A stretch of 47,927 bases of DNA from Phycisphaerae bacterium. Its GTDB lineage: Bacteria; Planctomycetota; Phycisphaerae; UBA1845. The notes below the pieces were generated by a model. That model saw only the letters and a program-made list of their open reading frames with translations, did not search any database and was not told the DNA's origin. Within the stretch, counting starts at the first letter, position 1, and every line of letters begins with the position of its first letter. The stretch spans positions 1-47,927 of the forward strand of contig JABWBH010000036.1 in assembly GCA_013360585.1 (NCBI GenBank), given 5' to 3'. Positions 1 through 47,927 of this stretch are shown in pieces. The position numbers and the translations under genes were made by a program.

Positions 1-2
1 CC

Positions 3-480
3 ATCGTGGGGCGGGTCGTCGACACCGAGGGCAAGCCGGTGCCAGGGGCCGAGGTGATGGTCGGGCCGCGCAGCATGATGATCCCGGTCGACTTCATGAT
101 CCCGGTGGGCCGCAGCGACGCCGATGGGCGCTTCCAGATGCTCGGCTTCCCCAGCGGACAGGTGTCCGGCATCGCGCGGCGGGACGGCGAGGCGTGGACC
201 GTCACGGAGCCCAAGCCGACGGCCGGGGAGCTGGTGATCCAGCTGCCGAGCACGCACACGCTCACGCTGACCGTGCGCGCCAAGGGCGGCGCGAAGGTCG
301 GGGACCTGCGCCTCTCCCTGGTGCAGAGCGACGACGAGAGCCGGGGCGGAGCCGCGGTGTTCGGGGTCGGGACGCCGATCGCGATCGACGCGCGCCGGAA
401 GACCCTCGACGACGGGCGCATCCAGATCGAGCGGCTGGTCCCGGCCTTCTACGTGGTCCGTTGTCGCGCCGCCGGATTCG
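3..480 (+). CDS. Partial carboxypeptidase-regulatory-like domain protein
   Basis: The reading frame is already open at base 3 and reads IVGRVVDTEGKPVPGAEV, the usual opening of a carboxypeptidase-regulatory-like (CNA-B/Ig-type) beta-sandwich. It continues through a SDADGRF turn and alternating hydrophobic strands to about residue 155 (VVRCRAAGF). The 5' end lies outside the window. The frame stays open to 740, but the translation after about 480 is only the shadow of the lipoyl domain encoded on the opposite strand, so the real protein is cut off at a junction near 440-490. Such domains usually occur as repeats in large secreted or surface proteins; the full protein cannot be judged from this piece. 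Fairly sure of the fold, unsure of the function. Confidence 0.55.
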
Positions 481-710
481 TCGAACGACACGATCACGTC
501 GCCGACGTGGATCGTCTGTCCCTCTTTGACGTTGACCGCCGTCACCGTCCCGCCGAAGGGCGAGGGAATCTCGACGGCGGCCTTGTCCGTCTCGACCTCC
601 ATCAGCGGCTGGTCCTCCTTCACCGTCTGACCGGTCTGAATGAGCACCCGGATGACCTGGGCCTCGTGAATGCCCTCGCCAAGGTCAGGGAGTTTGAAGT
701 CTCTAGGCAT
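460..710 (-). CDS. pdhC: Dihydrolipoyl acyltransferase (PDH E2), N-terminal lipoyl domain only
   Basis: Read on the - strand from ATG at 710-708, the protein begins MPRDFKLPDLGEGIHEAQV and contains METDKAAVEIPSPFGG, the lipoyl-lysine hairpin of an E2 subunit (lysine at about residue 43), followed by VKEGQTIHVGDVIV. The start has a good ribosome site (AAGGAAG, about 5 bases upstream). It is the third gene of the - strand operon after E1 alpha and E1 beta, as expected for pdhA-pdhB-pdhC. After about 80 residues the - strand translation turns into the H/R/D-rich shadow of the + strand gene at the left edge, so peripheral-subunit-binding and catalytic domains are missing. Either the gene is truncated by rearrangement or the sequence is chimeric there. 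The identity of the lipoyl domain is certain. Confidence 0.8.
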
Positions 711-818
711 AAACGCTTCCTTCGGAATATCGATCTGTGAACCGCGAATGACGGAAGGAGCTGACCGCCGGCTCGGACGACGTCCTTCGTTGTTCGCAAT
801 TCGCCCTTCGCAATGCTC

Positions 819-1802
819 TCAATACTCCAGCACTTCCTTCGCCGCGTGCTTCACGCGCTCCGCGTTGATCAGATACGGCGCCTCGCGCGAGAAATACGGG
901 AAGATGATGTCATACCCCGTCACGCGCTTGATCGGCGCCTCGAGGCAGTCTAACGCGTTCTCGACGATCCGCGCCACCACCTCCGACCCGATCCCGCAGC
1001 GGCGATGCCCCTCGTGAATCACGACCGCGCGCCCCGTCTTCCGCACCGACGCCGTGATCGTCTCCGTGTCCAGCGGCGCCACCGACAGCAGGTCGATCAC
1101 CTCGACCGAGACGCCGTCGTCCTCCGCCAGATCGCGCGCCGCCTCCAGCGTCGGGCGCATCGTCGCACCGTAGGAGATCAGCGTAAGCTGCGTGCCCTCG
1201 CGGACGACCTGGGCCTTGCCGATCGGCAGAAACTCCGGCTCGTCCGGCACGTTCTCCTTGAACGCGCGGTAGATCAGCTTCGGCTCGAAGAAGATCACCG
1301 GGTCCGGGTATTTCAGAATCGAGGTCAGCAGCAGCGCCCGGGCGTTGCGCGGTCCGGAAGGAATGACCATCGTCAGGCCCGGTGTGTGTGCGTAGATCGC
1401 CTCGCGCGACTCGCTGTGATGCTCGACGGCGCGGATGCCGCCGCCGTAGGGCATCCGGATGACCATGTTCATGCCGATGCGGCCGCGCGTCCGGTTGCGC
1501 ATGCGGGAGACGTGGTTCTCCACCTGGTGATACGCCTGGTAGAAGAACCCGGAGAACTGCATCTCGGGCACGGGTTTCAGGCCGTAAGCCGCCATCCCGA
1601 CCGCGCCGCCGATGATCGCGGCTTCAGCGAGCGGCGTGTCGATCACCCGGTTGGGCCCGTATTTCTTGAGCAACCCCTCGGTGACGCGGAACACACCCTC
1701 GTCCTGACCGATGTCCTGGCCCAGGAGGACCACGGCGTCGTCGAGGGACAACGCCTCATCCAGCGCCCGGTTGACCGCTTTGACTAAGGTAAGTTCAGGC
1801 AT
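819..1802 (-). CDS. pdhB: Pyruvate/2-oxoacid dehydrogenase E1 component, beta subunit
   Basis: The 327-residue product has the standard length and order of E1 beta: an N-terminal transketolase-type pyrimidine-binding domain (MPELTLVKAVNRALDEAL, LGQDIGQDEGVFRVTEGL, the conserved glutamate in TPLAEAAIIGGAVGMA) and a C-terminal transketolase domain (IDLLSVAPLDTETI, VIHEGHRRCGIGSEV). With E1 alpha it decarboxylates pyruvate (or a branched 2-oxoacid) and passes the acyl group to lipoyl-E2 in the cytoplasm. It lies between E1 alpha (128 bases upstream) and E2 (108 bases downstream) on the same strand. Both gaps hold short degenerate AT-poor motifs (such as repeated attcgc/cattcc words) and no gene. 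The start ATG lacks a clear ribosome site. Substrate (pyruvate or branched-chain) cannot be decided by eye. Confidence 0.93.
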   Translation of the reverse strand: MPELTLVKAVNRALDEALSLDDAVVLLGQDIGQDEGVFRVTEGLLKKYGPNRVIDTPLAEAAIIGGAVGMAAYGLKPVPEMQFSGFFYQAYHQVENHVSRMRNRTRGRIGMNMVIRMPYGGGIRAVEHHSESREAIYAHTPGLTMVIPSGPRNARALLLTSILKYPDPVIFFEPKLIYRAFKENVPDEPEFLPIGKAQVVREGTQLTLISYGATMRPTLEAARDLAEDDGVSVEVIDLLSVAPLDTETITASVRKTGRAVVIHEGHRRCGIGSEVVARIVENALDCLEAPIKRVTGYDIIFPYFSREAPYLINAERVKHAAKEVLEY

Positions 1803-1930
1803 AGGCGTCGGACCACGAACGAGAGTCTAACCTCAACGACGAAGGATCGTTAACGAAGGACCAACGCCCCGAAACCGAAGCCCCGGGCGTAATCGTCTTC
1901 GTCTTCAGCATTCCACTCCGCATTCCGCAT

Positions 1931-3028
1931 TTACGTTTTCAACACGCCCTCGCGCACCAGGCACGCGCGATACTCCTCCCGCTGCCGCACAATCTCCGGC
2001 GCGGGGTCGGCGTACATGTAATCGAACACGATCGACGGATCGACGGACTTGCAATACGTCTCGTAACGCTCCACCGCCGCCCGGACCTCGGTTTGAATCT
2101 CGTTCTCGATCTTCTGCTCCAGGTCTTCACTGAGGATGCGTCGCTTCTTCAAATACTTGGCGAAGCGCACGATCGGGTCGCGTTTCTCCCAGGCCTTGAC
2201 CTCGTCATCCGACCGGTACTTCGTCGGGTCGTCGGCGGTGGTGTGAACGCTCATGCGGTAGGTGACGGCCTCGATGAGCGTCGGTCCGCCGCCCTTGCGC
2301 GCCTTGTCGGCGGCTTCTTTCGTGGCGACGTAGACCGCCAGCGGGTCGTTCCCGTCCACCTGGATGCCGTTGAACCCGTAGGCGACGGCCTTGTGGGCGA
2401 TCGTCTGCGACGCGGTCTGGTTGGCGACGGGAATCGAAATCGCCCAGTGATTGTTCTGTACCAGGAAGATGCAGGGCAGCTTGTAGACCCCGGCGAAGTT
2501 CATCGCCTCGTGAAAGTCGCCTTCGCTGGTGGCGCCGTCGCCGAGATAGGTCAGGACGCAGTGCGGGTCGCCGCGGAGCTTCATCGCCCACGCCAGACCC
2601 ATCCCGTGGGGAACCTGCGACGCGATCGGGACGCACATCGGAAGGTCGTTGACGCCTTCGGGCGGGCGGCAGCCTTCCTCGAATCCGCCCCAGAAGTACA
2701 TCGAGTGTTCGATCGGCCAGCCGCGGAAGATGGCGGTTCCGGGTTCGCGGAAGGCGTAGACGACCCAGTCTTCGGGGGTCATCAGGATGCCCGAGGCGCA
2801 GTGTGCCGCTTCCTGACCGCGGCAGGGTCCGTAAGTGCCGATGCGCCCCTGGCGCTGGAGGTTAATGCAGCGCTCGTCGAGGCGACGGGCGAGAAGCATG
2901 AGGCGATAAAGCTCTAAACTTTTCTGAGTGCTAAGCTTAGGATCAAGGTCGGCATCGAGGTTGCCTTTCTCGTCGAGGATGGACAGTGACTCCACCTTGG
3001 ACTTGATCGTCAACGTCTTTCGAGGCAA
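1931..3028 (-). CDS. pdhA: Pyruvate/2-oxoacid dehydrogenase E1 component, alpha subunit
   Basis: The product (365 residues from the chosen start) resembles Gram-positive type PdhA. It carries YRLMLLARRLDER, the GQEA motif, the thiamine-diphosphate motif GDGATSEGDFHEAMNFAG ending in the conserved NN (VQNNHWAIS), VDGNDPLAVY, and the phosphorylation-loop-like HTTADDPTKYRS. I chose TTG at 3028-3026 because a strong ribosome site (GGGGAGG at 3042-3036) sits 7 bases upstream and a sigma70-like promoter (3181-3153) lies beyond it. An in-frame ATG further up (3181) overlaps that promoter and would add 51 basic, low-complexity residues unlike the family. First gene of the pdhA-pdhB-pdhC operon; lipoyl synthase is encoded about 35 kb away at 37848, but no E3 gene is in this window. 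Confidence 0.93.
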   Translation of the reverse strand: MPRKTLTIKSKVESLSILDEKGNLDADLDPKLSTQKSLELYRLMLLARRLDERCINLQRQGRIGTYGPCRGQEAAHCASGILMTPEDWVVYAFREPGTAIFRGWPIEHSMYFWGGFEEGCRPPEGVNDLPMCVPIASQVPHGMGLAWAMKLRGDPHCVLTYLGDGATSEGDFHEAMNFAGVYKLPCIFLVQNNHWAISIPVANQTASQTIAHKAVAYGFNGIQVDGNDPLAVYVATKEAADKARKGGGPTLIEAVTYRMSVHTTADDPTKYRSDDEVKAWEKRDPIVRFAKYLKKRRILSEDLEQKIENEIQTEVRAAVERYETYCKSVDPSIVFDYMYADPAPEIVRQREEYRACLVREGVLKT

Positions 3029-3035
3029 GGCGAAA

Positions 3036-3042
3036 CCTCCCC
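3036..3042 (-). promoter_or_regulatory. Ribosome binding site deciding the pdhA TTG start
   Basis: On the - strand GGGGAGG ends 7 bases before TTG at 3028. No comparable site precedes the upstream in-frame ATG at 3181. Confidence 0.7.
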
Positions 3043-3152
3043 TGCATGCCGCGCGAAACGGGCGCCGAATCGACGCCGTGGATGCCGCGGGTGAAACCCG
3101 GCGGCGGACCCGACCCGCCTCCTGCCGCGACGACCGTCGCGCAGGATCGGGG

Positions 3153-3181
3153 ACTTTAGGGACTGGCCGCGGCTTCCGCAA
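3153..3181 (-). promoter_or_regulatory. Putative sigma70-like promoter of the pdh operon
   Basis: On the - strand TTGCGG (3181-3176) is followed by a 17-base spacer and TAAAGT (3158-3153). Transcription would start near 3146, giving a leader of about 118 bases before the TTG start of pdhA. It faces away from the divergent gene at 3277. Confidence 0.45.
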
Positions 3182-3276
3182 GGTGCGGCAGCCGAAGGTC
3201 GGGATCAGGAAAACGTGGAACCGCCGGACATGAGGACGTACATTGCCGCGGCTGCGGGCGTTGGGCGGGTACGCTC

Positions 3277-5466
3277 ATGAATCAACGAACAAGATGGCTG
3301 TTCGCGCTGGCGGGCGTCGTCGCGGGAGGGCTCCTCGCGTGGCGGACACTCGGACCTTCAACCCCGGCTGGCGGTGACGGAAGCGCCACGTGGTCCGGAT
3401 CCTACGCGGTCGCTCTTGCTTCGGCCCGCGAGCGGGATCGCCGCCTGTTGATCGAATTCTCAGCGGCGAAGTGCCCGGCGTGCCGGAAGATGGCTGGGAT
3501 TCTGGCGGATGCGTCGGTCGTCGCCGCGATGTCGGACTACGTTCGCGTTCGCGTTGACGGGCTGGCGGAACCCGCCGTCGCCGAGCGGTTCGGGATAGAG
3601 AGGTTCCCCACCTACGTGGTGGCCGACGGGCAGGAGCGGTTGATCGCCCGAACCTGCGGCGTTCAGTCCGCCGATGCCTTCACGGAGTTTCTGGACCGGG
3701 CGAGAACGCTGCCGCCGCCGGAACCGACAGCGGCGACGGAAACGGCGACATCGCCCGGTGTGACAGCCTCCGATGTCGAAGCGTCGTCTTTTCAATCGGC
3801 AGACGGCTCGAAGCGAGCCGATCCGCCTGTCTGGATCGTGACGGGACGGAAGCACGTTGTCGCTGCGGATTCGGCGTATGCCTCCGAGGCCGGATTGCAG
3901 ATGCTCCGCGCGGGGGGCAACGCGGTGGACGCGGCGGTGGCGGTCTCGTTTGCGCTGGCCGTGACGCGACCGGAAAGCACGGGAGTCGGCGGCGGCGGAT
4001 TCATGATCGTGAGGCTTGCTGACGGCCTTACGACCGCGCTGGACTTCCGTGAGACCGCGCCTCGCGCCGCCGGACCCGATATGTTCGCGCTGAGCGAGGA
4101 CGACGCGGCATCGACGGGGTCACGCATCGGTCATCGCGCGGCGGCGACGCCGGGACTGGTCGCCGGGCGGTGCGAGGCGCTGAAACGCTGGGGGAAACTG
4201 CCTTTGTCGACGGTCCTCGCGCCGGCGATCCGGCTCGCGGAAGAGGGGTTCGCGGTGGACGCTTCGTTCGTGGCGGCGTCGAAGGAAGCGCTTGAGGCGT
4301 ACCTGAAGAATCCCTCGCTGACCACGTCGTGCGCCTACGTTTACCGCACGTTTCTGAATGAGGGGCGTCTCTTTCCGCAGGGGCATGTGTTGCGGCAGCC
4401 CGCGCTGGCGGCGTTCCTGAAGCGGCTGGCGGCGGAGGGACCGGACTTCTTCTACCGGGGCGAGTTCGCGGCGGCGCTGGAGAAGACGATGACGGCGCAC
4501 GGCGGCGTCATGACGGCTGCGGATCTGTCCTCGTATTTCGTCAAGGATCGCGAGCCGCTGGTCGGAACGTACCGGGAGTGGACGGTGGTGACGATGCCGC
4601 CGCCGTCGTCGGGGGGCGTGGCGATCCTCGAGGCGCTGAACATCCTCGAGGTCTACCCGATGCGCGACCTGCGCGACAACGAGGTCCGCCCCGGTCCGCA
4701 CCTGCTGGTCGAGGCGATGAAACATGCGTTTGCGGACCGGGCGCGATATCTCGCAGATGCGGATTTCGCCGACGTTCCGGTCGAACGCCTCACGTCGAAA
4801 TTGTATGCGCGAAAACTGGCCGTGCGGATTCAAAAGGCGCTGCCCGGCGTGCTTCCGCAAGAAGGTTACGGCAGCGCGGAGTTTCTCGAGGACGGGGGAA
4901 CGAGCCACTTCAGCATCGTCGACGGCGACGGCAACGCCGTGGTCAGCACCGAGACGATCAACACGGAGTTCGGATCACTGGCCGCCGTGGAGGAGTGGGG
5001 TGTCGTCCTGAACAATCAGATGGACGACTTCGCCGCGCGTCCGGATCAGCCGAACGCCTTCGGGCTGATGCAGTCCGATCGCAACCGGATCGAACCGGGC
5101 AAGCGCCCGCTGTCCAGCATGAGTCCGACGATCGTCCTGAAGGACGAAGAGCCTTGTCTGCTGATCGGGGCCTCAGGCGGACCGCGGATCATCAGCGGCG
5201 TGCTGAACGTGTTCGTCAATCTGCTGGACTACGGCATGTCGCCGCCGGAAGCGATGACGGCGGTGCGCCTGCATCATCAGTGGCGCCCGGAAAGCCTGGC
5301 CTTCGACGCCGCTCCGCCGGGGTCGCTCGCCGAACTGCTGACCTCGAAGGGACACCTCCTGTCCGACGAGCGTCGCGTGTCACACGTGCAATTCGTCCTC
5401 CGGTCCGAGGATCGCTGGATCGGCGCATCCGACCCTCGCAAGGGTGGGCGCCCGGCGGGCGAGTAA
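3277..5466 (+). CDS. ggt: Thioredoxin-like domain fused to gamma-glutamyltransferase
   Basis: The 729-residue protein begins with a signal anchor (about residues 6-22). A thioredoxin-like domain follows (about 38-145) with the redox motif C66-P-A-C69 and the cis-proline region FPTYVV. An A/T/S/P-rich linker (about 146-182) leads to a complete gamma-glutamyltransferase (about 185-729). GGT hallmarks are AGGNAVDAAVA, the STGVGGGGFM glycine loop, MPPPSSGGVAILEALN, the autoprocessing nucleophile Thr542 in GGTSHFSIVD, and GASGGPRII. GGT hydrolyses or transfers the gamma-glutamyl group of glutathione-like thiols outside the cytoplasm; a CxxC domain on the same chain would sit beside a thiol or disulfide substrate. 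Divergent from the pdh operon, no partner downstream. The GGT assignment is firm; what the thioredoxin part does is inference. Confidence 0.93.
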   Translation: MNQRTRWLFALAGVVAGGLLAWRTLGPSTPAGGDGSATWSGSYAVALASARERDRRLLIEFSAAKCPACRKMAGILADASVVAAMSDYVRVRVDGLAEPAVAERFGIERFPTYVVADGQERLIARTCGVQSADAFTEFLDRARTLPPPEPTAATETATSPGVTASDVEASSFQSADGSKRADPPVWIVTGRKHVVAADSAYASEAGLQMLRAGGNAVDAAVAVSFALAVTRPESTGVGGGGFMIVRLADGLTTALDFRETAPRAAGPDMFALSEDDAASTGSRIGHRAAATPGLVAGRCEALKRWGKLPLSTVLAPAIRLAEEGFAVDASFVAASKEALEAYLKNPSLTTSCAYVYRTFLNEGRLFPQGHVLRQPALAAFLKRLAAEGPDFFYRGEFAAALEKTMTAHGGVMTAADLSSYFVKDREPLVGTYREWTVVTMPPPSSGGVAILEALNILEVYPMRDLRDNEVRPGPHLLVEAMKHAFADRARYLADADFADVPVERLTSKLYARKLAVRIQKALPGVLPQEGYGSAEFLEDGGTSHFSIVDGDGNAVVSTETINTEFGSLAAVEEWGVVLNNQMDDFAARPDQPNAFGLMQSDRNRIEPGKRPLSSMSPTIVLKDEEPCLLIGASGGPRIISGVLNVFVNLLDYGMSPPEAMTAVRLHHQWRPESLAFDAAPPGSLAELLTSKGHLLSDERRVSHVQFVLRSEDRWIGASDPRKGGRPAGE

Positions 5467-5644
5467 CCGACCGAAGCGCCACCGCTTGGACGGATCGAAC
5501 TCCACTCCGGTGCGGTTTCTCCGTTCCGGGCCCCGACGCGAAGTTTTTTAATTAAGTTGTTTATTTAAAGCACTTTGTGTGCGCTTAAGCCGTCGCCTGC
5601 CGGACTGGATTACGAGATATTACACGCCTAAGGTCAGCAAATGA

Positions 5645-5672
5645 TTGCCTGGCGATATTTTTATGATATAAT
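5645..5672 (+). promoter_or_regulatory. Sigma70-like promoter for the SPFH/Arc operon
   Basis: TTGCCT (5645-5650), a 16-base spacer and a perfect TATAAT (5667-5672) stand in a conspicuously AT-rich stretch (about 5540-5690) that could act as an UP element. The predicted start near 5679 leaves a leader of about 20 bases, just enough for the GAGGAGG ribosome site before ATG 5701. The 234-base gap between the GGT gene and this operon holds no gene. Confidence 0.65.
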
Positions 5673-5700
5673 ACCGAAATAGGCTTGAGGAGGAAATTCG

Positions 5701-6594
5701 ATGGAATCGAGAGAAACCGAAGGAAGGTCGCTGAACGGCTGGGCGATGCTGGGGTTCCTGGTGCTGGTCGGCGGCGCGCTGGGATACTGGGGGTATGCGT
5801 GGATTTCGCAGGCTGCCCGGGAGCGCGTTGTGAACGGGTGGGAGGTGGCGGGGTGGGTGTTGGCGGACCTGGTCTGGACCGCGTTCTTGCTGGGGTTCTT
5901 CACGTTACAGCCGAACATGGCGGCGGTGCTGATCCTTTTCGGGAAGTATCGCGGGACGGTGCGGACGAGCGGGTTTCACTGGGCGAACCCCTTCCTGATG
6001 AAGGAGAAGGTCTCGGTCCGGGCGCGGAACTTCAACGGGGAGAAGCTGAAGGTCAACGACTCGCGAGGCAACCCGATCGAGATCGCCCTGGTGGTGGTGT
6101 GGCGGGTGACGGACACGGCGAAGGCGATTTTCGACGTGGATCATTACGACGGCTACGTCACGACGCAGAGCGAGGCGGCGTTGCGCCACCTGGCGATGTC
6201 TTACCCGTATGACACGTTTGAGGGGGACACGCTGTCGCTGCGCGGGAGTCTTGACGAAGTCTCGGAAGCGCTTCAGCGCGAGGTTCAGGCGCGGGTGGCG
6301 CCGGCGGGCGTGACGATCCAGGAGGCGCGGATCAGTCACCTGGCGTACGCGGCGGAGATTGCCGGCGCGATGCTTCAGCGTCAGCAGGCGGAGGCGATCG
6401 TCGCGGCGCGGACGCGCATTGTCGAGGGGGCGGTGGGGATGGTGGAGCTGGCGCTGGAGAAGCTGGAGGAGAAGAAAACGGTCGAGCTGGACGGGGAGCG
6501 GAAGGCGGCGATGGTCAGCAATCTGCTCGTTGTGCTCTGCGGGCATGAGTCGGCGCATCCGGTGGTGAACGCGGGCACGCTTTACTCGGGATAG
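5701..6594 (+). CDS. SPFH/Band 7 (stomatin-prohibitin family) membrane protein
   Basis: The 297-residue protein has two N-terminal membrane segments (about residues 15-37 and 48-66) followed by an SPFH domain (about 68-250). This starts [19 protein letters not shown] and contains the typical [27 protein letters not shown] and the helical [19 protein letters not shown] signature, then a coiled-coil tail. SPFH proteins form ring-like scaffolds in the membrane and recruit proteases or other partners. A strong GAGGAGG site precedes the ATG. A ribbon-helix-helix gene follows after 8 bases, a pairing commonly seen with this SPFH subfamily. The physiological role in bacteria is not settled. Confidence 0.9.
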
Positions 6595-6602
6595 CGCGGA
6601 CG

Positions 6603-6809
6603 ATGGCCGAGCGCAAACCTTTTTTGCTGCGCCTCCCTCCGGATCTGATGGAGGAGTTGAACCGCTGGGCGCGCGACGACCTGCGGAGCGTCAACGCGCA
6701 GATCGAGTATCTGCTGCGCGAGGCGGTTCGGGCGCGGCGGCGGGCGCTGCCGCCGGGTCCGGCGGAGGATCCGGGCGCGGCGTGCGCTCCCGCCGCACCG
6801 GCGGAGTAA
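6603..6809 (+). CDS. Arc-like ribbon-helix-helix DNA-binding protein
   Basis: This is a 68-residue protein whose first 45 residues read as a ribbon-helix-helix fold: a beta strand PFLLRLP, then helices [14 protein letters not shown] and [17 protein letters not shown], matching Arc/MetJ-type repressors. The tail is a P/A-rich stretch of about 20 residues. It lies 8 bases after the SPFH gene on the same strand, so the pair is almost surely one transcript. It may repress its own promoter at 5645-5672, but I see no convincing operator repeat there. Function beyond DNA binding is inference. Confidence 0.8.
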
Positions 6810-6848
6810 GCGGCGGAGTAAGCGGCAGTCGAGGATGAAACCGCGGAG

Positions 6849-7955
6849 TCACGCACGCGGCGCGACGCACAGGGGGATTTGAGCACCGGAGTCCAGTAGC
6901 GCCTCGGCGGCGTCGGCGACGGCGTCGACGGTGACGCCGGTCATGCACTTGAGGTGTCCGAGGGGGCAGACGCGCCGCTGACAGGGGCCGCAATCCACGT
7001 CGATGCGGACAATGCGCTCCCGGGCGTAGCTGGTGCGGGTCCACTCCGGATGCGTCGGACCGAAGACGGTGACGACGGGGACGTTGAACGCCCGGGCAAA
7101 GTGGCGCAATCCGGCGTCGTTGCAGATCAGCAGGTTCGCCCGGGCGATCAGGGCTTTCGTCTCGCCGAGAGAGAGTCGCGGATCCTCGAAGACGACGGCG
7201 GAGGTCGTCATGTGGTCGCGGATAGCGCGGGCGATCGGCTCCTCGCCAGGACCGCAGGTCACCAGCACCGTCGCGCCGCGCGCCCGGACGAGGCGATCGG
7301 CGACGGCGGCGAAGCGTTCGGGCAGCCAGCACTTGGCGGCGCCGTAGCGGGCGCCGGGACTGAGGACGATGACCGGCGGGTTCAGCAGGACGCCGGCATG
7401 CTGAAGCTTCTTGAGCAGACCGCTTTCATCCTCGGCGGTCGGAAACAATTGCAGGCGGTCGTCGGGTCTGGGGCATCCGATCGCCTCGGCGAGGTCGGCG
7501 TAATACTCGACCAGGGGAAGCGGGGTGAAGCGGCGTCCGGCGCGGTTCTTCGGGGGCAGGGCGTCGGTCAGGAGGAAGCGGCGGCCGTCGCGGGCGTAGC
7601 CGATCCTCCGCCGCGCTCCGGCCAGGCGCGCGACGAGGGCGGAGCGGAACGAGTTCGGAAGGAGAACCGCCCAGTCAAAGCGAGCGGCCCGCAGTCTGCG
7701 CAGGAACCTCCAGAAGGCCGGCGACCACGGGGCGCGGGCCTGCTTCGGCGGCAGCAGGAACGTCTCGTTCACCCAGGGCATGCCGGCGATAATGTCCTGA
7801 AGGTTCGCCTCGGCCAGCCAGGCGACGTGTGCTTGCGGGAAATGCGTCCGGACGGCGCGCAAAAACGGCGTGGACATGACGAAGTCGCCGACCCAGGTGG
7901 GGAGCGTGACGAGGATGCGTCGCGGCGGCGGTTCACTGGCGCAGGGGAGAAGCAT
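6849..7955 (-). CDS. Glycosyltransferase family 9 (heptosyltransferase WaaF-like)
   Basis: The product is a GT-B enzyme of the lipopolysaccharide heptosyltransferase family. The N-terminal domain opens RRILVTLPTWVGDFVMSTP and carries the conserved D-x-x-x-x-PNSFRSALVARLAG segment; the C-terminal domain has SPGARYGAAKCWLPERFA, the NDAGLRHFA donor-binding motif, VFGPTHPEWT and the cysteine-rich CGPCQRRVCPLGHLKCM typical of WaaF. It would add heptose (or a related sugar) to the LPS core from ADP-heptose at the inner membrane. I used ATG 7955, close to the first beta strand; a TTG at 8021 would add 22 residues, and neither has a clear ribosome site. Convergent with the Arc-like gene, separated by 39 bases. 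Confidence 0.88.
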   Translation of the reverse strand: MLLPCASEPPPRRILVTLPTWVGDFVMSTPFLRAVRTHFPQAHVAWLAEANLQDIIAGMPWVNETFLLPPKQARAPWSPAFWRFLRRLRAARFDWAVLLPNSFRSALVARLAGARRRIGYARDGRRFLLTDALPPKNRAGRRFTPLPLVEYYADLAEAIGCPRPDDRLQLFPTAEDESGLLKKLQHAGVLLNPPVIVLSPGARYGAAKCWLPERFAAVADRLVRARGATVLVTCGPGEEPIARAIRDHMTTSAVVFEDPRLSLGETKALIARANLLICNDAGLRHFARAFNVPVVTVFGPTHPEWTRTSYARERIVRIDVDCGPCQRRVCPLGHLKCMTGVTVDAVADAAEALLDSGAQIPLCVAPRA

Positions 7956-8230
7956 CACACTCAGAAGTGTAGTGAAGGCGGCGGTCGCGCCCAGCCGACC
8001 GGCGTCACGCGTTGCGATCAAGCCCCGTGCCGGCCGAGGCGAGACGCCTTTCCTGCCGGGGCGCGGTTCGTACGCGCGGTTTCAACGCCTTCGCAGGCAG
8101 GTGTACAAAGAAAGCGTCCTGAGTTTCCAGCGGACTGCGGCGCTCGGTGCTTTGGGTGTTCTGTCGTTGTGGCGCGACGTGCATCGGGGGTCCAGGAGGG
8201 GCGGCGGATCGGCAGCGCAACGGCCGCCCA

Positions 8231-8319
8231 TCCTTTCGAGCCTCTGTCGTCCCCCCGGGACTCCGGGTTCCTCCGCACGGGTTTTCCAGCCCTGGCGGGC
8301 CGGGCTGTTTTCCACCACC
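8231..8319 (-). repeat. Dispersed repeat, block B, copy 1
   Basis: Read on the - strand, this block (GGAAAACAGCCC..CCAGGGCTGG..GAGTCCC..GGGAC) matches 46673-46780 on the + strand and follows block A directly. The gap 8022-8595 holds no convincing gene: open frames across it in several phases reflect GC richness. No similarity to a transposase is visible. Confidence 0.7.
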
Positions 8320-8482
8320 CCTTCCGGGGCTGAGACCGCCGGATGATCTTGCGGGCTAAGACCGCTGGATGATTTTCGGGGGCACAACCCCTCCTGTTGC
8401 TCCCTCCCTGCAGGATCGCGCCATGTAAGTTCATGTGATTCCAACACTCCGCAACCGGAGCCGGGTGGCGACTCAGGTCAAG
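8320..8482 (-). repeat. Dispersed repeat, block A, copy 1
   Basis: On the - strand this block reads as an ordered series of words: CCTGAGTC, CTCCGGTTGC, GTGTTGGAATC, CATGAACTTAC, CGCGATCCTGC, GGGAGGGAGC, then about 27-base units built on ATCATCCGGCGGTCTTAGCCC. The same series in the same order occurs at 46393-46573 in the opposite orientation. This copy has two of the 27-base units, the other three. Confidence 0.8.
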
Positions 8483-8595
8483 ACTTTGTGGCGGGTCAGC
8501 CGACTCCTACGTATGATGGGCGTTCGACGAGGGGCGCTGCAATCCACTGAAACGGGGCGGCGACCCCTCTCGTCCGGGCGCGGGAGGGATCAACA

Positions 8596-9615
8596 ATGCG
8601 TCATGACGATCGGTTGAGGATGATCCGGTCGAGGCGAACGCGCGGGGGGGCGCTGGCGGCGTACGTGGCGGCGTGCGTGACGGGGCTTGCCGGATGTCAG
8701 CCGTCCGGGTCGCGTGAGTTTACGCTCTGGAACCCCTTCGGGTTCCGCAACCCTTTTCAACCGGATCAGCCGCCGCTGCGGATCGGGATGGTCGCGGACA
8801 CGCAGGGGGTTTTCGACCCGCGGACGTGGGTGGAGACGTTCAAGACTCCGCCGTGGGAGGATTTGTCGAAGCACCTTTCCTCGGAGTTGAAGCGTCCGGT
8901 TCAGGTCGAACCGCTGACGGCGGACCAGATTGCGTTTCACCTTCAATCCGGGCGGATTCAGTTCGCGCTGGTGTCCGGCGCGGACGTCGAGCGGATCCGC
9001 GACAAGACTCAGGCGTTCCTCGAAATCGCGCGGGCGGAGGCGGCGACGCGCAAGGGTGTGATCGTCGCGGACGCGGATTCGGGGATCCGCTCGATATCCG
9101 AGTTGAAGGGCAAGCGCTTCGCGTTCGGTCCTTCGGGCGACCCGATCCTCGACACGGCGGCGAAAGAGGCGCTGCAGAAGTCGGGCGTGGCGATCGACGA
9201 CCTCAAGCGTGAGATTCTCCCGATCCCGGGCACGCTTCAATATCACCTCAGTTCGTTTGAGGTCGCCAAGGAGATTGTTTACGGGGGAACACCCGCGGGC
9301 GTGATGGACCACGACGAATTCGAGTCGCTTCCCGATCGCGGGGGAAAGTTCACCTGGAAGGGGTTTACGTTCAGCCGCGATCAGTTCACGGTGTTGGGAA
9401 CAACCGACGGGGTTCCGCTGGACACGATCGAGGACGCGCGGTTCCTCGCGTCGAAGACGGCGGATGCGGCGCTGGTCGAACGCTTGCGCCACGTGCTGCT
9501 GGAGATGGACCGGCAGCGGCGTGAGGCGTGCCTGTCGCTGGGGTTCCGGCGCTTTACGCCGCCGAGCGGGAGCGCGTCTCCGGGGTCGTCCGCGTCGTCT
9601 TCGGCTTCCGCCTGA
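8596..9615 (+). CDS. PhnD-like periplasmic substrate-binding lipoprotein
   Basis: The 339-residue product has a basic N-terminus, a hydrophobic segment and a lipobox ending at LAGC (cysteine at about residue 34), so it is a lipoprotein. The rest resembles the phosphate/phosphonate-type (PhnD/SsuA-like) binding-protein fold: LRIGMVADTQGVFDP, an N-terminal lobe with FKTPPWEDLSKHLSSEL, FALVSGADVERI, the hinge-region SISELKGKRFAFGPSGDPI and YGGTPAGVMDHDEF. An S/A-rich tail ends the protein. A GGGAGGGA site 6 bases upstream supports the start. No ABC permease or ATPase is adjacent, so it may serve as an orphan sensor or binding protein rather than a transporter part. It stands just before the polysaccharide block; a link to it is not shown. 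Confidence 0.75.
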   Translation: MRHDDRLRMIRSRRTRGGALAAYVAACVTGLAGCQPSGSREFTLWNPFGFRNPFQPDQPPLRIGMVADTQGVFDPRTWVETFKTPPWEDLSKHLSSELKRPVQVEPLTADQIAFHLQSGRIQFALVSGADVERIRDKTQAFLEIARAEAATRKGVIVADADSGIRSISELKGKRFAFGPSGDPILDTAAKEALQKSGVAIDDLKREILPIPGTLQYHLSSFEVAKEIVYGGTPAGVMDHDEFESLPDRGGKFTWKGFTFSRDQFTVLGTTDGVPLDTIEDARFLASKTADAALVERLRHVLLEMDRQRREACLSLGFRRFTPPSGSASPGSSASSSASA

Positions 9616-9679
9616 ATCCTGTGCCGCCGGCGCGATGTTGAACGCGGTCCGGTGCGACGATCCGCGCCGTTCCGTTTCG

Positions 9680-11707
9680 ATGCAAACACCTGCCTGGTAT
9701 TACCGACGACTACGCTCAATGTCGCCCGCGGAGATCGGCTGGCGCCTCCGGGCGCGCGTGCGAGACGCCGTGGATGCGCGGTGGTGGGCGCGGCGGGTGG
9801 AGGAAACGAAAGCGGACCGGGTGCTGCCCGCGGAACTTCCCCAGCCGATCGGGAACCCGGTCGTCCTGGGCGATGTGCTTCGCCTCACCCGTGAGTCGCT
9901 GGTTCCGGGGGAAGTGGAGGAGATTCTGCGCCGCGCGGACGCGGCGATGCGGCATCGGTTCACGTTCTTTGACCTCCAGGAGGTTCATCTCGGCGACATC
10001 ATCCGCTGGAATTATGAGCCTTCAGCGGGGCTCGAGACGCCGAGGTGCTTCTCCTCCCGAATTGATTACCGCGACACGCGCGTCACCGGCGACTGCAAGC
10101 TGGTCTGGGAACCGAACCGGCATCAACACCTGGTCGTGCTCGGACAGGCGTACCACCTGACGGGGGAGACGGCTTACGCGGCGGAGGTGATTGCCCAGTT
10201 GGAATCCTGGATCGCGCAGTGCCCCTTCGGGTTCGGGATGAACTGGCGCAGTCCGCTGGAGCTGGCGATCCGCCTGATCAACTGGGCGTGGACGCTGGGC
10301 TTGATCGCCCGCAGCGGGCTTCCGAGCGGAGCGGTGGCGCGGCGGATCGCGGAATGCGCCTACCGGCACCTCTGGGACATCCGGCGGAAATACTCGCGGT
10401 TCTCGTCGGCGAACAATCATCTGATCGGAGAAGCTGCGGGCGTGTTTGTGGGGACCTCTTATTTTAATTACCTGCCCGGGGCGTCGCAGGCCCGGCGGGA
10501 GGCACAGCGGATTCTGGTCGAGCAGATGCAGGCTCAGACGCACGCCGACGGCGGCAATCGGGAGCAGGCTTTCAGTTATCACCTTTTCGTGCTCGAGTTT
10601 TTTCTGATCTGTGAAGTGGTGGCGCGTCGGATCGGCGAGCCTTTCCCGGAGTCCTTCCGCGCCGATCTGCGCAAGATGAGCGAGTTCGCGGCCGCGTGGA
10701 TGGAGGCGGGGGATCCCCCGATGTACGGAGACGCCGACGACGGTCTGGTGCTTGGCGTCGGGACGGCGGGGCAGCTTGGAGCGTCGGTGCTGACCGGGGT
10801 TGAGGCGGCTAACGCCGGGTTTCGGTGGATCAATGCGCAAGATCGGCGCGGTGCGCACGCGACGTGGGTGTGCGGCGTTTCCGGGTTCGACTGGGCGGCG
10901 AGGGCGAACAATGTTGATGCCGTCGAGTCGTTGCGGTCCCGAGCGTTTCCCGAGACCGGATTGTTTCTCCTTCAGGGAAGGCTCCCCGGAGGCGAGGCGG
11001 TGAGCGCCGCGCTGGACGCGGGGCCTCTCGGATTCGGGAGCATTGCGGCCCACGGTCATGCGGATGCTCTGGCGATGACGCTGCGTGTTGGCGGATGCAC
11101 ATTCATTTGTGAATGTGGAACTTACGACTACTTCACGTGGCCCGAGGCAAGGGAATTTTTCCGGTCGACCGCCGCCCACAACACGGTGGAGATCGACGGG
11201 GGGAGTTCGTCAGAGCCTCTCGGACCGTTTTTGTGGGGCAGACGGGCGGAAACCCGCTGTCTGAAGTGGGAGCCGACCCCGGACGGAGGCGCCGTTTCGG
11301 CCGAGCATGACGGCTACCGAAACCTGAGAGACGGGGTGATCCACCGGAGGGAGATAGTCCTCTCGATAACAAGGCGTGAACTGCTTGTAAAAGATGAGGT
11401 TATGTGCAGTTTTGACCACGAGGTCCGGCAGTTCTGGCACATCGGGAGGGATTGTCAAATTCGCGCCGTCGGGGATAATACCTACCGACTTACGGGGAGA
11501 GGGAGGGTCATTCTGGTTCGTCTTGATCCCGGACTGGAAGTCAGCCTGCATCGCGGAAAAACCGATCCGATGATGGGGTGGTTCAGTGCGGGATATCATC
11601 AGCGCGAGCCGATCTCCAGTCTGGTCGGGACGGCGAGAGTTGCGGGTCCTGTCACGTTCATGACGCGGTTCGAGTTCTGCACGCCCGATGTGAATCCGGC
11701 GTGTTGA
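9680..11707 (+). CDS. Heparinase II/III-family polysaccharide lyase
   Basis: From ATG 9680 the product is 675 residues and begins WYYRRLRSMSPAEIGWRLR, the usual N-terminus of this family. An alpha/alpha-barrel domain follows (LGQAYHLTGETAYAAEV, MNWRSPLELAIRLINW, FSSANNHLIGEAAG, NREQAFSYHLFVLEFF), then the heparinase II/III beta-sandwich domain with FGSIAAHGHADALAMTL, CGTYDYF and STAAHNTVEIDG. Conserved Asn/His/Tyr positions (NNH, YH, HGHAD) fit a lyase acting on uronate-containing chains. No signal peptide is obvious. An upstream ATG at 9635 is possible. Such genes often sit in exopolysaccharide loci, where the enzyme trims or releases polymer; here it precedes the Wzz/Wza/Wzx/Wzy set. Substrate unknown. 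Confidence 0.88.
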   Translation: MQTPAWYYRRLRSMSPAEIGWRLRARVRDAVDARWWARRVEETKADRVLPAELPQPIGNPVVLGDVLRLTRESLVPGEVEEILRRADAAMRHRFTFFDLQEVHLGDIIRWNYEPSAGLETPRCFSSRIDYRDTRVTGDCKLVWEPNRHQHLVVLGQAYHLTGETAYAAEVIAQLESWIAQCPFGFGMNWRSPLELAIRLINWAWTLGLIARSGLPSGAVARRIAECAYRHLWDIRRKYSRFSSANNHLIGEAAGVFVGTSYFNYLPGASQARREAQRILVEQMQAQTHADGGNREQAFSYHLFVLEFFLICEVVARRIGEPFPESFRADLRKMSEFAAAWMEAGDPPMYGDADDGLVLGVGTAGQLGASVLTGVEAANAGFRWINAQDRRGAHATWVCGVSGFDWAARANNVDAVESLRSRAFPETGLFLLQGRLPGGEAVSAALDAGPLGFGSIAAHGHADALAMTLRVGGCTFICECGTYDYFTWPEAREFFRSTAAHNTVEIDGGSSSEPLGPFLWGRRAETRCLKWEPTPDGGAVSAEHDGYRNLRDGVIHRREIVLSITRRELLVKDEVMCSFDHEVRQFWHIGRDCQIRAVGDNTYRLTGRGRVILVRLDPGLEVSLHRGKTDPMMGWFSAGYHQREPISSLVGTARVAGPVTFMTRFEFCTPDVNPAC

Positions 11708-11829
11708 GGTGGGGACTGTGATTTCCTCATGCAGTCGAAGTGGCGGGGGCAGCGCGCGCTGGTTGCGTCTGAAACGGCGGGTTGTCGCGTCGGGGTAGGG
11801 TTCGGAATTGAGGGGTCGGATAAATTCAG

Positions 11830-12927
11830 GTGCTTCAACGCAATCCTTATACGCCCGCGGTTTTACCTTCCGCGCCGAAGTCGCCCCGCCGCCTGGTGAA
11901 GGGGATCGTGCTGGCGGGGGTGCATGACTGGGGGGGGTGCGCGCTGGACGCGCTGCTTCCCCGTCCGCTCGCGCCGGTGGCGGGTCGTCCTTTGATCGGC
12001 TACGCCGTGGAGTGGTTGAGATCGGCGGGGGTTTCGGAACTGACGATCTGCTCAAACCTTTCCGCGCGTCGGCTGGTGGACGCGCTGGGGGAGGCGGCGG
12101 ACGGCGTCACGTTCCACCAGGATGTCATGCCGCGCGGACCTGCCGGCTGCCTGCTCGACGCGTGGTCGGGGAGCGAGGCGGAAGCCGGGGTTCTCGTGGA
12201 CGGAAGCACGATCCCGGAATGCGACCTTCCGGCGCTGCTGGGGGAACATGAGTCTGGCGGTGCGGCGCTGACGGTCGTGGTGCGCGAGGATTCCGGGCAT
12301 GTGCGGGCGACGGATTTTCAGCCGCCTGCGGGAATCTACGTTGCGTCGCCGTCGGTGCTGGAGCACGTTGCGGAATCCGGGTACGTGGACCTGAAGGAGG
12401 GTCTGATTCCGGCGCTTTATGACCGTGGATACCGGATGACGACTTACGGAACGGCGGGAACGTGTCCGCGGGTGACGGGGGTGGCGTCGTATCTAGCGGC
12501 CAACGACTGGGTGCTGGAGCGGAACTGGGTGCGTCCTGAGGAACTGGACGGGTTCGAGGTTGCGGCGGAGGGATCGCGGATTCATCCGACGGCGCAGGTG
12601 CATCGCGGCGCTCGGCTTGCGGGACCGGTTCAGGTGGGCGCCCGGAGCGAGATATCGGACGGGGTGACGCTGGTGGGTCCGGTTTGCATCGGAAGCGACG
12701 TGCGTATTCATGACGGGGCGGTGATCTGCCGTAGCGTTTTGTGGGATTCGTGCGAAGTGGGCGCTGAAGCGCATCTGGATCGATGTCTGGTGGCGCAGAG
12801 TGCGGTGATCCGTCGTGCGGTGCGAGCGGTCGGGGCGGTGTTGGCGCCGGGCTGCGCGGAAGTGGAGCGCCCCGGACGGCGCAAGACGGGAGCGCAGGCT
12901 GTGCCGCGGAGACGCATCGGGACGTGA
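11830..12927 (+). CDS. Nucleotidyltransferase-like protein with left-handed beta-helix domain
   Basis: The 365-residue product has an NDP-sugar pyrophosphorylase-like Rossmann part (about 22-210: VKGIVLAG, RPLAPVAGRPLIGYAVEWL, PRGPAGCLLDAW, VDGSTIPECDL) and a C-terminal left-handed beta-helix of hexapeptides (about 245-335: IHPTAQVHRGARLAGPVQVG and following). The canonical nucleotide loop GGxGTRL is replaced by AGVHDWGG, and the usual metal-binding GD after the central strand is not obvious, so catalysis is doubtful. The start is GTG 11830; a later GTG just before KGIVLAG is possible. The 122-base gap after the lyase contains no gene. It may be a regulatory or partly active relative of sugar-nucleotide synthases and resembles the N-terminal half of the fusion protein at 15471. 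Confidence 0.75.
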   Translation: MLQRNPYTPAVLPSAPKSPRRLVKGIVLAGVHDWGGCALDALLPRPLAPVAGRPLIGYAVEWLRSAGVSELTICSNLSARRLVDALGEAADGVTFHQDVMPRGPAGCLLDAWSGSEAEAGVLVDGSTIPECDLPALLGEHESGGAALTVVVREDSGHVRATDFQPPAGIYVASPSVLEHVAESGYVDLKEGLIPALYDRGYRMTTYGTAGTCPRVTGVASYLAANDWVLERNWVRPEELDGFEVAAEGSRIHPTAQVHRGARLAGPVQVGARSEISDGVTLVGPVCIGSDVRIHDGAVICRSVLWDSCEVGAEAHLDRCLVAQSAVIRRAVRAVGAVLAPGCAEVERPGRRKTGAQAVPRRRIGT

Positions 12928-13027
12928 AGCGGATGCTGAGAGCGGGATCGTGCGACGGAGGGGTCGCGGAAGTCAGGTTTTCAAGAAGGTCGGAGCGAGA
13001 AACGAGCCGACAGGTCAGGAAGTGAAC

Positions 13028-15403
13028 ATGTTCGAGATCAATGAAGACGCGCCGGAAGGCGGACAGGATCGGGGCAGCGCGCTGATCCCCGCGGGCGGCG
13101 GCGTCTCCACGCTGGCGCGGGGGGGGGAGAGCGGCGGGTACGGACTGGCGAGTTACGGTCCGGCGTCCGGTCCTGCGCCGCATCGCGGTTTTTCGCTGCG
13201 GTCGATGCTGCGCTACAAGTGGATGGTGCTGGGGATCACGCTGGCGGGGGCGGCGGTGTCGGTTCCGCCGGTGTGGATGCTGATCAAGCCGAAGTACTAC
13301 GCGAACACGCTGATCCAGCTCAAGCCGACGATGCAGCGGCAGATCTACAAGATCGAAGAGACGGGCGTCATGCCGCTGTATCAGCAGTTCGTGAACACGA
13401 ACGTGATGCTGATCCGCGGGGCGGGGGTGCTCAACCCGGTGCTCAATGATCCCGAGGTGCTCAAGACGTCGTGGTATCGGGATCCGCCGCAGAAGCTTCT
13501 GAGCAGCGCCGTCAAGCCGGCGTATGAGCGTCTGCTGGAAGACCTGAACGTGGTCAACGTGAAGGGTACGGAGCTGATCGAGATCGGATTCTACGCGACG
13601 GATCCGAAGGACGCCGAGCTGATCGTGAAGACGATTCAGCAGGTGTATCTGGATCAGACGAAGGGCACGGCGGACCAGCGGACGCGCGACCTCCAGCAGC
13701 GGCTTCAGGAGGAGGAGGGGCGTCTGAAGAACACCCTGACGTCGTTGATCTCGTCGCGCGGAACGTTCACGGGCAAGTTCGGGAGCGCGTCGCTGGAAGA
13801 TGTGCAAACGCTGCACAACTCGGAACGGCTGAAGCTTCAGGGGGAGCTGCGTTCGCTGGAAACGACGATCAAGATGTACGACTGGGAGCGGGATTACCTT
13901 CGCCAGATCGTCGAAGGCGCGACGCCGGAGGAGGCGGACGCGGCTGCGGACGGGACGTCGGCGTCGGCGTCGGCTTCGGTCGGCGTGGAGGAAGGCGGCG
14001 AGGCGGGCGTGCGAGGCGACGAGCGGCCTCGGCGTTTGTTCTGGTCGGACCGGGAGTGGAGCCGTCTTTATCAGGATCGGGAGTCGAAGCGTGCGGCGTT
14101 GGAGACGGCGCTCCAGTCCAACATGGGGGAGAATCATCCGCGGATGCGGGAGATGAAGGCGGCGCTGGAGCTGGCGGAAGGGTCGCTTCGGCAGCGCGAG
14201 GAGGCGTTGCTGGCGGGCGGGGAGCCGGCGGTAGCGGCGGGCGCGGTCAGCGACGGGAGCCTCGACCCGGCGATGCGGTTGAAGGAGCTGGACTACCTCG
14301 CGAAGCGCGGCGAGGAGCAGGCGAAGCTGCTGCGTGACATGATCACGACGCTGGAGAAGCAGATCACGGACATTGCGGGGGCGGCTTCCGAGCTGAAGAT
14401 GCAGGATCACGAGATCGAGCATATCACCTTGAAGTACGAGGCGGTGCAGAAGCGCGTTGAGGAGATTCAGTCGGAGCTGATCAGCGGACCGGCGAGAATC
14501 GAGCCGGCGGGACAGGTCAAGGTGTCATCGCGTCCGAAGAACGACCGTCGTCCGCTGTTTTCGGGTGTGCTGGTCTTCGGGTGGCTGGCGGCGGGCCTGG
14601 CGCTGGCGTACTTCCGGGCGGCGATGGATCCGTCGATGTCGGAAGTGAGCGACGTGACGAATACGGTTCAGGTTCCGTTTCTGGGACAGATGCCGCGTTT
14701 CGCGCCCGGGACGGACGCGCTGTCGGACACGAGTCCGATGCTTCAGGAGAGCATCCGCATGATCCGGACTGCGCTGCTGGAGCGGTGCAGCGTGCGTCAG
14801 GGGTACACGGTGCTGATCACGAGTCCGAACGTCGGGACGGGGAAAACGACGTTTGCGATGCTGCTGGCGCGCAGTCTGGCGCATGTGGGGAAGCGTGTGC
14901 TGCTGGTGGACACGGACATCCGACGATCGAGTCTGAGCCAGCGGGTGAACGCGGGACCGCGCAAGGGTCTGGTGGATTTTCTTCGCACGGGCAAGCTGAC
15001 GACGAAGGACGTCCTGTTTCATGCGGACGTTCTGGGCGTCGACGTGATACCCGCGGGGGACCGGGCGAGCGTGGACGACGCGGAAAGGATGGCGAACGGC
15101 CGGTTCGGGCAGGCGTTGAAGGAGTGGCGTGGTTCGTATGACTTCGTGATTCTGGACTCGGCGCCGGTGCTGCCGGTGGCGGACGCGCGGATCCTCGCGG
15201 GTCAGGCGGACGGGACCATCATGGCGGTGCGGGCGTCGCAGACGCGTCGGGCGGAGGCGATGGAGGCGCTGGCGGAGCTTTCGGCTGCGGGGGCGCGTCT
15301 TTTCGGGACGGTGCTGATCGGGACGGATCCGCGCGGCGGGTATTACCGGGGGTACGATTACGGAAGCCTGGCGCGGCGTCCGGTCGAGGTCAGCGGGGTC
15401 TAG
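13028..15403 (+). CDS. Wzz-type polysaccharide co-polymerase with BY-kinase domain
   Basis: The 791-residue protein joins a chain-length determinant and a bacterial tyrosine kinase. It has a cytoplasmic Gly-rich N-tail, a first membrane helix (about 65-85), a periplasmic Wzz domain with long coiled coils (for example DLQQRLQEEEGRLKNTL), and a second helix (about 511-530). The cytoplasmic kinase carries Walker A SPNVGTGKTTFAML (about 599-612), Walker A' VLLVDTDIRR, Walker B FVILDSAPV and a short tyrosine cluster at the C-terminus (GGYYRGYDYG). It controls chain length and activity of the Wzy pathway by reversible tyrosine phosphorylation. ATG 13028 follows AGGAAG; the frame is open further up to 12815 but that part overlaps the preceding gene. 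Confidence 0.93.
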   Translation: MFEINEDAPEGGQDRGSALIPAGGGVSTLARGGESGGYGLASYGPASGPAPHRGFSLRSMLRYKWMVLGITLAGAAVSVPPVWMLIKPKYYANTLIQLKPTMQRQIYKIEETGVMPLYQQFVNTNVMLIRGAGVLNPVLNDPEVLKTSWYRDPPQKLLSSAVKPAYERLLEDLNVVNVKGTELIEIGFYATDPKDAELIVKTIQQVYLDQTKGTADQRTRDLQQRLQEEEGRLKNTLTSLISSRGTFTGKFGSASLEDVQTLHNSERLKLQGELRSLETTIKMYDWERDYLRQIVEGATPEEADAAADGTSASASASVGVEEGGEAGVRGDERPRRLFWSDREWSRLYQDRESKRAALETALQSNMGENHPRMREMKAALELAEGSLRQREEALLAGGEPAVAAGAVSDGSLDPAMRLKELDYLAKRGEEQAKLLRDMITTLEKQITDIAGAASELKMQDHEIEHITLKYEAVQKRVEEIQSELISGPARIEPAGQVKVSSRPKNDRRPLFSGVLVFGWLAAGLALAYFRAAMDPSMSEVSDVTNTVQVPFLGQMPRFAPGTDALSDTSPMLQESIRMIRTALLERCSVRQGYTVLITSPNVGTGKTTFAMLLARSLAHVGKRVLLVDTDIRRSSLSQRVNAGPRKGLVDFLRTGKLTTKDVLFHADVLGVDVIPAGDRASVDDAERMANGRFGQALKEWRGSYDFVILDSAPVLPVADARILAGQADGTIMAVRASQTRRAEAMEALAELSAAGARLFGTVLIGTDPRGGYYRGYDYGSLARRPVEVSGV

Positions 15404-15470
15404 GCGCTTCGTTCATGACCTTCCGGCCGGGGCGCCGGCGGCGCGTTGCGCGCGGATCGGACAACGGGCG

Positions 15471-17246
15471 GTGCAGTTGATTGTCGTCATCCTGGATTCG
15501 CATCCGGCGTACCTCGAAGCCGGTGCGGACGGTCTGAGCCTGCTGTCGCTGCCGCTGGGGACGGGGACGGTTTACGATGTCCTTGCCGGGCAGATTCGCG
15601 AGGCCGGTGCGGCGTGCATTCACGTTCTCCCGGGGTTTTCGCCTGGGGCGGGCTACGCTCGGCGGTTCGTGGCGCGTGCGGAAGAAGCAGCGGGCGCCGC
15701 GGCGCTACCGGTCAATGTGCTGACCTCGTCCGGGCTTTCCGAACTGCTTCATTCCTGCGAACCTTCAGATGATCTGGTCATCATCGACCCTCGTTACTGG
15801 CCGGTGGGCGGCTTTGATCTTCTTGAATTGATTGAGCACCGTGACGACCGTCGGTGGACGGTGCATGCCGTGGCGGTGGCGTCGGACAGCGAGGAAGCCC
15901 AGGAATACGTCCGGTTGGATGCGGCGGGCCGGGTGCGGTGTATCCGCCGGTACTACGAGAGTGTGACGTGGCCGAAGACCGGTCCGGTGCTGGCGACGGT
16001 GATGCCCGCGTCGGCGGCGGAAGACGTGATGTTCAGCTCGCTGGGAGAGCTGCGGCACGTGTTGTCGCTGCGCGGGATGTTAAGCCGCGACCTGCACGCG
16101 GCGGAGGGGAGTCTCGACCTGATGCAGGAGGAGGCGTATCTGGCGCTTCAGGAGGAGCATGCGACGGCGCGATGCGCCGGGTCGCCGCCTCCGGGGTTCC
16201 GGTTCATTGAGACGGAAGTTCTGGCGTCTGAAAGCGCGCGGGTCCACCCCTCGAGCCGGATCCGCGGACCGGTGGTGCTTCAGGCCGGGACGCAGGTGGA
16301 CGAGGGGGCGACGTTGATCGGTCCGTCGGTCGTGGGTCGTGGGGCTCGCCTCCGTCGGGATGCCTTCGTCGCGCAGAGCGCGATTGCGGAGCGTGTGACG
16401 GTGGGCGCGGGGCAGGCGGTTCGGCATCAGGTTCTGGCGCGAACTGACGGGTCGGGGTCGGCGCCGAGCAACGGGCGGATACGGACGGGAGACGGATCCT
16501 CGCGCGGCGCGAGGGGTGTGGCGTTCACCCGTCCGAGGGTGGAGTTCAACGGGTCTGCGCGGACGGTGCGGCGGCGGGTGTATCCGGCGGTGAAGCTGAC
16601 GGTGGAGGCGGCGCTGGCGTGGACGGCGTTGATCGCTCTGCTCCCGCTTTTCCTGGTGATCGCCTTGCTGATCCGGCTGGACTCGGCGGGGCCGATTTTT
16701 TTCCGTGACCGGCGCGAGGGCAAGGGCGGCCGGATGTTCGACTGCCTGAAGTTCCGGACGATGCGGCCCGACGCGCATCTGATGCAGCGAGGGCTTTATG
16801 ACGACAACGCGGTGGACGGACCGCAGTTCAAGATGGCGAACGACCCGCGAGTGACCCGGGTGGGGCGTTGGTTAAGGCAGGCGAACCTGGATGAGCTTCC
16901 GCAATTGATCAACGTGGCGCTGGGGCAGATGAGCCTGGTGGGGCCTCGACCGTCGCCGTTCCGGGAGAATCAGATCTGCGTGCCGTGGCGTCGGGCGCGG
17001 TTGTCGGTACGTCCGGGGATCACGGGGTTGTGGCAGGTGTGCCGACATGATCGGGACGAGGGGGACTTCCACCAGTGGATCGCGTACGACATTGCGTACG
17101 TTCGTCATCAGTCGTTCCTTCTTGACCTGCGCATCCTCTTTGCGACGATCCTGACGCTCGGGGGGAAGTGGCACGTGTCAGAGGGGTGGATCCTCGGGAC
17201 GGATTCGCGGCGGGAGCGATTATCGGTCGAGCGCGGCGCCGCATGA
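15471..17246 (+). CDS. Fusion: nucleotidyltransferase-like + left-handed helix + phosphoglycosyl transferase
   Basis: This is a 591-residue three-part protein. Residues 1-210 resemble a nucleotidyltransferase Rossmann fold without its signature loop ([36 protein letters not shown]). Residues about 245-325 form hexapeptide turns ([19 protein letters not shown]). Residues about 365-575 are a bacterial sugar transferase (WcaJ/EpsL class): a membrane hairpin at about 381-402 ([20 protein letters not shown]), [20 protein letters not shown], the catalytic Asp474-Glu475 in [17 protein letters not shown] and [10 protein letters not shown]. The transferase part moves a sugar-1-phosphate onto undecaprenyl phosphate, starting repeat-unit synthesis. 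The N-terminal module resembles the free-standing protein at 11830. Start GTG 15471 (TTG 15477 also possible). The transferase assignment is firm, the role of the N-terminus unknown. Confidence 0.9.
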
Positions 17247-17363
17247 CCGGTGAGCGACGGTCGCCCGCCGATAGAGAAGAAGGTTTCGGCGCGCGGCAGG
17301 CCGGGTTCGGCGCGGAATCCGCCGGATCGCCGCGATCGCAGCGCTTTGGCAAGGAATACTGTC

Positions 17364-18530
17364 ATGTCAATGCGACGCAGGGGACAAGGGTGTCGTTGGT
17401 TGGCGTCGACGTTGTCGTCGTCGGCGGTTTTGATCGGAATGACCGGTTGCGGACCGGACCCGCGGATGAGCGTCGAGCAGTTCATCGAGCTGCAGCGGCG
17501 TTTTGAGGATAAGGCGCCGGAACCCGAGACGGCGCCGCCGGATTATTCGGCGATCGACCGTCTTCTTGGACCTTACCGGGTTGGTCCGGGGGACACGATG
17601 ACGGTGACGTTCTCCGGGACGGACCTTCCTTTTGCGCCGACGGTGACGGCGCGCATCGACCGGGAAGGGAATCTGAGCCTGCCGCTGGTCGCGCCGATCA
17701 AGGTTGCGGAGCTGGAGCTGGAAGACGTGGATGCGGTGATCAAGGCCGCTTATGTGCCGGGGATCGTGAAGGATCTGTCGGTGCATACGGAGGTCGCCAC
17801 GCCGGAGACGACGCGGGTGCTGGTGGTGGGCGCGGTGCAACTGCCGGGATACACGCGGTTGCGTCGGACGGAGCGGAACCTGGTGCTGAGCGTGGTGCTG
17901 GCTGGCGGGGTGACGTCGGATGCGACAGGTCGGACGACGCTGCGGCGTCTTCGGCGTCCGGGAGAGGAGTGGCGTTTTGACCTGACGGATCCTGAGCAGG
18001 TGCGCGCGGCGATGAACCTCGAACCGCTGGAGAACGGCGACATGATTGAAGTGGAGGCTTCGCCGCGGGCGGTGTTCATCGGGGGTCTGGTGAACGCGCC
18101 GGGACCGCTGCTGCTGGATCCGGGGGTGGAGGTGAACCTGCTTCAGGCGATCGCGGCGGCGGGGGGGCTGCGGACGGACATCACGCCGCGCGAGGGGACG
18201 CTGATCCGCCGGATGCCGGACGGAAGCGACGCGATGGTGAAGATCAACCTGGACAAGCTGGCGGCGATGCAGTCTGCGAATCTGAAGCTTGCGGCGGGGG
18301 ACGTGCTCTGGGTTCCGCACACGGTGGAGACGCGGATTCAGGACTGGATCAACCGGAACATCTTCCTGAGAGCGGGCGCGACGGTGAACTACAACGTGTC
18401 GGGGATCGAGTTCATGAACCGGCATGAGCTTCAGGGGGGTCGCGCCGGGGGCGGGTCGCTGGAGGATTCGTTCGATCCCTTCGGGTTCCTGCTGAGGAAT
18501 CAGGCGCTTCAGGGGCTGAGCAACCCGTGA
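17364..18530 (+). CDS. Wza-like polysaccharide export lipoprotein (SLBB domains)
   Basis: From ATG 17364 (AAGGAA about 8 bases upstream) the 388-residue product starts MSMRRRGQGCRW, then a hydrophobic signal and a lipobox ending LIGMTGC. The mature protein has the polysaccharide export (Poly_export) domain, YRVGPGDTMTVTFSGTD and RIDREGNLSLPLVAPIKVAEL, followed by two SLBB-like repeats (VLVVGAVQLPGYTRL and VFIGGLVNAPGPLLL with LLQAIAAAGGL). It forms the outer-membrane export channel of a Wzx/Wzy system and works with the Wzz/BY-kinase at 13028. A GTG at 17250 would add 38 arginine-rich residues before the signal and is unlikely. The next gene overlaps its stop by 4 bases. Confidence 0.92.
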   Translation: MSMRRRGQGCRWLASTLSSSAVLIGMTGCGPDPRMSVEQFIELQRRFEDKAPEPETAPPDYSAIDRLLGPYRVGPGDTMTVTFSGTDLPFAPTVTARIDREGNLSLPLVAPIKVAELELEDVDAVIKAAYVPGIVKDLSVHTEVATPETTRVLVVGAVQLPGYTRLRRTERNLVLSVVLAGGVTSDATGRTTLRRLRRPGEEWRFDLTDPEQVRAAMNLEPLENGDMIEVEASPRAVFIGGLVNAPGPLLLDPGVEVNLLQAIAAAGGLRTDITPREGTLIRRMPDGSDAMVKINLDKLAAMQSANLKLAAGDVLWVPHTVETRIQDWINRNIFLRAGATVNYNVSGIEFMNRHELQGGRAGGGSLEDSFDPFGFLLRNQALQGLSNP

Positions 18531-19681
18531 GCATCGCGGTGATGACGCCAGAGCCTGTCGCGGGCGCGCCGTCGCTTAAGCGCGTGGAGCATCTGCGAGG
18601 TCTTGCGCTGCGCGCCCTTCCGAGGATGGTGACGCGGAGCGGTTTTTTCGGTTGGTGCATTCGCCGAGGCCGGTCGGGCGACCGTCTTGAGGGGGAGTCG
18701 TTGCGTTACACGGCGATCGTGCTGATCGGGCTTTCCGCGCAGAAGCAGGATGTTTCGGGGCGGATTCTCGGGGCGGGCGGGTCGGACGCCTGCTGCGACC
18801 GGTTGATCGATCGTCTGCCGCGGATGAACAACATCGGCGACGTGGCGCTGACGTTGTGGGCGGCGGTGTCCTTGCGGCGGCGCAATGCGGCGGCGGCGCT
18901 GGAGCGTTTGAAGGCATTGTCGCCGGTGGAGCGGCCGTGCCCGACGGTGGAGCTGTCGTGGGTGGTTTCCGCGCTGTCGTTTCATCCGGAGTTTCTGACG
19001 GATGAGAAACTGGCGCGGGCGGCGGCGAAGCGTCTGAAAGGGGCGTTTCACCCGGATTCCGCGTTGTTCTCGCATCATGCGCCCGGGACGCGGGCGGGTT
19101 TTTTCCGTGAACATGTCTCGTGCTTTGCGGACTGGGTGTACCCGGTGCAGGCGCTGTCGCTGTATCACGAGATGACGCGGGACGCGGAGGCGGCGCAGTC
19201 GGCGCGGGCGTCGGCGGCGAAGATGGTCTCGCTTCAGGGTCCGGCGGGGCAGTGGTGGTGGCATTACGACGTGCGGACCGGCCGGGTCGTCGAGCCGTAT
19301 CCGGTGTACGCGGTGCATCAGGACGGGATGGCGCCGATGGCGCTGCTGGATCTGAAGGATCGCTGCGGGGCGGATCACACTGTCGCGATGATGAAGGGCG
19401 TGGACTGGTTGTACGAGGCGCCGGAGTGCGGGTCGCGGTTGGTGGATGACGAGGCGGGGCTGATCTGGCGGAAGGTGGCGCGTTACGAGCCGAACAAGTG
19501 GGTGCGCGGGATGCAGGCGGCGGCGAGCCGGATGCACCCGGCGCTGCGTGTGCCGGGGACGGGGGTGCTCTTTCCGGCGCGGCGGATTGACTGGGAGTGC
19601 CGTCCGTATCACCTCGGCTGGTTGTTGTACGCGTTCTCGGATCGGCGCGTGGAGGCGTGGGGGCTGGGGAAGGCGGAATGA
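18527..19681 (+). CDS. Unrecognised alpha/alpha-barrel-like protein coupled to Wza
   Basis: This is a 384-residue soluble protein without signal or membrane segments. It begins at GTG 18527 inside the stop of the Wza gene (GTGA overlap), so the two are co-translated. The chain is helical, with repeated helix pairs and Trp/His-rich turns (GQWWWHYDVRTG, HQDGMAPMALLDL, WECRPYHLGWLL), which suggests an alpha/alpha-toroid (six-hairpin or prenyltransferase-like) fold as in many sugar-acting enzymes. Conserved-looking acidic and aromatic residues line these turns. I cannot assign an activity. Its position between export and glycosyl transfer genes suggests a task in polymer processing or modification. 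Confidence 0.7.
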   Translation: MSIAVMTPEPVAGAPSLKRVEHLRGLALRALPRMVTRSGFFGWCIRRGRSGDRLEGESLRYTAIVLIGLSAQKQDVSGRILGAGGSDACCDRLIDRLPRMNNIGDVALTLWAAVSLRRRNAAAALERLKALSPVERPCPTVELSWVVSALSFHPEFLTDEKLARAAAKRLKGAFHPDSALFSHHAPGTRAGFFREHVSCFADWVYPVQALSLYHEMTRDAEAAQSARASAAKMVSLQGPAGQWWWHYDVRTGRVVEPYPVYAVHQDGMAPMALLDLKDRCGADHTVAMMKGVDWLYEAPECGSRLVDDEAGLIWRKVARYEPNKWVRGMQAAASRMHPALRVPGTGVLFPARRIDWECRPYHLGWLLYAFSDRRVEAWGLGKAE

Positions 19682-19959
19682 GGAGTGAGGGGCGCGGCGA
19701 CAAGGAGGCTTGCTCGTTGCTTCAGCCCCGAGTCTTCGATCCCGGGAAAGAGCGCTTCGTGACCTTTTGATCTGGCGGCGCGACGTCAAGGGCAGGCGAG
19801 CGCGGTTCGGTATTGTCGAGGGCGCATCCTTACGGGCGCGGCCTGGTGCTGTCGCGGATCCTGATGATCGCCGACGAGCCTTGCTCGCCCACGCGGTCTG
19901 CCCTTTAACCGGATGTTGATTGTCAGAGGGGACGGCGGATCGTCTCGGTTGAATCACAG

Positions 19960-20787
19960 ATGCCGAACCCGTGGGATAACTACCCTGAGTACATGATCCT
20001 CGGAGTGCCGGTGCGCGCGATGCGGATGAGCGACGTGGTGCGCGCGGCGGAGTCGGTGATCAGCGGCGCAGGCGGCGCCGCGGCGGACCGACACATGCAC
20101 ATCGGGGTGGTGAACGCGGCGAAGGTCGTGAACATGCGGCGGGATGCGGCGTTGCGCGAGGCGGTGCTGACCAGTGACTTGATTCTGGCGGACGGGATCG
20201 CGGTGGTGTGGGCAAGCCGGGCGCTGGGGACGCCGCTTCCGGAGCGGGTGGCGGGGATCGACCTGATGACGCGCCTGCTGGAGCTGGCGGACCGGCGGAA
20301 GCTGCGCGTGTATCTCTTTGGCGCGACCGAGGACGTCAACGCGAAAATGGCGGAAGAGATTGCGCGGTGCTGGCCGGGGGCGGTCGTGGCCGGGCGGCGC
20401 AACGGGTATTACGCAGCGGACGAGGAGGAGGCGATCGCGCGGCAGATCGGGGATTCCCGGTCGGACCTGCTTTTTGTGGCGATGAGTCCGCCGAAGAAGG
20501 AGATCTTCCTGGCGCGGTGGGGCGCGGTGATGCGGGTTCCGGTGAGTCACGGCGTCGGGGGAGCGTTCGACGTGGTGGCGGGGAAGGTGAAGCGTGCGCC
20601 GGCGGGTTGGCAGAAGCTCGGGCTGGAGTGGTTGTACCGGGTTGTGCAGGAGCCGCGGCGGATGTGGCGGCGGTACCTGACGACGAATACGGCGTTCGCG
20701 TGGATGCTGGCGGGGGCGTGGGTGCGGAAGCGTTTCGGAGGCGGCGAGCGGGGGTCGCCGACTTCGGCGAGGGTGTCACAGTCATGA
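19960..20787 (+). CDS. WecG/TagA/CpsF family glycosyltransferase (GT26)
   Basis: The 275-residue product carries the family marks in order: ILGVPVRAMRMSDVV, HIGVVNAAKVVNMRRDA, LILADGIAVVWASRALG with PLPERVAGIDLM, YLFGATEDV, LLFVAMSPPKKEIFL, GVGGAFDVVAGKVKRAP and LEWLYRVVQEPRRMWRR. GT26 enzymes add ManNAc-like (UDP-sugar) residues to a lipid-linked acceptor on the cytoplasmic face of the membrane. The 278-base gap before it (19682-19959) contains only weak open frames and no repeat that I recognise. The stop overlaps the start of the following methyltransferase (ATGA). ATG 19960 is the only start before the first strand. Confidence 0.92.
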   Translation: MPNPWDNYPEYMILGVPVRAMRMSDVVRAAESVISGAGGAAADRHMHIGVVNAAKVVNMRRDAALREAVLTSDLILADGIAVVWASRALGTPLPERVAGIDLMTRLLELADRRKLRVYLFGATEDVNAKMAEEIARCWPGAVVAGRRNGYYAADEEEAIARQIGDSRSDLLFVAMSPPKKEIFLARWGAVMRVPVSHGVGGAFDVVAGKVKRAPAGWQKLGLEWLYRVVQEPRRMWRRYLTTNTAFAWMLAGAWVRKRFGGGERGSPTSARVSQS

Positions 20788-21728
20788 CGCACGGAGCGTC
20801 AGCAGCGCCGGGTGCGGAAGGCGCGAGGCCCGGCGGGACGGGGGCGACGGACGCCGGGGGGGCGCCGGTTGAGCGGGAGGTGGCGGCGGCGCGGGCGAAA
20901 GCGTACGACGCCGTTTACCGCGGGTGGACGGTGAAGCGCGTGACGCGCGAGTCGTACGAGGCGGCGACGCGTTTTTTTCTGGACGCGCCGGCGGGCGAGC
21001 CGGGACATCTGGACGGCAATGAGCTGGGGTTCGCGTTTCAGTTGCTGGGTGTAGACCGGCTGGAAGGTCGGCGAATCCTGGATTACTGCTGCGGGGCGGG
21101 TCGAAGCAGCATCTACTTTGCGCTGCGTGGAGCGCGGGTCTGGGGGTGCGACCGGTCGGAAGAGGCGGTGCGGATCGCGCGGCGCAGCGCGATCGAAAGC
21201 GGGGTCGCTGCGTCCGTGCAGTTCGCGGTGGCGGATGTTCAGGAGCTGGCGTTTCCGTCAGATTATTTCGATGCGGTGTTCTGTCAGTCCGCGCTGCACA
21301 TCGTGGCGGATTACCCGGCTGCGGCGCGGGAGCTGGCGCGGGTGCTGAAGCCGGGCGGGAAGGCCGTTTTCTGCGAGGAGGCGCTGGGACACAACCCGGT
21401 GCTGGAAGTCGTTCGGGCGCGCCGTCGCCGGAGGCACGCGGAGTGCGGCGGGCGGACGCTGCGGATGGACGACCTGCGGCGGTTCGGCGAGGCGTTCTCG
21501 CGGATGCAGGTCTACCCCTTCAACTTTTTCCTTCAGTCAAAACAGTTCTTCGGTCGGCGCGCACACACCGGATGGGCGAAGTTGTTTCTCCGTGTGTGCC
21601 GGACGGCGGACACGGCGCTGCTGGGGGCGCTGCCTTTCCTGAAGCGTTATTGCGGGAAGGTGGTGGTGGAGTATGTCAAGGAAGGACAAGGTGCGGGGTC
21701 AGCCTTACAAATTACGCATGACAAATGA
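20784..21728 (+). CDS. Class I SAM-dependent methyltransferase
   Basis: The 314-residue protein has a Rossmann methyltransferase core: motif I ILDYCCGAGRSSIYFALRG (about residues 98-116), the acidic CDRSEEAVRIA, motif III-like VADVQELAFPSDYFDAVF and LARVLKPGGKAVFCEE. This type often methylates sugar hydroxyls or small metabolites; the target here is unknown but the position in the cluster suggests a polymer sugar. The start ATG overlaps the stop of the GT26 gene by 4 bases. The last few residues (after VVVEYVKEG) are encoded by AT-richer sequence belonging to a repetitive tract with the word TGACAAATGAC, so the natural C-terminus may have been replaced. The following gap (21729-21894) is non-coding. 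Confidence 0.88.
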   Translation: MTHGASAAPGAEGARPGGTGATDAGGAPVEREVAAARAKAYDAVYRGWTVKRVTRESYEAATRFFLDAPAGEPGHLDGNELGFAFQLLGVDRLEGRRILDYCCGAGRSSIYFALRGARVWGCDRSEEAVRIARRSAIESGVAASVQFAVADVQELAFPSDYFDAVFCQSALHIVADYPAAARELARVLKPGGKAVFCEEALGHNPVLEVVRARRRRRHAECGGRTLRMDDLRRFGEAFSRMQVYPFNFFLQSKQFFGRRAHTGWAKLFLRVCRTADTALLGALPFLKRYCGKVVVEYVKEGQGAGSALQITHDK

Positions 21729-21838
21729 CCAAGATGATCATCATCGGGTCGGCGTGTCAGTCGAGCGTTTCGCTATCAGCGAGCCTCGTTAATCCCCGGA
21801 ACGTTGCGTGATGGATTTCTGGTCAGTCGTCATTTGTC
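21719..21838. repeat. Inverted TGACAAATGAC words around an AT-richer gap
   Basis: TGACAAATGAC (21719-21729) occurs at the end of the methyltransferase gene and its complement GTCATTTGTC at 21828-21837, in a gap that is poorer in GC than its surroundings and includes TTATTGGTTATCGG. No gene and no terminator stem with a T run is seen. Confidence 0.45.
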
Positions 21839-21894
21839 GTTGATTATCCGTTATTGGTTATCGGCAACTCAGGCGCCGCTCGTTTTCGCCGGGC

Positions 21895-22803
21895 ATGATC
21901 GACTTCACGTACATTCTGGCCGCTTCGCACTCCGGTTCGACGCTGCTGACGATGGTTCTGGCGTCGCATCCACGCATTGCGTCGGTGGGGGAGACGTCGG
22001 CGGTGTTGTGGCGGGGCAAGAGCGACAGCGCGACGTGCAGTTGCGGAACCGCTCTGTCGGCGTGCGCGTTCTGGGCGAAGGTGCGAGAGGGGATGGCGCG
22101 GCGCGGCGCGGACTGGGAGTCGCCGACGTTTCAGACGGATTTCCGGCTTCGCGGGCGGCGGTGGACGGACCGGGTGCTGCGTGCGGAGCATCAGGGGCGT
22201 TTGCTGGAGGCGGTGCGCGACGCGGCGCTGGCGGCGAGCCCGGCGTGGCGGCGCGAGTCGCCGGCGATTTTCGGTGCGAACCGGGCGCTGATCGAGACGG
22301 TGTGCGGGCTGAAGGGCACGACGGTTTTTCTGGACTCGTCGAAAGAGCCTCACCGGTTGAAGTTTCTGATGCGGATTCCCGGGTTGCGGGTGCGCGTCAT
22401 TCAGCTTGTGCGCGACGGGCGGGGGGTGGCGGCGAGCTACCTGCGGCGCAACGAGTTTCCGATCGAGCGGGCGTGCGACGAGTGGCGGCGGAGCCTGGTG
22501 TCGGAGGAGCACCTGCTGCGGCGTCTGCCGCCGGAACGGGCGTTGCGGGTCCGGTATGAGGATTTCTGCCGAGATGCGGCGGGGTGGTCGAGGCGCATCT
22601 TTGAGTTCATGAACGTGGATGCGGGACACGACGTGTCGCGGTTTCACCTGGCGGAGCATCACATTCTGGGGAACCGGATGCGTCTGAGCGCGACGGGAGA
22701 TATCCGGCTGGATGAGAAGTGGCGACGAGAGATGACGCCGGCGATGCTGGAGGTGTTCGAGCGGACGTGCGGGGGGATCAATCGGCGTTACGGGTATGCG
22801 TGA
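21895..22803 (+). CDS. PAPS-dependent sulfotransferase
   Basis: This is a 302-residue enzyme of the sulfotransferase family. The 5'-phosphosulfate loop SHSGSTLLTMVL lies at about residues 11-22 right at the N-terminus, the first strand TYILAAS precedes it, and the 3'-phosphate-binding motif LVRDGRGVAASYLRR lies at about 171-185 with the usual arginine and serine. A CSCG motif with a further Cys (CSCGTALSACAFW, 48-60) is typical of the bacterial subgroup in polysaccharide loci. It would transfer sulfate from PAPS to hydroxyls of the repeat unit. The downstream flippase starts inside its 3' end (8-base overlap). Acceptor sugar unknown. Confidence 0.88.
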   Translation: MIDFTYILAASHSGSTLLTMVLASHPRIASVGETSAVLWRGKSDSATCSCGTALSACAFWAKVREGMARRGADWESPTFQTDFRLRGRRWTDRVLRAEHQGRLLEAVRDAALAASPAWRRESPAIFGANRALIETVCGLKGTTVFLDSSKEPHRLKFLMRIPGLRVRVIQLVRDGRGVAASYLRRNEFPIERACDEWRRSLVSEEHLLRRLPPERALRVRYEDFCRDAAGWSRRIFEFMNVDAGHDVSRFHLAEHHILGNRMRLSATGDIRLDEKWRREMTPAMLEVFERTCGGINRRYGYA

Positions 22804-24385
22804 GCGAGGGACAGAGGGACCAAGGGACGGCGGCGTGAAGGAGCGGAGGAAGAATTCGCTGGCGCTGGGGGTGGTGAGCAACTGGGCGTCGCACGTGGTG
22901 TTCGTGGTTTCCGGGTTCGTCCTGCCGCGGATGATCGACCGGGAAGCGGGTCAGGAGGCGCTGGGGGTCTGGGACTTCGCGTGGTCGCTGACGGCGTACA
23001 CAGGGCTTTTCTCACTGGGCATTGCGTCGGCGGTGGGCCGGTACGTGGCGCGGTTCGCGAAGCTGAAGGATGATGCGTCGCTGAACCGGATGTACAGCGC
23101 GTCGGTGATTCTGCTGAACGCGGGTTTTGTGATCGGACTCGGGTTCGTCGGCGTCGTGTACGCGTTGACGCCGCGGCTGGTCGGGACGAAGGATCCGGCG
23201 CTGGTTGCGCTGGCGTTGCAGTTGACGGCGATCCTGGGGGTCGCGGCGGCGGTGCAGCTTCCGCTCAGCGCCTACAGCGGGGCGTTGAGTGGGCTTCAGC
23301 GTTTCGAGCTTCGGACGATCATCCGGATCGGCGTGAGCGCGGTGTCGCTGGGGATGATGATCGTTCTGCTGGTGGGCGGGGCGGGGTTGGAGTGGGTGGC
23401 GGGGACGTTTCTTTTCTCTGAGCTGGGGATCGGCGTGCTGAACTGGATGGCGGTGCGGCGGGAGTGTCCGCGGCTTCGGTTTGCACCCGGGTTGGTGGAC
23501 GGGGCGGCGATCAAGGATGCGCTGGGGCTGGGGTCCAAGACGGCGCTTCAGGGGCTGTCGCGGATGGGTTTGTATCAGACGAGCGGGCTGATCGTGTCCG
23601 GATTTCTGGGGCCCGGTGCGCTGGCGGTGTATTCGAGGCAGCGGGCGCTGACGGCGTTCATGTCGAAATTGATGGCGACTTACGGGAACGTGTTCGCACC
23701 GGAGGCGAGCGTGCTGGAGGCGAAGGAAGACCTCGAGGGTCTGCGGGCGCTGGTGATCAAGTCGAGCCGGTTCGGGTTTGCGATATCGCTGCCGCTGGTT
23801 GCGGCGTTCTGCCTGTGCGGGAGCGCCGTGCTTCAGATCTGGATGGGTCCGGGGTATGAAGCGCCGCTGGTGCTGACGTTGATGATGTTAGGTCATCTGA
23901 TGTCGTACGCGCAGCGCGGGACGTACAACATTCTGGTCGGACTGAACCGGCACGGTCGGTCGGCGCTGTGGGAGTTGGGGGCGACGGCGGGAAGCGTGAT
24001 GCTGGGTTTGTTGTTTGTAGGCGTGCTGGGCTGGGGGACGTGGGGAGCGGCGCTGGCGGTGGGGTTGGCGGTGACGTGCGGCGGAGGGCTTGCGCCGTCG
24101 GTGATTTCGTGTCGTCATCTGGGGATGAACTACGCGGCGTATCTTCGGCAGGTGTTGCCGGTTCCGCTGCTGGCATCGCTGCCGTGGGTGGCGGCGCTGG
24201 CGGGGGCGCGGTGGTTTTTCCCGGAGCAGGCGTATGCGCAGCTTGGCGCCGGGGTCGGGGTCGGGGCGATGGTCACGATTCCGATCTACTGGAGGCATAT
24301 CTTAACGGACTCGCTGCGTCAGCGGGTTCGCGGGCGATTTCGGCGCTGGATCGGGGGCGCGGGCGTGCCGAAAGCCTCGACGTAG
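22796..24385 (+). CDS. wzx: Wzx-type polysaccharide flippase
   Basis: This 529-residue integral membrane protein has about 13-14 hydrophobic segments spread evenly, a polar R/E-rich N-terminus and the MATE/MOP-type opening LALGVVSNWASHVVFVVSGF. Motifs such as LGIASAVGRYVARFAK and YNILVGLNRHGRSALWE fit the oligosaccharide flippase (Polysacc_synt) family. It would flip the undecaprenyl-linked repeat unit across the inner membrane for Wzy. The ATG lies inside the end of the sulfotransferase gene; a GTG a few codons later (before KERRKN) could also be used. The downstream sulfatase-like gene follows after 103 non-coding bases. Confidence 0.9.
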   Translation: MRERGTEGPRDGGVKERRKNSLALGVVSNWASHVVFVVSGFVLPRMIDREAGQEALGVWDFAWSLTAYTGLFSLGIASAVGRYVARFAKLKDDASLNRMYSASVILLNAGFVIGLGFVGVVYALTPRLVGTKDPALVALALQLTAILGVAAAVQLPLSAYSGALSGLQRFELRTIIRIGVSAVSLGMMIVLLVGGAGLEWVAGTFLFSELGIGVLNWMAVRRECPRLRFAPGLVDGAAIKDALGLGSKTALQGLSRMGLYQTSGLIVSGFLGPGALAVYSRQRALTAFMSKLMATYGNVFAPEASVLEAKEDLEGLRALVIKSSRFGFAISLPLVAAFCLCGSAVLQIWMGPGYEAPLVLTLMMLGHLMSYAQRGTYNILVGLNRHGRSALWELGATAGSVMLGLLFVGVLGWGTWGAALAVGLAVTCGGGLAPSVISCRHLGMNYAAYLRQVLPVPLLASLPWVAALAGARWFFPEQAYAQLGAGVGVGAMVTIPIYWRHILTDSLRQRVRGRFRRWIGGAGVPKAST

Positions 24386-24488
24386 GCGAGGTCGGATGCC
24401 GGACGTGGGATGTGGGATGTGCGGAGCCGGTTTCCTTACGGGCGCGGTTCGGTAAAGACGCGACGTTTTCTGCCGGCGAAGAGCGGGT

Positions 24489-25913
24489 GTGAGGGACGTG
24501 TTGAGAGGGACGAAACCTAACATCTTGATGGTGATGCTGGACTCGGTCCGGCCGGAGTGGTTGTCGTGTTACGGATCAGCGGCGACAACGTCGCCTCGGA
24601 TCGACGCGATTGCGGAGCGGGGGACGGTTTTTGAGACGGCGATCGGACCGTCGGCGTGGACGTTTCCGGTGATGGCGTCGGTATTCACCGGGATGTTGCC
24701 GACGAAGCACGGGGGCCACGACGAGCACCAGCTTCTGGACAGCGCCTACCCAACGCTGGCGGAAACGCTCCAGCGTCACGGGTATGACACTGCGGGTTTC
24801 GCGGACGTGCCTTATGTGGGGCCTTCGACGCGGCTGGACCGGGGTTTCGGGTTCCTGTCGAACATGCGCGTGCCTCAGGTGTCGCTCGCCTCGAAGGTAT
24901 TCAAGGCTGCGGGGCGCGTTCACCGGAAGGTGAGCGGTCGTTACACGAAGACGTGCGAGACGCGCGTTCTGATGGGGGAGGCGCTGCGCTGGTACGAGCG
25001 TCAGCGGGACCGGAGCAAGCCCTTTTTTCTTTACCTGCATACCGACGAGACGCACGCGCCGTTTCTTCCGCCGCCGGAATATCGGCGGAAGTTCGCGGGG
25101 CTTTCGCGGACACGGATGTACGAGATCAACCAGGACAAGCAGTTGTACGTCAGCGGGCAGGTGAGGATGACGGAGCGGGACTTCGCCGATCTTCATGCGT
25201 TGGCGAAAGCGGAGGTGGCGTTCTTTGATGCGTGGCTGGGCGTGCTGCTGGACCGGCTGGAGCGGGACGGGGTGCTGTCGGACACGGCGGTGGTGATCGC
25301 GGCGGATCACGGGGACAATCTCGGGGAGCACGGGCTTTTGCGTCACGGGTTGTGTCTTTATGACACGCTGGTTCATGTGCCGCTGATCGTGAAGTCTGCG
25401 GGGACGGGTTCGGGTCGGCGTGTGCGGGAGCTGGTGCAGCTCATCGACGTGTTTCCGACGCTGATGACGGCTGCGGGGATTGACGAGCCGGCGACCCGGG
25501 CGGAGCACCAGGGTGGCGATCTTGCCGCGCAGGTGCGGGAAGGGCGTTTTGCGCGGTTCGCGGTGTCGGAGCTTTATCGCCCGGGTCAGGGGTTGTGGCG
25601 GAAGAAGGCGCCGGGGTTCATGCCGGAGTTCCTTGAGCGCTACGACCGTCGGCTTCGGGCGCTGCGGACGAACACGCACAAGTACATCTGGGCGTCCAAC
25701 GGGCGGTGCGAGTTGTACGATCTGACGCGGGATCCGGGGGAGAGGCGGAACCTGATCGACCTGGAGGCCGGGCGCGCGGCGGACATGCAGCGTGATCTGG
25801 ATGCGTGGCTGGCGACGTTTGAGGCGAAGGAGGCGAGTGCGACGGTGGCGGTGGAGGACACGGCGGATGAGCGGGTGTTCGAGCGGCTGAAGGAGCTGGG
25901 ATACGTAGAGTAA
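24489..25913 (+). CDS. Sulfatase-like enzyme of the alkaline phosphatase superfamily (Thr at nucleophile position)
   Basis: The 474-residue protein has the sulfatase fold: NILMVMLDSVRPEWLSCYG with metal ligand Asp18, an active-site helix WTFPVMASVFTGMLP (57-71), KPFFLYLHTDETHAPF, the metal motif VVIAADHGDNLGEHG and a C-terminal KYIWASNGRCELYDLTRDPGE subdomain. Where a true sulfatase has the CxPxR/SxPxR formylglycine motif, this protein has Thr58-F-P-V-M, so it cannot form formylglycine there. Threonine is the nucleophile in related phosphoglycerol and phosphoethanolamine transferases, so it may be a phosphatase or phosphotransferase. No signal peptide is seen. Start is GTG 24489; nearby GTG/TTG codons are alternatives. 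Confidence 0.85.
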   Translation: MRDVLRGTKPNILMVMLDSVRPEWLSCYGSAATTSPRIDAIAERGTVFETAIGPSAWTFPVMASVFTGMLPTKHGGHDEHQLLDSAYPTLAETLQRHGYDTAGFADVPYVGPSTRLDRGFGFLSNMRVPQVSLASKVFKAAGRVHRKVSGRYTKTCETRVLMGEALRWYERQRDRSKPFFLYLHTDETHAPFLPPPEYRRKFAGLSRTRMYEINQDKQLYVSGQVRMTERDFADLHALAKAEVAFFDAWLGVLLDRLERDGVLSDTAVVIAADHGDNLGEHGLLRHGLCLYDTLVHVPLIVKSAGTGSGRRVRELVQLIDVFPTLMTAAGIDEPATRAEHQGGDLAAQVREGRFARFAVSELYRPGQGLWRKKAPGFMPEFLERYDRRLRALRTNTHKYIWASNGRCELYDLTRDPGERRNLIDLEAGRAADMQRDLDAWLATFEAKEASATVAVEDTADERVFERLKELGYVE

Positions 25914-25962
25914 GGGCTTGACGAGAAAGTCGTGTCGGAAGGCGAATGTCTGCTTCGCGCGG

Positions 25963-25979
25963 GCGGACCGGAGGTCCGC
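25963..25979. repeat. 17-base palindrome (GCGGACC-GGA-GGTCCGC)
   Basis: This has perfect 7-base arms around a GGA loop. It lies in the 113-base gap before the GT4 gene at 26027 and is nearly repeated inside that gene at 26708-26732. Confidence 0.8.
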
Positions 25980-26026
25980 GATCCGGATTGAATCAACGAA
26001 CTTGCAATTCAGAGGGGCATCGCCCC

Positions 26027-27298
26027 GTGAGTGCGCCGTTGAAGATTTGTTTTGTGGCGCTGAACGGATACGCGGCGATCGGAGGTCGCGCCGGGACGTC
26101 GCACATCGGCGGCGCGGAGCGTCAGACGGCGCTGCTGGCGCGGGAGCTGGCGCGGCGGGGACACATGGTGTCGCTGGTGGTGCTCGATCACGGTCAGGCG
26201 GACGGAGAGGCGATCCAAGGCGTGCGTGTGTTCAAGGCGTATGCGCGGGACGCGGGGTTGCCCGGGCTGCGGTTTTTTTCGCCGCGTCTGACGGGGCTCT
26301 GGTCGGCCCTGCGGCGGGCGAGCGCGGACGTGTATTACCAGCGGATGGCGGAGCAGACGACGGGGATCGTAGCGGCGTTCTGTCGTCGTCACGGGAAGCG
26401 TTTTTTTTTCGCGTCAGCGAGCGATTACGACTGTCTTCCCGAGCTGCCGCGACTGAGGAAGCCGCGGGAGGCCGTGTTGTATCGCTACGGTCTTCGGCGG
26501 GCGGATCGGGTGCTGGTTCAGACGCGGCATCAGCGGGAAATGATGCGGACGGGGTTCGGCGTTGAGGCGGAGGTGCTGTCGAACGCGGCGGAGGATCTTG
26601 CGGACCGGAGCGTCGTGTCAGCCCCGGGGGGGGCACTTGCGAGAGACGCCGGAGAGGCGAGTGGGCGGCTCGCCGCTTCAGGATCGGACCGTGGTGCGGC
26701 GCCAGATGCTCGCGGACCGGAGGTCTGCGAGCCGAGGTTAAGCGAAGAATTCGCAGTCGGAGGCACGAAGGGTCTGCGGGTTCTGTGGATCGGACGGTAT
26801 ACGCCGGAGAAGCGGCTGGAGTGGGTGTTCGAGATCGCCGGCGCGTGTTCGAATCTGACGTTCGACATCGTCGGGGATGCGACGGGCGGGTCGCGTTATG
26901 CGGAGGATCTGAAGGCTCGTGCGAAGCGGTGCGAGAACGTGAGGCTGCTGGGCCGCGTGGCGCATGAGCAGATCGGCGCGTTGTACCGGCGGTCGGATGT
27001 GCTGCTGTGTACGAGTGAGCGCGAGGGTTTTCCGAACACGTTTCTGGAGGCGTGGAGCCTGGGCGTGCCGGTGGTGACGACGTTCGACCCGGACGGGGTG
27101 GTGGCTGAGTTCGGGCTGGGGAGGGTGGCGACGTGCGTGCCGGGGGTGATCGAGGCGCTTCAGGTGACGGCGGCGGACGGCGTGGGACGTGAGCGGATGA
27201 GAGTCTGTTGCCGGGCGTACTTCGAGCGTGAGCATCGGGTTGAGCGCGTCGTCGACCGGTTCGAGGCGCTTCTTGCCGGGACGGGGAGTGCGGTGTGA
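26027..27298 (+). CDS. Glycosyltransferase family 4 with palindrome-derived linker insertion
   Basis: This is a 423-residue GT-B transferase. The N-terminal domain holds LKICFVALNGYAAIGG, the acceptor-side loop HIGGAERQTALLARELA and RADRVLVQTRHQREMM; the C-terminal domain has RVLWIGRYTPEKRLEWVFE, FDIVGD, VRLLGRVAHEQIGALYRRSD and the donor motif EREGFPNTFLEAWSLGVPVV. Between the domains, about residues 195-245 form an unusual low-complexity insert containing the palindrome 26708-26732. I chose GTG 26027 because the upstream in-frame codons (from 25946) run through another palindrome and would encode an unrelated 27-residue extension. Adds a sugar from a nucleotide donor to the lipid-linked repeat unit. 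Overlaps the next gene by 4 bases. Confidence 0.88.
   Translation: MSAPLKICFVALNGYAAIGGRAGTSHIGGAERQTALLARELARRGHMVSLVVLDHGQADGEAIQGVRVFKAYARDAGLPGLRFFSPRLTGLWSALRRASADVYYQRMAEQTTGIVAAFCRRHGKRFFFASASDYDCLPELPRLRKPREAVLYRYGLRRADRVLVQTRHQREMMRTGFGVEAEVLSNAAEDLADRSVVSAPGGALARDAGEASGRLAASGSDRGAAPDARGPEVCEPRLSEEFAVGGTKGLRVLWIGRYTPEKRLEWVFEIAGACSNLTFDIVGDATGGSRYAEDLKARAKRCENVRLLGRVAHEQIGALYRRSDVLLCTSEREGFPNTFLEAWSLGVPVVTTFDPDGVVAEFGLGRVATCVPGVIEALQVTAADGVGRERMRVCCRAYFEREHRVERVVDRFEALLAGTGSAV
26708..26732. repeat. Palindrome inside the GT4 coding sequence
   Basis: Eleven-base arms (GCTCGCGGACC / GGTCTGCGAGC, one mismatch) flank a GGA loop. It encodes about residues 228-236 of the glycosyltransferase and shares its core with 25963-25979. 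The reading frame is kept. Confidence 0.75.
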
Positions 27299-28551
27299 CA
27301 GCGGCGCCGATCAAGACCGGTTCGGCTCGACCGGATGAAGCGGGGGCGGTTGCGCCGCTTCGGATTGCGCTGGTGATCAGCAACCTCGAATACGGAGGCG
27401 CGCAGCGACAGGTGATCGAGCTGGCGAATCATCTGGAGCGCGGCACCTTTGAGGTTCATGTGTGCTCGCTTTCACGTTACGTGCCGCTGGCGGCGGACCT
27501 CGAGGACGCGGCGGAGCGGCTTTTCGTTCTGACGAAGCGTTTCAAGTTCGATGTTTCGGTGATCTGGCGGCTGGCGGCGTGGCTGCGGCGCATCCGGGCG
27601 GACGTGGTTCACAGTTATCTTTTTGATGCGAACATCGCGGCGCGTCTTGCGGGGAGGCTGGCGGGGGTGGGGGCGGTGATCGGGTCTGAACGTAACACGG
27701 ATTATCACCTGAAGCGGCGGCAACTCTGGGCGTATTGGGCGACGCGGAGTTGCTCGGATCTGATCATTGCGAACTCGCGGGCGGGGGCGCAGTTCAGCCA
27801 GCGTGTGCTGGGGCATCCTGCGGAGCACTACCGGGTCGTTCACAACGGGGTGGACACGGTCCGGTTCCGTCCTCAGGAGAAAGCCGTGATCCGGTCGCGG
27901 CTGGGGTTGGCTGCGGAGGCGCTCGTCGTCGGCATGTTCGCGAGCTTTAAGGCGCAGAAGAATCATCCGTTGTTGCTGGAGGCGGCGCGGCGCGTGCTGA
28001 ATCGGCGGGGGGATGTGAAGTTTCTGCTGGTGGGGGATGAACTTCACGGCGGGATGCACGGGTCGGATGCGTACAAGGTGCGGGTTTTCGGGATGATCGA
28101 GGCCCTGGGATTGTCGAGGGCGTGCGTTCTGGCGGGGAACCGAGACGACGTGGAGGACGTTTACTGCGCGTGTGACGTGACGGTACTGCCGTCGCTTTTT
28201 GAGGGGACGCCGAACGTGCTGCTGGAGTCGATGTCGTGCGGGGTTCCGGTGGTGGCGACGGACGTGGCGGACAACGCGGCGATCGCGCCGGACGGACGGG
28301 TCGGGTTCATTGTTCCGCTGGGGGATGCGGGGGTGCTGGCGGATCGACTGCTGAGGTTGATCGAAGACGGGGAATTGCGTCGGCGTTGCGGGGCGGCGGC
28401 GCGGGCGTGGGTCGAGTCGGAGTTTTCGACGGCGCGGTTGGCGGAGAAGACGGGGGCCGTCTACCGGGAAGCGTTGGCGTTGCGAGCACGTCGCGGCGTC
28501 GAGGGGACGCGGGCGAGTGCGTCGGGGTCGAGCGGTGCAGTGCGAAGATGA
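27295..28551 (+). CDS. Glycosyltransferase family 4
   Basis: This is a 418-residue GT-B enzyme beginning at GTG 27295 within the stop of the preceding GT4 gene. N-terminal domain: LRIALVISNLEYGGAQRQV, VVHSYLFDANIAARLAG, SDLIIANSRAGAQF, VVHNGVDTVRFRP. C-terminal domain: VGMFASFKAQKNHPLLLEA, FLLVGDELHGG, DDVEDVYCACDVTVLPS and the donor-binding LFEGTPNVLLESMSCGVPVV. It resembles enzymes extending repeat units of surface polysaccharides. The tail after LALRARRG is low complexity (G/A/S-rich). Next start overlaps by ATGA. Donor and linkage unknown. Confidence 0.92.
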   Translation: MTAAPIKTGSARPDEAGAVAPLRIALVISNLEYGGAQRQVIELANHLERGTFEVHVCSLSRYVPLAADLEDAAERLFVLTKRFKFDVSVIWRLAAWLRRIRADVVHSYLFDANIAARLAGRLAGVGAVIGSERNTDYHLKRRQLWAYWATRSCSDLIIANSRAGAQFSQRVLGHPAEHYRVVHNGVDTVRFRPQEKAVIRSRLGLAAEALVVGMFASFKAQKNHPLLLEAARRVLNRRGDVKFLLVGDELHGGMHGSDAYKVRVFGMIEALGLSRACVLAGNRDDVEDVYCACDVTVLPSLFEGTPNVLLESMSCGVPVVATDVADNAAIAPDGRVGFIVPLGDAGVLADRLLRLIEDGELRRRCGAAARAWVESEFSTARLAEKTGAVYREALALRARRGVEGTRASASGSSGAVRR

Positions 28552-29846
28552 TCGCGCGACGGGCGGAACAACTCGAATCGCGGGGGCGTGAGGCGGCGGG
28601 TTCGACGTCTGCGGCAGGTGCGGCGTTTGCGGTGCGGCGGTTTCCGTATCCCTACCGGGCGATGCTGGCGATCTGCTCGGATCTGGACGAGACGCCGGAT
28701 GCGCGAACGTATGAGCAGATCATGACGTACCTCAACACCGAGCGTGATCTGGGTTGGGGTCAGGGCGTCGGACTGGAGGTCGGGAACACGATCTACTTCG
28801 ACATGCCAGCCTCGCAGTTCGCATACTGGAACACGGACGATCGCGGGCGGGCGATGACGCGGGAGCTGATCCACAGCGGACACGTGGACTGCCTGCACTC
28901 TTACGGGGACGGAGCAACGACGCGGGAACATGCAAGGCGGGCGCTGGACGAACTCGCGCGATATGACCTGCGGATCGAGGTCTGGGTGGATCATGCACAA
29001 GCCGTGACGAACTTCGGGGCGGATATCATGCAGGGTTGCGGCGACGTGGCGGGCGCGTCGGCGTATCACGCGGACCTGACCTGCGACCACGGGGTGCAAT
29101 ACGTGTGGCGCGGGCGTGTGACGAGCGTGATCGGACAGGACCGTCCGCACAGCCTTCGCGGCGTCTTCGACGGGAACGATCCGGCGGGGTCGCTGCGGAC
29201 GTTGGGGAAGGAGGCGGTGAAGCACGTTCTCGGGCGTGCGGGGCAGGCGAAGTACGCGATGCACGGTCCGAATGTGCTGGTGCGTCCGGCGCAGCTGCGC
29301 GACGGGCGGGCGGTCTTCGAATTCATCCGATGCAATCCTTATTGCGGGGGGGTTGATCGTGCGGCGACGGCCGCGGGCATCGCGGAGGTGCTGACGGAGC
29401 GGTTTCTTTCACGGCTGGTCGAGCGTGAGGGCGCGGCGATCGTTTACACGCATCTGGGGAAGGTGCGGCGGCCGGACGAGCCTTTTGAGGCGGCGACACG
29501 GGCGGCGTTCGAGCGGCTGGCGCGTTATGAACGCGCGGGGAAGATTCTCGTGACGACGACCCGGCGGCTGCTGGGATATCGATCGGCGCGGGAGGCGGCG
29601 CGAGCGTGTTGGTGCGAGGACGCGGCGGATGTTTTTCGAGTCGGCGCCGCGCCGGGCGGGCCTCGGCTTGCCCGGGCGGACTGGCAGGGGTTGACCTTAA
29701 CGCCCGTGCAGAGTCGAGCAGCGGGCGCGGGGGTGACGATCGAGGTGGAGGGCGCGGGACGGTTTGCGGGGCGGGTGAATCCGCCGGATGAGCGTGGGCA
29801 GACGAGCGTGATGATCCCGTGGGAGCGGCTGCGATATCCGAGGTGA
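28548..29846 (+). CDS. Polysaccharide-deacetylase-like protein
   Basis: From ATG 28548, overlapping the stop of the GT4 gene, the product has 432 residues. The N-terminal part resembles a (beta/alpha) deacetylase barrel: FPYPYRAMLAICSDLDET places two acidic residues where NodB-type enzymes have the TFDD motif, and ELIHSGHVDCLHSYGDG supplies candidate metal histidines, with further VWVDHAQAVTNFG and AIVYTHLGKVRRPDEPF. The C-terminal 100 residues form a separate beta-rich piece (VTIEVEGAGRFAGRV). No signal peptide. If active it would deacetylate a sugar in the repeat unit or precursor; the match is by motif only and distant. It could also be a related barrel with another activity. Confidence 0.65.
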   Translation: MIARRAEQLESRGREAAGSTSAAGAAFAVRRFPYPYRAMLAICSDLDETPDARTYEQIMTYLNTERDLGWGQGVGLEVGNTIYFDMPASQFAYWNTDDRGRAMTRELIHSGHVDCLHSYGDGATTREHARRALDELARYDLRIEVWVDHAQAVTNFGADIMQGCGDVAGASAYHADLTCDHGVQYVWRGRVTSVIGQDRPHSLRGVFDGNDPAGSLRTLGKEAVKHVLGRAGQAKYAMHGPNVLVRPAQLRDGRAVFEFIRCNPYCGGVDRAATAAGIAEVLTERFLSRLVEREGAAIVYTHLGKVRRPDEPFEAATRAAFERLARYERAGKILVTTTRRLLGYRSAREAARACWCEDAADVFRVGAAPGGPRLARADWQGLTLTPVQSRAAGAGVTIEVEGAGRFAGRVNPPDERGQTSVMIPWERLRYPR

Positions 29847-31165
29847 AGCGGCAAGTTGCGGACGGCGCTGCGGGTTCCGAAGCCTGTCCGAACCTGGCGG
29901 GTCAGCGACCCGTCCCGCCGGCGGGCGCCGAGTCGGGCGTGGGTGTGCGCGTGCGCGGGTGGTTGCTGCGGCGCGTCCTGCGTGCGGCGCTGCTCGTGTA
30001 TCTGGGATGTGTCAGCGTGTTGAGCCGGGCGGTGCGGCGCAAGGCGCGCGTGGACGGTCGGGTGCGCGTGCTGGTGACGGGCAAGTTTCCGTCGAACACG
30101 TGGGTGGGGGCGTTTCTGCGTCCGATGGCGGCGGTTGGGCGATGTGAAGGGGTCTGGGCGGTGTCGGCGTATCCGATTCCTGAGCCGCCGGGGGTTCATG
30201 CGGTGTACGCGCCGCGGTGGCTGACGCGCGTGTGCGGACAGGCCGCAGCGAGGCTGCTGATGATGGCGTGGTTGGCGCTGCGGTTGCGTCCGGATGTGAT
30301 CGGGGGGTTTCACCTGCTGATCAACGGACTTGCGGCGGGATTGCTGGCGCGGCTGGTGGGGGCGCGAGCGTTTTACGTGTCGGTGGGCGGACCGACGGAT
30401 TGCGTGGACGGAGGTTTGCACGGAGAGAACGCGGTGTTCCGGCGGATCGTGCGTGCGGACGCGGTGATCGAGCGTCGCCTGCTTTCGGCGATCGGGCGGT
30501 TTGACGCGGTGGTGACGATGGGTCGGAAGGCGGCGGCGTTCTACCGGGGACGGGGGCTTGCGGACGTTTTTCACGTGATTCCCGGGGCGATCGACGCGGC
30601 GCGTTTTTCACCCGGGTCGGTGGTGAAGGAGTTCGACCTGATTCTGGTGGGGCGGCTGGTCGAGGTGAAGCGGATCGACGTTTTCCTTGAGGCGGTGGGG
30701 ATTGCGGCGAAGCGTCGGGGGACGCTGTCGGCCGTGGTCGTGGGCGACGGGCCGCTTCGGGCATCGCTTCAGGAGCGTGCGGAAGCGCTGGGGTTGGCGG
30801 ACCGGGTGCGCTTTGTCGGGCAGCAGGCGGCGGTGGAGGACTGGTACCGTCGGTCGCGTGTGTTTGTGCTGACGTCGGATTCCGAGGGTTTGTCGCTGGC
30901 GATGCTGGAGGCGATGGCGTGCGGGCTTCCGGTGGTGGTGTCGGACGTGGGCGATCTGGGCGACATGGTCGAGCGCGGGGTGACGGGTGAGCTGGTTTCG
31001 CGGCGGGACGTTGGGGCGTTCGCGGACGCTTTCGTGGACGTGCTTTCAGATGAGCGGCGATGGCGCGGCATGTCTGAGGCGGCGCAGTCGCTGGCGCGAC
31101 GTGCGACGGTCGAGGCGTCGACGCCTCGCTGGGAGAAGGTCATCTGCGGGAGCGTAGAACGTTGA
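29843..31165 (+). CDS. Glycosyltransferase family 4
   Basis: From GTG 29843, which overlaps the stop of the deacetylase-like gene (GTGA), the product has 440 residues. It has a basic and hydrophobic region before the first strand (GWLLRRVLRAALLVYLGCVSVLS), so it may be membrane associated, then RVRVLVTGKFPSNTWVGAFLRPM. The donor domain shows FDLILVGRLVEVKRIDVFLEAV, VVVGDGPLRASLQ, VRFVGQQAAVEDWYRRSRVFVLTS and SEGLSLAMLEAMACGLPVV with the conserved glutamates. A GTG at 29819 would overlap further and is less likely. Third GT4 of the operon. Confidence 0.9.
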   Translation: MKRQVADGAAGSEACPNLAGQRPVPPAGAESGVGVRVRGWLLRRVLRAALLVYLGCVSVLSRAVRRKARVDGRVRVLVTGKFPSNTWVGAFLRPMAAVGRCEGVWAVSAYPIPEPPGVHAVYAPRWLTRVCGQAAARLLMMAWLALRLRPDVIGGFHLLINGLAAGLLARLVGARAFYVSVGGPTDCVDGGLHGENAVFRRIVRADAVIERRLLSAIGRFDAVVTMGRKAAAFYRGRGLADVFHVIPGAIDAARFSPGSVVKEFDLILVGRLVEVKRIDVFLEAVGIAAKRRGTLSAVVVGDGPLRASLQERAEALGLADRVRFVGQQAAVEDWYRRSRVFVLTSDSEGLSLAMLEAMACGLPVVVSDVGDLGDMVERGVTGELVSRRDVGAFADAFVDVLSDERRWRGMSEAAQSLARRATVEASTPRWEKVICGSVER

Positions 31166-31956
31166 CGTCGCCAACGAACGTGACGACAGGAGCAGCGGGG
31201 ACCGGCGAACGCCCTTCGGCGGCGGCGCGCTGCCGCGCGCTGCGCGACCGGATGTATCCGAAGGAGATGCGGCCGCACCAGATTCTCACGCGGCGCGTCC
31301 TTGAAGCAGCGAGGCAAGGCGCGGTGATTCTGGATTGCGGGTGCGGGCGGGACGCGGGCTGGCTGAAGCGTCTTGCGCCGTCGTTCGGGTTCGCGGTGGG
31401 GTTTGACTTCGAGATCGACCCGGCGGCTTCGGACGCGGCGACGCCGCTGGTTCAGGCGGACGCGCATGCCGCGCCGTTGTGTGATGCGTCGGTGGACGTG
31501 ATCGTGACGAAGAACACGGTGGAGCATTTCGCGGAGCCTGCGGTGGTGTACCGCGAGTTTTGCCGGGTGTTGCGTCCGGGCGGGCGTTTGTTCGTTCTGA
31601 CGGTGAATCAGTGGTTCCCGCCGATCCTGGCGGCGCGCTGGATGCCGCACTCGCTGCGTCAGCGGATCAACGCACGGGCGACGGACTCCGCGCCGGAGGA
31701 CACGTTTCCGGTGTACTACCGGGCGAACACGACAGCGGCGCTGACCGCGCTGGGGCGCGAGGCGGGCTTTCACGTGGAGGGGCTGGAATACCTCTCGAAC
31801 CACCCGGAGTATTTCATGTTCTCGCCGCTGGCGTACCGGTGCTGGGCCGTGATCGAGCGGGCGCTGCTGCGTCGGCGGATGTTCGCCGGGCTTCGGCATT
31901 TCATGCTGGCCACCTACCGCAAGCCCGGGACCGGGGCGTCGGGAAGCGGAACATGA
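31162..31956 (+). CDS. Class I SAM-dependent methyltransferase
   Basis: This is a 264-residue methyltransferase beginning with TTG 31162, which overlaps the stop of the GT4 gene (TTGA). Motif I reads VILDCGCGRDAGWLKRL (about 56-72), followed by VGFDFEIDPAA, LVQADAHAAPL, VDVIVTKNTVEHF and RVLRPGGRLFVLTVN, the pattern of the Methyltransf_11 group. The C-terminal part (YYRANTTAALTALGREAGF, YFMFSPLAYRCW) is shared with methyltransferases of polysaccharide clusters. Likely methylates a sugar or the lipid-linked intermediate. The next gene begins in its stop codon (ATGA). Confidence 0.88.
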   Translation: MTSPTNVTTGAAGTGERPSAAARCRALRDRMYPKEMRPHQILTRRVLEAARQGAVILDCGCGRDAGWLKRLAPSFGFAVGFDFEIDPAASDAATPLVQADAHAAPLCDASVDVIVTKNTVEHFAEPAVVYREFCRVLRPGGRLFVLTVNQWFPPILAARWMPHSLRQRINARATDSAPEDTFPVYYRANTTAALTALGREAGFHVEGLEYLSNHPEYFMFSPLAYRCWAVIERALLRRRMFAGLRHFMLATYRKPGTGASGSGT

Positions 31957-33398
31957 AGCGGGCGTGGTCGCGGAAGAACCTCTGGGAGCGGTCGCCGCGA
32001 TGGTTAAAGCGCGTCGTCGGCGCGGGACTGGGTGCGGTTCCCCTGTCCTGGATTCTCGGACGCCGATTCCGGGAGCGGTATCGTTTTGTGATGTCGGCGC
32101 AGCGCTGGTCGCCCGGTCGCGTCCGCGCCTACCAGGTGGAGCAGCTTAAGCGGATTCTCACCCTCGCCTACGAGCGGACGTCTTACTACCGACGCACGTT
32201 TGACGAAGCCGGTTTCGATCCGCACGGATTGCGCGAGCCGGAAGACCTGCGCCGTCTTCCGACGATCGACCGGACGACCCTGACGGAACACCTGGGGGAT
32301 ATGCTTACGTGCGACGCGGGTTCGCCGGGCGTGGATTATGTGACGACGGGAGGAACGAGCGGGTCGCCGCTGGCGTTTTACATCGGGGCGGGGCGATCGA
32401 GCCTCGAGTATGCGCATCTGACGGCGGCGTGGTCTCGTGTTGGTTTCTCGCCGGGGGACACGCTGGCGGTGTTTCGTGGGCGCATCGTCAGTGAGGGGGG
32501 GGCGGGGTTGCGGCATGAGTACGACCCGCTGCTTCGCCAGCATTTTTACAGCGCCTTTCATCTGACGGATGAGATGATGGCGCGGTACGTGGAGCACGTT
32601 CGCGGAATCGGTCGGTGCTTTCTGCACGTTTATCCGTCCTCGGCGGACGCGCTAGCGCGGTTCATCCGGCGTTGCGGCGTGCGTCCGCCCGACAACATCC
32701 GGGGGATTCTCGCGGAATCCGAGATCGTCTATCCCGAGCAGCGGCGCCTTTCGGAAGACGTATTTCAGTGCCGCTACTTCTCGTGTTACGGGCACACGGA
32801 GAAGCTTGTGCTCGCGGCGGAGTGCGAACACTCGACCGACGATCACGTGGATCCGTTTTACGGCTACGCGGAACTGCTTGATGAGTCGGGTCGGCCGATA
32901 ACGGAGGCGGGGCGGCGCGGGGAGATCGTCGGGACGGGGTACATCAACACGGTTGTGCCTTTCATCCGATATCGCACGGGAGACTTTGCGGAACTGGCGG
33001 GGGAGGGCTGCGCGGCGTGCGGGCGGGCCTATCTGCGTCTGCGCGGGATCGCGGGGCATCGGACGCAGGAGATGCTGATCGCATCGGACGGTTCGGCGAT
33101 CGCGTGGACAGCGGTGAACATGCACGACGACACGTTCGACCGAGTCCGTCGGTTTCAATTTCACCAGCGGCGCCCGGGGCAGGCCGTGTTGCGGATCGTT
33201 CCGGCGGCGGGGTTCGGACCGGCGGACCTGCGGCGGATCCGGGAGCATCTGGGGCGAAAGCTTTCCGGGCGTTTGACGATCGAGCCTGAGGTTTGCGAGG
33301 ATATCCCGCTTACGGCGCGAGGGAAAGCGACTTACGTTGTTGCGGATTTTGAAGAAGCGGGCACATGCGCGTCTACGCACTCTACGTCTTCACGCTGA
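31953..33398 (+). CDS. CapK/PaaK-like adenylate-forming enzyme
   Basis: From ATG 31953 the product has 481 residues and resembles phenylacetate-CoA ligase-like CapK proteins. The phosphate-binding loop VTTGGTSGSPLAFY lies at about 130-143; further marks are YGHTEKLVLAAEC, YGYAELLDESGRPI, GEIVGTGYINTVVPFIRYRTGD and a short CxxC (GCAACGRAYL) before LRGIAGHRTQEML. CapK-type proteins occur in capsule clusters and are thought to activate a carboxylic acid for attachment to the polymer; the substrate is not known. The 3' end overlaps the O-antigen polymerase gene by 34 bases. Confidence 0.87.
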   Translation: MKRAWSRKNLWERSPRWLKRVVGAGLGAVPLSWILGRRFRERYRFVMSAQRWSPGRVRAYQVEQLKRILTLAYERTSYYRRTFDEAGFDPHGLREPEDLRRLPTIDRTTLTEHLGDMLTCDAGSPGVDYVTTGGTSGSPLAFYIGAGRSSLEYAHLTAAWSRVGFSPGDTLAVFRGRIVSEGGAGLRHEYDPLLRQHFYSAFHLTDEMMARYVEHVRGIGRCFLHVYPSSADALARFIRRCGVRPPDNIRGILAESEIVYPEQRRLSEDVFQCRYFSCYGHTEKLVLAAECEHSTDDHVDPFYGYAELLDESGRPITEAGRRGEIVGTGYINTVVPFIRYRTGDFAELAGEGCAACGRAYLRLRGIAGHRTQEMLIASDGSAIAWTAVNMHDDTFDRVRRFQFHQRRPGQAVLRIVPAAGFGPADLRRIREHLGRKLSGRLTIEPEVCEDIPLTARGKATYVVADFEEAGTCASTHSTSSR

Positions 33399-34762
33399 TT
33401 CTGATGGGCGCGGCGATGCGCGACTGGTTCATCGGAGCGTGCGGGCTTCTGCTGACCAGCCTGATCCTTGAGCACCCGGATTATCCGAACTCGATGCTGG
33501 GGGTCAGCGGCGTCAATCCGTGGAACATTCTTTTCATCTGGGTGGTGGTATTGTGGATGACGCAGCGTCCGCACGAACCGGCGGCCCCGCCGATGCCGCG
33601 TGCGGCGCGACTTCTGATCGGCGGGTACGTGGCGGCGCTGACGATTGCGGTGGCGATGGGGGTTGCGGGCGCGTGGGGAGGAAGCGGGAAGGGCATGACG
33701 GTCGGGTCGCTGGTGATGGATTACTTCCTGAACCCGATGAAGATCGTCGTGCTCGGCTACCTGATTTTCGACGGCGCGAAAACGCCGGGGCGTCAGGTGG
33801 CGACGATGACGTGCGTGGTTGTGAGTGCTCTGGTGACGTCCGCTCTGGCGTTGAAGTACCGGCTGGCGACGGGGCTGAGCGGGGATTTCATGCGGGGGCG
33901 GCAGCGTCTGGGCAACGAGGTGGGGCTTCACGCCAACCAGATGGCGTGGGTTCTGGCGGGGACGTTCTGGGGTCTTGTGGCGATGGTGGGGTTGTGGAAG
34001 CGGCGGTGGATGCGCTGGGCGACAGCGGCTGCGGCGGCGCTGCCGGGTCTGGCGACCCTGGTCGTGCAATCCCGGGCGGGCTACCTGGCGCTGGGCATGA
34101 CGGGTCTGGTGATGGGGGTGGTGCGATGGCGTAAGCTGCTGATCCTGCTGCCCGCCGGGGCGCTCGGGGTGCTGCTGCTGGTTCCGTCGGTGGCCGACCG
34201 GCTCATGATGGGCATCGATCCGGCGCATTCGCCGATGGGGCAGACGCAGTACGATCTTGAGGTCATTACGGCTGGTCGGACGGACGTGCTGTGGCCTCCG
34301 GTGATCGACGTCATTCTTCAGTCGCCTTTGATTGGGCACGGGCGGGTGTCGATCCTGCGGACATCGGCGCGGGGTCGGATCGAGGCGGCGATCGGGGTGT
34401 GTCCGACGCACCCTCACAACGCCGTGCTGGAGGTTCTTTCCGACTCGGGGGTGCTCGGTGGCGGGCTGATTATCGCGTTTTATGCGGGTTTTGTGCTGGT
34501 TTCGATGCGTTTATTCCGTCAGTGGCATTCACCGCTGGCGACGGCTGTCGGGGGGGTGGCGCTGGCGTTGGTGACGGCCCGGCTGGTGACGGGGGTGTCG
34601 GGACACAGTTATTACCCGATCCGCTCGATGTTCGGGTTGTTTGCGATGGGGGGGTTGGCGCTGCGCGTGGCGACGAACGCGGCGGCGACGGCGCGAACCC
34701 GCGCGGCACCGGTTTCGGCTTCGACGGCGGCCCTGAGTCTTGCCCCGCCGCGTCCGGCGTGA
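33365..34762 (+). CDS. wzy: O-antigen polymerase/ligase family membrane protein (Wzy-like)
   Basis: The 465-residue protein has about 11-12 hydrophobic helices and, near residues 325-365, the periplasmic loop of the O-antigen ligase family: LIGHGRVSILRTS, then THPHNAVLEVLSDSGVLGG with the conserved His-Asn and Glu. An arginine-containing NPMKIVVLGYLIFDG and a SRAGYLALGMTGLVMG helix fit as well. In a locus with Wzx, Wzz and Wza, and no lipid A-core ligase context, it is most likely the Wzy polymerase. It is the last gene of the coupled block starting at 26027. The 260-base gap that follows contains a promoter-like site and no gene. Confidence 0.88.
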   Translation: MRVYALYVFTLILMGAAMRDWFIGACGLLLTSLILEHPDYPNSMLGVSGVNPWNILFIWVVVLWMTQRPHEPAAPPMPRAARLLIGGYVAALTIAVAMGVAGAWGGSGKGMTVGSLVMDYFLNPMKIVVLGYLIFDGAKTPGRQVATMTCVVVSALVTSALALKYRLATGLSGDFMRGRQRLGNEVGLHANQMAWVLAGTFWGLVAMVGLWKRRWMRWATAAAAALPGLATLVVQSRAGYLALGMTGLVMGVVRWRKLLILLPAGALGVLLLVPSVADRLMMGIDPAHSPMGQTQYDLEVITAGRTDVLWPPVIDVILQSPLIGHGRVSILRTSARGRIEAAIGVCPTHPHNAVLEVLSDSGVLGGGLIIAFYAGFVLVSMRLFRQWHSPLATAVGGVALALVTARLVTGVSGHSYYPIRSMFGLFAMGGLALRVATNAAATARTRAAPVSASTAALSLAPPRPA

Positions 34763-34845
34763 GCGGCGGACCGACGTGGCGGCAGGCTCGTCGGCGCCGT
34801 TTCCCGTCGGCGCGAAAAAAATCCTGCAAAACTCCGTGGAAAACC

Positions 34846-34873
34846 TTTTCTTTTCTCAGCGCCCTGATATAAC
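34846..34873 (+). promoter_or_regulatory. Weak candidate promoter for the HU-like gene
   Basis: TATAAC (34868-34873) stands in a T-rich stretch with TTTTCT (34846-34851) 16 bases upstream. The -35 match is poor. A leader of about 140 bases would precede ATG 35023. A position change of the gene's start from the long Wzy operon to its own promoter is plausible because HU is highly expressed. Confidence 0.3.
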
Positions 34874-35022
34874 ACGCGCGTCGGCGCCGCAGTCGGCGTC
34901 CGCCGGAGAAGCCGTCCGGGGACTGCGGGGCGCCGTAAGAGCCACGGCAAGTGGGTGCGCGGGCGAAGGTGGGCGCGATCGCCGGCGATCGTAATTGAGG
35001 AGTCAGAAAGGAGTCTTCAAGC

Positions 35023-35361
35023 ATGGCGAAGAAGGCAGGCAACGGCAAGAGCGGCGGTCGCAAGTCCCGCACGAAAAGCGAGATTTACAGCGGGCTGGCG
35101 GAGAAGGCCGGCGTGACGAAGAAGCAGATCGCGGCGGTGTTCGACGAGATCGGTGCGATGATCAAGCGTGATCTGGGCAAGTCGGGACCGGGGCAGTTCG
35201 TGATTCCCGGACTGGTGAAGGTGCGCGTGGTGCGCAAGCCGGCGACGAAGGCGCGCGAGGGCATCAACCCGTTCACGGGTGAGAAGCAGATGTTCAAGGC
35301 GAAACCGGCGCGCAACGTCGTGAAGGCGTCGGCGGTGAAGGCGCTGAAGGACATGGTGTGA
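35023..35361 (+). CDS. HU-family DNA-binding protein with basic N-terminal extension
   Basis: This is a 112-residue histone-like protein. Residues 18-112 follow the HU fold: SEIYSGLAEKAGVTKKQIAAVFDEI, then the beta-arm region with GQFVIPGLVKVRVVRKPATKAREGINPFTGEKQMF, and KPARNVVKASAVKALKDMV. The first 17 residues (MAKKAGNGKSGGRKSRT) are an added lysine/arginine tail. An AGGAG site lies about 10 bases before ATG 35023. It bends and compacts DNA as a dimer. It is monocistronic: a strong terminator follows within 40 bases. Confidence 0.93.
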   Translation: MAKKAGNGKSGGRKSRTKSEIYSGLAEKAGVTKKQIAAVFDEIGAMIKRDLGKSGPGQFVIPGLVKVRVVRKPATKAREGINPFTGEKQMFKAKPARNVVKASAVKALKDMV

Positions 35362-35398
35362 CGCGTCGCCGGCGCTGACCGCGCCACCGGCGGCGTCC

Positions 35399-35464
35399 CG
35401 CGCCGCGGACGACGGATCGCTCGCGCTTGCTCGCGCGAATCCGGCGTCCGCGGCGCGTTTTTTT
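35399..35464 (+). terminator. Rho-independent terminator after the HU-like gene
   Basis: A perfect 13-base stem (35399-35411 with 35445-35457, CGCGCCGCGGACG) encloses a 33-base loop that can itself pair, and is followed by seven T (35458-35464). It lies 38 bases after the stop codon. Confidence 0.85.
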
Positions 35465-35575
35465 CAGCGCGTCGGGAATCACGCGGAAGGAAGATATTCT
35501 CGAGTCGTCGCGTTCGTCCGGAAAGCGACGTCGCGCGGGCTGAAACCGCGCGGTTCGGAGATGCGGCGAGGGGTC

Positions 35576-37726
35576 TCAGGTCCAGAGCTTGCGCAGATCG
35601 GCGCGCGGATCGCGGCGCGGGCCGGGACTTGCGCCGGCGTCCGGTCTCGCCGCCGCGACCTCGGCGAGACGGCGACGGACGTCTTTCGTGAGGAACCGGC
35701 TGAGCTTGGCGAAGCTGTGCGCCTGTCCGAAGCGGTACTTCGCGAAATGATAGCGCAAAGGGAAATACAGGTAGAGGAAATCCTTCGCCCGCGTCAGCGC
35801 GACATAAAGCAGGCGGCGTTCCTCGTCGAGGCTCTCGGTGTCCCCGGTGGACAGGTCCGACGGGATCATGCCGTCGGCGACGTGCAGCACGTGGACGACC
35901 TGCCACTCACAGCCCTTTGCGGAGTGAATTGTGCTGAGGATGAGGTAATCCTCCTCGAGGGAGGGATCGCCGGCCAGGTCTGACGCCGAGGTCGGCGGAT
36001 CGAGGGTCAGGTCGGCGATGAACGCCTGCCTCGCGGCGTAACCGGACGCGATGTGCTGAAGCTGCTCGATGTCGCGCAGCCGGACCGCCGCATTCTCGTA
36101 ATTCCGCTCGCACAGGGGTTCGTAGAAGCGGCGGAGCAGTTCGACCTGTGACGCGACGGGAAGGGGCTGCGGATCGGGGGGCGGGTTTGCGGGCGCGGTT
36201 TCGACGGCGGCGGGTGGTTTGCGCAAGCGCGGGCGCTTTTTTGCGGGCGTCTCGACGGGGCGCTTTCCGCAGCACATCTCAAGCGTGCGGCGTAGTTGAT
36301 CGAACGCCTGCTCTGCTGCCGACGGGACGCGGACGCGCTCTCCGAAAAACCGGGCGAGCGGGCTTCCTTCAAAGGCCTCTCGCGGATCCATCGCGGTCCG
36401 GGGCGCCGGGCGCGTCGCCCCGAGTTCGTCCATCACGCGGCGGGCGGAGCGGACGCCGATGCCCGGCATGAGCATCAGCACCCGCAACCACGCCAGCACG
36501 TCGAAAGGGTTCTCCAGCACGCGGAGCATCGCGAGAAGATCCTTGATATGCGCGGTTTCGATGAAGCGCAGTCCGCCGTATTTGTGAAACGGGATCTTGC
36601 GCCGCGCGAGCAGGACTTCGAGTTCGGCTGAGTGATAACCGGCGCGGAAGAGGACCGCCTGATGCCGCAGGGGGACGCCCTCTTCAAGATGGGCGAGGAT
36701 TCGGCGCAGGACGGCGTCGGACTGATCCGACTCGTCATCACAGTAAATCAGCGCGGGACGGTGCTCCGCGGCGCGCGTCGAGCGGAGTTCCTTGGTGTAG
36801 CGCTCCTTCGCCTGCTCCATCACGGCGTTGGACACGTCGAGGATCGGCTGGACGGAGCGGTAGTTGCGCTCGAGGGTGACGATCGCCGCGCCGGGAAACT
36901 GCTTCGGGAAGTCGAGGATGTTGCGGACGGTGGCGGCGCGGAAGGCGTAGATCGACTGTGCGTCGTCGCCGACGACCATCACGTTGGGGTTGCGCCTCCT
37001 CATGCCCTGAAGGATTTCCGCCTGAAGGAGGTTGGTGTCCTGGTATTCGTCCACGAGGACGTGTTCGAAGCGATCGCCGAGCGGGTCGGCGATGACATCG
37101 TCGTGGGTGAGGGCGTTCCAGAAGATGAGCAGGTCGTCGTAATCGAGGACGATCTGCTCGCGTTTGCGGTCCTGATAGGCGTTGAAGATGCGCGACAGGT
37201 CTTCCGCGTAATTCTCGCACCAGGGAAACGCGGTCTTGAGCGTGTCCGCCAGCCCGGTGCGGGCGTTGACCATCCGGGAGTAGATCGAGACGAGGGTCTC
37301 CTTCCGGGGAAAGCGGCGATCGCCGGAGGCAAGCCCGAGATCATCGCGGATCATGTTCATCAGTTCGGCGGCGTCGGCGGGGTCCATCACGGTGAAATCG
37401 GGAGGCAGGTCCAGCGCCCGACCGTAGTGGCGCAGCAAGCGGTTGGCGACGGCGTGAAACGTGCCGCCCCAGACCCGGGCGGCGGACGAGGGATCAACGA
37501 GGTGGGACGCTCGGCGGATCATCTCGGCGGCGGCGCGGCGGGTGAAGGTCAGCAGGAGGATCCGGTCCGGGTTCACGCCGCGTCCGATCAGATGTGCGAC
37601 GCGACAGGCGAGGGTGCGGGTTTTCCCCGTGCCCGCGCCGGCAATGACCAGGAGGGGTCCGTTGCCGAAGGTGACGGCGCGGCGTTGCTCGGGATTCAGG
37701 TCGTCCAGCCAGTCGGAAGTGCTCAT
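35576..37726 (-). CDS. UvrD/Rep/PcrA-type ATP-dependent DNA helicase
   Basis: The 716-residue superfamily 1A helicase has all expected motifs: Walker A AGAGTGKTRTLA, motif Ia LLLTFTRRAAAEM, motif II VLVDEYQDTN, motif III VVGDDAQSIYAFRAA, motif IV LERNYRSVQPIL, motif V STIHSAKGCEWQVVHV and motif VI ERRLLYVALTRAKDFLYL. It unwinds duplex DNA 3'-5' in repair and restart. Between motifs IV and V there is a Pro/Lys-rich insert (PAKKRPRLRKPPAAVE) that is not part of the core. It is transcribed leftwards, divergent from lipA, and ends 112 bases from the HU terminator. UvrD, PcrA or Rep cannot be separated by eye. Confidence 0.92.
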   Translation of the reverse strand: MSTSDWLDDLNPEQRRAVTFGNGPLLVIAGAGTGKTRTLACRVAHLIGRGVNPDRILLLTFTRRAAAEMIRRASHLVDPSSAARVWGGTFHAVANRLLRHYGRALDLPPDFTVMDPADAAELMNMIRDDLGLASGDRRFPRKETLVSIYSRMVNARTGLADTLKTAFPWCENYAEDLSRIFNAYQDRKREQIVLDYDDLLIFWNALTHDDVIADPLGDRFEHVLVDEYQDTNLLQAEILQGMRRRNPNVMVVGDDAQSIYAFRAATVRNILDFPKQFPGAAIVTLERNYRSVQPILDVSNAVMEQAKERYTKELRSTRAAEHRPALIYCDDESDQSDAVLRRILAHLEEGVPLRHQAVLFRAGYHSAELEVLLARRKIPFHKYGGLRFIETAHIKDLLAMLRVLENPFDVLAWLRVLMLMPGIGVRSARRVMDELGATRPAPRTAMDPREAFEGSPLARFFGERVRVPSAAEQAFDQLRRTLEMCCGKRPVETPAKKRPRLRKPPAAVETAPANPPPDPQPLPVASQVELLRRFYEPLCERNYENAAVRLRDIEQLQHIASGYAARQAFIADLTLDPPTSASDLAGDPSLEEDYLILSTIHSAKGCEWQVVHVLHVADGMIPSDLSTGDTESLDEERRLLYVALTRAKDFLYLYFPLRYHFAKYRFGQAHSFAKLSRFLTKDVRRRLAEVAAARPDAGASPGPRRDPRADLRKLWT

Positions 37727-37789
37727 CGGTTGCCGGGATTGAATCCGCGCCTCCGGAGCGGGTCAATTGCAGGCGCGCCGGCGGGTCGG

Positions 37790-37818
37790 CTGACATCGTC
37801 GCACGCCGTCGCTAGAAT
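37790..37818 (+). promoter_or_regulatory. Sigma70-like promoter of the lipA-tmk-holB operon
   Basis: CTGACA (37790-37795), a 17-base spacer and TAGAAT (37813-37818). The start near 37825 leaves about 23 bases before the GTG start of lipA. It is divergent from the helicase gene at 37726. Confidence 0.6.
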
Positions 37819-37847
37819 CGCCCCGGGGTGTCGGGCGGAGGCGCCGG

Positions 37848-38843
37848 GTGGAGGGTTCGGGACCGCGGGTGGATCCCGCAGGGAGCAGGCGGTTGCAACT
37901 GGCGGTGTTGTCATCATCGGAAGAAGCGCCGAAGCGGCGTCTGCCGCCGTGGTTGAAGCGCCCGCTGCCTTCCGGGGATTTTTCGCACACGCGGTTGGTC
38001 GTCGCGGAAAGCGGCGTGGCGACGGTCTGTGAGGAGGCCCGCTGCCCGAACCTGAGCGAGTGCTGGTCGAAGCGTCACGCGACGTTCATGATCCTCGGCG
38101 ACAAGTGTACGCGGCGGTGTCATTATTGCGCGGTGACGACGGCTCGCCCGGACCCGCCGGCGGAAGATGAGCCGGAGCGGCTCGCCCGAGCCGTCGCGGA
38201 GCTTCGCCTGCGGCACGTGGTCATCACGGCGGTGGCGCGCGACGATCTGAAAGACGAGGGGGCCGGACATTTCGCGCGGTGCGTGCGGGCGATCCGCGCC
38301 GCGTGTCCAACGACGACGATCGAGGTGCTTCCCGCGGATTTTCACGCCCGGCGCGACTGCGTGGCGGCGCTCTGCGACGCCGGTCCGGATCTTTACAATC
38401 ACAACCTCGAGATGGTCGAGCGTCTTCAGCCGTTGTACCGGCGCCAGGGTGGATATCGGCGCTCGCTGGATGTCCTGCGGATCGTGAGGGAACTCGCGCC
38501 GCAAACTCTCACGAAGTCGGGGTTGATGACGGGGCTTGGAGAAACGACGGAGGAGCTGCGCCAGGCGATGCGCGACCTGCGCGACGCGGGGTGCGACGTG
38601 TTGACGATCGGGCAGTACCTTCAGCCGACCCGAGACGGACACGCTCCGGTGGCGCGATATTACTCTCCCGAGGAGTTTGACGAGCTTGGCGCATTCGGGC
38701 GCGAGTTGGGCTTCGTCAGCGTGGCGTCGGGACCGTTTGTGCGGTCGAGCTACAACGCGTCGGAGGTTTTTGAGGAAAGCCGCCGTCGCGCGAACGAGCT
38801 TCGAGGTGACGCCGGCGTTGCGGAGACGGCGGGGCGGATATGA
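37848..38843 (+). CDS. lipA: Lipoyl synthase
   Basis: This is a 331-residue radical SAM enzyme that inserts two sulfurs into octanoyl groups of lipoyl domains such as PDH E2. The auxiliary cluster cysteines are C61, C66 and C72 (CEEARCPNLSEC), the radical SAM cysteines C87, C91 and C94 (CTRRCHYC), and the C-terminal RSSY motif that ligates the auxiliary cluster is at about 299-302. GLMTGLGETTEELRQAMRDL and LTIGQYLQPT are also diagnostic. Start GTG 37848; a GTG at 37905 would shorten the N-terminus to SSSEEAPKRR, also plausible. First gene of the operon with tmk and holB, which overlap in sequence. Confidence 0.95.
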   Translation: MEGSGPRVDPAGSRRLQLAVLSSSEEAPKRRLPPWLKRPLPSGDFSHTRLVVAESGVATVCEEARCPNLSECWSKRHATFMILGDKCTRRCHYCAVTTARPDPPAEDEPERLARAVAELRLRHVVITAVARDDLKDEGAGHFARCVRAIRAACPTTTIEVLPADFHARRDCVAALCDAGPDLYNHNLEMVERLQPLYRRQGGYRRSLDVLRIVRELAPQTLTKSGLMTGLGETTEELRQAMRDLRDAGCDVLTIGQYLQPTRDGHAPVARYYSPEEFDELGAFGRELGFVSVASGPFVRSSYNASEVFEESRRRANELRGDAGVAETAGRI

Positions 38844-39541
38844 CCGGCGGTGCTGCCAGTCTGGCGTCGCTTTCAGGCCGGTTCCTCGTGTTGGACGGAC
38901 CGGACGGGTGCGGCAAGTCCACGCAGCAGGCGATGCTGGCGGAGCGGCTGATCGACGCGGGTCTGGAAGTCGTCTGCTGCCGCGATCCCGGGGGGACGGC
39001 GATCGGCGACCGCATCCGCTCGGTACTGCTGGATTACGATCTGGACGCGATGAACGTCCGCTGCGAGACGCTGCTTTTCATGGCGTCGCGGGCGCAGCTT
39101 GTCGCGGAGGTGATTCAGCCGGCGCTTGCCTCGGGGAAGGTGGTTCTTTGCGACCGCTTCGTCAGTTCGACCTGCGCGTATCAGGGCGCGGCCGGGTTTG
39201 ATCCGCGCAAGGTGATCGATCTCGCGTGGCACGCGGTGGGGAATCTCTGGCCTTTCCTGACGATCCTCATCGACGTCGACACCGACGAGGCGTTTCGCCG
39301 GATCGGTCGTCCGCAGGGACGGTTGAAGCCCGCGTACCGCGAGGCGGGACAGACGGTGCTCTTCAGCGACGCGGTGCATGACGCGATGGAGTCGCGCTCG
39401 CCGGAGTATCACCGCCGGGTGCGCGAGTTTTTCCTGGAGCTACCGGAGTATTATCCTCGGCCGGTCGTCGTTGTGGACGGGACGGGATCGGCGGAAGCGG
39501 TCGGCGAGCGCGTGTTCGGGGCGGTCCGCGATCATGCTTGA
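38840..39541 (+). CDS. tmk: Thymidylate kinase
   Basis: The 233-residue product carries the dTMP kinase order: P-loop VLDGPDGCGKSTQQAML (about 17-33), the substrate-site motif CCRDPGGTAIGDRIR (DPGG in place of the common EPGG), LLFMASRAQLV and the DR-loop VLCDRFVSSTCAYQG. It phosphorylates dTMP to dTDP for DNA synthesis. Begins at ATG 38840 in the stop of lipA (ATGA) and its last bases overlap holB by 8. tmk next to holB is a common bacterial arrangement. Confidence 0.93.
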   Translation: MTGGAASLASLSGRFLVLDGPDGCGKSTQQAMLAERLIDAGLEVVCCRDPGGTAIGDRIRSVLLDYDLDAMNVRCETLLFMASRAQLVAEVIQPALASGKVVLCDRFVSSTCAYQGAAGFDPRKVIDLAWHAVGNLWPFLTILIDVDTDEAFRRIGRPQGRLKPAYREAGQTVLFSDAVHDAMESRSPEYHRRVREFFLELPEYYPRPVVVVDGTGSAEAVGERVFGAVRDHA

Positions 39542-40706
39542 GTCCGTGCGGCATCAATCCGGTGCTCAGCGGCACCTTCAGCGGGCGCTGTCCGCGCGGC
39601 GCGTTCCGCACGCCTACCTTTTTCACGGACCGGAGGGCGTCGGGCGGGAGGCGCTCGCCCGGGCGTTCGCGCAGATTCTGCTTTGTCCGGCGGGGTCGCC
39701 CCGCCGCGTCACGGAGGCCGACGCCGCTGACCTCGGGCTGCCGGAGGTTTTCGCCGCGTGCGGTCGCTGCGCGGAGTGTCGCCTCGTCGAGAGCGACACA
39801 CACCCGGATCTTCACGTCGTCCACCGCTTTCTTAACCGGTTTCATGAGGAGGCGCGGGTGCGCGATCTGAAGGCCGCGCAGATCGGGGTGGACGTGATCC
39901 GCCGGTTTTTCATCGACGAGGTGGGGCGACGTCCGGTCCGCGGGCGGGCGAAGGTCTTCATCCTGCGCGACGCCCACCGCCTCAACCCTCAGGCGGAGAA
40001 CGCCCTGCTCAAGACGCTTGAGGAGCCGCCGCCGGACACGTTCATCATTCTGATTACGTCGTCCGTGGAGGAACTGCTGTCGACGACGCGGTCCCGGTCA
40101 CAGGCGGTGGCGTTCTCCGCGCTGCCGACCGACTTCATCTTCGCGGAGCTTCGACGCCGCCTCGGCGACCTGCCCGAGCCGCGGGCGGCGTGGTACGCGG
40201 GGCACTCGGGGGGCAGCCTCGGCCGGGCGCTCGAACTGATCGAGGAAAACGCGTTCGATCTGAGCACGTCGTTCATTGCGGGCTGGGCGAAGATGCCGGA
40301 GAACTTCGCGGACCTCGAGCCGGCGCGCTGGCAGAAGGCGATCGAGGGGCTGTCCGCGCTCTACCGCAGGCGCGATCCGGAGTTGTCGGAGACGGAGTCG
40401 CAGCGGATCGGCTTGCGCCTGCTCCTGTCCTTAAGCGCCGGAGTCTTCGGCGAGGCGCTGCGCGTCGGCAGCGGAGCTTCGGACTCGGGCACCGCGTCGC
40501 TTCTGACGGGCGGTTCCCCGTCGGACGCCGCGCGCCGGATCGCCGAGCGTCTCGATGCGGAGGACGTGTGCGCCGTCATCGACCGCTTCCGCCGTGCGGA
40601 GACGGCGATCGACCGCAATACGAACATCCCGCTGGCGATCGAAGCGATGCTGTATGACGTGGCGGCCCTGATGCGCGGCGAAAGTCCGGTGGAAGTTCTG
40701 TCATGA
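39534..40706 (+). CDS. holB: DNA polymerase III delta' subunit
   Basis: The 390-residue AAA+ clamp-loader subunit begins at ATG 39534, inside the 3' end of tmk. It has HAYLFHGPEGVGREALARAFA, a zinc module with C51, C76, C79 and C82 (CGRCAEC) followed by THPDLHVV, DEVGRRPVRGRAKVFIL, AENALLKTLEEPPPDT and the arginine-finger-like TTRSRSQAVAF. The P-loop has Arg where catalytic subunits have Lys (GVGRE), so it likely does not hydrolyse ATP, as is usual for delta'. The SRC motif reads SRS. Residues after 250 are a loosely conserved helical domain with an S/G-rich patch. In the clamp loader it opens and loads the beta clamp together with delta and DnaX. Confidence 0.87.
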   Translation: MLESVRHQSGAQRHLQRALSARRVPHAYLFHGPEGVGREALARAFAQILLCPAGSPRRVTEADAADLGLPEVFAACGRCAECRLVESDTHPDLHVVHRFLNRFHEEARVRDLKAAQIGVDVIRRFFIDEVGRRPVRGRAKVFILRDAHRLNPQAENALLKTLEEPPPDTFIILITSSVEELLSTTRSRSQAVAFSALPTDFIFAELRRRLGDLPEPRAAWYAGHSGGSLGRALELIEENAFDLSTSFIAGWAKMPENFADLEPARWQKAIEGLSALYRRRDPELSETESQRIGLRLLLSLSAGVFGEALRVGSGASDSGTASLLTGGSPSDAARRIAERLDAEDVCAVIDRFRRAETAIDRNTNIPLAIEAMLYDVAALMRGESPVEVLS

Positions 40707-41305
40707 GCGTTGCGGCGCCCCGGAATCCGACCGAGGCCCAGAGCGCGTTCCTGGTTCTCCGGTACGTCTGGAGCCTGCCCGCCAAGCCGACCCGGGAGCA
40801 CTGGGAGCACGTGCTCCGGATGAGCGAGCCTTTTGTCGGCAAGGTCGAATTGCAGGGACAGAAAAGCCAGGAAAGCGCGGACCGCATCCTCTCCCTGGTT
40901 GCGGCCGTGCGAGGCGACGCCTTCCGCGAACTGGGGTTTCCGCGTGAAGCCGCGGAGGCGTACCGGACGGCGTACCTCATCAAACCGATCGGCGGGTTCG
41001 CAGGGTATTACAGTCAATTGGTGCTCGATCACGCCTTTGACGATCACTACGAGACGGCATTGGCGGCGCTGGACGCATCAGCGGAGTCGATGCGCACGAC
41101 GCCGTGGCATCGTAAAGCGCTGGGCTGGGCGATCTTGATGATGAAGCGTCCGGTTCAGACGCTGAAGGAAACGCTCCCGCACCTCCGTGCGGATCCGAAG
41201 CGCCGCGAAGTCCTGTTGCAGCGGCTTCGTCATCGGGCAGGCACGGGGCAGGCTGAATTGCCGGACGGAGCCGAGAAGGACCGCCGCGCGGCGGGGAACG
41301 CGTGA
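40703..41305 (+). CDS. Hypothetical helical (TPR-like) protein
   Basis: This is a 200-residue protein starting in the stop codon of holB (ATGA), so co-translated with the replication genes. It is alpha-helical, with a pattern of paired helices (FRELGFPREAAEAYRTAYLI, YETALAALDASAESM) suggestive of tetratricopeptide repeats but without the full consensus, and a charged tail. No signal or membrane segment. I do not recognise a family. Possible roles are protein binding or regulation; nothing else can be said from sequence. Confidence 0.6.
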   Translation: MSVAAPRNPTEAQSAFLVLRYVWSLPAKPTREHWEHVLRMSEPFVGKVELQGQKSQESADRILSLVAAVRGDAFRELGFPREAAEAYRTAYLIKPIGGFAGYYSQLVLDHAFDDHYETALAALDASAESMRTTPWHRKALGWAILMMKRPVQTLKETLPHLRADPKRREVLLQRLRHRAGTGQAELPDGAEKDRRAAGNA

Positions 41306-41450
41306 CCGGCTTGGCGCGGCGCGCAGTCAGGTGGATACTTCGGCAGCCTCGCGCGTCGCGGGTCCGCAGGGCGTGCTCGGACGGACGCTGCAAGGGGCAG
41401 GAGCAGATTCGATGTCATCAACTTGCGAGTTCATCCGTCGGGGGAGAAAC

Positions 41451-42746
41451 ATGATTGCGGCAGGCGCGGGCGCGCTGGCCGCCTTGTGTGCATGCGCGGC
41501 GACAACCCTGGCGCAGGATGTTGCTCCGCCCGCCAACGCGCTTACCGCCGCGGAGCGCGCCGCGGGGTGGAGGCTTCTTTTTGACGGGGCGACGCCGCAG
41601 GGGTGGCGCGGGTACAAGAAGCCCGGGTTTCCCGAGAAGGGCTGGGCGGTGGAGGACGGGGCGCTGACCGTGCAGGCGGGCGGCGGCGGGGGCGACCTGA
41701 TCACGACGGAGGAGTTCGGCGATTTCGAGCTGTCGATCGAGTGGCGCGTCACGGACAAGGCCAACAGCGGGATCATGTTCCGCGTCGCCGAGAAACATGA
41801 CGCGACCTGGCAGACCGGTCCGGAGATCCAGATTTTCGACGACGCCGGTCACGGCGCGAAACCGACGGACATGCACTCGGCCGGAGCCTTGTACGATCTT
41901 CAGGCCCCGCCGGAGAACAAGACGCTGCGTCCGGTCGGGGAGTTCAATCACTCGCGGATTCTTCTGCGCGAGGGACTCCTCCAGCACTTTCTCAACGGCG
42001 TGAAGATCATCGAGTGCCGCACGGACACCCCGCAGTGGCGGGAGCGGATCGCCGCCAGCAAGTTCAAGTCGTACGAGGGCTTCGGCGTCCTCCCGCGCGG
42101 GCACATCGCCCTCCAGGATCACGGCAACACCGTCTCGTTCCGCAACATCAAGATCCGCGACTTCGCCGCGCCGATGCCCGGGCAGACCGCGCTGTTTAAC
42201 GGCAAGGACCTGTCCGGCTGGAAGGCCGTCCTCCCCGACGGCGGAAAACTCGAAGACGTCTGGTCGGTGCAGGACGGCGTCATCGTGTGCAAGGGTAACC
42301 CCGTCGGCTACATCCGGACGGAGAAGGATTACACGAACTTCGTGCTCAAGCTGGAGTGGCGCTTCAGCCCGGTGACGAAGCAGGCGGGCAACAGCGGCGT
42401 GCTGCTGCGCATGCAGGCGCCGGACAAGGTCTGGCCGAAATCGGTCGAGGCCCAGCTTCAAAGCAGCAACGCGGGAGATTTCTGGAACATCGACGAATTC
42501 CCGATGACGACGGTCGCGGAGCGCCTGAACGGCCGCAACACGCGGAAGACGCATTTCGCCGAGCGTCCGATCGGAGAGTGGAACGAGTACGAGATCATCG
42601 TCGATCACGGGCGCGTGACGCTCAACGTCAACGGCGAGACGCTCAACGAGGCGTGGGACGTGCAGGAGATCCCCGGGAAGATCGGCCTGCAATCCGAAGG
42701 CGCGGAGATTCACTTCCGCAACATCCGCCTCGCACCGATCGACTAA
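41451..42746 (+). CDS. Secreted tandem DUF1080 (3-keto-disaccharide hydrolase-like) protein
   Basis: From ATG 41451 (GGGGAGA 4 bases upstream) the 431-residue product starts with a signal peptide (MIAAGAGALAALCACAATTLAQ, cleavage after Ala/Gln near residue 22). It holds two DUF1080 beta-sandwich domains: about 40-225 (GWRLLFDGATPQGWRGY, WAVEDGALTVQ, GDFELSIEWRVTDKANSGIMFRV, HIALQDHGNTVSFRNIKIR) and about 233-430 (TALFNGKDLSGWKAV, WSVQDGVIVCKG, YTNFVLKLEWRFSP, NSGVLLRM, IHFRNIRLAPID). This family, expanded in Planctomycetes, acts on 3-keto-glycosides outside the cytoplasm. An ATG at 41412 would place the signal internally. Activity is inferred from the family. Confidence 0.88.
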   Translation: MIAAGAGALAALCACAATTLAQDVAPPANALTAAERAAGWRLLFDGATPQGWRGYKKPGFPEKGWAVEDGALTVQAGGGGGDLITTEEFGDFELSIEWRVTDKANSGIMFRVAEKHDATWQTGPEIQIFDDAGHGAKPTDMHSAGALYDLQAPPENKTLRPVGEFNHSRILLREGLLQHFLNGVKIIECRTDTPQWRERIAASKFKSYEGFGVLPRGHIALQDHGNTVSFRNIKIRDFAAPMPGQTALFNGKDLSGWKAVLPDGGKLEDVWSVQDGVIVCKGNPVGYIRTEKDYTNFVLKLEWRFSPVTKQAGNSGVLLRMQAPDKVWPKSVEAQLQSSNAGDFWNIDEFPMTTVAERLNGRNTRKTHFAERPIGEWNEYEIIVDHGRVTLNVNGETLNEAWDVQEIPGKIGLQSEGAEIHFRNIRLAPID

Positions 42747-42796
42747 ATGAATCCACACAAAAGGGAAACCGGCACGTCCTGGAACCCGATGATCCC

Positions 42797-42826
42797 GAGC
42801 CGCGGGCTTTAGCCCGCGCGAACGCT
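42797..42826. repeat. Palindromic repeat, copy 1 (GCGGGCTTTAGCCCGC)
   Basis: This 30-base unit (GAGCCGCGGGCTTTAGCCCGCG and following AACGCT) differs in one base from 46607-46636. The whole gap 42747-43158 holds this, further palindromes and a response-regulator relic, but no intact gene. Confidence 0.75.
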
Positions 42827-42893
42827 TGATCCTGGGGGTGGGGTTCCCTTCATCGAGGACTTCTTTAGTCCGGGGGATTGCGGGCCTGGGATC

Positions 42894-42931
42894 GCGGATC
42901 TTCGATCCGCACGTGCGAAGCGGAGCTTCGC
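42894..42931. repeat. Two adjacent 7-3-7 palindromes
   Basis: GCGGATC-TTC-GATCCGC (42894-42910) and GCGAAGC-GGA-GCTTCGC (42915-42931) are both perfect. The arms differ in sequence but the size is the same as elsewhere in the window. Confidence 0.75.
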
Positions 42932-42969
42932 GATCCTGGCGCCTGCGCAACGCCGTCATGACTCGCGCA

Positions 42970-43090
42970 TCAGGCCTGCGCCTCTTCAAGCACGTCGTCG
43001 AGCAGCGCGAGCAGCGTTCGCCCGTCGAAAGGTTTCGTGAGGTAGGGATTCGCGCCGACGGTGCGAGCAAGGGTATCCAGGTGGCGGCGG
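42970..43090 (-). pseudogene. Relic of a response-regulator receiver domain (C-terminus)
   Basis: On the - strand an open stretch of about 40 codons ends with VGANPYLTKPFDGRTLLALL, DDVLEEAQA and a stop at 42970. This is the last part of a CheY-like receiver domain: the KPF with the conserved lysine and the final helix. Upstream in the same frame there is a stop at about 43095, no start codon and no phospho-acceptor aspartate, so only a fragment remains. It lies just downstream of the ABC permease on the same strand. Confidence 0.6.
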
Positions 43091-43158
43091 AAGGCGCGGT
43101 GGACCCCCGGTCAGGCGGGCGGATCGGTCCTTGTGCCCCGCGCAGGCAACGTGGCGGA

Positions 43159-44670
43159 TCAGGCGTGCGGCGCGGCTGCGACCGGCGACGCCGCGGCCCG
43201 GTTCCCCAGGCCTGACAGCAACAGCAGCAGCGCCGCGACCGCGCCTTGCGCGATCAGACCCGGTATAAGCGCCGTCCGATCGGAGGACGACCACGCGATC
43301 TTGATCGTCCCGAAGGGCGACGCTCCCGCCAGCCACGTTCCGCTCGTGCGCTGCAGCGCCGCCCGACCGGCGTCGAAAGCCGGCGGGAACATCCAGATCA
43401 GCATGAGAATCAGGATCGTCATCCACAGCGCCGGACTGCGCCGCCGGCGCTCGAGGATCGACAATGCCGTCATCGTCACGCAGGCAAAGAGGCATGCCAG
43501 AAACGTCGCTGACCACGCCCGCAGCGCGGCCTGGTTGAACGTCGTCTCCGGAAGGCTCCAAGTGTATTCGTCGATCATCGGCCTCCAGACATCGACGCCC
43601 AGCAGCGCCGAGACGCCACAGATCAGCACCGGAACCAGAATCACCAGCATCGCCAGCGGTGGAAACCGGTCGCTCCAGTCACGCAGGCGCGTCCCCTGCC
43701 GGGCGATGTTGCGCAGGATCACCGCGTTACGCAAGGGAATAAACGCCAGCAGCATTGACGCGCCCAGACTCACCAGCCAGTGAATCAGCGCCTCGGGCAC
43801 ATCGGGGAGGACGTTCGCGAACGCCCGCGTCTGCGCCACCTGCTGATACGCGCGGATGCCCACGGTCGACGCCGCCAGCCACATCAGAAGCAGCACCGTC
43901 CCGCGCAACGCATTGATCGCCGGCAGATCAGGTCGACGATACCGGGCGCACGCGGCGTTCAGCCAGAACAGCGCGAACACGAGGTTCGTCGCCGCCACCA
44001 GCGCGATCGCTGCGGGTCCGGGTGAGCCCTGTCCCAGCATCACCCACACGGCCAGCGACGAACCGTAAACGCCGAACAACAGCGCCATCCCCGGCACGAA
44101 CACGAAAAGAAGCTGCGCCGAGAACCCCAGCCCGATCAGCGGTCCCACCGGGCTGACCGGTTTGCCGACGCCCACGCCCCAGAAGATCGTCAACGACCAG
44201 ATCATCACCGCACCCGTGAGGAGCAGGGCGTTGCCGCCGAACCAGGACTTCGCCGGCGCCTGAGCGATCAACCCCAGCGCATACCCCAGCAGCACGTTCA
44301 GACCGAAAAGCAGCAGCGCCTGAAGCGGTCCGCCGAACAAGTACCCCGTCACCACGCTGGTGTTCGACATCGGCGAGAGGCGATGCGACTCGATCATCCG
44401 CGACTGAAAATCCCGGAACAGCGCCCGGTAGATCATGTTCGATCCGACGAGGATCAGGATGAATCCCTGCGAAATCGCCACGGTCTTCAACGCGCCGTCG
44501 GCGATGTCCGCCCACGTCAGGCGCGAAGACGTCAATCGGCGTGCCACCGCCATCGCGAAACCGGCGATCGCCACGTACGCCACCGCGATCGCCGCGAAAC
44601 GACGCGGTCCGCCCTGCAGGTGTCCCTGCACGTAAATCAGCGGCGCCGGCGACTGAAACGGTTCTCGCAT
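43159..44670 (-). CDS. ABC-2 type transporter membrane protein
   Basis: The 503-residue protein has about 11-12 hydrophobic segments (for example AVAYVAIAGFAMAVARRL, LLLFGLNVLLGYALGLIA, ALLLTGAVMIWSLTIFWGV, LLLMWLAASTVGIRAY, LAMLVILVPVLICGVSALL) with a long cytoplasmic stretch after the first helix, including the RALFRDFQSRMIESHRLSPMS loop common in ABC-2 permeases. It would form the membrane part of an exporter with the ATPase gene at 45038-45973, the next gene upstream on the same strand. Substrate is unknown; ABC-2 systems of this type often move lipids, polymers or peptides, or act in gliding. No accessory protein is nearby. Confidence 0.85.
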   Translation of the reverse strand: MREPFQSPAPLIYVQGHLQGGPRRFAAIAVAYVAIAGFAMAVARRLTSSRLTWADIADGALKTVAISQGFILILVGSNMIYRALFRDFQSRMIESHRLSPMSNTSVVTGYLFGGPLQALLLFGLNVLLGYALGLIAQAPAKSWFGGNALLLTGAVMIWSLTIFWGVGVGKPVSPVGPLIGLGFSAQLLFVFVPGMALLFGVYGSSLAVWVMLGQGSPGPAAIALVAATNLVFALFWLNAACARYRRPDLPAINALRGTVLLLMWLAASTVGIRAYQQVAQTRAFANVLPDVPEALIHWLVSLGASMLLAFIPLRNAVILRNIARQGTRLRDWSDRFPPLAMLVILVPVLICGVSALLGVDVWRPMIDEYTWSLPETTFNQAALRAWSATFLACLFACVTMTALSILERRRRSPALWMTILILMLIWMFPPAFDAGRAALQRTSGTWLAGASPFGTIKIAWSSSDRTALIPGLIAQGAVAALLLLLSGLGNRAAASPVAAAPHA

Positions 44671-44683
44671 TCTCCGCTCTCCA

Positions 44684-44744
44684 CGGACCTCCGGTCCGCA
44701 CGCGCATCCCCTGGATCACCCCGGATCGCGGACCTGCGGTCCGC
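44684..44744. repeat. Two GGACC-type palindromes upstream of the permease
   Basis: CGGACC-TCC-GGTCCG (44684-44698) and GCGGACC-TGC-GGTCCGC (44728-44744). They lie between the ABC permease (starts 44670) and the ATPase. The 367-base gap 44671-45037 otherwise contains a degenerate direct repeat (44780-44880) and a longer palindrome at 44979-45010. Confidence 0.7.
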
Positions 44745-44779
44745 ACACTCCAACGCTCCGCGCTGATCTCGTAAAACGA

Positions 44780-44880
44780 GGTCTCAAAACCGAACCACGC
44801 CCGCCCTGGACGTCGCGCAGCGAGGTTAAGGGTCAGGAACCCTTCTGGCTCCCTCCGCTCCGAGAGGGTTGAACCCGCGT
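44780..44880 (+). repeat. Degenerate direct repeat, left copy (flanks ABC ATPase gene)
   Basis: The run of words CGAACC, CGCCCGCC, GACGTCGCGCAGC, AAGG/GAGG, CTTCT, CTCCG and AACCCGCGTC matches 46014-46110 in order and direction. It lies just downstream of the ATPase gene (45038-45973), while the other copy lies just upstream. Confidence 0.55.
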
Positions 44881-44978
44881 CCAACCCGGCAATACAGGAT
44901 ACCAGAGTCTATCCCGGACCCGATCGATCGTACTCTGCAAGATGACCACGTCGGACGAAACTCCCCGGAACCCGAGGC

Positions 44979-45010
44979 TCCGCGCGACCTGAAGGTCGAC
45001 CTGAAGGTCG
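44979..45010. repeat. Nested palindrome (CGCGACCT..AGGTCGCG)
   Basis: CGCGACCT and AGGTCGCG arms close a longer symmetric unit with a central GGTCGACC. Position immediately 3' of the ATPase stop. Confidence 0.55.
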
Positions 45011-45037
45011 CGGCTCGCTTTGCGATGCGGCGAAGCG

Positions 45038-45973
45038 CTAATCCACCTGCCGCAACCCCGAGCGCAGGTACGCTTCCTCGAGACCTTCACGCAACGGATG
45101 AAACGACGACACCCGCAAACCCTCGCGCACCAGTTCCGCCAGCAACGCCGCCGCCGCCTCGTCGCCATCGTGATATTCGAACGTCACCGCGCCGTCGGTT
45201 CCGCGCACGTCCGTGATCTCCGGCCACGCCGCCAACCGGTCAGCGCAGCCCTCCACGCCGCCGACGCACCGGATCGCGTAGCGCCGCCGCCCCTCGGTGT
45301 CCCCGTGCAGCGCGTGTGTCGGACCGAAGCGGATCAACCGGCCGTGCTCGAGGATCGCGATGTGCGTCGAGACGGCCTCGAGGTCCGTCAGAATGTGCGA
45401 CGACACGATCATCGCACATCCCTGGTTCCGCAGACTGGCGAGGACGCCGCGCAACTGCACTCGCCCCGCCGGGTCCAGCCCGGTCAGCGGCTCGTCCAGC
45501 AGCAGCACGTGCGGGTTGGGCAGGAACGTCCGCGCCAGCGTCACGCGCTGCCTCATCCCGCGCGACAACTGACCAATGCGCACGTCGCGCTTGTCCTCCA
45601 GCCAGAGATGCTCCAGCCAGAAGTCGATGCGCTCCTCGGCCTCCTGACGGTCGAGCTGGTACGAAAGGGCGACAAACCGCAGAAACGTCACCAGACTGAT
45701 GTCCTCGTACGCCGGCGGCGAATCCGGGGCGAAACCCACTTCGCGGCGAACGTCCACGTCTTTGCCGAGCACCGGTTTGTTCATCACCCGCGCTTCGCCG
45801 CGCGTCGGGCTCATCAGACCGGCGAGCACGCGCATCAGCGTGGTCTTGCCCGCGCCGTTGGGCCCGACCAGACCCAGAAGCTGCCCGCCTTCCAGTGAAA
45901 ACGACACGTCGTTGACCGCCACCAGCGGCCCGTACTCGACGCGAACCTGATCCGCCGTCAGCAGCGTGGACAT
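45038..45973 (-). CDS. ABC transporter ATP-binding protein
   Basis: The 311-residue ATPase has LLGLVGPNGAGKTTLMRVL (Walker A, about 34-52), the signature LSRGMRQRVTLAR, Walker B HVLLLDEPLTGLDP and the H-loop VSSHILTDLEAV. Residues after about 220 form a C-terminal regulatory-type extension (YAIRCVGGVEGCADRLAAW), common in ABC-2 exporter ATPases. It powers the membrane protein encoded next downstream (43159-44670); together they form an ABC-2 exporter of unknown substrate. Diverged direct repeats flank the gene on both sides (44780-44880 and 46014-46110). Confidence 0.93.
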   Translation of the reverse strand: MSTLLTADQVRVEYGPLVAVNDVSFSLEGGQLLGLVGPNGAGKTTLMRVLAGLMSPTRGEARVMNKPVLGKDVDVRREVGFAPDSPPAYEDISLVTFLRFVALSYQLDRQEAEERIDFWLEHLWLEDKRDVRIGQLSRGMRQRVTLARTFLPNPHVLLLDEPLTGLDPAGRVQLRGVLASLRNQGCAMIVSSHILTDLEAVSTHIAILEHGRLIRFGPTHALHGDTEGRRRYAIRCVGGVEGCADRLAAWPEITDVRGTDGAVTFEYHDGDEAAAALLAELVREGLRVSSFHPLREGLEEAYLRSGLRQVD

Positions 45974-46013
45974 CGGCTCATTCCACCGCGCGTTCCGAAC
46001 CTGCTCGCACCCG

Positions 46014-46110
46014 CAAAAAACGAACCGCGCCCGCCGCCCTTGACGTCGCGCAGCAAGGTCAAGAATGCGGTCTTCTTTCGCGCTTCTCCGAAGGTTTTGA
46101 AACCGCGTCT
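46014..46110 (+). repeat. Degenerate direct repeat, right copy
   Basis: This is the same ordered word series as 44780-44880 (CGAACCGCGCCCGCC, GACGTCGCGCAGC, AAGGTCAAG, CTTCTCCG, GAAACCGCGTC). It ends about 100 bases before the tRNA-Ser gene. Confidence 0.55.
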
Positions 46111-46211
46111 ATGTCGCCCCGCGCGCCGCAGAGGCGCTGGGGAGGCGCTTACGACGCCCGCGCCTCCATCTTACGAGACCACTCTGAAGAATGCGGGGCG
46201 CCGAAACGGCA

Positions 46212-46298
46212 CGGAGAGGGGGGGATTCGAACCCCCGGTGCAGTTGCCCGCACACTGGTTTTCGAAACCAGCCCGATCAGCCGCTCCGGCACCTCTCC
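46212..46298 (-). tRNA. tRNA-Ser(CGA)
   Basis: On the - strand the 87-base sequence folds as a type II tRNA. The 7-base acceptor stem is GGAGAGG (46298-46292) with CCTCTCC (46219-46213) and discriminator G. The anticodon stem CTGGT/ACCAG holds the loop TTCGAAA with anticodon CGA (codon UCG), a long variable arm follows, and the T arm contains GTTCGAATC. CCA is not encoded. The long variable arm with a CGA anticodon identifies serine. Confidence 0.95.
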
Positions 46299-46341
46299 TT
46301 GAACGCCATTCCGGTCGGCCTCGCCGGTGACCGGGCGGCGG

Positions 46342-46370
46342 ATTCTGCGACGCCCGGACTCTGAAGTCAA
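46342..46370 (-). promoter_or_regulatory. Sigma70-like promoter of the tRNA-Ser gene
   Basis: On the - strand TTGACT (46370-46365), a 17-base spacer and CAGAAT (46347-46342). Transcription would start near 46335, about 37 bases before the tRNA. Confidence 0.5.
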
Positions 46371-46392
46371 GCCGCCGCGCCGCCCCCGTGGC

Positions 46393-46573
46393 TTCAGCAC
46401 ACCTGAGTCTCCATCTGACTCCGGTTGCAGGGTGTTGGAATCGCATGAACTTACCTATCGCGATCCTGCGGGGAGGGAGCGACGGGAGGTGTTGTCCCCG
46501 GGACGATCTTCCGGCGGTCTTAGCCCCGGAGAATCATCTGAAAGTCTCGGCCCCGGAGGATCATCCGGAAGTC
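46393..46573 (+). repeat. Dispersed repeat, block A, copy 2
   Basis: This holds the same ordered words as 8320-8482 but on the + strand, with three 27-base units (ATCATCCGGAAGTC and related) instead of two. In this copy a spacer of about 100 bases with the palindrome 46607-46636 separates it from block B. Confidence 0.8.
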
Positions 46574-46606
46574 TAAATCAAGATTCACGAATGTGGAGCG
46601 CCCTCC

Positions 46607-46636
46607 GAGCCGCGGGCTTCAGCCCGCGCGAACGCT
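46607..46636. repeat. Palindromic repeat, copy 2 (GCGGGCTTCAGCCCGC)
   Basis: 29 of 30 bases match 42797-42826; the difference (TTC against TTT) is in the loop. Confidence 0.75.
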
Positions 46637-46672
46637 CGTTTCGCAGCGCGCCGCGGAACCGAGAATGACGAT

Positions 46673-46780
46673 AGCCCCGGCAGGGGCGCTGGAAAACAGC
46701 CCCGCCCGCCAGGGCTGGGGAAGCCCGCGCGGGGAAAGCGAAGTCCCGGAGGGACGGAAGAAGCCCGCAAGGACGCCAGC
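46673..46780 (+). repeat. Dispersed repeat, block B, copy 2
   Basis: It shares GGAAAACAGCCC, CCGCCAGGGCTGG, GTCCCGGAGGGAC and a following A/G-rich end with 8231-8319 (inverted). The block continues in a mirror-like GTCCCTCCGGGAC at about 46803-46815. A further block A fragment lies at 46906-46965 on the - strand. No gene is seen from 46300 to 47040. Confidence 0.7.
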
Positions 46781-46905
46781 CCGCCGCACCGCCGCTCAGC
46801 GGTCCCTCCGGGACTTCCGGTATCCGATGCCCCGCTCCTCTCGGATGCCCCTCCGCGGCACACACGGACGCCTCTCCGGGACGTCAAGAGCGAGCTGCGT
46901 CGCAT

Positions 46906-46965
46906 CCTCAAGACCCCCCAGGCGATGCGCACCGGAGTCAGAGAGAGACTCAGGTCAGCACATTC
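46906..46965 (-). repeat. Dispersed repeat, block A, partial copy 3
   Basis: On the - strand the beginning of block A recurs: GACCTGAGTCTC, TCTGACTCCGG and a following GCGCATCGCC. The remainder of the block is missing here. Confidence 0.5.
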
Positions 46966-47039
46966 GCGCTCCACCGGGCAGGTTTCGTGAGGCGAAGTGA
47001 AACCCTTAACTGCGCCGCGGCAAAGGCGAGGCACTTATT

Positions 47040-47445
47040 TGGCTCAGACGCCGCCGGAGGGCGACGACTTCAAAGTCCGCCGGTTCAGCCCGAAGCGGGC
47101 GAGGTATTTGCGGAGACGGTCCGCATCGTTCGACGGGCCCGCGAGGCACCGAAGAGGCGACGGTCGGCAGTGGAAAGCGTGGGGGATTCGCGGCAGACCT
47201 GAGCGACGTGGGCAAGCTGAACGAGATCGAACTCATCGATCGCCTTGGCTCGCTCCCCGAGAAGCTCCTGAAGCGCGGTCGCGCGTCGCCCCGGTGAAAG
47301 CGCCTCGCTTATGACCGAAGAGCGCAGACATCGCCCCGTCGCCGCGGATCGTCGCGCAATTGACATCGACGAACGAACCCGAGCCTTCGCGCCGCGACTT
47401 CTTCGATTCGTAAAGACGCGGCGCGCTGATGAGCATCGCTCGCAC
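47040..47445 (-). pseudogene. rtcR: Relic of rtcR, sigma-54-type activator of RNA repair
   Basis: On the - strand two pieces of RtcR survive. First piece (47445 to about 47290): SKKSRREGSGSFVDVNCAT, IRGDGAMSALFGHKRGAFTG, which matches the AAA+ region around the GAFTGA loop of sigma-54 activators and the RtcR-specific VNCATLRGD block. Second piece (about 47270-47040): DEFDLVQLAHVAQVCRESPT, LSTADRRLFGASRARRT, then in another frame DADRLRKYLARFGL, the C-terminal RtcR signature. The roughly 150-250 residues between (Walker B, sensor) are missing, and a frameshift divides the C-terminal signature, so the gene is dead. No rtcA or rtcB gene is in the window. Confidence 0.8.
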
Positions 47446-47453
47446 GGGATGAA

Positions 47454-47496
47454 CGAAACAAACCGACCCCGCTGGTGCGTGACCAGCGGGGTCGGT
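47454..47496 (-). terminator. Rho-independent terminator after the cysteine-rich gene
   Basis: A perfect 15-base stem (ACCGACCCCGCTGGT with ACCAGCGGGGTCGGT, 47462-47476 with 47482-47496) surrounds a 5-base loop. On the - strand it is followed by TTTGTTTC (47461-47454). It stands about 70 bases after the stop of the gene at 47565. Confidence 0.85.
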
Positions 47497-47564
47497 GATT
47501 CAGACCTTACTCATTTGCGAAGGACGAGTCCGACGCAAACTGAGCAAACCTTGCTCAAGCCAAC

Positions 47565-47927
47565 TCACGGGCAGTTGACCGCACGGCTCAGACCGCACGT
47601 CGGGACGGACACGTTGCCGCTGACCGACGGGCACTCCTTGGCCTTCGCCTTGCCGCGGTTGTTCGCCGCGGTCTGGACGCACTGGCCGCTCGGAAGCTGG
47701 ATGCCGTACACGGCGCCCGGCGTGGCGTTCTTCAGGACGCCCTTGACCTGGCAACCGCAGCCCTTCGCACGGGCCGAAGCCTTGAGGCTCTCGTTTCCGT
47801 TGCAGCCATCGCTGGCGCAGCTGCCGCCGCCGCCGCAGTTGTCCGTGCCGTCACCGAACGACTGGGACGCACCCAGCGGATCCGGGCACAGGCCGTACGC
47901 ATAGCTGTAGCACTCTTCCGCCTGATA
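47565..47927 (-). CDS. Cysteine-rich protein, C-terminal part
   Basis: On the - strand the frame is open from the window edge to TGA at 47567-47565, giving 120 residues of a larger protein that starts outside. It holds eleven cysteines with small and polar residues between them (EECYSYAYGLCPDP, DNCGGGGSCASDGCNGN, KGCGCQVKGVLKN, SGQCVQTAANN, KECPSVSGN, PTCGLSRAVNCP), a pattern of disulfide-rich extracytoplasmic proteins. A GGGG stretch links two halves. I do not recognise a family. The gene is followed by a strong terminator, so it is likely a well-expressed, separate transcript. Subcellular location is inference. Confidence 0.7.
   Translation of the reverse strand, partial: YQAEECYSYAYGLCPDPLGASQSFGDGTDNCGGGGSCASDGCNGNESLKASARAKGCGCQVKGVLKNATPGAVYGIQLPSGQCVQTAANNRGKAKAKECPSVSGNVSVPTCGLSRAVNCP

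Follow-up and report, generated by a model that had tools for sequence, protein, structure and literature searches.

The monotopic phosphoglycosyl transferases (PGTs) include bifunctional or fused members (Bi-PGTs), which are part of the monoPGT classification and carry a second functional domain on the catalytic core (PMC10942596). In large monotopic PGTs such as WbaP and EpsZ, a cytoplasmic module precedes the PGT core on its N-terminal side, and a regulatory or dimerising role has been proposed for this module (PMC10942596, PMC12802240). The pair EpsW-EpsZ demonstrates that a protein bound to a PGT can control its activity (PMC12802240). Proteins with an inactive nucleotidyltransferase (NTT) domain also serve as controls; in human GDP-mannose pyrophosphorylase the alpha subunits are inactive and have an allosteric role (PMC9424295). 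In the EPS loci linked to the exosortase XrtA/EpsH, a chain-length determinant, a PF02397 PGT and the exosortase are clustered (PMC1569441).

In this work, a polysaccharide locus from a Planctomycetota MAG was analysed in which a priming PGT carries an NTT-derived head and is encoded close to a second protein of the same type. The MAG has a near relative in BroJett003 (97%), and other relatives are labelled Phycisphaerae. The window, that is the whole stretch of DNA analysed, is 47,927 nucleotides long. The two proteins are referred to as A and B, and both are genuine open reading frames at the positions given by a preliminary description of the window (Table 1). The start of A is GTG as listed and its conserved part begins near residue 22; the start of the Wzz-type kinase is probably the ATG at 13028, which gives a protein of 791 aa. 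Downstream of the genes in Table 1 are a WecG-type glycosyltransferase, a Wzx-type flippase, glycosyltransferases and a Wzy-type ligase/polymerase, and the locus holding A, the kinase and B is of the Wzx/Wzy type. A sulfatase (PF00884, 24489-25913) lies within the polysaccharide cluster, and an ORF that looks like a candidate sulfotransferase is found in the same stretch (21895-22803). On the other side, the heparinase-like ORF at 9464-11707 is open upstream of its conserved start; relatives align from residue 73, which places its true start probably close to 9680.

Table 1. Features of the A-kinase-B region, with positions in the window.
Feature	Position	Strand	Remarks
Protein A: free-standing pseudo-nucleotidyltransferase with left-handed beta-helix (LbH) tail	11830..12927	+	365 aa
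A residues 28-36, LAGVHDWGG	11911..11937	+	sits where the lost GGxGTRL signature loop would be
A residues 98-106, D..PRGPAG	12121..12147	+	nucleobase-loop position
A residues 187-190, D-[IL]-K-E	12388..12399	+	D, K and E in 65/65
A LbH	12571..12840	+	
Wzz-type chain-length determinant/tyrosine autokinase	13028..15403	+	between A and B here
Protein B: NTT-like head, LbH and monotopic PGT	15471..17246	+	591 aa
B residues 1-238, remote pseudo-NTT head	15471..16184	+	near-invariant D9, P28, E145, R160, D207
B LbH, about 4 coils	16212..16445	+	residues about 252-324
B linker, poorly conserved	16446..16580	+	dN/dS 0.4-1.5
B PGT catalytic domain	16581..17180	+	Asp-Glu pair at residues 474-475 invariant
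Wza-type polysaccharide export protein	17250..18530	+	gene after B; conserved neighbour

Protein A clearly has the fold and the homology of PF00483-type sugar nucleotidyltransferases. Pfam gave weak NTP_transf_3 and LbH matches only. The AF2 model of the protein (pLDDT 69) matched GlmU, GMPPA/GMPPB, RmlA and MurU in the PDB at VIA Z 20.7-22.5, a profile of A matched canonical NTTs of related genomes with an hhalign probability of 99.4% (E 3.7e-21 for this single pair), and the same profile found GMPP, eIF2B and UGPase among PDB chains. An LbH acyltransferase, which would have an acyl-CoA site in a long LbH, was considered as a conceivable other identity. The helix here is short and of the eIF2B/GMPPB type; the Pfam matches, which span about 75-90 residues, are to LbH_EIF2B, GMPPB_C and hexapep.

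The catalytic signature of this family is missing from A. The GGxG[TS]RL or GTR signature loop, which the preliminary description had reported as missing, is kept in 0/65 A sequences, the metal Asp of Gly-Asp is likewise found in 0/65, V, I or L stands in place of the second metal Asp (W.D.G) in 63/65, and the EKP hairpin has been lost by deletion. These losses bear on the suggestion, made in that description, of a channelled donor supply. In this reading A (or A together with the head of B) would make a nucleotide sugar by unusual chemistry and pass it to the PGT. A fold shared with sugar nucleotidyltransferases and the physical link to the very PGT that would consume the product speak for such a supply, but A has neither the Arg/Thr of the signature nor either of the two metal Asp positions, its EKP hairpin is gone, B is without the nucleobase loop, and intact RmlA-like and GMP-type enzymes are encoded on other contigs of the genome. 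We consider channelled supply very unlikely.

Other parts of the A pocket have been kept. D..PRGPAG is invariant in 64-65 of 65 A sequences, with the second P in 58, and D98 and G103 within it are presumably equivalent to Gln82 and Gly87 of RmlA, the roles of the residues being taken from RmlA structures and the pocket assignments from alignment. The D-[IL]-K-E motif of A is invariant as well. Since the nucleobase loop of A is kept and the triphosphate and metal machinery is lost, A could be capable of binding a nucleotide, or a nucleotide sugar, and leaving it unconverted.

The PGT domain of B, as judged from sequence, is intact; PF02397 (Bac_transf) matches residues 377-562 with an E-value of 5e-59, and the D474-E475 pair of monotopic PGTs is invariant. 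A PF13727 match before the PGT core, which would be expected in a large, WbaP-like PGT, was not found with Pfam. The nature of the head was more difficult to establish. Family searches returned no family match for residues 1-240, Pfam applied to 32 B heads gave NTP_transf_3 in 3 members with an E-value of 0.048 or worse, too weak to be of use, and a PDB sequence search with the B-head profile alone gave chance-level matches only. A profile comparison that included the LbH gave 99.7%, but most of this score comes from the LbH that both sides have in common, and the comparison was repeated without it. A profile of 69 orthologous heads, with the LbH excluded, was compared with NTT profiles by hhalign, and the E-values obtained, each for a single pair, were 2.6e-8 against canonical and PGT-fused NTT heads together (95%, 195 collinear columns), 2.3e-6 against A (89%) and 3.7e-5 against canonical NTTs alone (71%), with column-shuffled controls at 0.076 or worse. 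Residues 1-238 are thus a remote but significant NTT homologue, and the possibility that residues 1-240 are not of this kind, which the preliminary description had itself named as one that would speak against it, is not borne out by profile comparison. The full-length AF2 model of B is poor (pLDDT 56, from a shallow alignment of 7 sequences) and lends weak support to the head fold; each of the eight PDB entries that match it best is an NTT+LbH enzyme of two domains, aligned from residues 1-3 to 325-365. The description of B as a PGT with a catalytically degenerate NTT and LbH head is consequently upheld. In alignments, the B head has neither a signature loop nor a nucleobase loop, and a hairpin with invariant E145 and R160 is retained. 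The losses in the two proteins are therefore complementary: A keeps the nucleobase loop and has lost the EKP hairpin, and B has lost the loop and keeps the hairpin.

B was found at 68 loci in 56 of the 114 genomes of the order, with an open frame at a median of 608 codons, so the frame is not broken in relatives. A is present in 56/56 of the genomes having B, and it is directly upstream on the same strand at 60/68 loci, with a gap between the matches of 83-3027 bases. This agrees with the earlier proposal that the free-standing protein at 11830 is a module of the same type and belongs with B. Seven of the eight loci that are without an upstream A lie at contig ends, and the eighth (G482:C171, L208) is a true exception in which B has no adjacent A. 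That A and B flank the Wzz kinase is correct for this locus but is not general, as 14 of the 60 pairs leave no room for a kinase; the kinase was for this reason rejected as part of the core. Most of the genomes compared are MAGs. The pair is also found in a MAG labelled Gemmatimonadaceae (L034), and its spread beyond Planctomycetota is known from this one MAG. Eight genomes (G006, G017, G025, G028, G455, G481, G483 and G484) have two or three separate A-B loci each, as if each polysaccharide locus had its own pair.

Both A and the B head are under purifying selection. The dN/dS is 0.09-0.24 in the Rossmann part of A and 0.11-0.38 in the B head, against 0.4-1.5 in the linker. It is conceivable that the heads are relicts, the decaying remains of an old enzyme-PGT fusion with no present function, and the loss of catalytic residues and the truncation of heads in some lineages would fit. 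We regard this as highly improbable given dN/dS values well below 1 in A and the B head, invariant residues across 65-69 sequences and the presence of A in every genome with B. The divergence of A is correlated with that of the B head beyond what the PGT domain accounts for (partial r 0.59, permutation p 0.0005). This correlation is common to the kinase too, and part of it may come from saturation in the slow PGT domain.

Several relatives carry the modules in other fusions. Single proteins with the three-domain architecture NTT-LbH-PGT are found at L066, L072 and L108 (PF00483, LbH, PF02397), with PF00483 and PF02397 each above the Pfam cut-off, and L116 and L140 resemble them; an intact GGxGTRL is absent from the heads of these fusion proteins too. 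In L035, L067, L112 and L119, the C-terminus of A continues into an exosortase of the transmembrane type (E 1e-46 to 1e-60 for PF09721), and by similarity the same fusion is present in L068-L070, L113, L114, L118 and L120. The longer of these loci keep the order A, kinase, PGT. Together, the NTT-LbH-PGT and A-exosortase fusions tie the module to membrane machinery. Loci of the G012 type retain the order A-exosortase, kinase, PGT but have a shrunken PGT head, and in L067-L071, L121 and L127 the PGT heads are much shortened and further degraded, with the LbH lost or partial. The shrunken heads of some lineages (L067-L071, L121) mean that the head is not universally needed. A further fusion concerns the gene at 18527-19681, whose product has no Pfam match. 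A homologue (E 1.7e-106 and 7e-115) forms a C-terminal fusion to two B proteins of G028 (L051:7382-10369, 995 aa, and L059:3155-6172, 1005 aa), which links the 18527-19681 protein to the priming complex.

A pure scaffold would explain many of these arrangements. The NTT and LbH parts of A and B would then do nothing but build a PGT complex with the kinase, the exosortase or the export machinery, and no small molecule would be bound. The lost catalytic residues, the well-conserved LbH of both proteins, the fusion of A to the exosortase and of B to the PGT, and the shrinking of heads in some lineages are all in keeping with this. D..PRG.AG and D-[IL]-K-E at the pocket positions of A are, however, invariant across 27-43% identity, which is more than a bare scaffold would need. 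We see a scaffold without ligand as a possible but somewhat doubtful explanation.

The explanation that we put forward, and hold to have about an even chance of being correct, is that A and B form a non-catalytic pair, linked to the priming PGT, whose role is to regulate initiation or to organise it, A being the likely ligand-binding half. The two would make up an obligate pair within a polysaccharide locus of the Wzx/Wzy type, in which B is the priming PGT and its cytoplasmic head, a pseudo-NTT with a short beta-helix, would take the place of the 4-helix bundle and DUF of the large PGTs. A is a second pseudo-nucleotidyltransferase of common ancestry with the B head. Assembly through LbH and NTT faces is common among NTT-LbH proteins, and the modules of A and B most likely assemble together in this way. 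The assembly would control or organise the priming step, usually with a Wzz kinase encoded between the two genes. A is the likelier half to bind a ligand. For the B head, a part in docking or transduction is more likely than sensing on its own, because the loss of its nucleobase loop makes canonical sensing of nucleotides unlikely. Missing signature in A together with conserved pocket residues and conserved pairing makes a regulatory or assembly role likelier than donor synthesis. Counting against control by the pair are the shrunken heads, the exception at G482:C171, a partner that is itself a pseudo-NTT and a correlation that extends to the kinase. The nucleotide-sugar sensor of the preliminary description is plausible for A, with its invariant nucleobase loop and D-[IL]-K-E, and unlikely for the B head, where the loop is gone. 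In its full form, A and B would make an allosteric sensor of a nucleotide sugar (or nucleotide) in the priming PGT, with occupancy of a composite pocket gating the transfer to the lipid carrier, and we think it unlikely that the mechanism is as specific as this.

It is an open question how cells share out undecaprenyl phosphate and nucleotide sugars among the pathways that compete for them, and to our knowledge few direct controls of the priming PGT have been described. A pair of pseudo-enzymes linked to the PGT and conserved across a bacterial order would offer a testable control based on metabolites or on assembly. In many Planctomycetota, a signature-less, NTT-derived head is present on the priming PGT, and this PGT is nearly always encoded beside a second such protein; the pairing therefore suggests an uncharacterised control or assembly of the first polysaccharide step.

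The comparison with known systems places the locus between several of them. Like the XrtA/EpsH loci it has exosortase connections, as relatives fuse A to an exosortase, whereas the exosortases found in the source genome, of which there are two, sit on other contigs (C42:31964-32734 and C67:11670-12455). WbaP and EpsZ resemble B in having a cytoplasmic N-terminal module ahead of the PGT core, but B has no PF13727 DUF match and its head consists of NTT and LbH. The Bi-PGTs are similar in that an extra N-terminal domain is joined to the monoPGT catalytic core (PMC10942596), and in B the head is fused to the core, is under selection and may be functional; in contrast, the fused domain of B is an NTT without the catalytic signature, and B has an obligate free-standing partner in A. 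In the literature searched, with the PNAS 2021 PGT survey outside its scope, neither a PGT-nucleotidyltransferase fusion nor a pseudo-NTT head with a partner was found. Fused PGTs are thus already known (PMC10942596), and a pseudo-NTT head with an obligate free-standing partner is, within that literature, apparently new. GMPPA/GMPPB and eIF2B epsilon/gamma, the top matches of A, have the same NTT+LbH fold, and their inactive NTT homologues are regulatory or structural subunits. Those subunits pair with an active NTT or with an exchange factor, whereas here the partner module is degenerate as well and forms part of a PGT protein, so that A does not pair with an active NTT in its adjacent homologue. 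A and B would in this way add bacterial examples to the regulators derived from inactive NTTs, which are best known from eukaryotic GMPPA and eIF2B.

What the first reader, a model, noticed from the sequence alone, without database searches (positions are those of the whole stretch)
25963..46636. Family of short hairpins with compensating changes in the arms
At least six sites share a 7-base arm, 3-base loop, 7-base arm layout: GCGGACC (25963, 44728, 26712), GCGGATC (42894), GCGAAGC (42915), CGGACC (44684) and the related GCGGGCT (42797, 46607). Arm sequences differ but pairing is kept, so the hairpin, not the sequence, seems to be selected. They stand mostly in gaps. They could be REP-like elements moved by a tyrosine transposase or act as RNA hairpins.
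Basis: seen in the sequence. Interest (0 to 1): 0.55.

Follow-up and report, generated by a model that had tools for sequence, protein, structure and literature searches.

The report
Dispersed hairpin repeats from mini-transposons
The short hairpins are real, but they are pieces of small transposon-like repeats scattered between genes of an uncultured planctomycete and close relatives, a known kind of genome repeat rather than a new system.

Summary
Hairpins exist at all eight cited places, though 42797 and 46607 have 2- or 4-base loops and 44684 has 6-base arms. Generic 7-3-7 palindromes are not enriched in the window (10; shuffles 6.8 ± 2.7). One sequence family is: GCGGACCTNCGGTCCGC has 39 exact places in the 4.24 Mb genome, 0 for the reversed control. 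Six cited sites are this "family A", in fuller copies a ~113-bp element with imperfect ~27-bp inverted ends starting TA, a GGATC tag and two facing hairpins. Exact cores were found in 5 of 60 genomes, many copies only in 3 of 4 of the genus. The other two sites belong to different ~100-bp repeats ("family B") that fit insertion into CTAG; one is nested in a 553-bp MITE with an 8-bp target duplication. The "compensating changes" are mostly different hairpin classes plus drift: 0 of 7 stem pairs co-vary in 22 copies. Y1 transposases exist, but no family-A hairpin was found within 1 kb of 11 genus loci read. 98 of 101 sites lie outside called genes, with an orientation bias between tandem genes (33:7 groups). 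Best reading: REPIN- or ERIC/RUP-like non-autonomous repeats, enzyme unidentified. New member of a known kind.

The parts
25942..26014 (-). family-A element: hairpin 25963-25979 with GGATC tag (25980-25984 read on the minus strand), second, imperfect hairpin 25942-25958, left-end motif to about 26014
   Evidence: gap between a sulfatase and a glycosyltransferase
26588..26794 (-). stretch of a glycosyltransferase gene holding a family-A hairpin at 26712-26728; 117 bp (39 codons) longer than the same stretch in G003
42743..42868 (.). insert with a family-B type hairpin (CGCGGGC 42801-42807, GCCCGCG 42812-42818); about 122 bp longer than G001, where the site reads CTAG; ends CTAAATG...TTTAG; a second copy (95% over 131 bp) lies at G001:C13
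42889..42936 (.). family-A head-to-head hairpin pair: GGATC-GCGGATCTTCGATCCGC (42894-42910) and GCGAAGCGGAGCTTCGC-GATCC (42915-42931)
   Evidence: orthologue in G001
44683..44744 (+). two family-A hairpins in tandem, 44684-44698 (6-bp stem) and 44728-44744 (GGATC tag)
46394..46401 (.). left copy of the 8-bp target duplication TCAGCACA
46402..46954 (.). 553-bp MITE with inverted ends CCTGAGTCTC...GAGACTCAGG, absent from the G001 orthologue
46573..46672 (+). family-B element nested in the MITE, carrying the 46607 hairpin (CGCGGGC 46611-46617, GCCCGCG 46622-46628); 14 own-genome copies at 96-100% among those read
46955..46962 (.). right copy of the target duplication TCAGCACA

Best explanation
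The hairpins are the stablest parts of non-autonomous, transposon-derived palindromic repeats, of at least two unrelated families. Family A (25963, 26712, 42894/42915, 44684, 44728) is an old, partly decayed repeat whose fuller copies are ~113 bp: imperfect ~27-bp inverted ends starting with TA, a GGATC-tagged 7-3-7 hairpin and a second hairpin facing it. It spread within one lineage by an enzyme acting in trans, and copies persist outside genes, many shortly after a gene's 3' end. Family B (46607; a related insert at 42797) is a younger ~100-bp repeat whose ends and empty sites fit insertion at TA within CTAG, as in Tc1/mariner/IS630-type transposition. Shown: dispersal, shared flanks, presence/absence at orthologous sites, position outside genes. 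Inferred: mobilisation in trans, and that any role is at the level of transcribed 3' hairpins. Unknown: which enzyme moved them.
For: 39 exact places against 0 in the reversed control. The left-end motif, searched by itself in the four genomes of the genus, occurs in the same three (18, 12 and 8 places; 0 in G002; control 0). 22-copy alignment and one fold (DNA z -4.0). TA exactly at the left terminus in 15 of 51 left ends, against 0-3 at each of 19 other offsets (copies not independent). Left end within 7 mismatches at 30 of 108 hairpin sites against 2 of 3000 random stretches; second tagged hairpin at 26 of 108 against 68 of 3000. G003 is 117 bp shorter at 26712. G001 is about 122 bp shorter at 42743-42868, its site reading CTAG, and lacks the 553-bp MITE. 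Four other MITE copies aligned lack the 46573-46672 insert; one reads CTAG there, one TTAG. Family B: 16 places of its 29-base right end within 3 mismatches, control 0. 3 of 101 family-A sites in called genes, where the coding fraction of the stretches used for the gene model is 0.80.
Against: No transposase was tied to either family. Six near-identical family-B copies lack the left CTAAAT end, which a simple TA cut-and-paste does not explain. At most 46 of 108 family-A hairpins have a recognisable left end even at 9 mismatches (16 of 3000 by chance), and some stand as singletons or tandem clusters, which fits REP units better than a MITE. No unambiguous empty site with its TA was found for family A. 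Among 22 copies chosen by their left end, hairpin 1 is the best-conserved block (93%; second hairpin region 80%, right end 68%), which decay alone need not give; but 8 of 30 copies with missing or displaced hairpins had been dropped before. Insertion versus deletion was not polarised.
Confidence: 0.8

Rival explanations
1. Family A is a true REP/REPIN: single-stranded hairpin units with a 5' guide tag (GGATC), copied by a Y1 (TnpAREP/RAYT) transposase, now lost or unrecognised.
For: Tag plus hairpin anatomy and head-to-head pairs. 58 of 60 genomes searched carry Y1. The same 22-base tag and hairpin recurs in a Beijerinckiaceae MAG in the opposite (tail-to-tail) arrangement, as if it were a module of its own. 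Sub-families with alternative stem residues are described for REPs (PMC3733652, passages).
Against: No family-A hairpin (degenerate pattern) within 1 kb in the 11 genus Y1 loci read (11 of the 17 Y1 matches, two of them near contig ends). G002 has 4 Y1 matches and neither an exact family-A core nor the left end. The tag is neither GTAG nor CGTC, nor clearly the CnGA foot reported for class 3. Inverted outer ends with TA are not described for REPs in the passages seen.
Confidence: 0.35
2. Family A is kept by selection as an RNA hairpin at mRNA 3' ends (stability or processing), in one orientation.
For: In gaps between tandem genes the TCC-loop strand is antisense at 50 of 62 sites; 33 against 7 in independent groups, 1 mixed, p = 4e-5. 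Hairpin 1 is better conserved than its neighbours (with the caveat above). ERIC effects on mRNA depend on orientation (PMC2229807, passages).
Against: 0 of 7 pairs with double changes in 22 copies. Single changes break the pair at 24 of 38 sites. An apparent excess of G-U on the mRNA strand vanished against flanks in a larger set, G>A 27 and C>T 18 in 129 sites, Fisher p 0.84. The orthologous 44684 hairpin has broken pairs in G001 and G003. The bias could also come from insertion or replication polarity.
Confidence: 0.2
3. Chance palindromes in GC-rich DNA.
For: Generic 7-3-7 count in the window is within shuffle range; six of the ten perfect ones are not cited sites.
Against: 39 against 0 for the specific sequence, lineage-restricted, with conserved flanks.
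Confidence: 0.01

Closest known systems
ERIC / RUP / Correia (NEMIS) type bacterial MITEs, Tc1/mariner/IS630-like
   Same: Under 200 bp, palindromic, inverted ends, terminal 5'-TA-3', no protein; RUP is 107 bp, intergenic, and thought to be moved by IS630-Spn1 (PMC2229807, passages). Preference of IS630 for TA in CTAG: title of Tenzen and Ohtsubo 1991 seen in a reference list (PMC2170065).
   Different: Different sequence; family A has imperfect ends and a GGATC-tagged hairpin core; these repeats are GC-rich; no IS630-type transposase was searched for.
REP sequences / REPINs with RAYT (TnpAREP) transposases
   Same: 5-13 bp stems, short loops, unpaired 5' tag, head-to-head dimers, between unidirectional and convergent genes, sub-families with alternative stem residues (PMC3733652, passages; REPIN definition PMC3116915, passages).
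   Different: Tag GGATC instead of GTAG or CGTC; inverted outer ends with TA; not found next to the Y1 genes read.
Class 3 TnpA-Y1 of Planctomycetes and Acidobacteria and their CnGA-footed hairpins
   Same: Same phylum, high-copy hairpins (PMC6006769, passages).
   Different: Foot not matched; no family-A hairpin next to the Y1 loci read. Whether P0001 is class 3 was not tested.
MITEs with an 8-bp target duplication (the 46402-46954 element)
   Same: Inverted ends, exact 8-bp duplications at 4 of 11 copies.
   Different: Parent insertion-sequence family not identified.

Membership tests
REP / REPIN | short stem-loop in many intergenic copies | tested here: met
REP / REPIN | GTAG or CGTC tag at the hairpin foot | tested here: not met
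   GGATC at 62 of 108 sites, GGACC at 18
REP / REPIN | same hairpins flank a Y1 (RAYT) gene | tested here: not met
   none within 1 kb in 11 Y1 loci of 4 genomes, two of them cut short by contig ends; 6 further Y1 matches not read
REP / REPIN | inverted doublets | tested here: met
   26 of 108 sites with a tagged second hairpin downstream, control 68 of 3000; most sites have none recognisable
REP / REPIN | cleavage of the unit by its Y1 enzyme | not testable with these tools
   needs a biochemical assay
Tc1/mariner/IS630-type MITE (ERIC, RUP, Correia) | terminal inverted repeats | tested here: met
   family A ~27 bp imperfect (ends compared by eye); family B CTAAATC/GATTTAG
Tc1/mariner/IS630-type MITE (ERIC, RUP, Correia) | TA target duplication | tested here: inconclusive
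   family A: TA at 15 of 51 left termini, no clean empty site; family B: G001 site CTAG at 42743 and one CTAG-bearing MITE copy of four, but six copies lack the left end
Tc1/mariner/IS630-type MITE (ERIC, RUP, Correia) | partner transposase with matching ends in the genome | not tested
Structured RNA under selection | compensatory substitutions | tested here: not met
   0 of 7 pairs in 22 copies
Structured RNA of a known Rfam family | match above the gathering score | tested here: not met
   only a tRNA in the window

The most novel reading that the evidence does not exclude
The GGATC-tagged 17-base hairpin is a module of its own, shared by two phyla (head-to-head in planctomycetes, tail-to-tail in a Beijerinckiaceae MAG), recognised by a yet unnamed class of transposase, and in the planctomycete genus it is framed by TA-ended inverted repeats and kept in one orientation after genes as an mRNA 3' hairpin: a type between REPINs and ERIC-like MITEs.
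Probability: 0.12. Interest if true: 0.5.

Novelty: new member of a known kind. Interest (0 to 1): 0.3.

Why it matters
It gives a defined, lineage-restricted REPIN/MITE-like family in Phycisphaerae-type planctomycetes, with occupied and unoccupied orthologous sites that let its mobility be tested. It also shows how alternative stem sequences of REP-like units can look like RNA covariation to a reader of one window. The orientation bias after genes is the one feature a specialist would want explained.

Tried and rejected
Chance palindromes: rejected by the genome-wide count, although the window-level 7-3-7 count is not enriched. RNA covariation: rejected for family A (RNAalifold on the same alignment found 1 of 14 pairs with a double change, outside the 7-3-7 hairpin). 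A test on 28 sites chosen by tag, outer three stem pairs and the AC after them did show matching of the inner arms (65 of 84 inner cells paired in 21 distinct sequences, shuffle mean 50, 0 of 10000 as high), which I read as hairpin classes rather than substitutions within a class. Of 45 two-change sites, 12 have both changes at partner positions and 7 of these form a standard pair; most of the 7 are the GCGGAGC/GCTCCGC class, one is 42894. G-U excess on the mRNA strand: looked real (19 against 9, 11 against 2), then failed against flanks with 129 sites. Intrinsic terminators: 4 found, 3.2 expected, none at the hairpins in 42700-46700; 25963 and 26712 were not scanned. Phage origin of the 46500-46760 repeat: no match. 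Y1 genes in the other held loci: none found, with a home-made profile that also missed the diverged Y1 domain in the alaS loci L236/L237, so this is a weak negative. A precise junction for family B in G003 at L040 4991-5260 stayed unresolved. Dropped before counting: of 38 left-end places 30 had loci, and 8 of these 30 were left out of alignment A1 because the hairpin was missing or displaced.

Papers: passages only were seen of PMC3733652, PMC6006769, PMC2170065, PMC3116915 and PMC2229807; all others only as search listings. I make no claim that the family is unpublished beyond those searches.
Full report
Where it is. The window is contig C70 of a 4.24 Mb, 84-contig, 97% complete genome held without a name. 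Its held genus mates G001 and G003 carry contigs whose numbers and hit positions agree with records named Planctomycetota bacterium BroJett003 and Phycisphaerae bacterium Bin_14R (identity inferred from those positions). The organism is therefore most likely a planctomycete close to Phycisphaerae.

Check of the observation. All eight cited places hold a hairpin, with the corrections given in the observation check. The specific sequence behaves otherwise: GCGGACCTNCGGTCCGC has 39 exact places in the genome, 0 for the pattern read backwards. Among 60 genomes (own included) exact copies were found in 5: own 39, G001 32, G003 13, one other genus of the family 2, one genome of the order 1; G002 of the same genus has none.

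Family A. Oriented copies share more than the hairpin. Upstream lies GGATC (62 of 108 sites) or GGACC (18 of 108) and, in a part of the copies (30 of 108 within 7 mismatches, 2 of 3000 in random stretches), a left end TAGTGTCCYGAGTTGCARRTTCGTTGC. Downstream, in 26 of 108 (68 of 3000 by chance), lies a second tagged hairpin facing the first (GCGGAGC-AGA-GCTCCGC or GCGAAGC-GGA-GCTTCGC, then GATCC or GCTCC), and in fuller copies a right end resembling the left end inverted. The left-end motif, searched on its own in the four genomes of the genus, occurs 18, 12 and 8 times in G000, G001 and G003, 0 in G002, control 0: the three genomes that carry many hairpins. An alignment of 22 copies (of 30 read, of 38 places) gives a ~113-bp consensus. 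One copy folds as three main hairpins with a DNA z-score of -4.0. At the exact left terminus TA stands in 15 of 51 ends, against 0-3 at each of 19 other offsets; the right-end set shows TA at its terminus in 11 of 50, but that set includes left ends read backwards. At 26712 the hairpin lies inside a glycosyltransferase gene, in a stretch 117 bp (39 codons) longer than in G003. The pair 42894/42915 is present in G001, where two stem bases, one loop base and one tag base differ and two stem pairs are T-G. In G001 the 44684 hairpin has a broken pair and 44728 a T-G pair; in G003 the 44684 hairpin is broken and the 44728 stretch is replaced by other sequence.

Compensating changes. They are real between hairpin classes: GCGGACC, GCGAAGC and GCGGAGC arms are components or sub-types of the repeat. 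Sites chosen by tag, outer three stem pairs and following AC have matching inner arms (65 of 84 inner cells in 21 distinct sequences; 0 of 10000 shuffles reach this). Within the main class they are not seen: 0 of 7 pairs has a double change in 22 copies, and single changes break the pair at 24 of 38 sites. The best single case is 42894, where G001 shows a T-G pair and the window a T-A pair.

Family B and the MITE. The 46607 hairpin sits in a ~100-bp repeat, CTAAATC...GATTTAG. Its 29-base right end has 16 places within 3 mismatches in the own genome and 0 in the control; 14 of the own-genome copies read are 96-100% identical over the matched part. In the window it lies inside a 553-bp MITE (46402-46954) with an exact 8-bp duplication TCAGCACA. 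Exact 8-bp duplications flank 4 of the 11 copies of this MITE that the script paired, one more is approximate, and two of the 11 are probably orthologues. G001 lacks the window's MITE. Four other MITE copies aligned show the stretch without family B; one reads CTAG there, one TTAG. The 42797 hairpin belongs to an insert by which the window is about 122 bp longer than G001, where the site reads CTAG. Both fit insertion at TA within CTAG. Six near-identical family-B copies that start at CAAGATTC or AAGATTC without the CTAAAT end remain unexplained.

Transposases. Y1_Tnp is found in 58 of 60 genomes and twice in the own genome. P0001 (150 aa) scores 54.5 bits against the IS200/IS605 model (cut-off 55) and shows no match to the REP-associated model at E 0.001. 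I read the surroundings of 11 of the genus's 17 Y1 matches with a degenerate family-A pattern: none has such a hairpin within 1 kb, but two (L133, L134) lie within about 0.3 kb of a contig end. The nearest hairpins are 2.2 kb from one gene (L131) and about 6.6 kb from the Y1 domain in L034. By eye, several of the stand-alone genes lie among other palindromes such as GCCCCGG(N)AGGGGC and CCACGGGT...ACCCGTGG. A home-made profile found no Y1 frame in the other held loci, but it also missed the alaS copy.

Position and orientation. With a simple codon-usage gene caller (17 stretches, 352 kb, coding fraction 0.80), 3 of 101 distinct family-A sites fall in genes. Between tandem genes the TCC-loop strand is antisense at 50 of 62. 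After merging clusters and orthologues 33 groups are antisense, 7 sense and 1 mixed, p = 4e-5. Between convergent genes 15 of 23 are in sense with the nearer gene; 8 sites lie between divergent genes and 5 lacked a called neighbour on one side. The caller is home-made and untested against an annotation. An early hint that substitutions keep G-U pairs on the mRNA strand did not survive a larger comparison with flanks.

Outside the genus. A scan of one genome for each of 84,980 species for the 22-base pattern GGATCGCGGACCTNCGGTCCGC found 36 stretches, from three genomes: BroJett003 (21), Bin_14R (7) and a Beijerinckiaceae MAG (8) (records very near the window's genome may be left out there). In the MAG a strict pattern shows it as a tail-to-tail pair in 5 of 8 loci, 4 of them with 10 bases between the hairpins. 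The sharing may be transfer, convergence or binning error; I could not decide.

What it is. The evidence fits non-autonomous palindromic mobile repeats. Family A shares the tag, hairpin and dimer features of REPs and REPINs (PMC3733652, PMC3116915; passages) but fails the tag test and, as far as read, the Y1-neighbour test. It shares length, inverted ends, terminal TA and intergenic position with ERIC, RUP and Correia elements (PMC2229807; passages), but has no demonstrated partner.

Noticed in passing
L034:7692-11798 (G000:C77, about 147.7-151.8 kb): The only alanyl-tRNA synthetase match of the genome (PF01411, three segments of one frame) is one long reading frame (1369 aa from its Met) that contains an HVH-bearing Y1 transposase domain in frame (PF01797, residues 604-678, E 3e-7) and several stretches that look like translated hairpin repeats. 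Its C-terminus appears frame-shifted against G001 and G002, which lack the Y1 insert; G003 has a different insert at the same place (by eye). Assembly error not excluded.
   Followed up: partly
L138:3315-7670 (G019:C21): A second Y1 domain in frame inside a host gene in another genus: MmeI-like restriction-modification protein, Y1 between methyltransferase and target-recognition domains.
   Followed up: partly
window 8118-8477: A second, diverged 360-bp copy of the CCTGAGT...ACTCAGG MITE, without an exact 8-bp duplication.
   Followed up: no
L162, L165-L169 (G000): Six near-identical family-B copies share a left end at CAAGATTC or AAGATTC without the CTAAAT terminus, in different surroundings; unexplained.
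   Followed up: partly
L070, L078, L079, L088, L098 (Beijerinckiaceae MAG FW106-10_bin.28): The same GGATC-tagged hairpin in tail-to-tail doublets in an alphaproteobacterial MAG.
   Followed up: partly
L086, L003, L042: Tandem arrays of family-A half units such as GGATCGCAGACTTCGGATTGCGGACCTCGGATCGCGGACC, and hairpins 30-45 bp apart.
   Followed up: no
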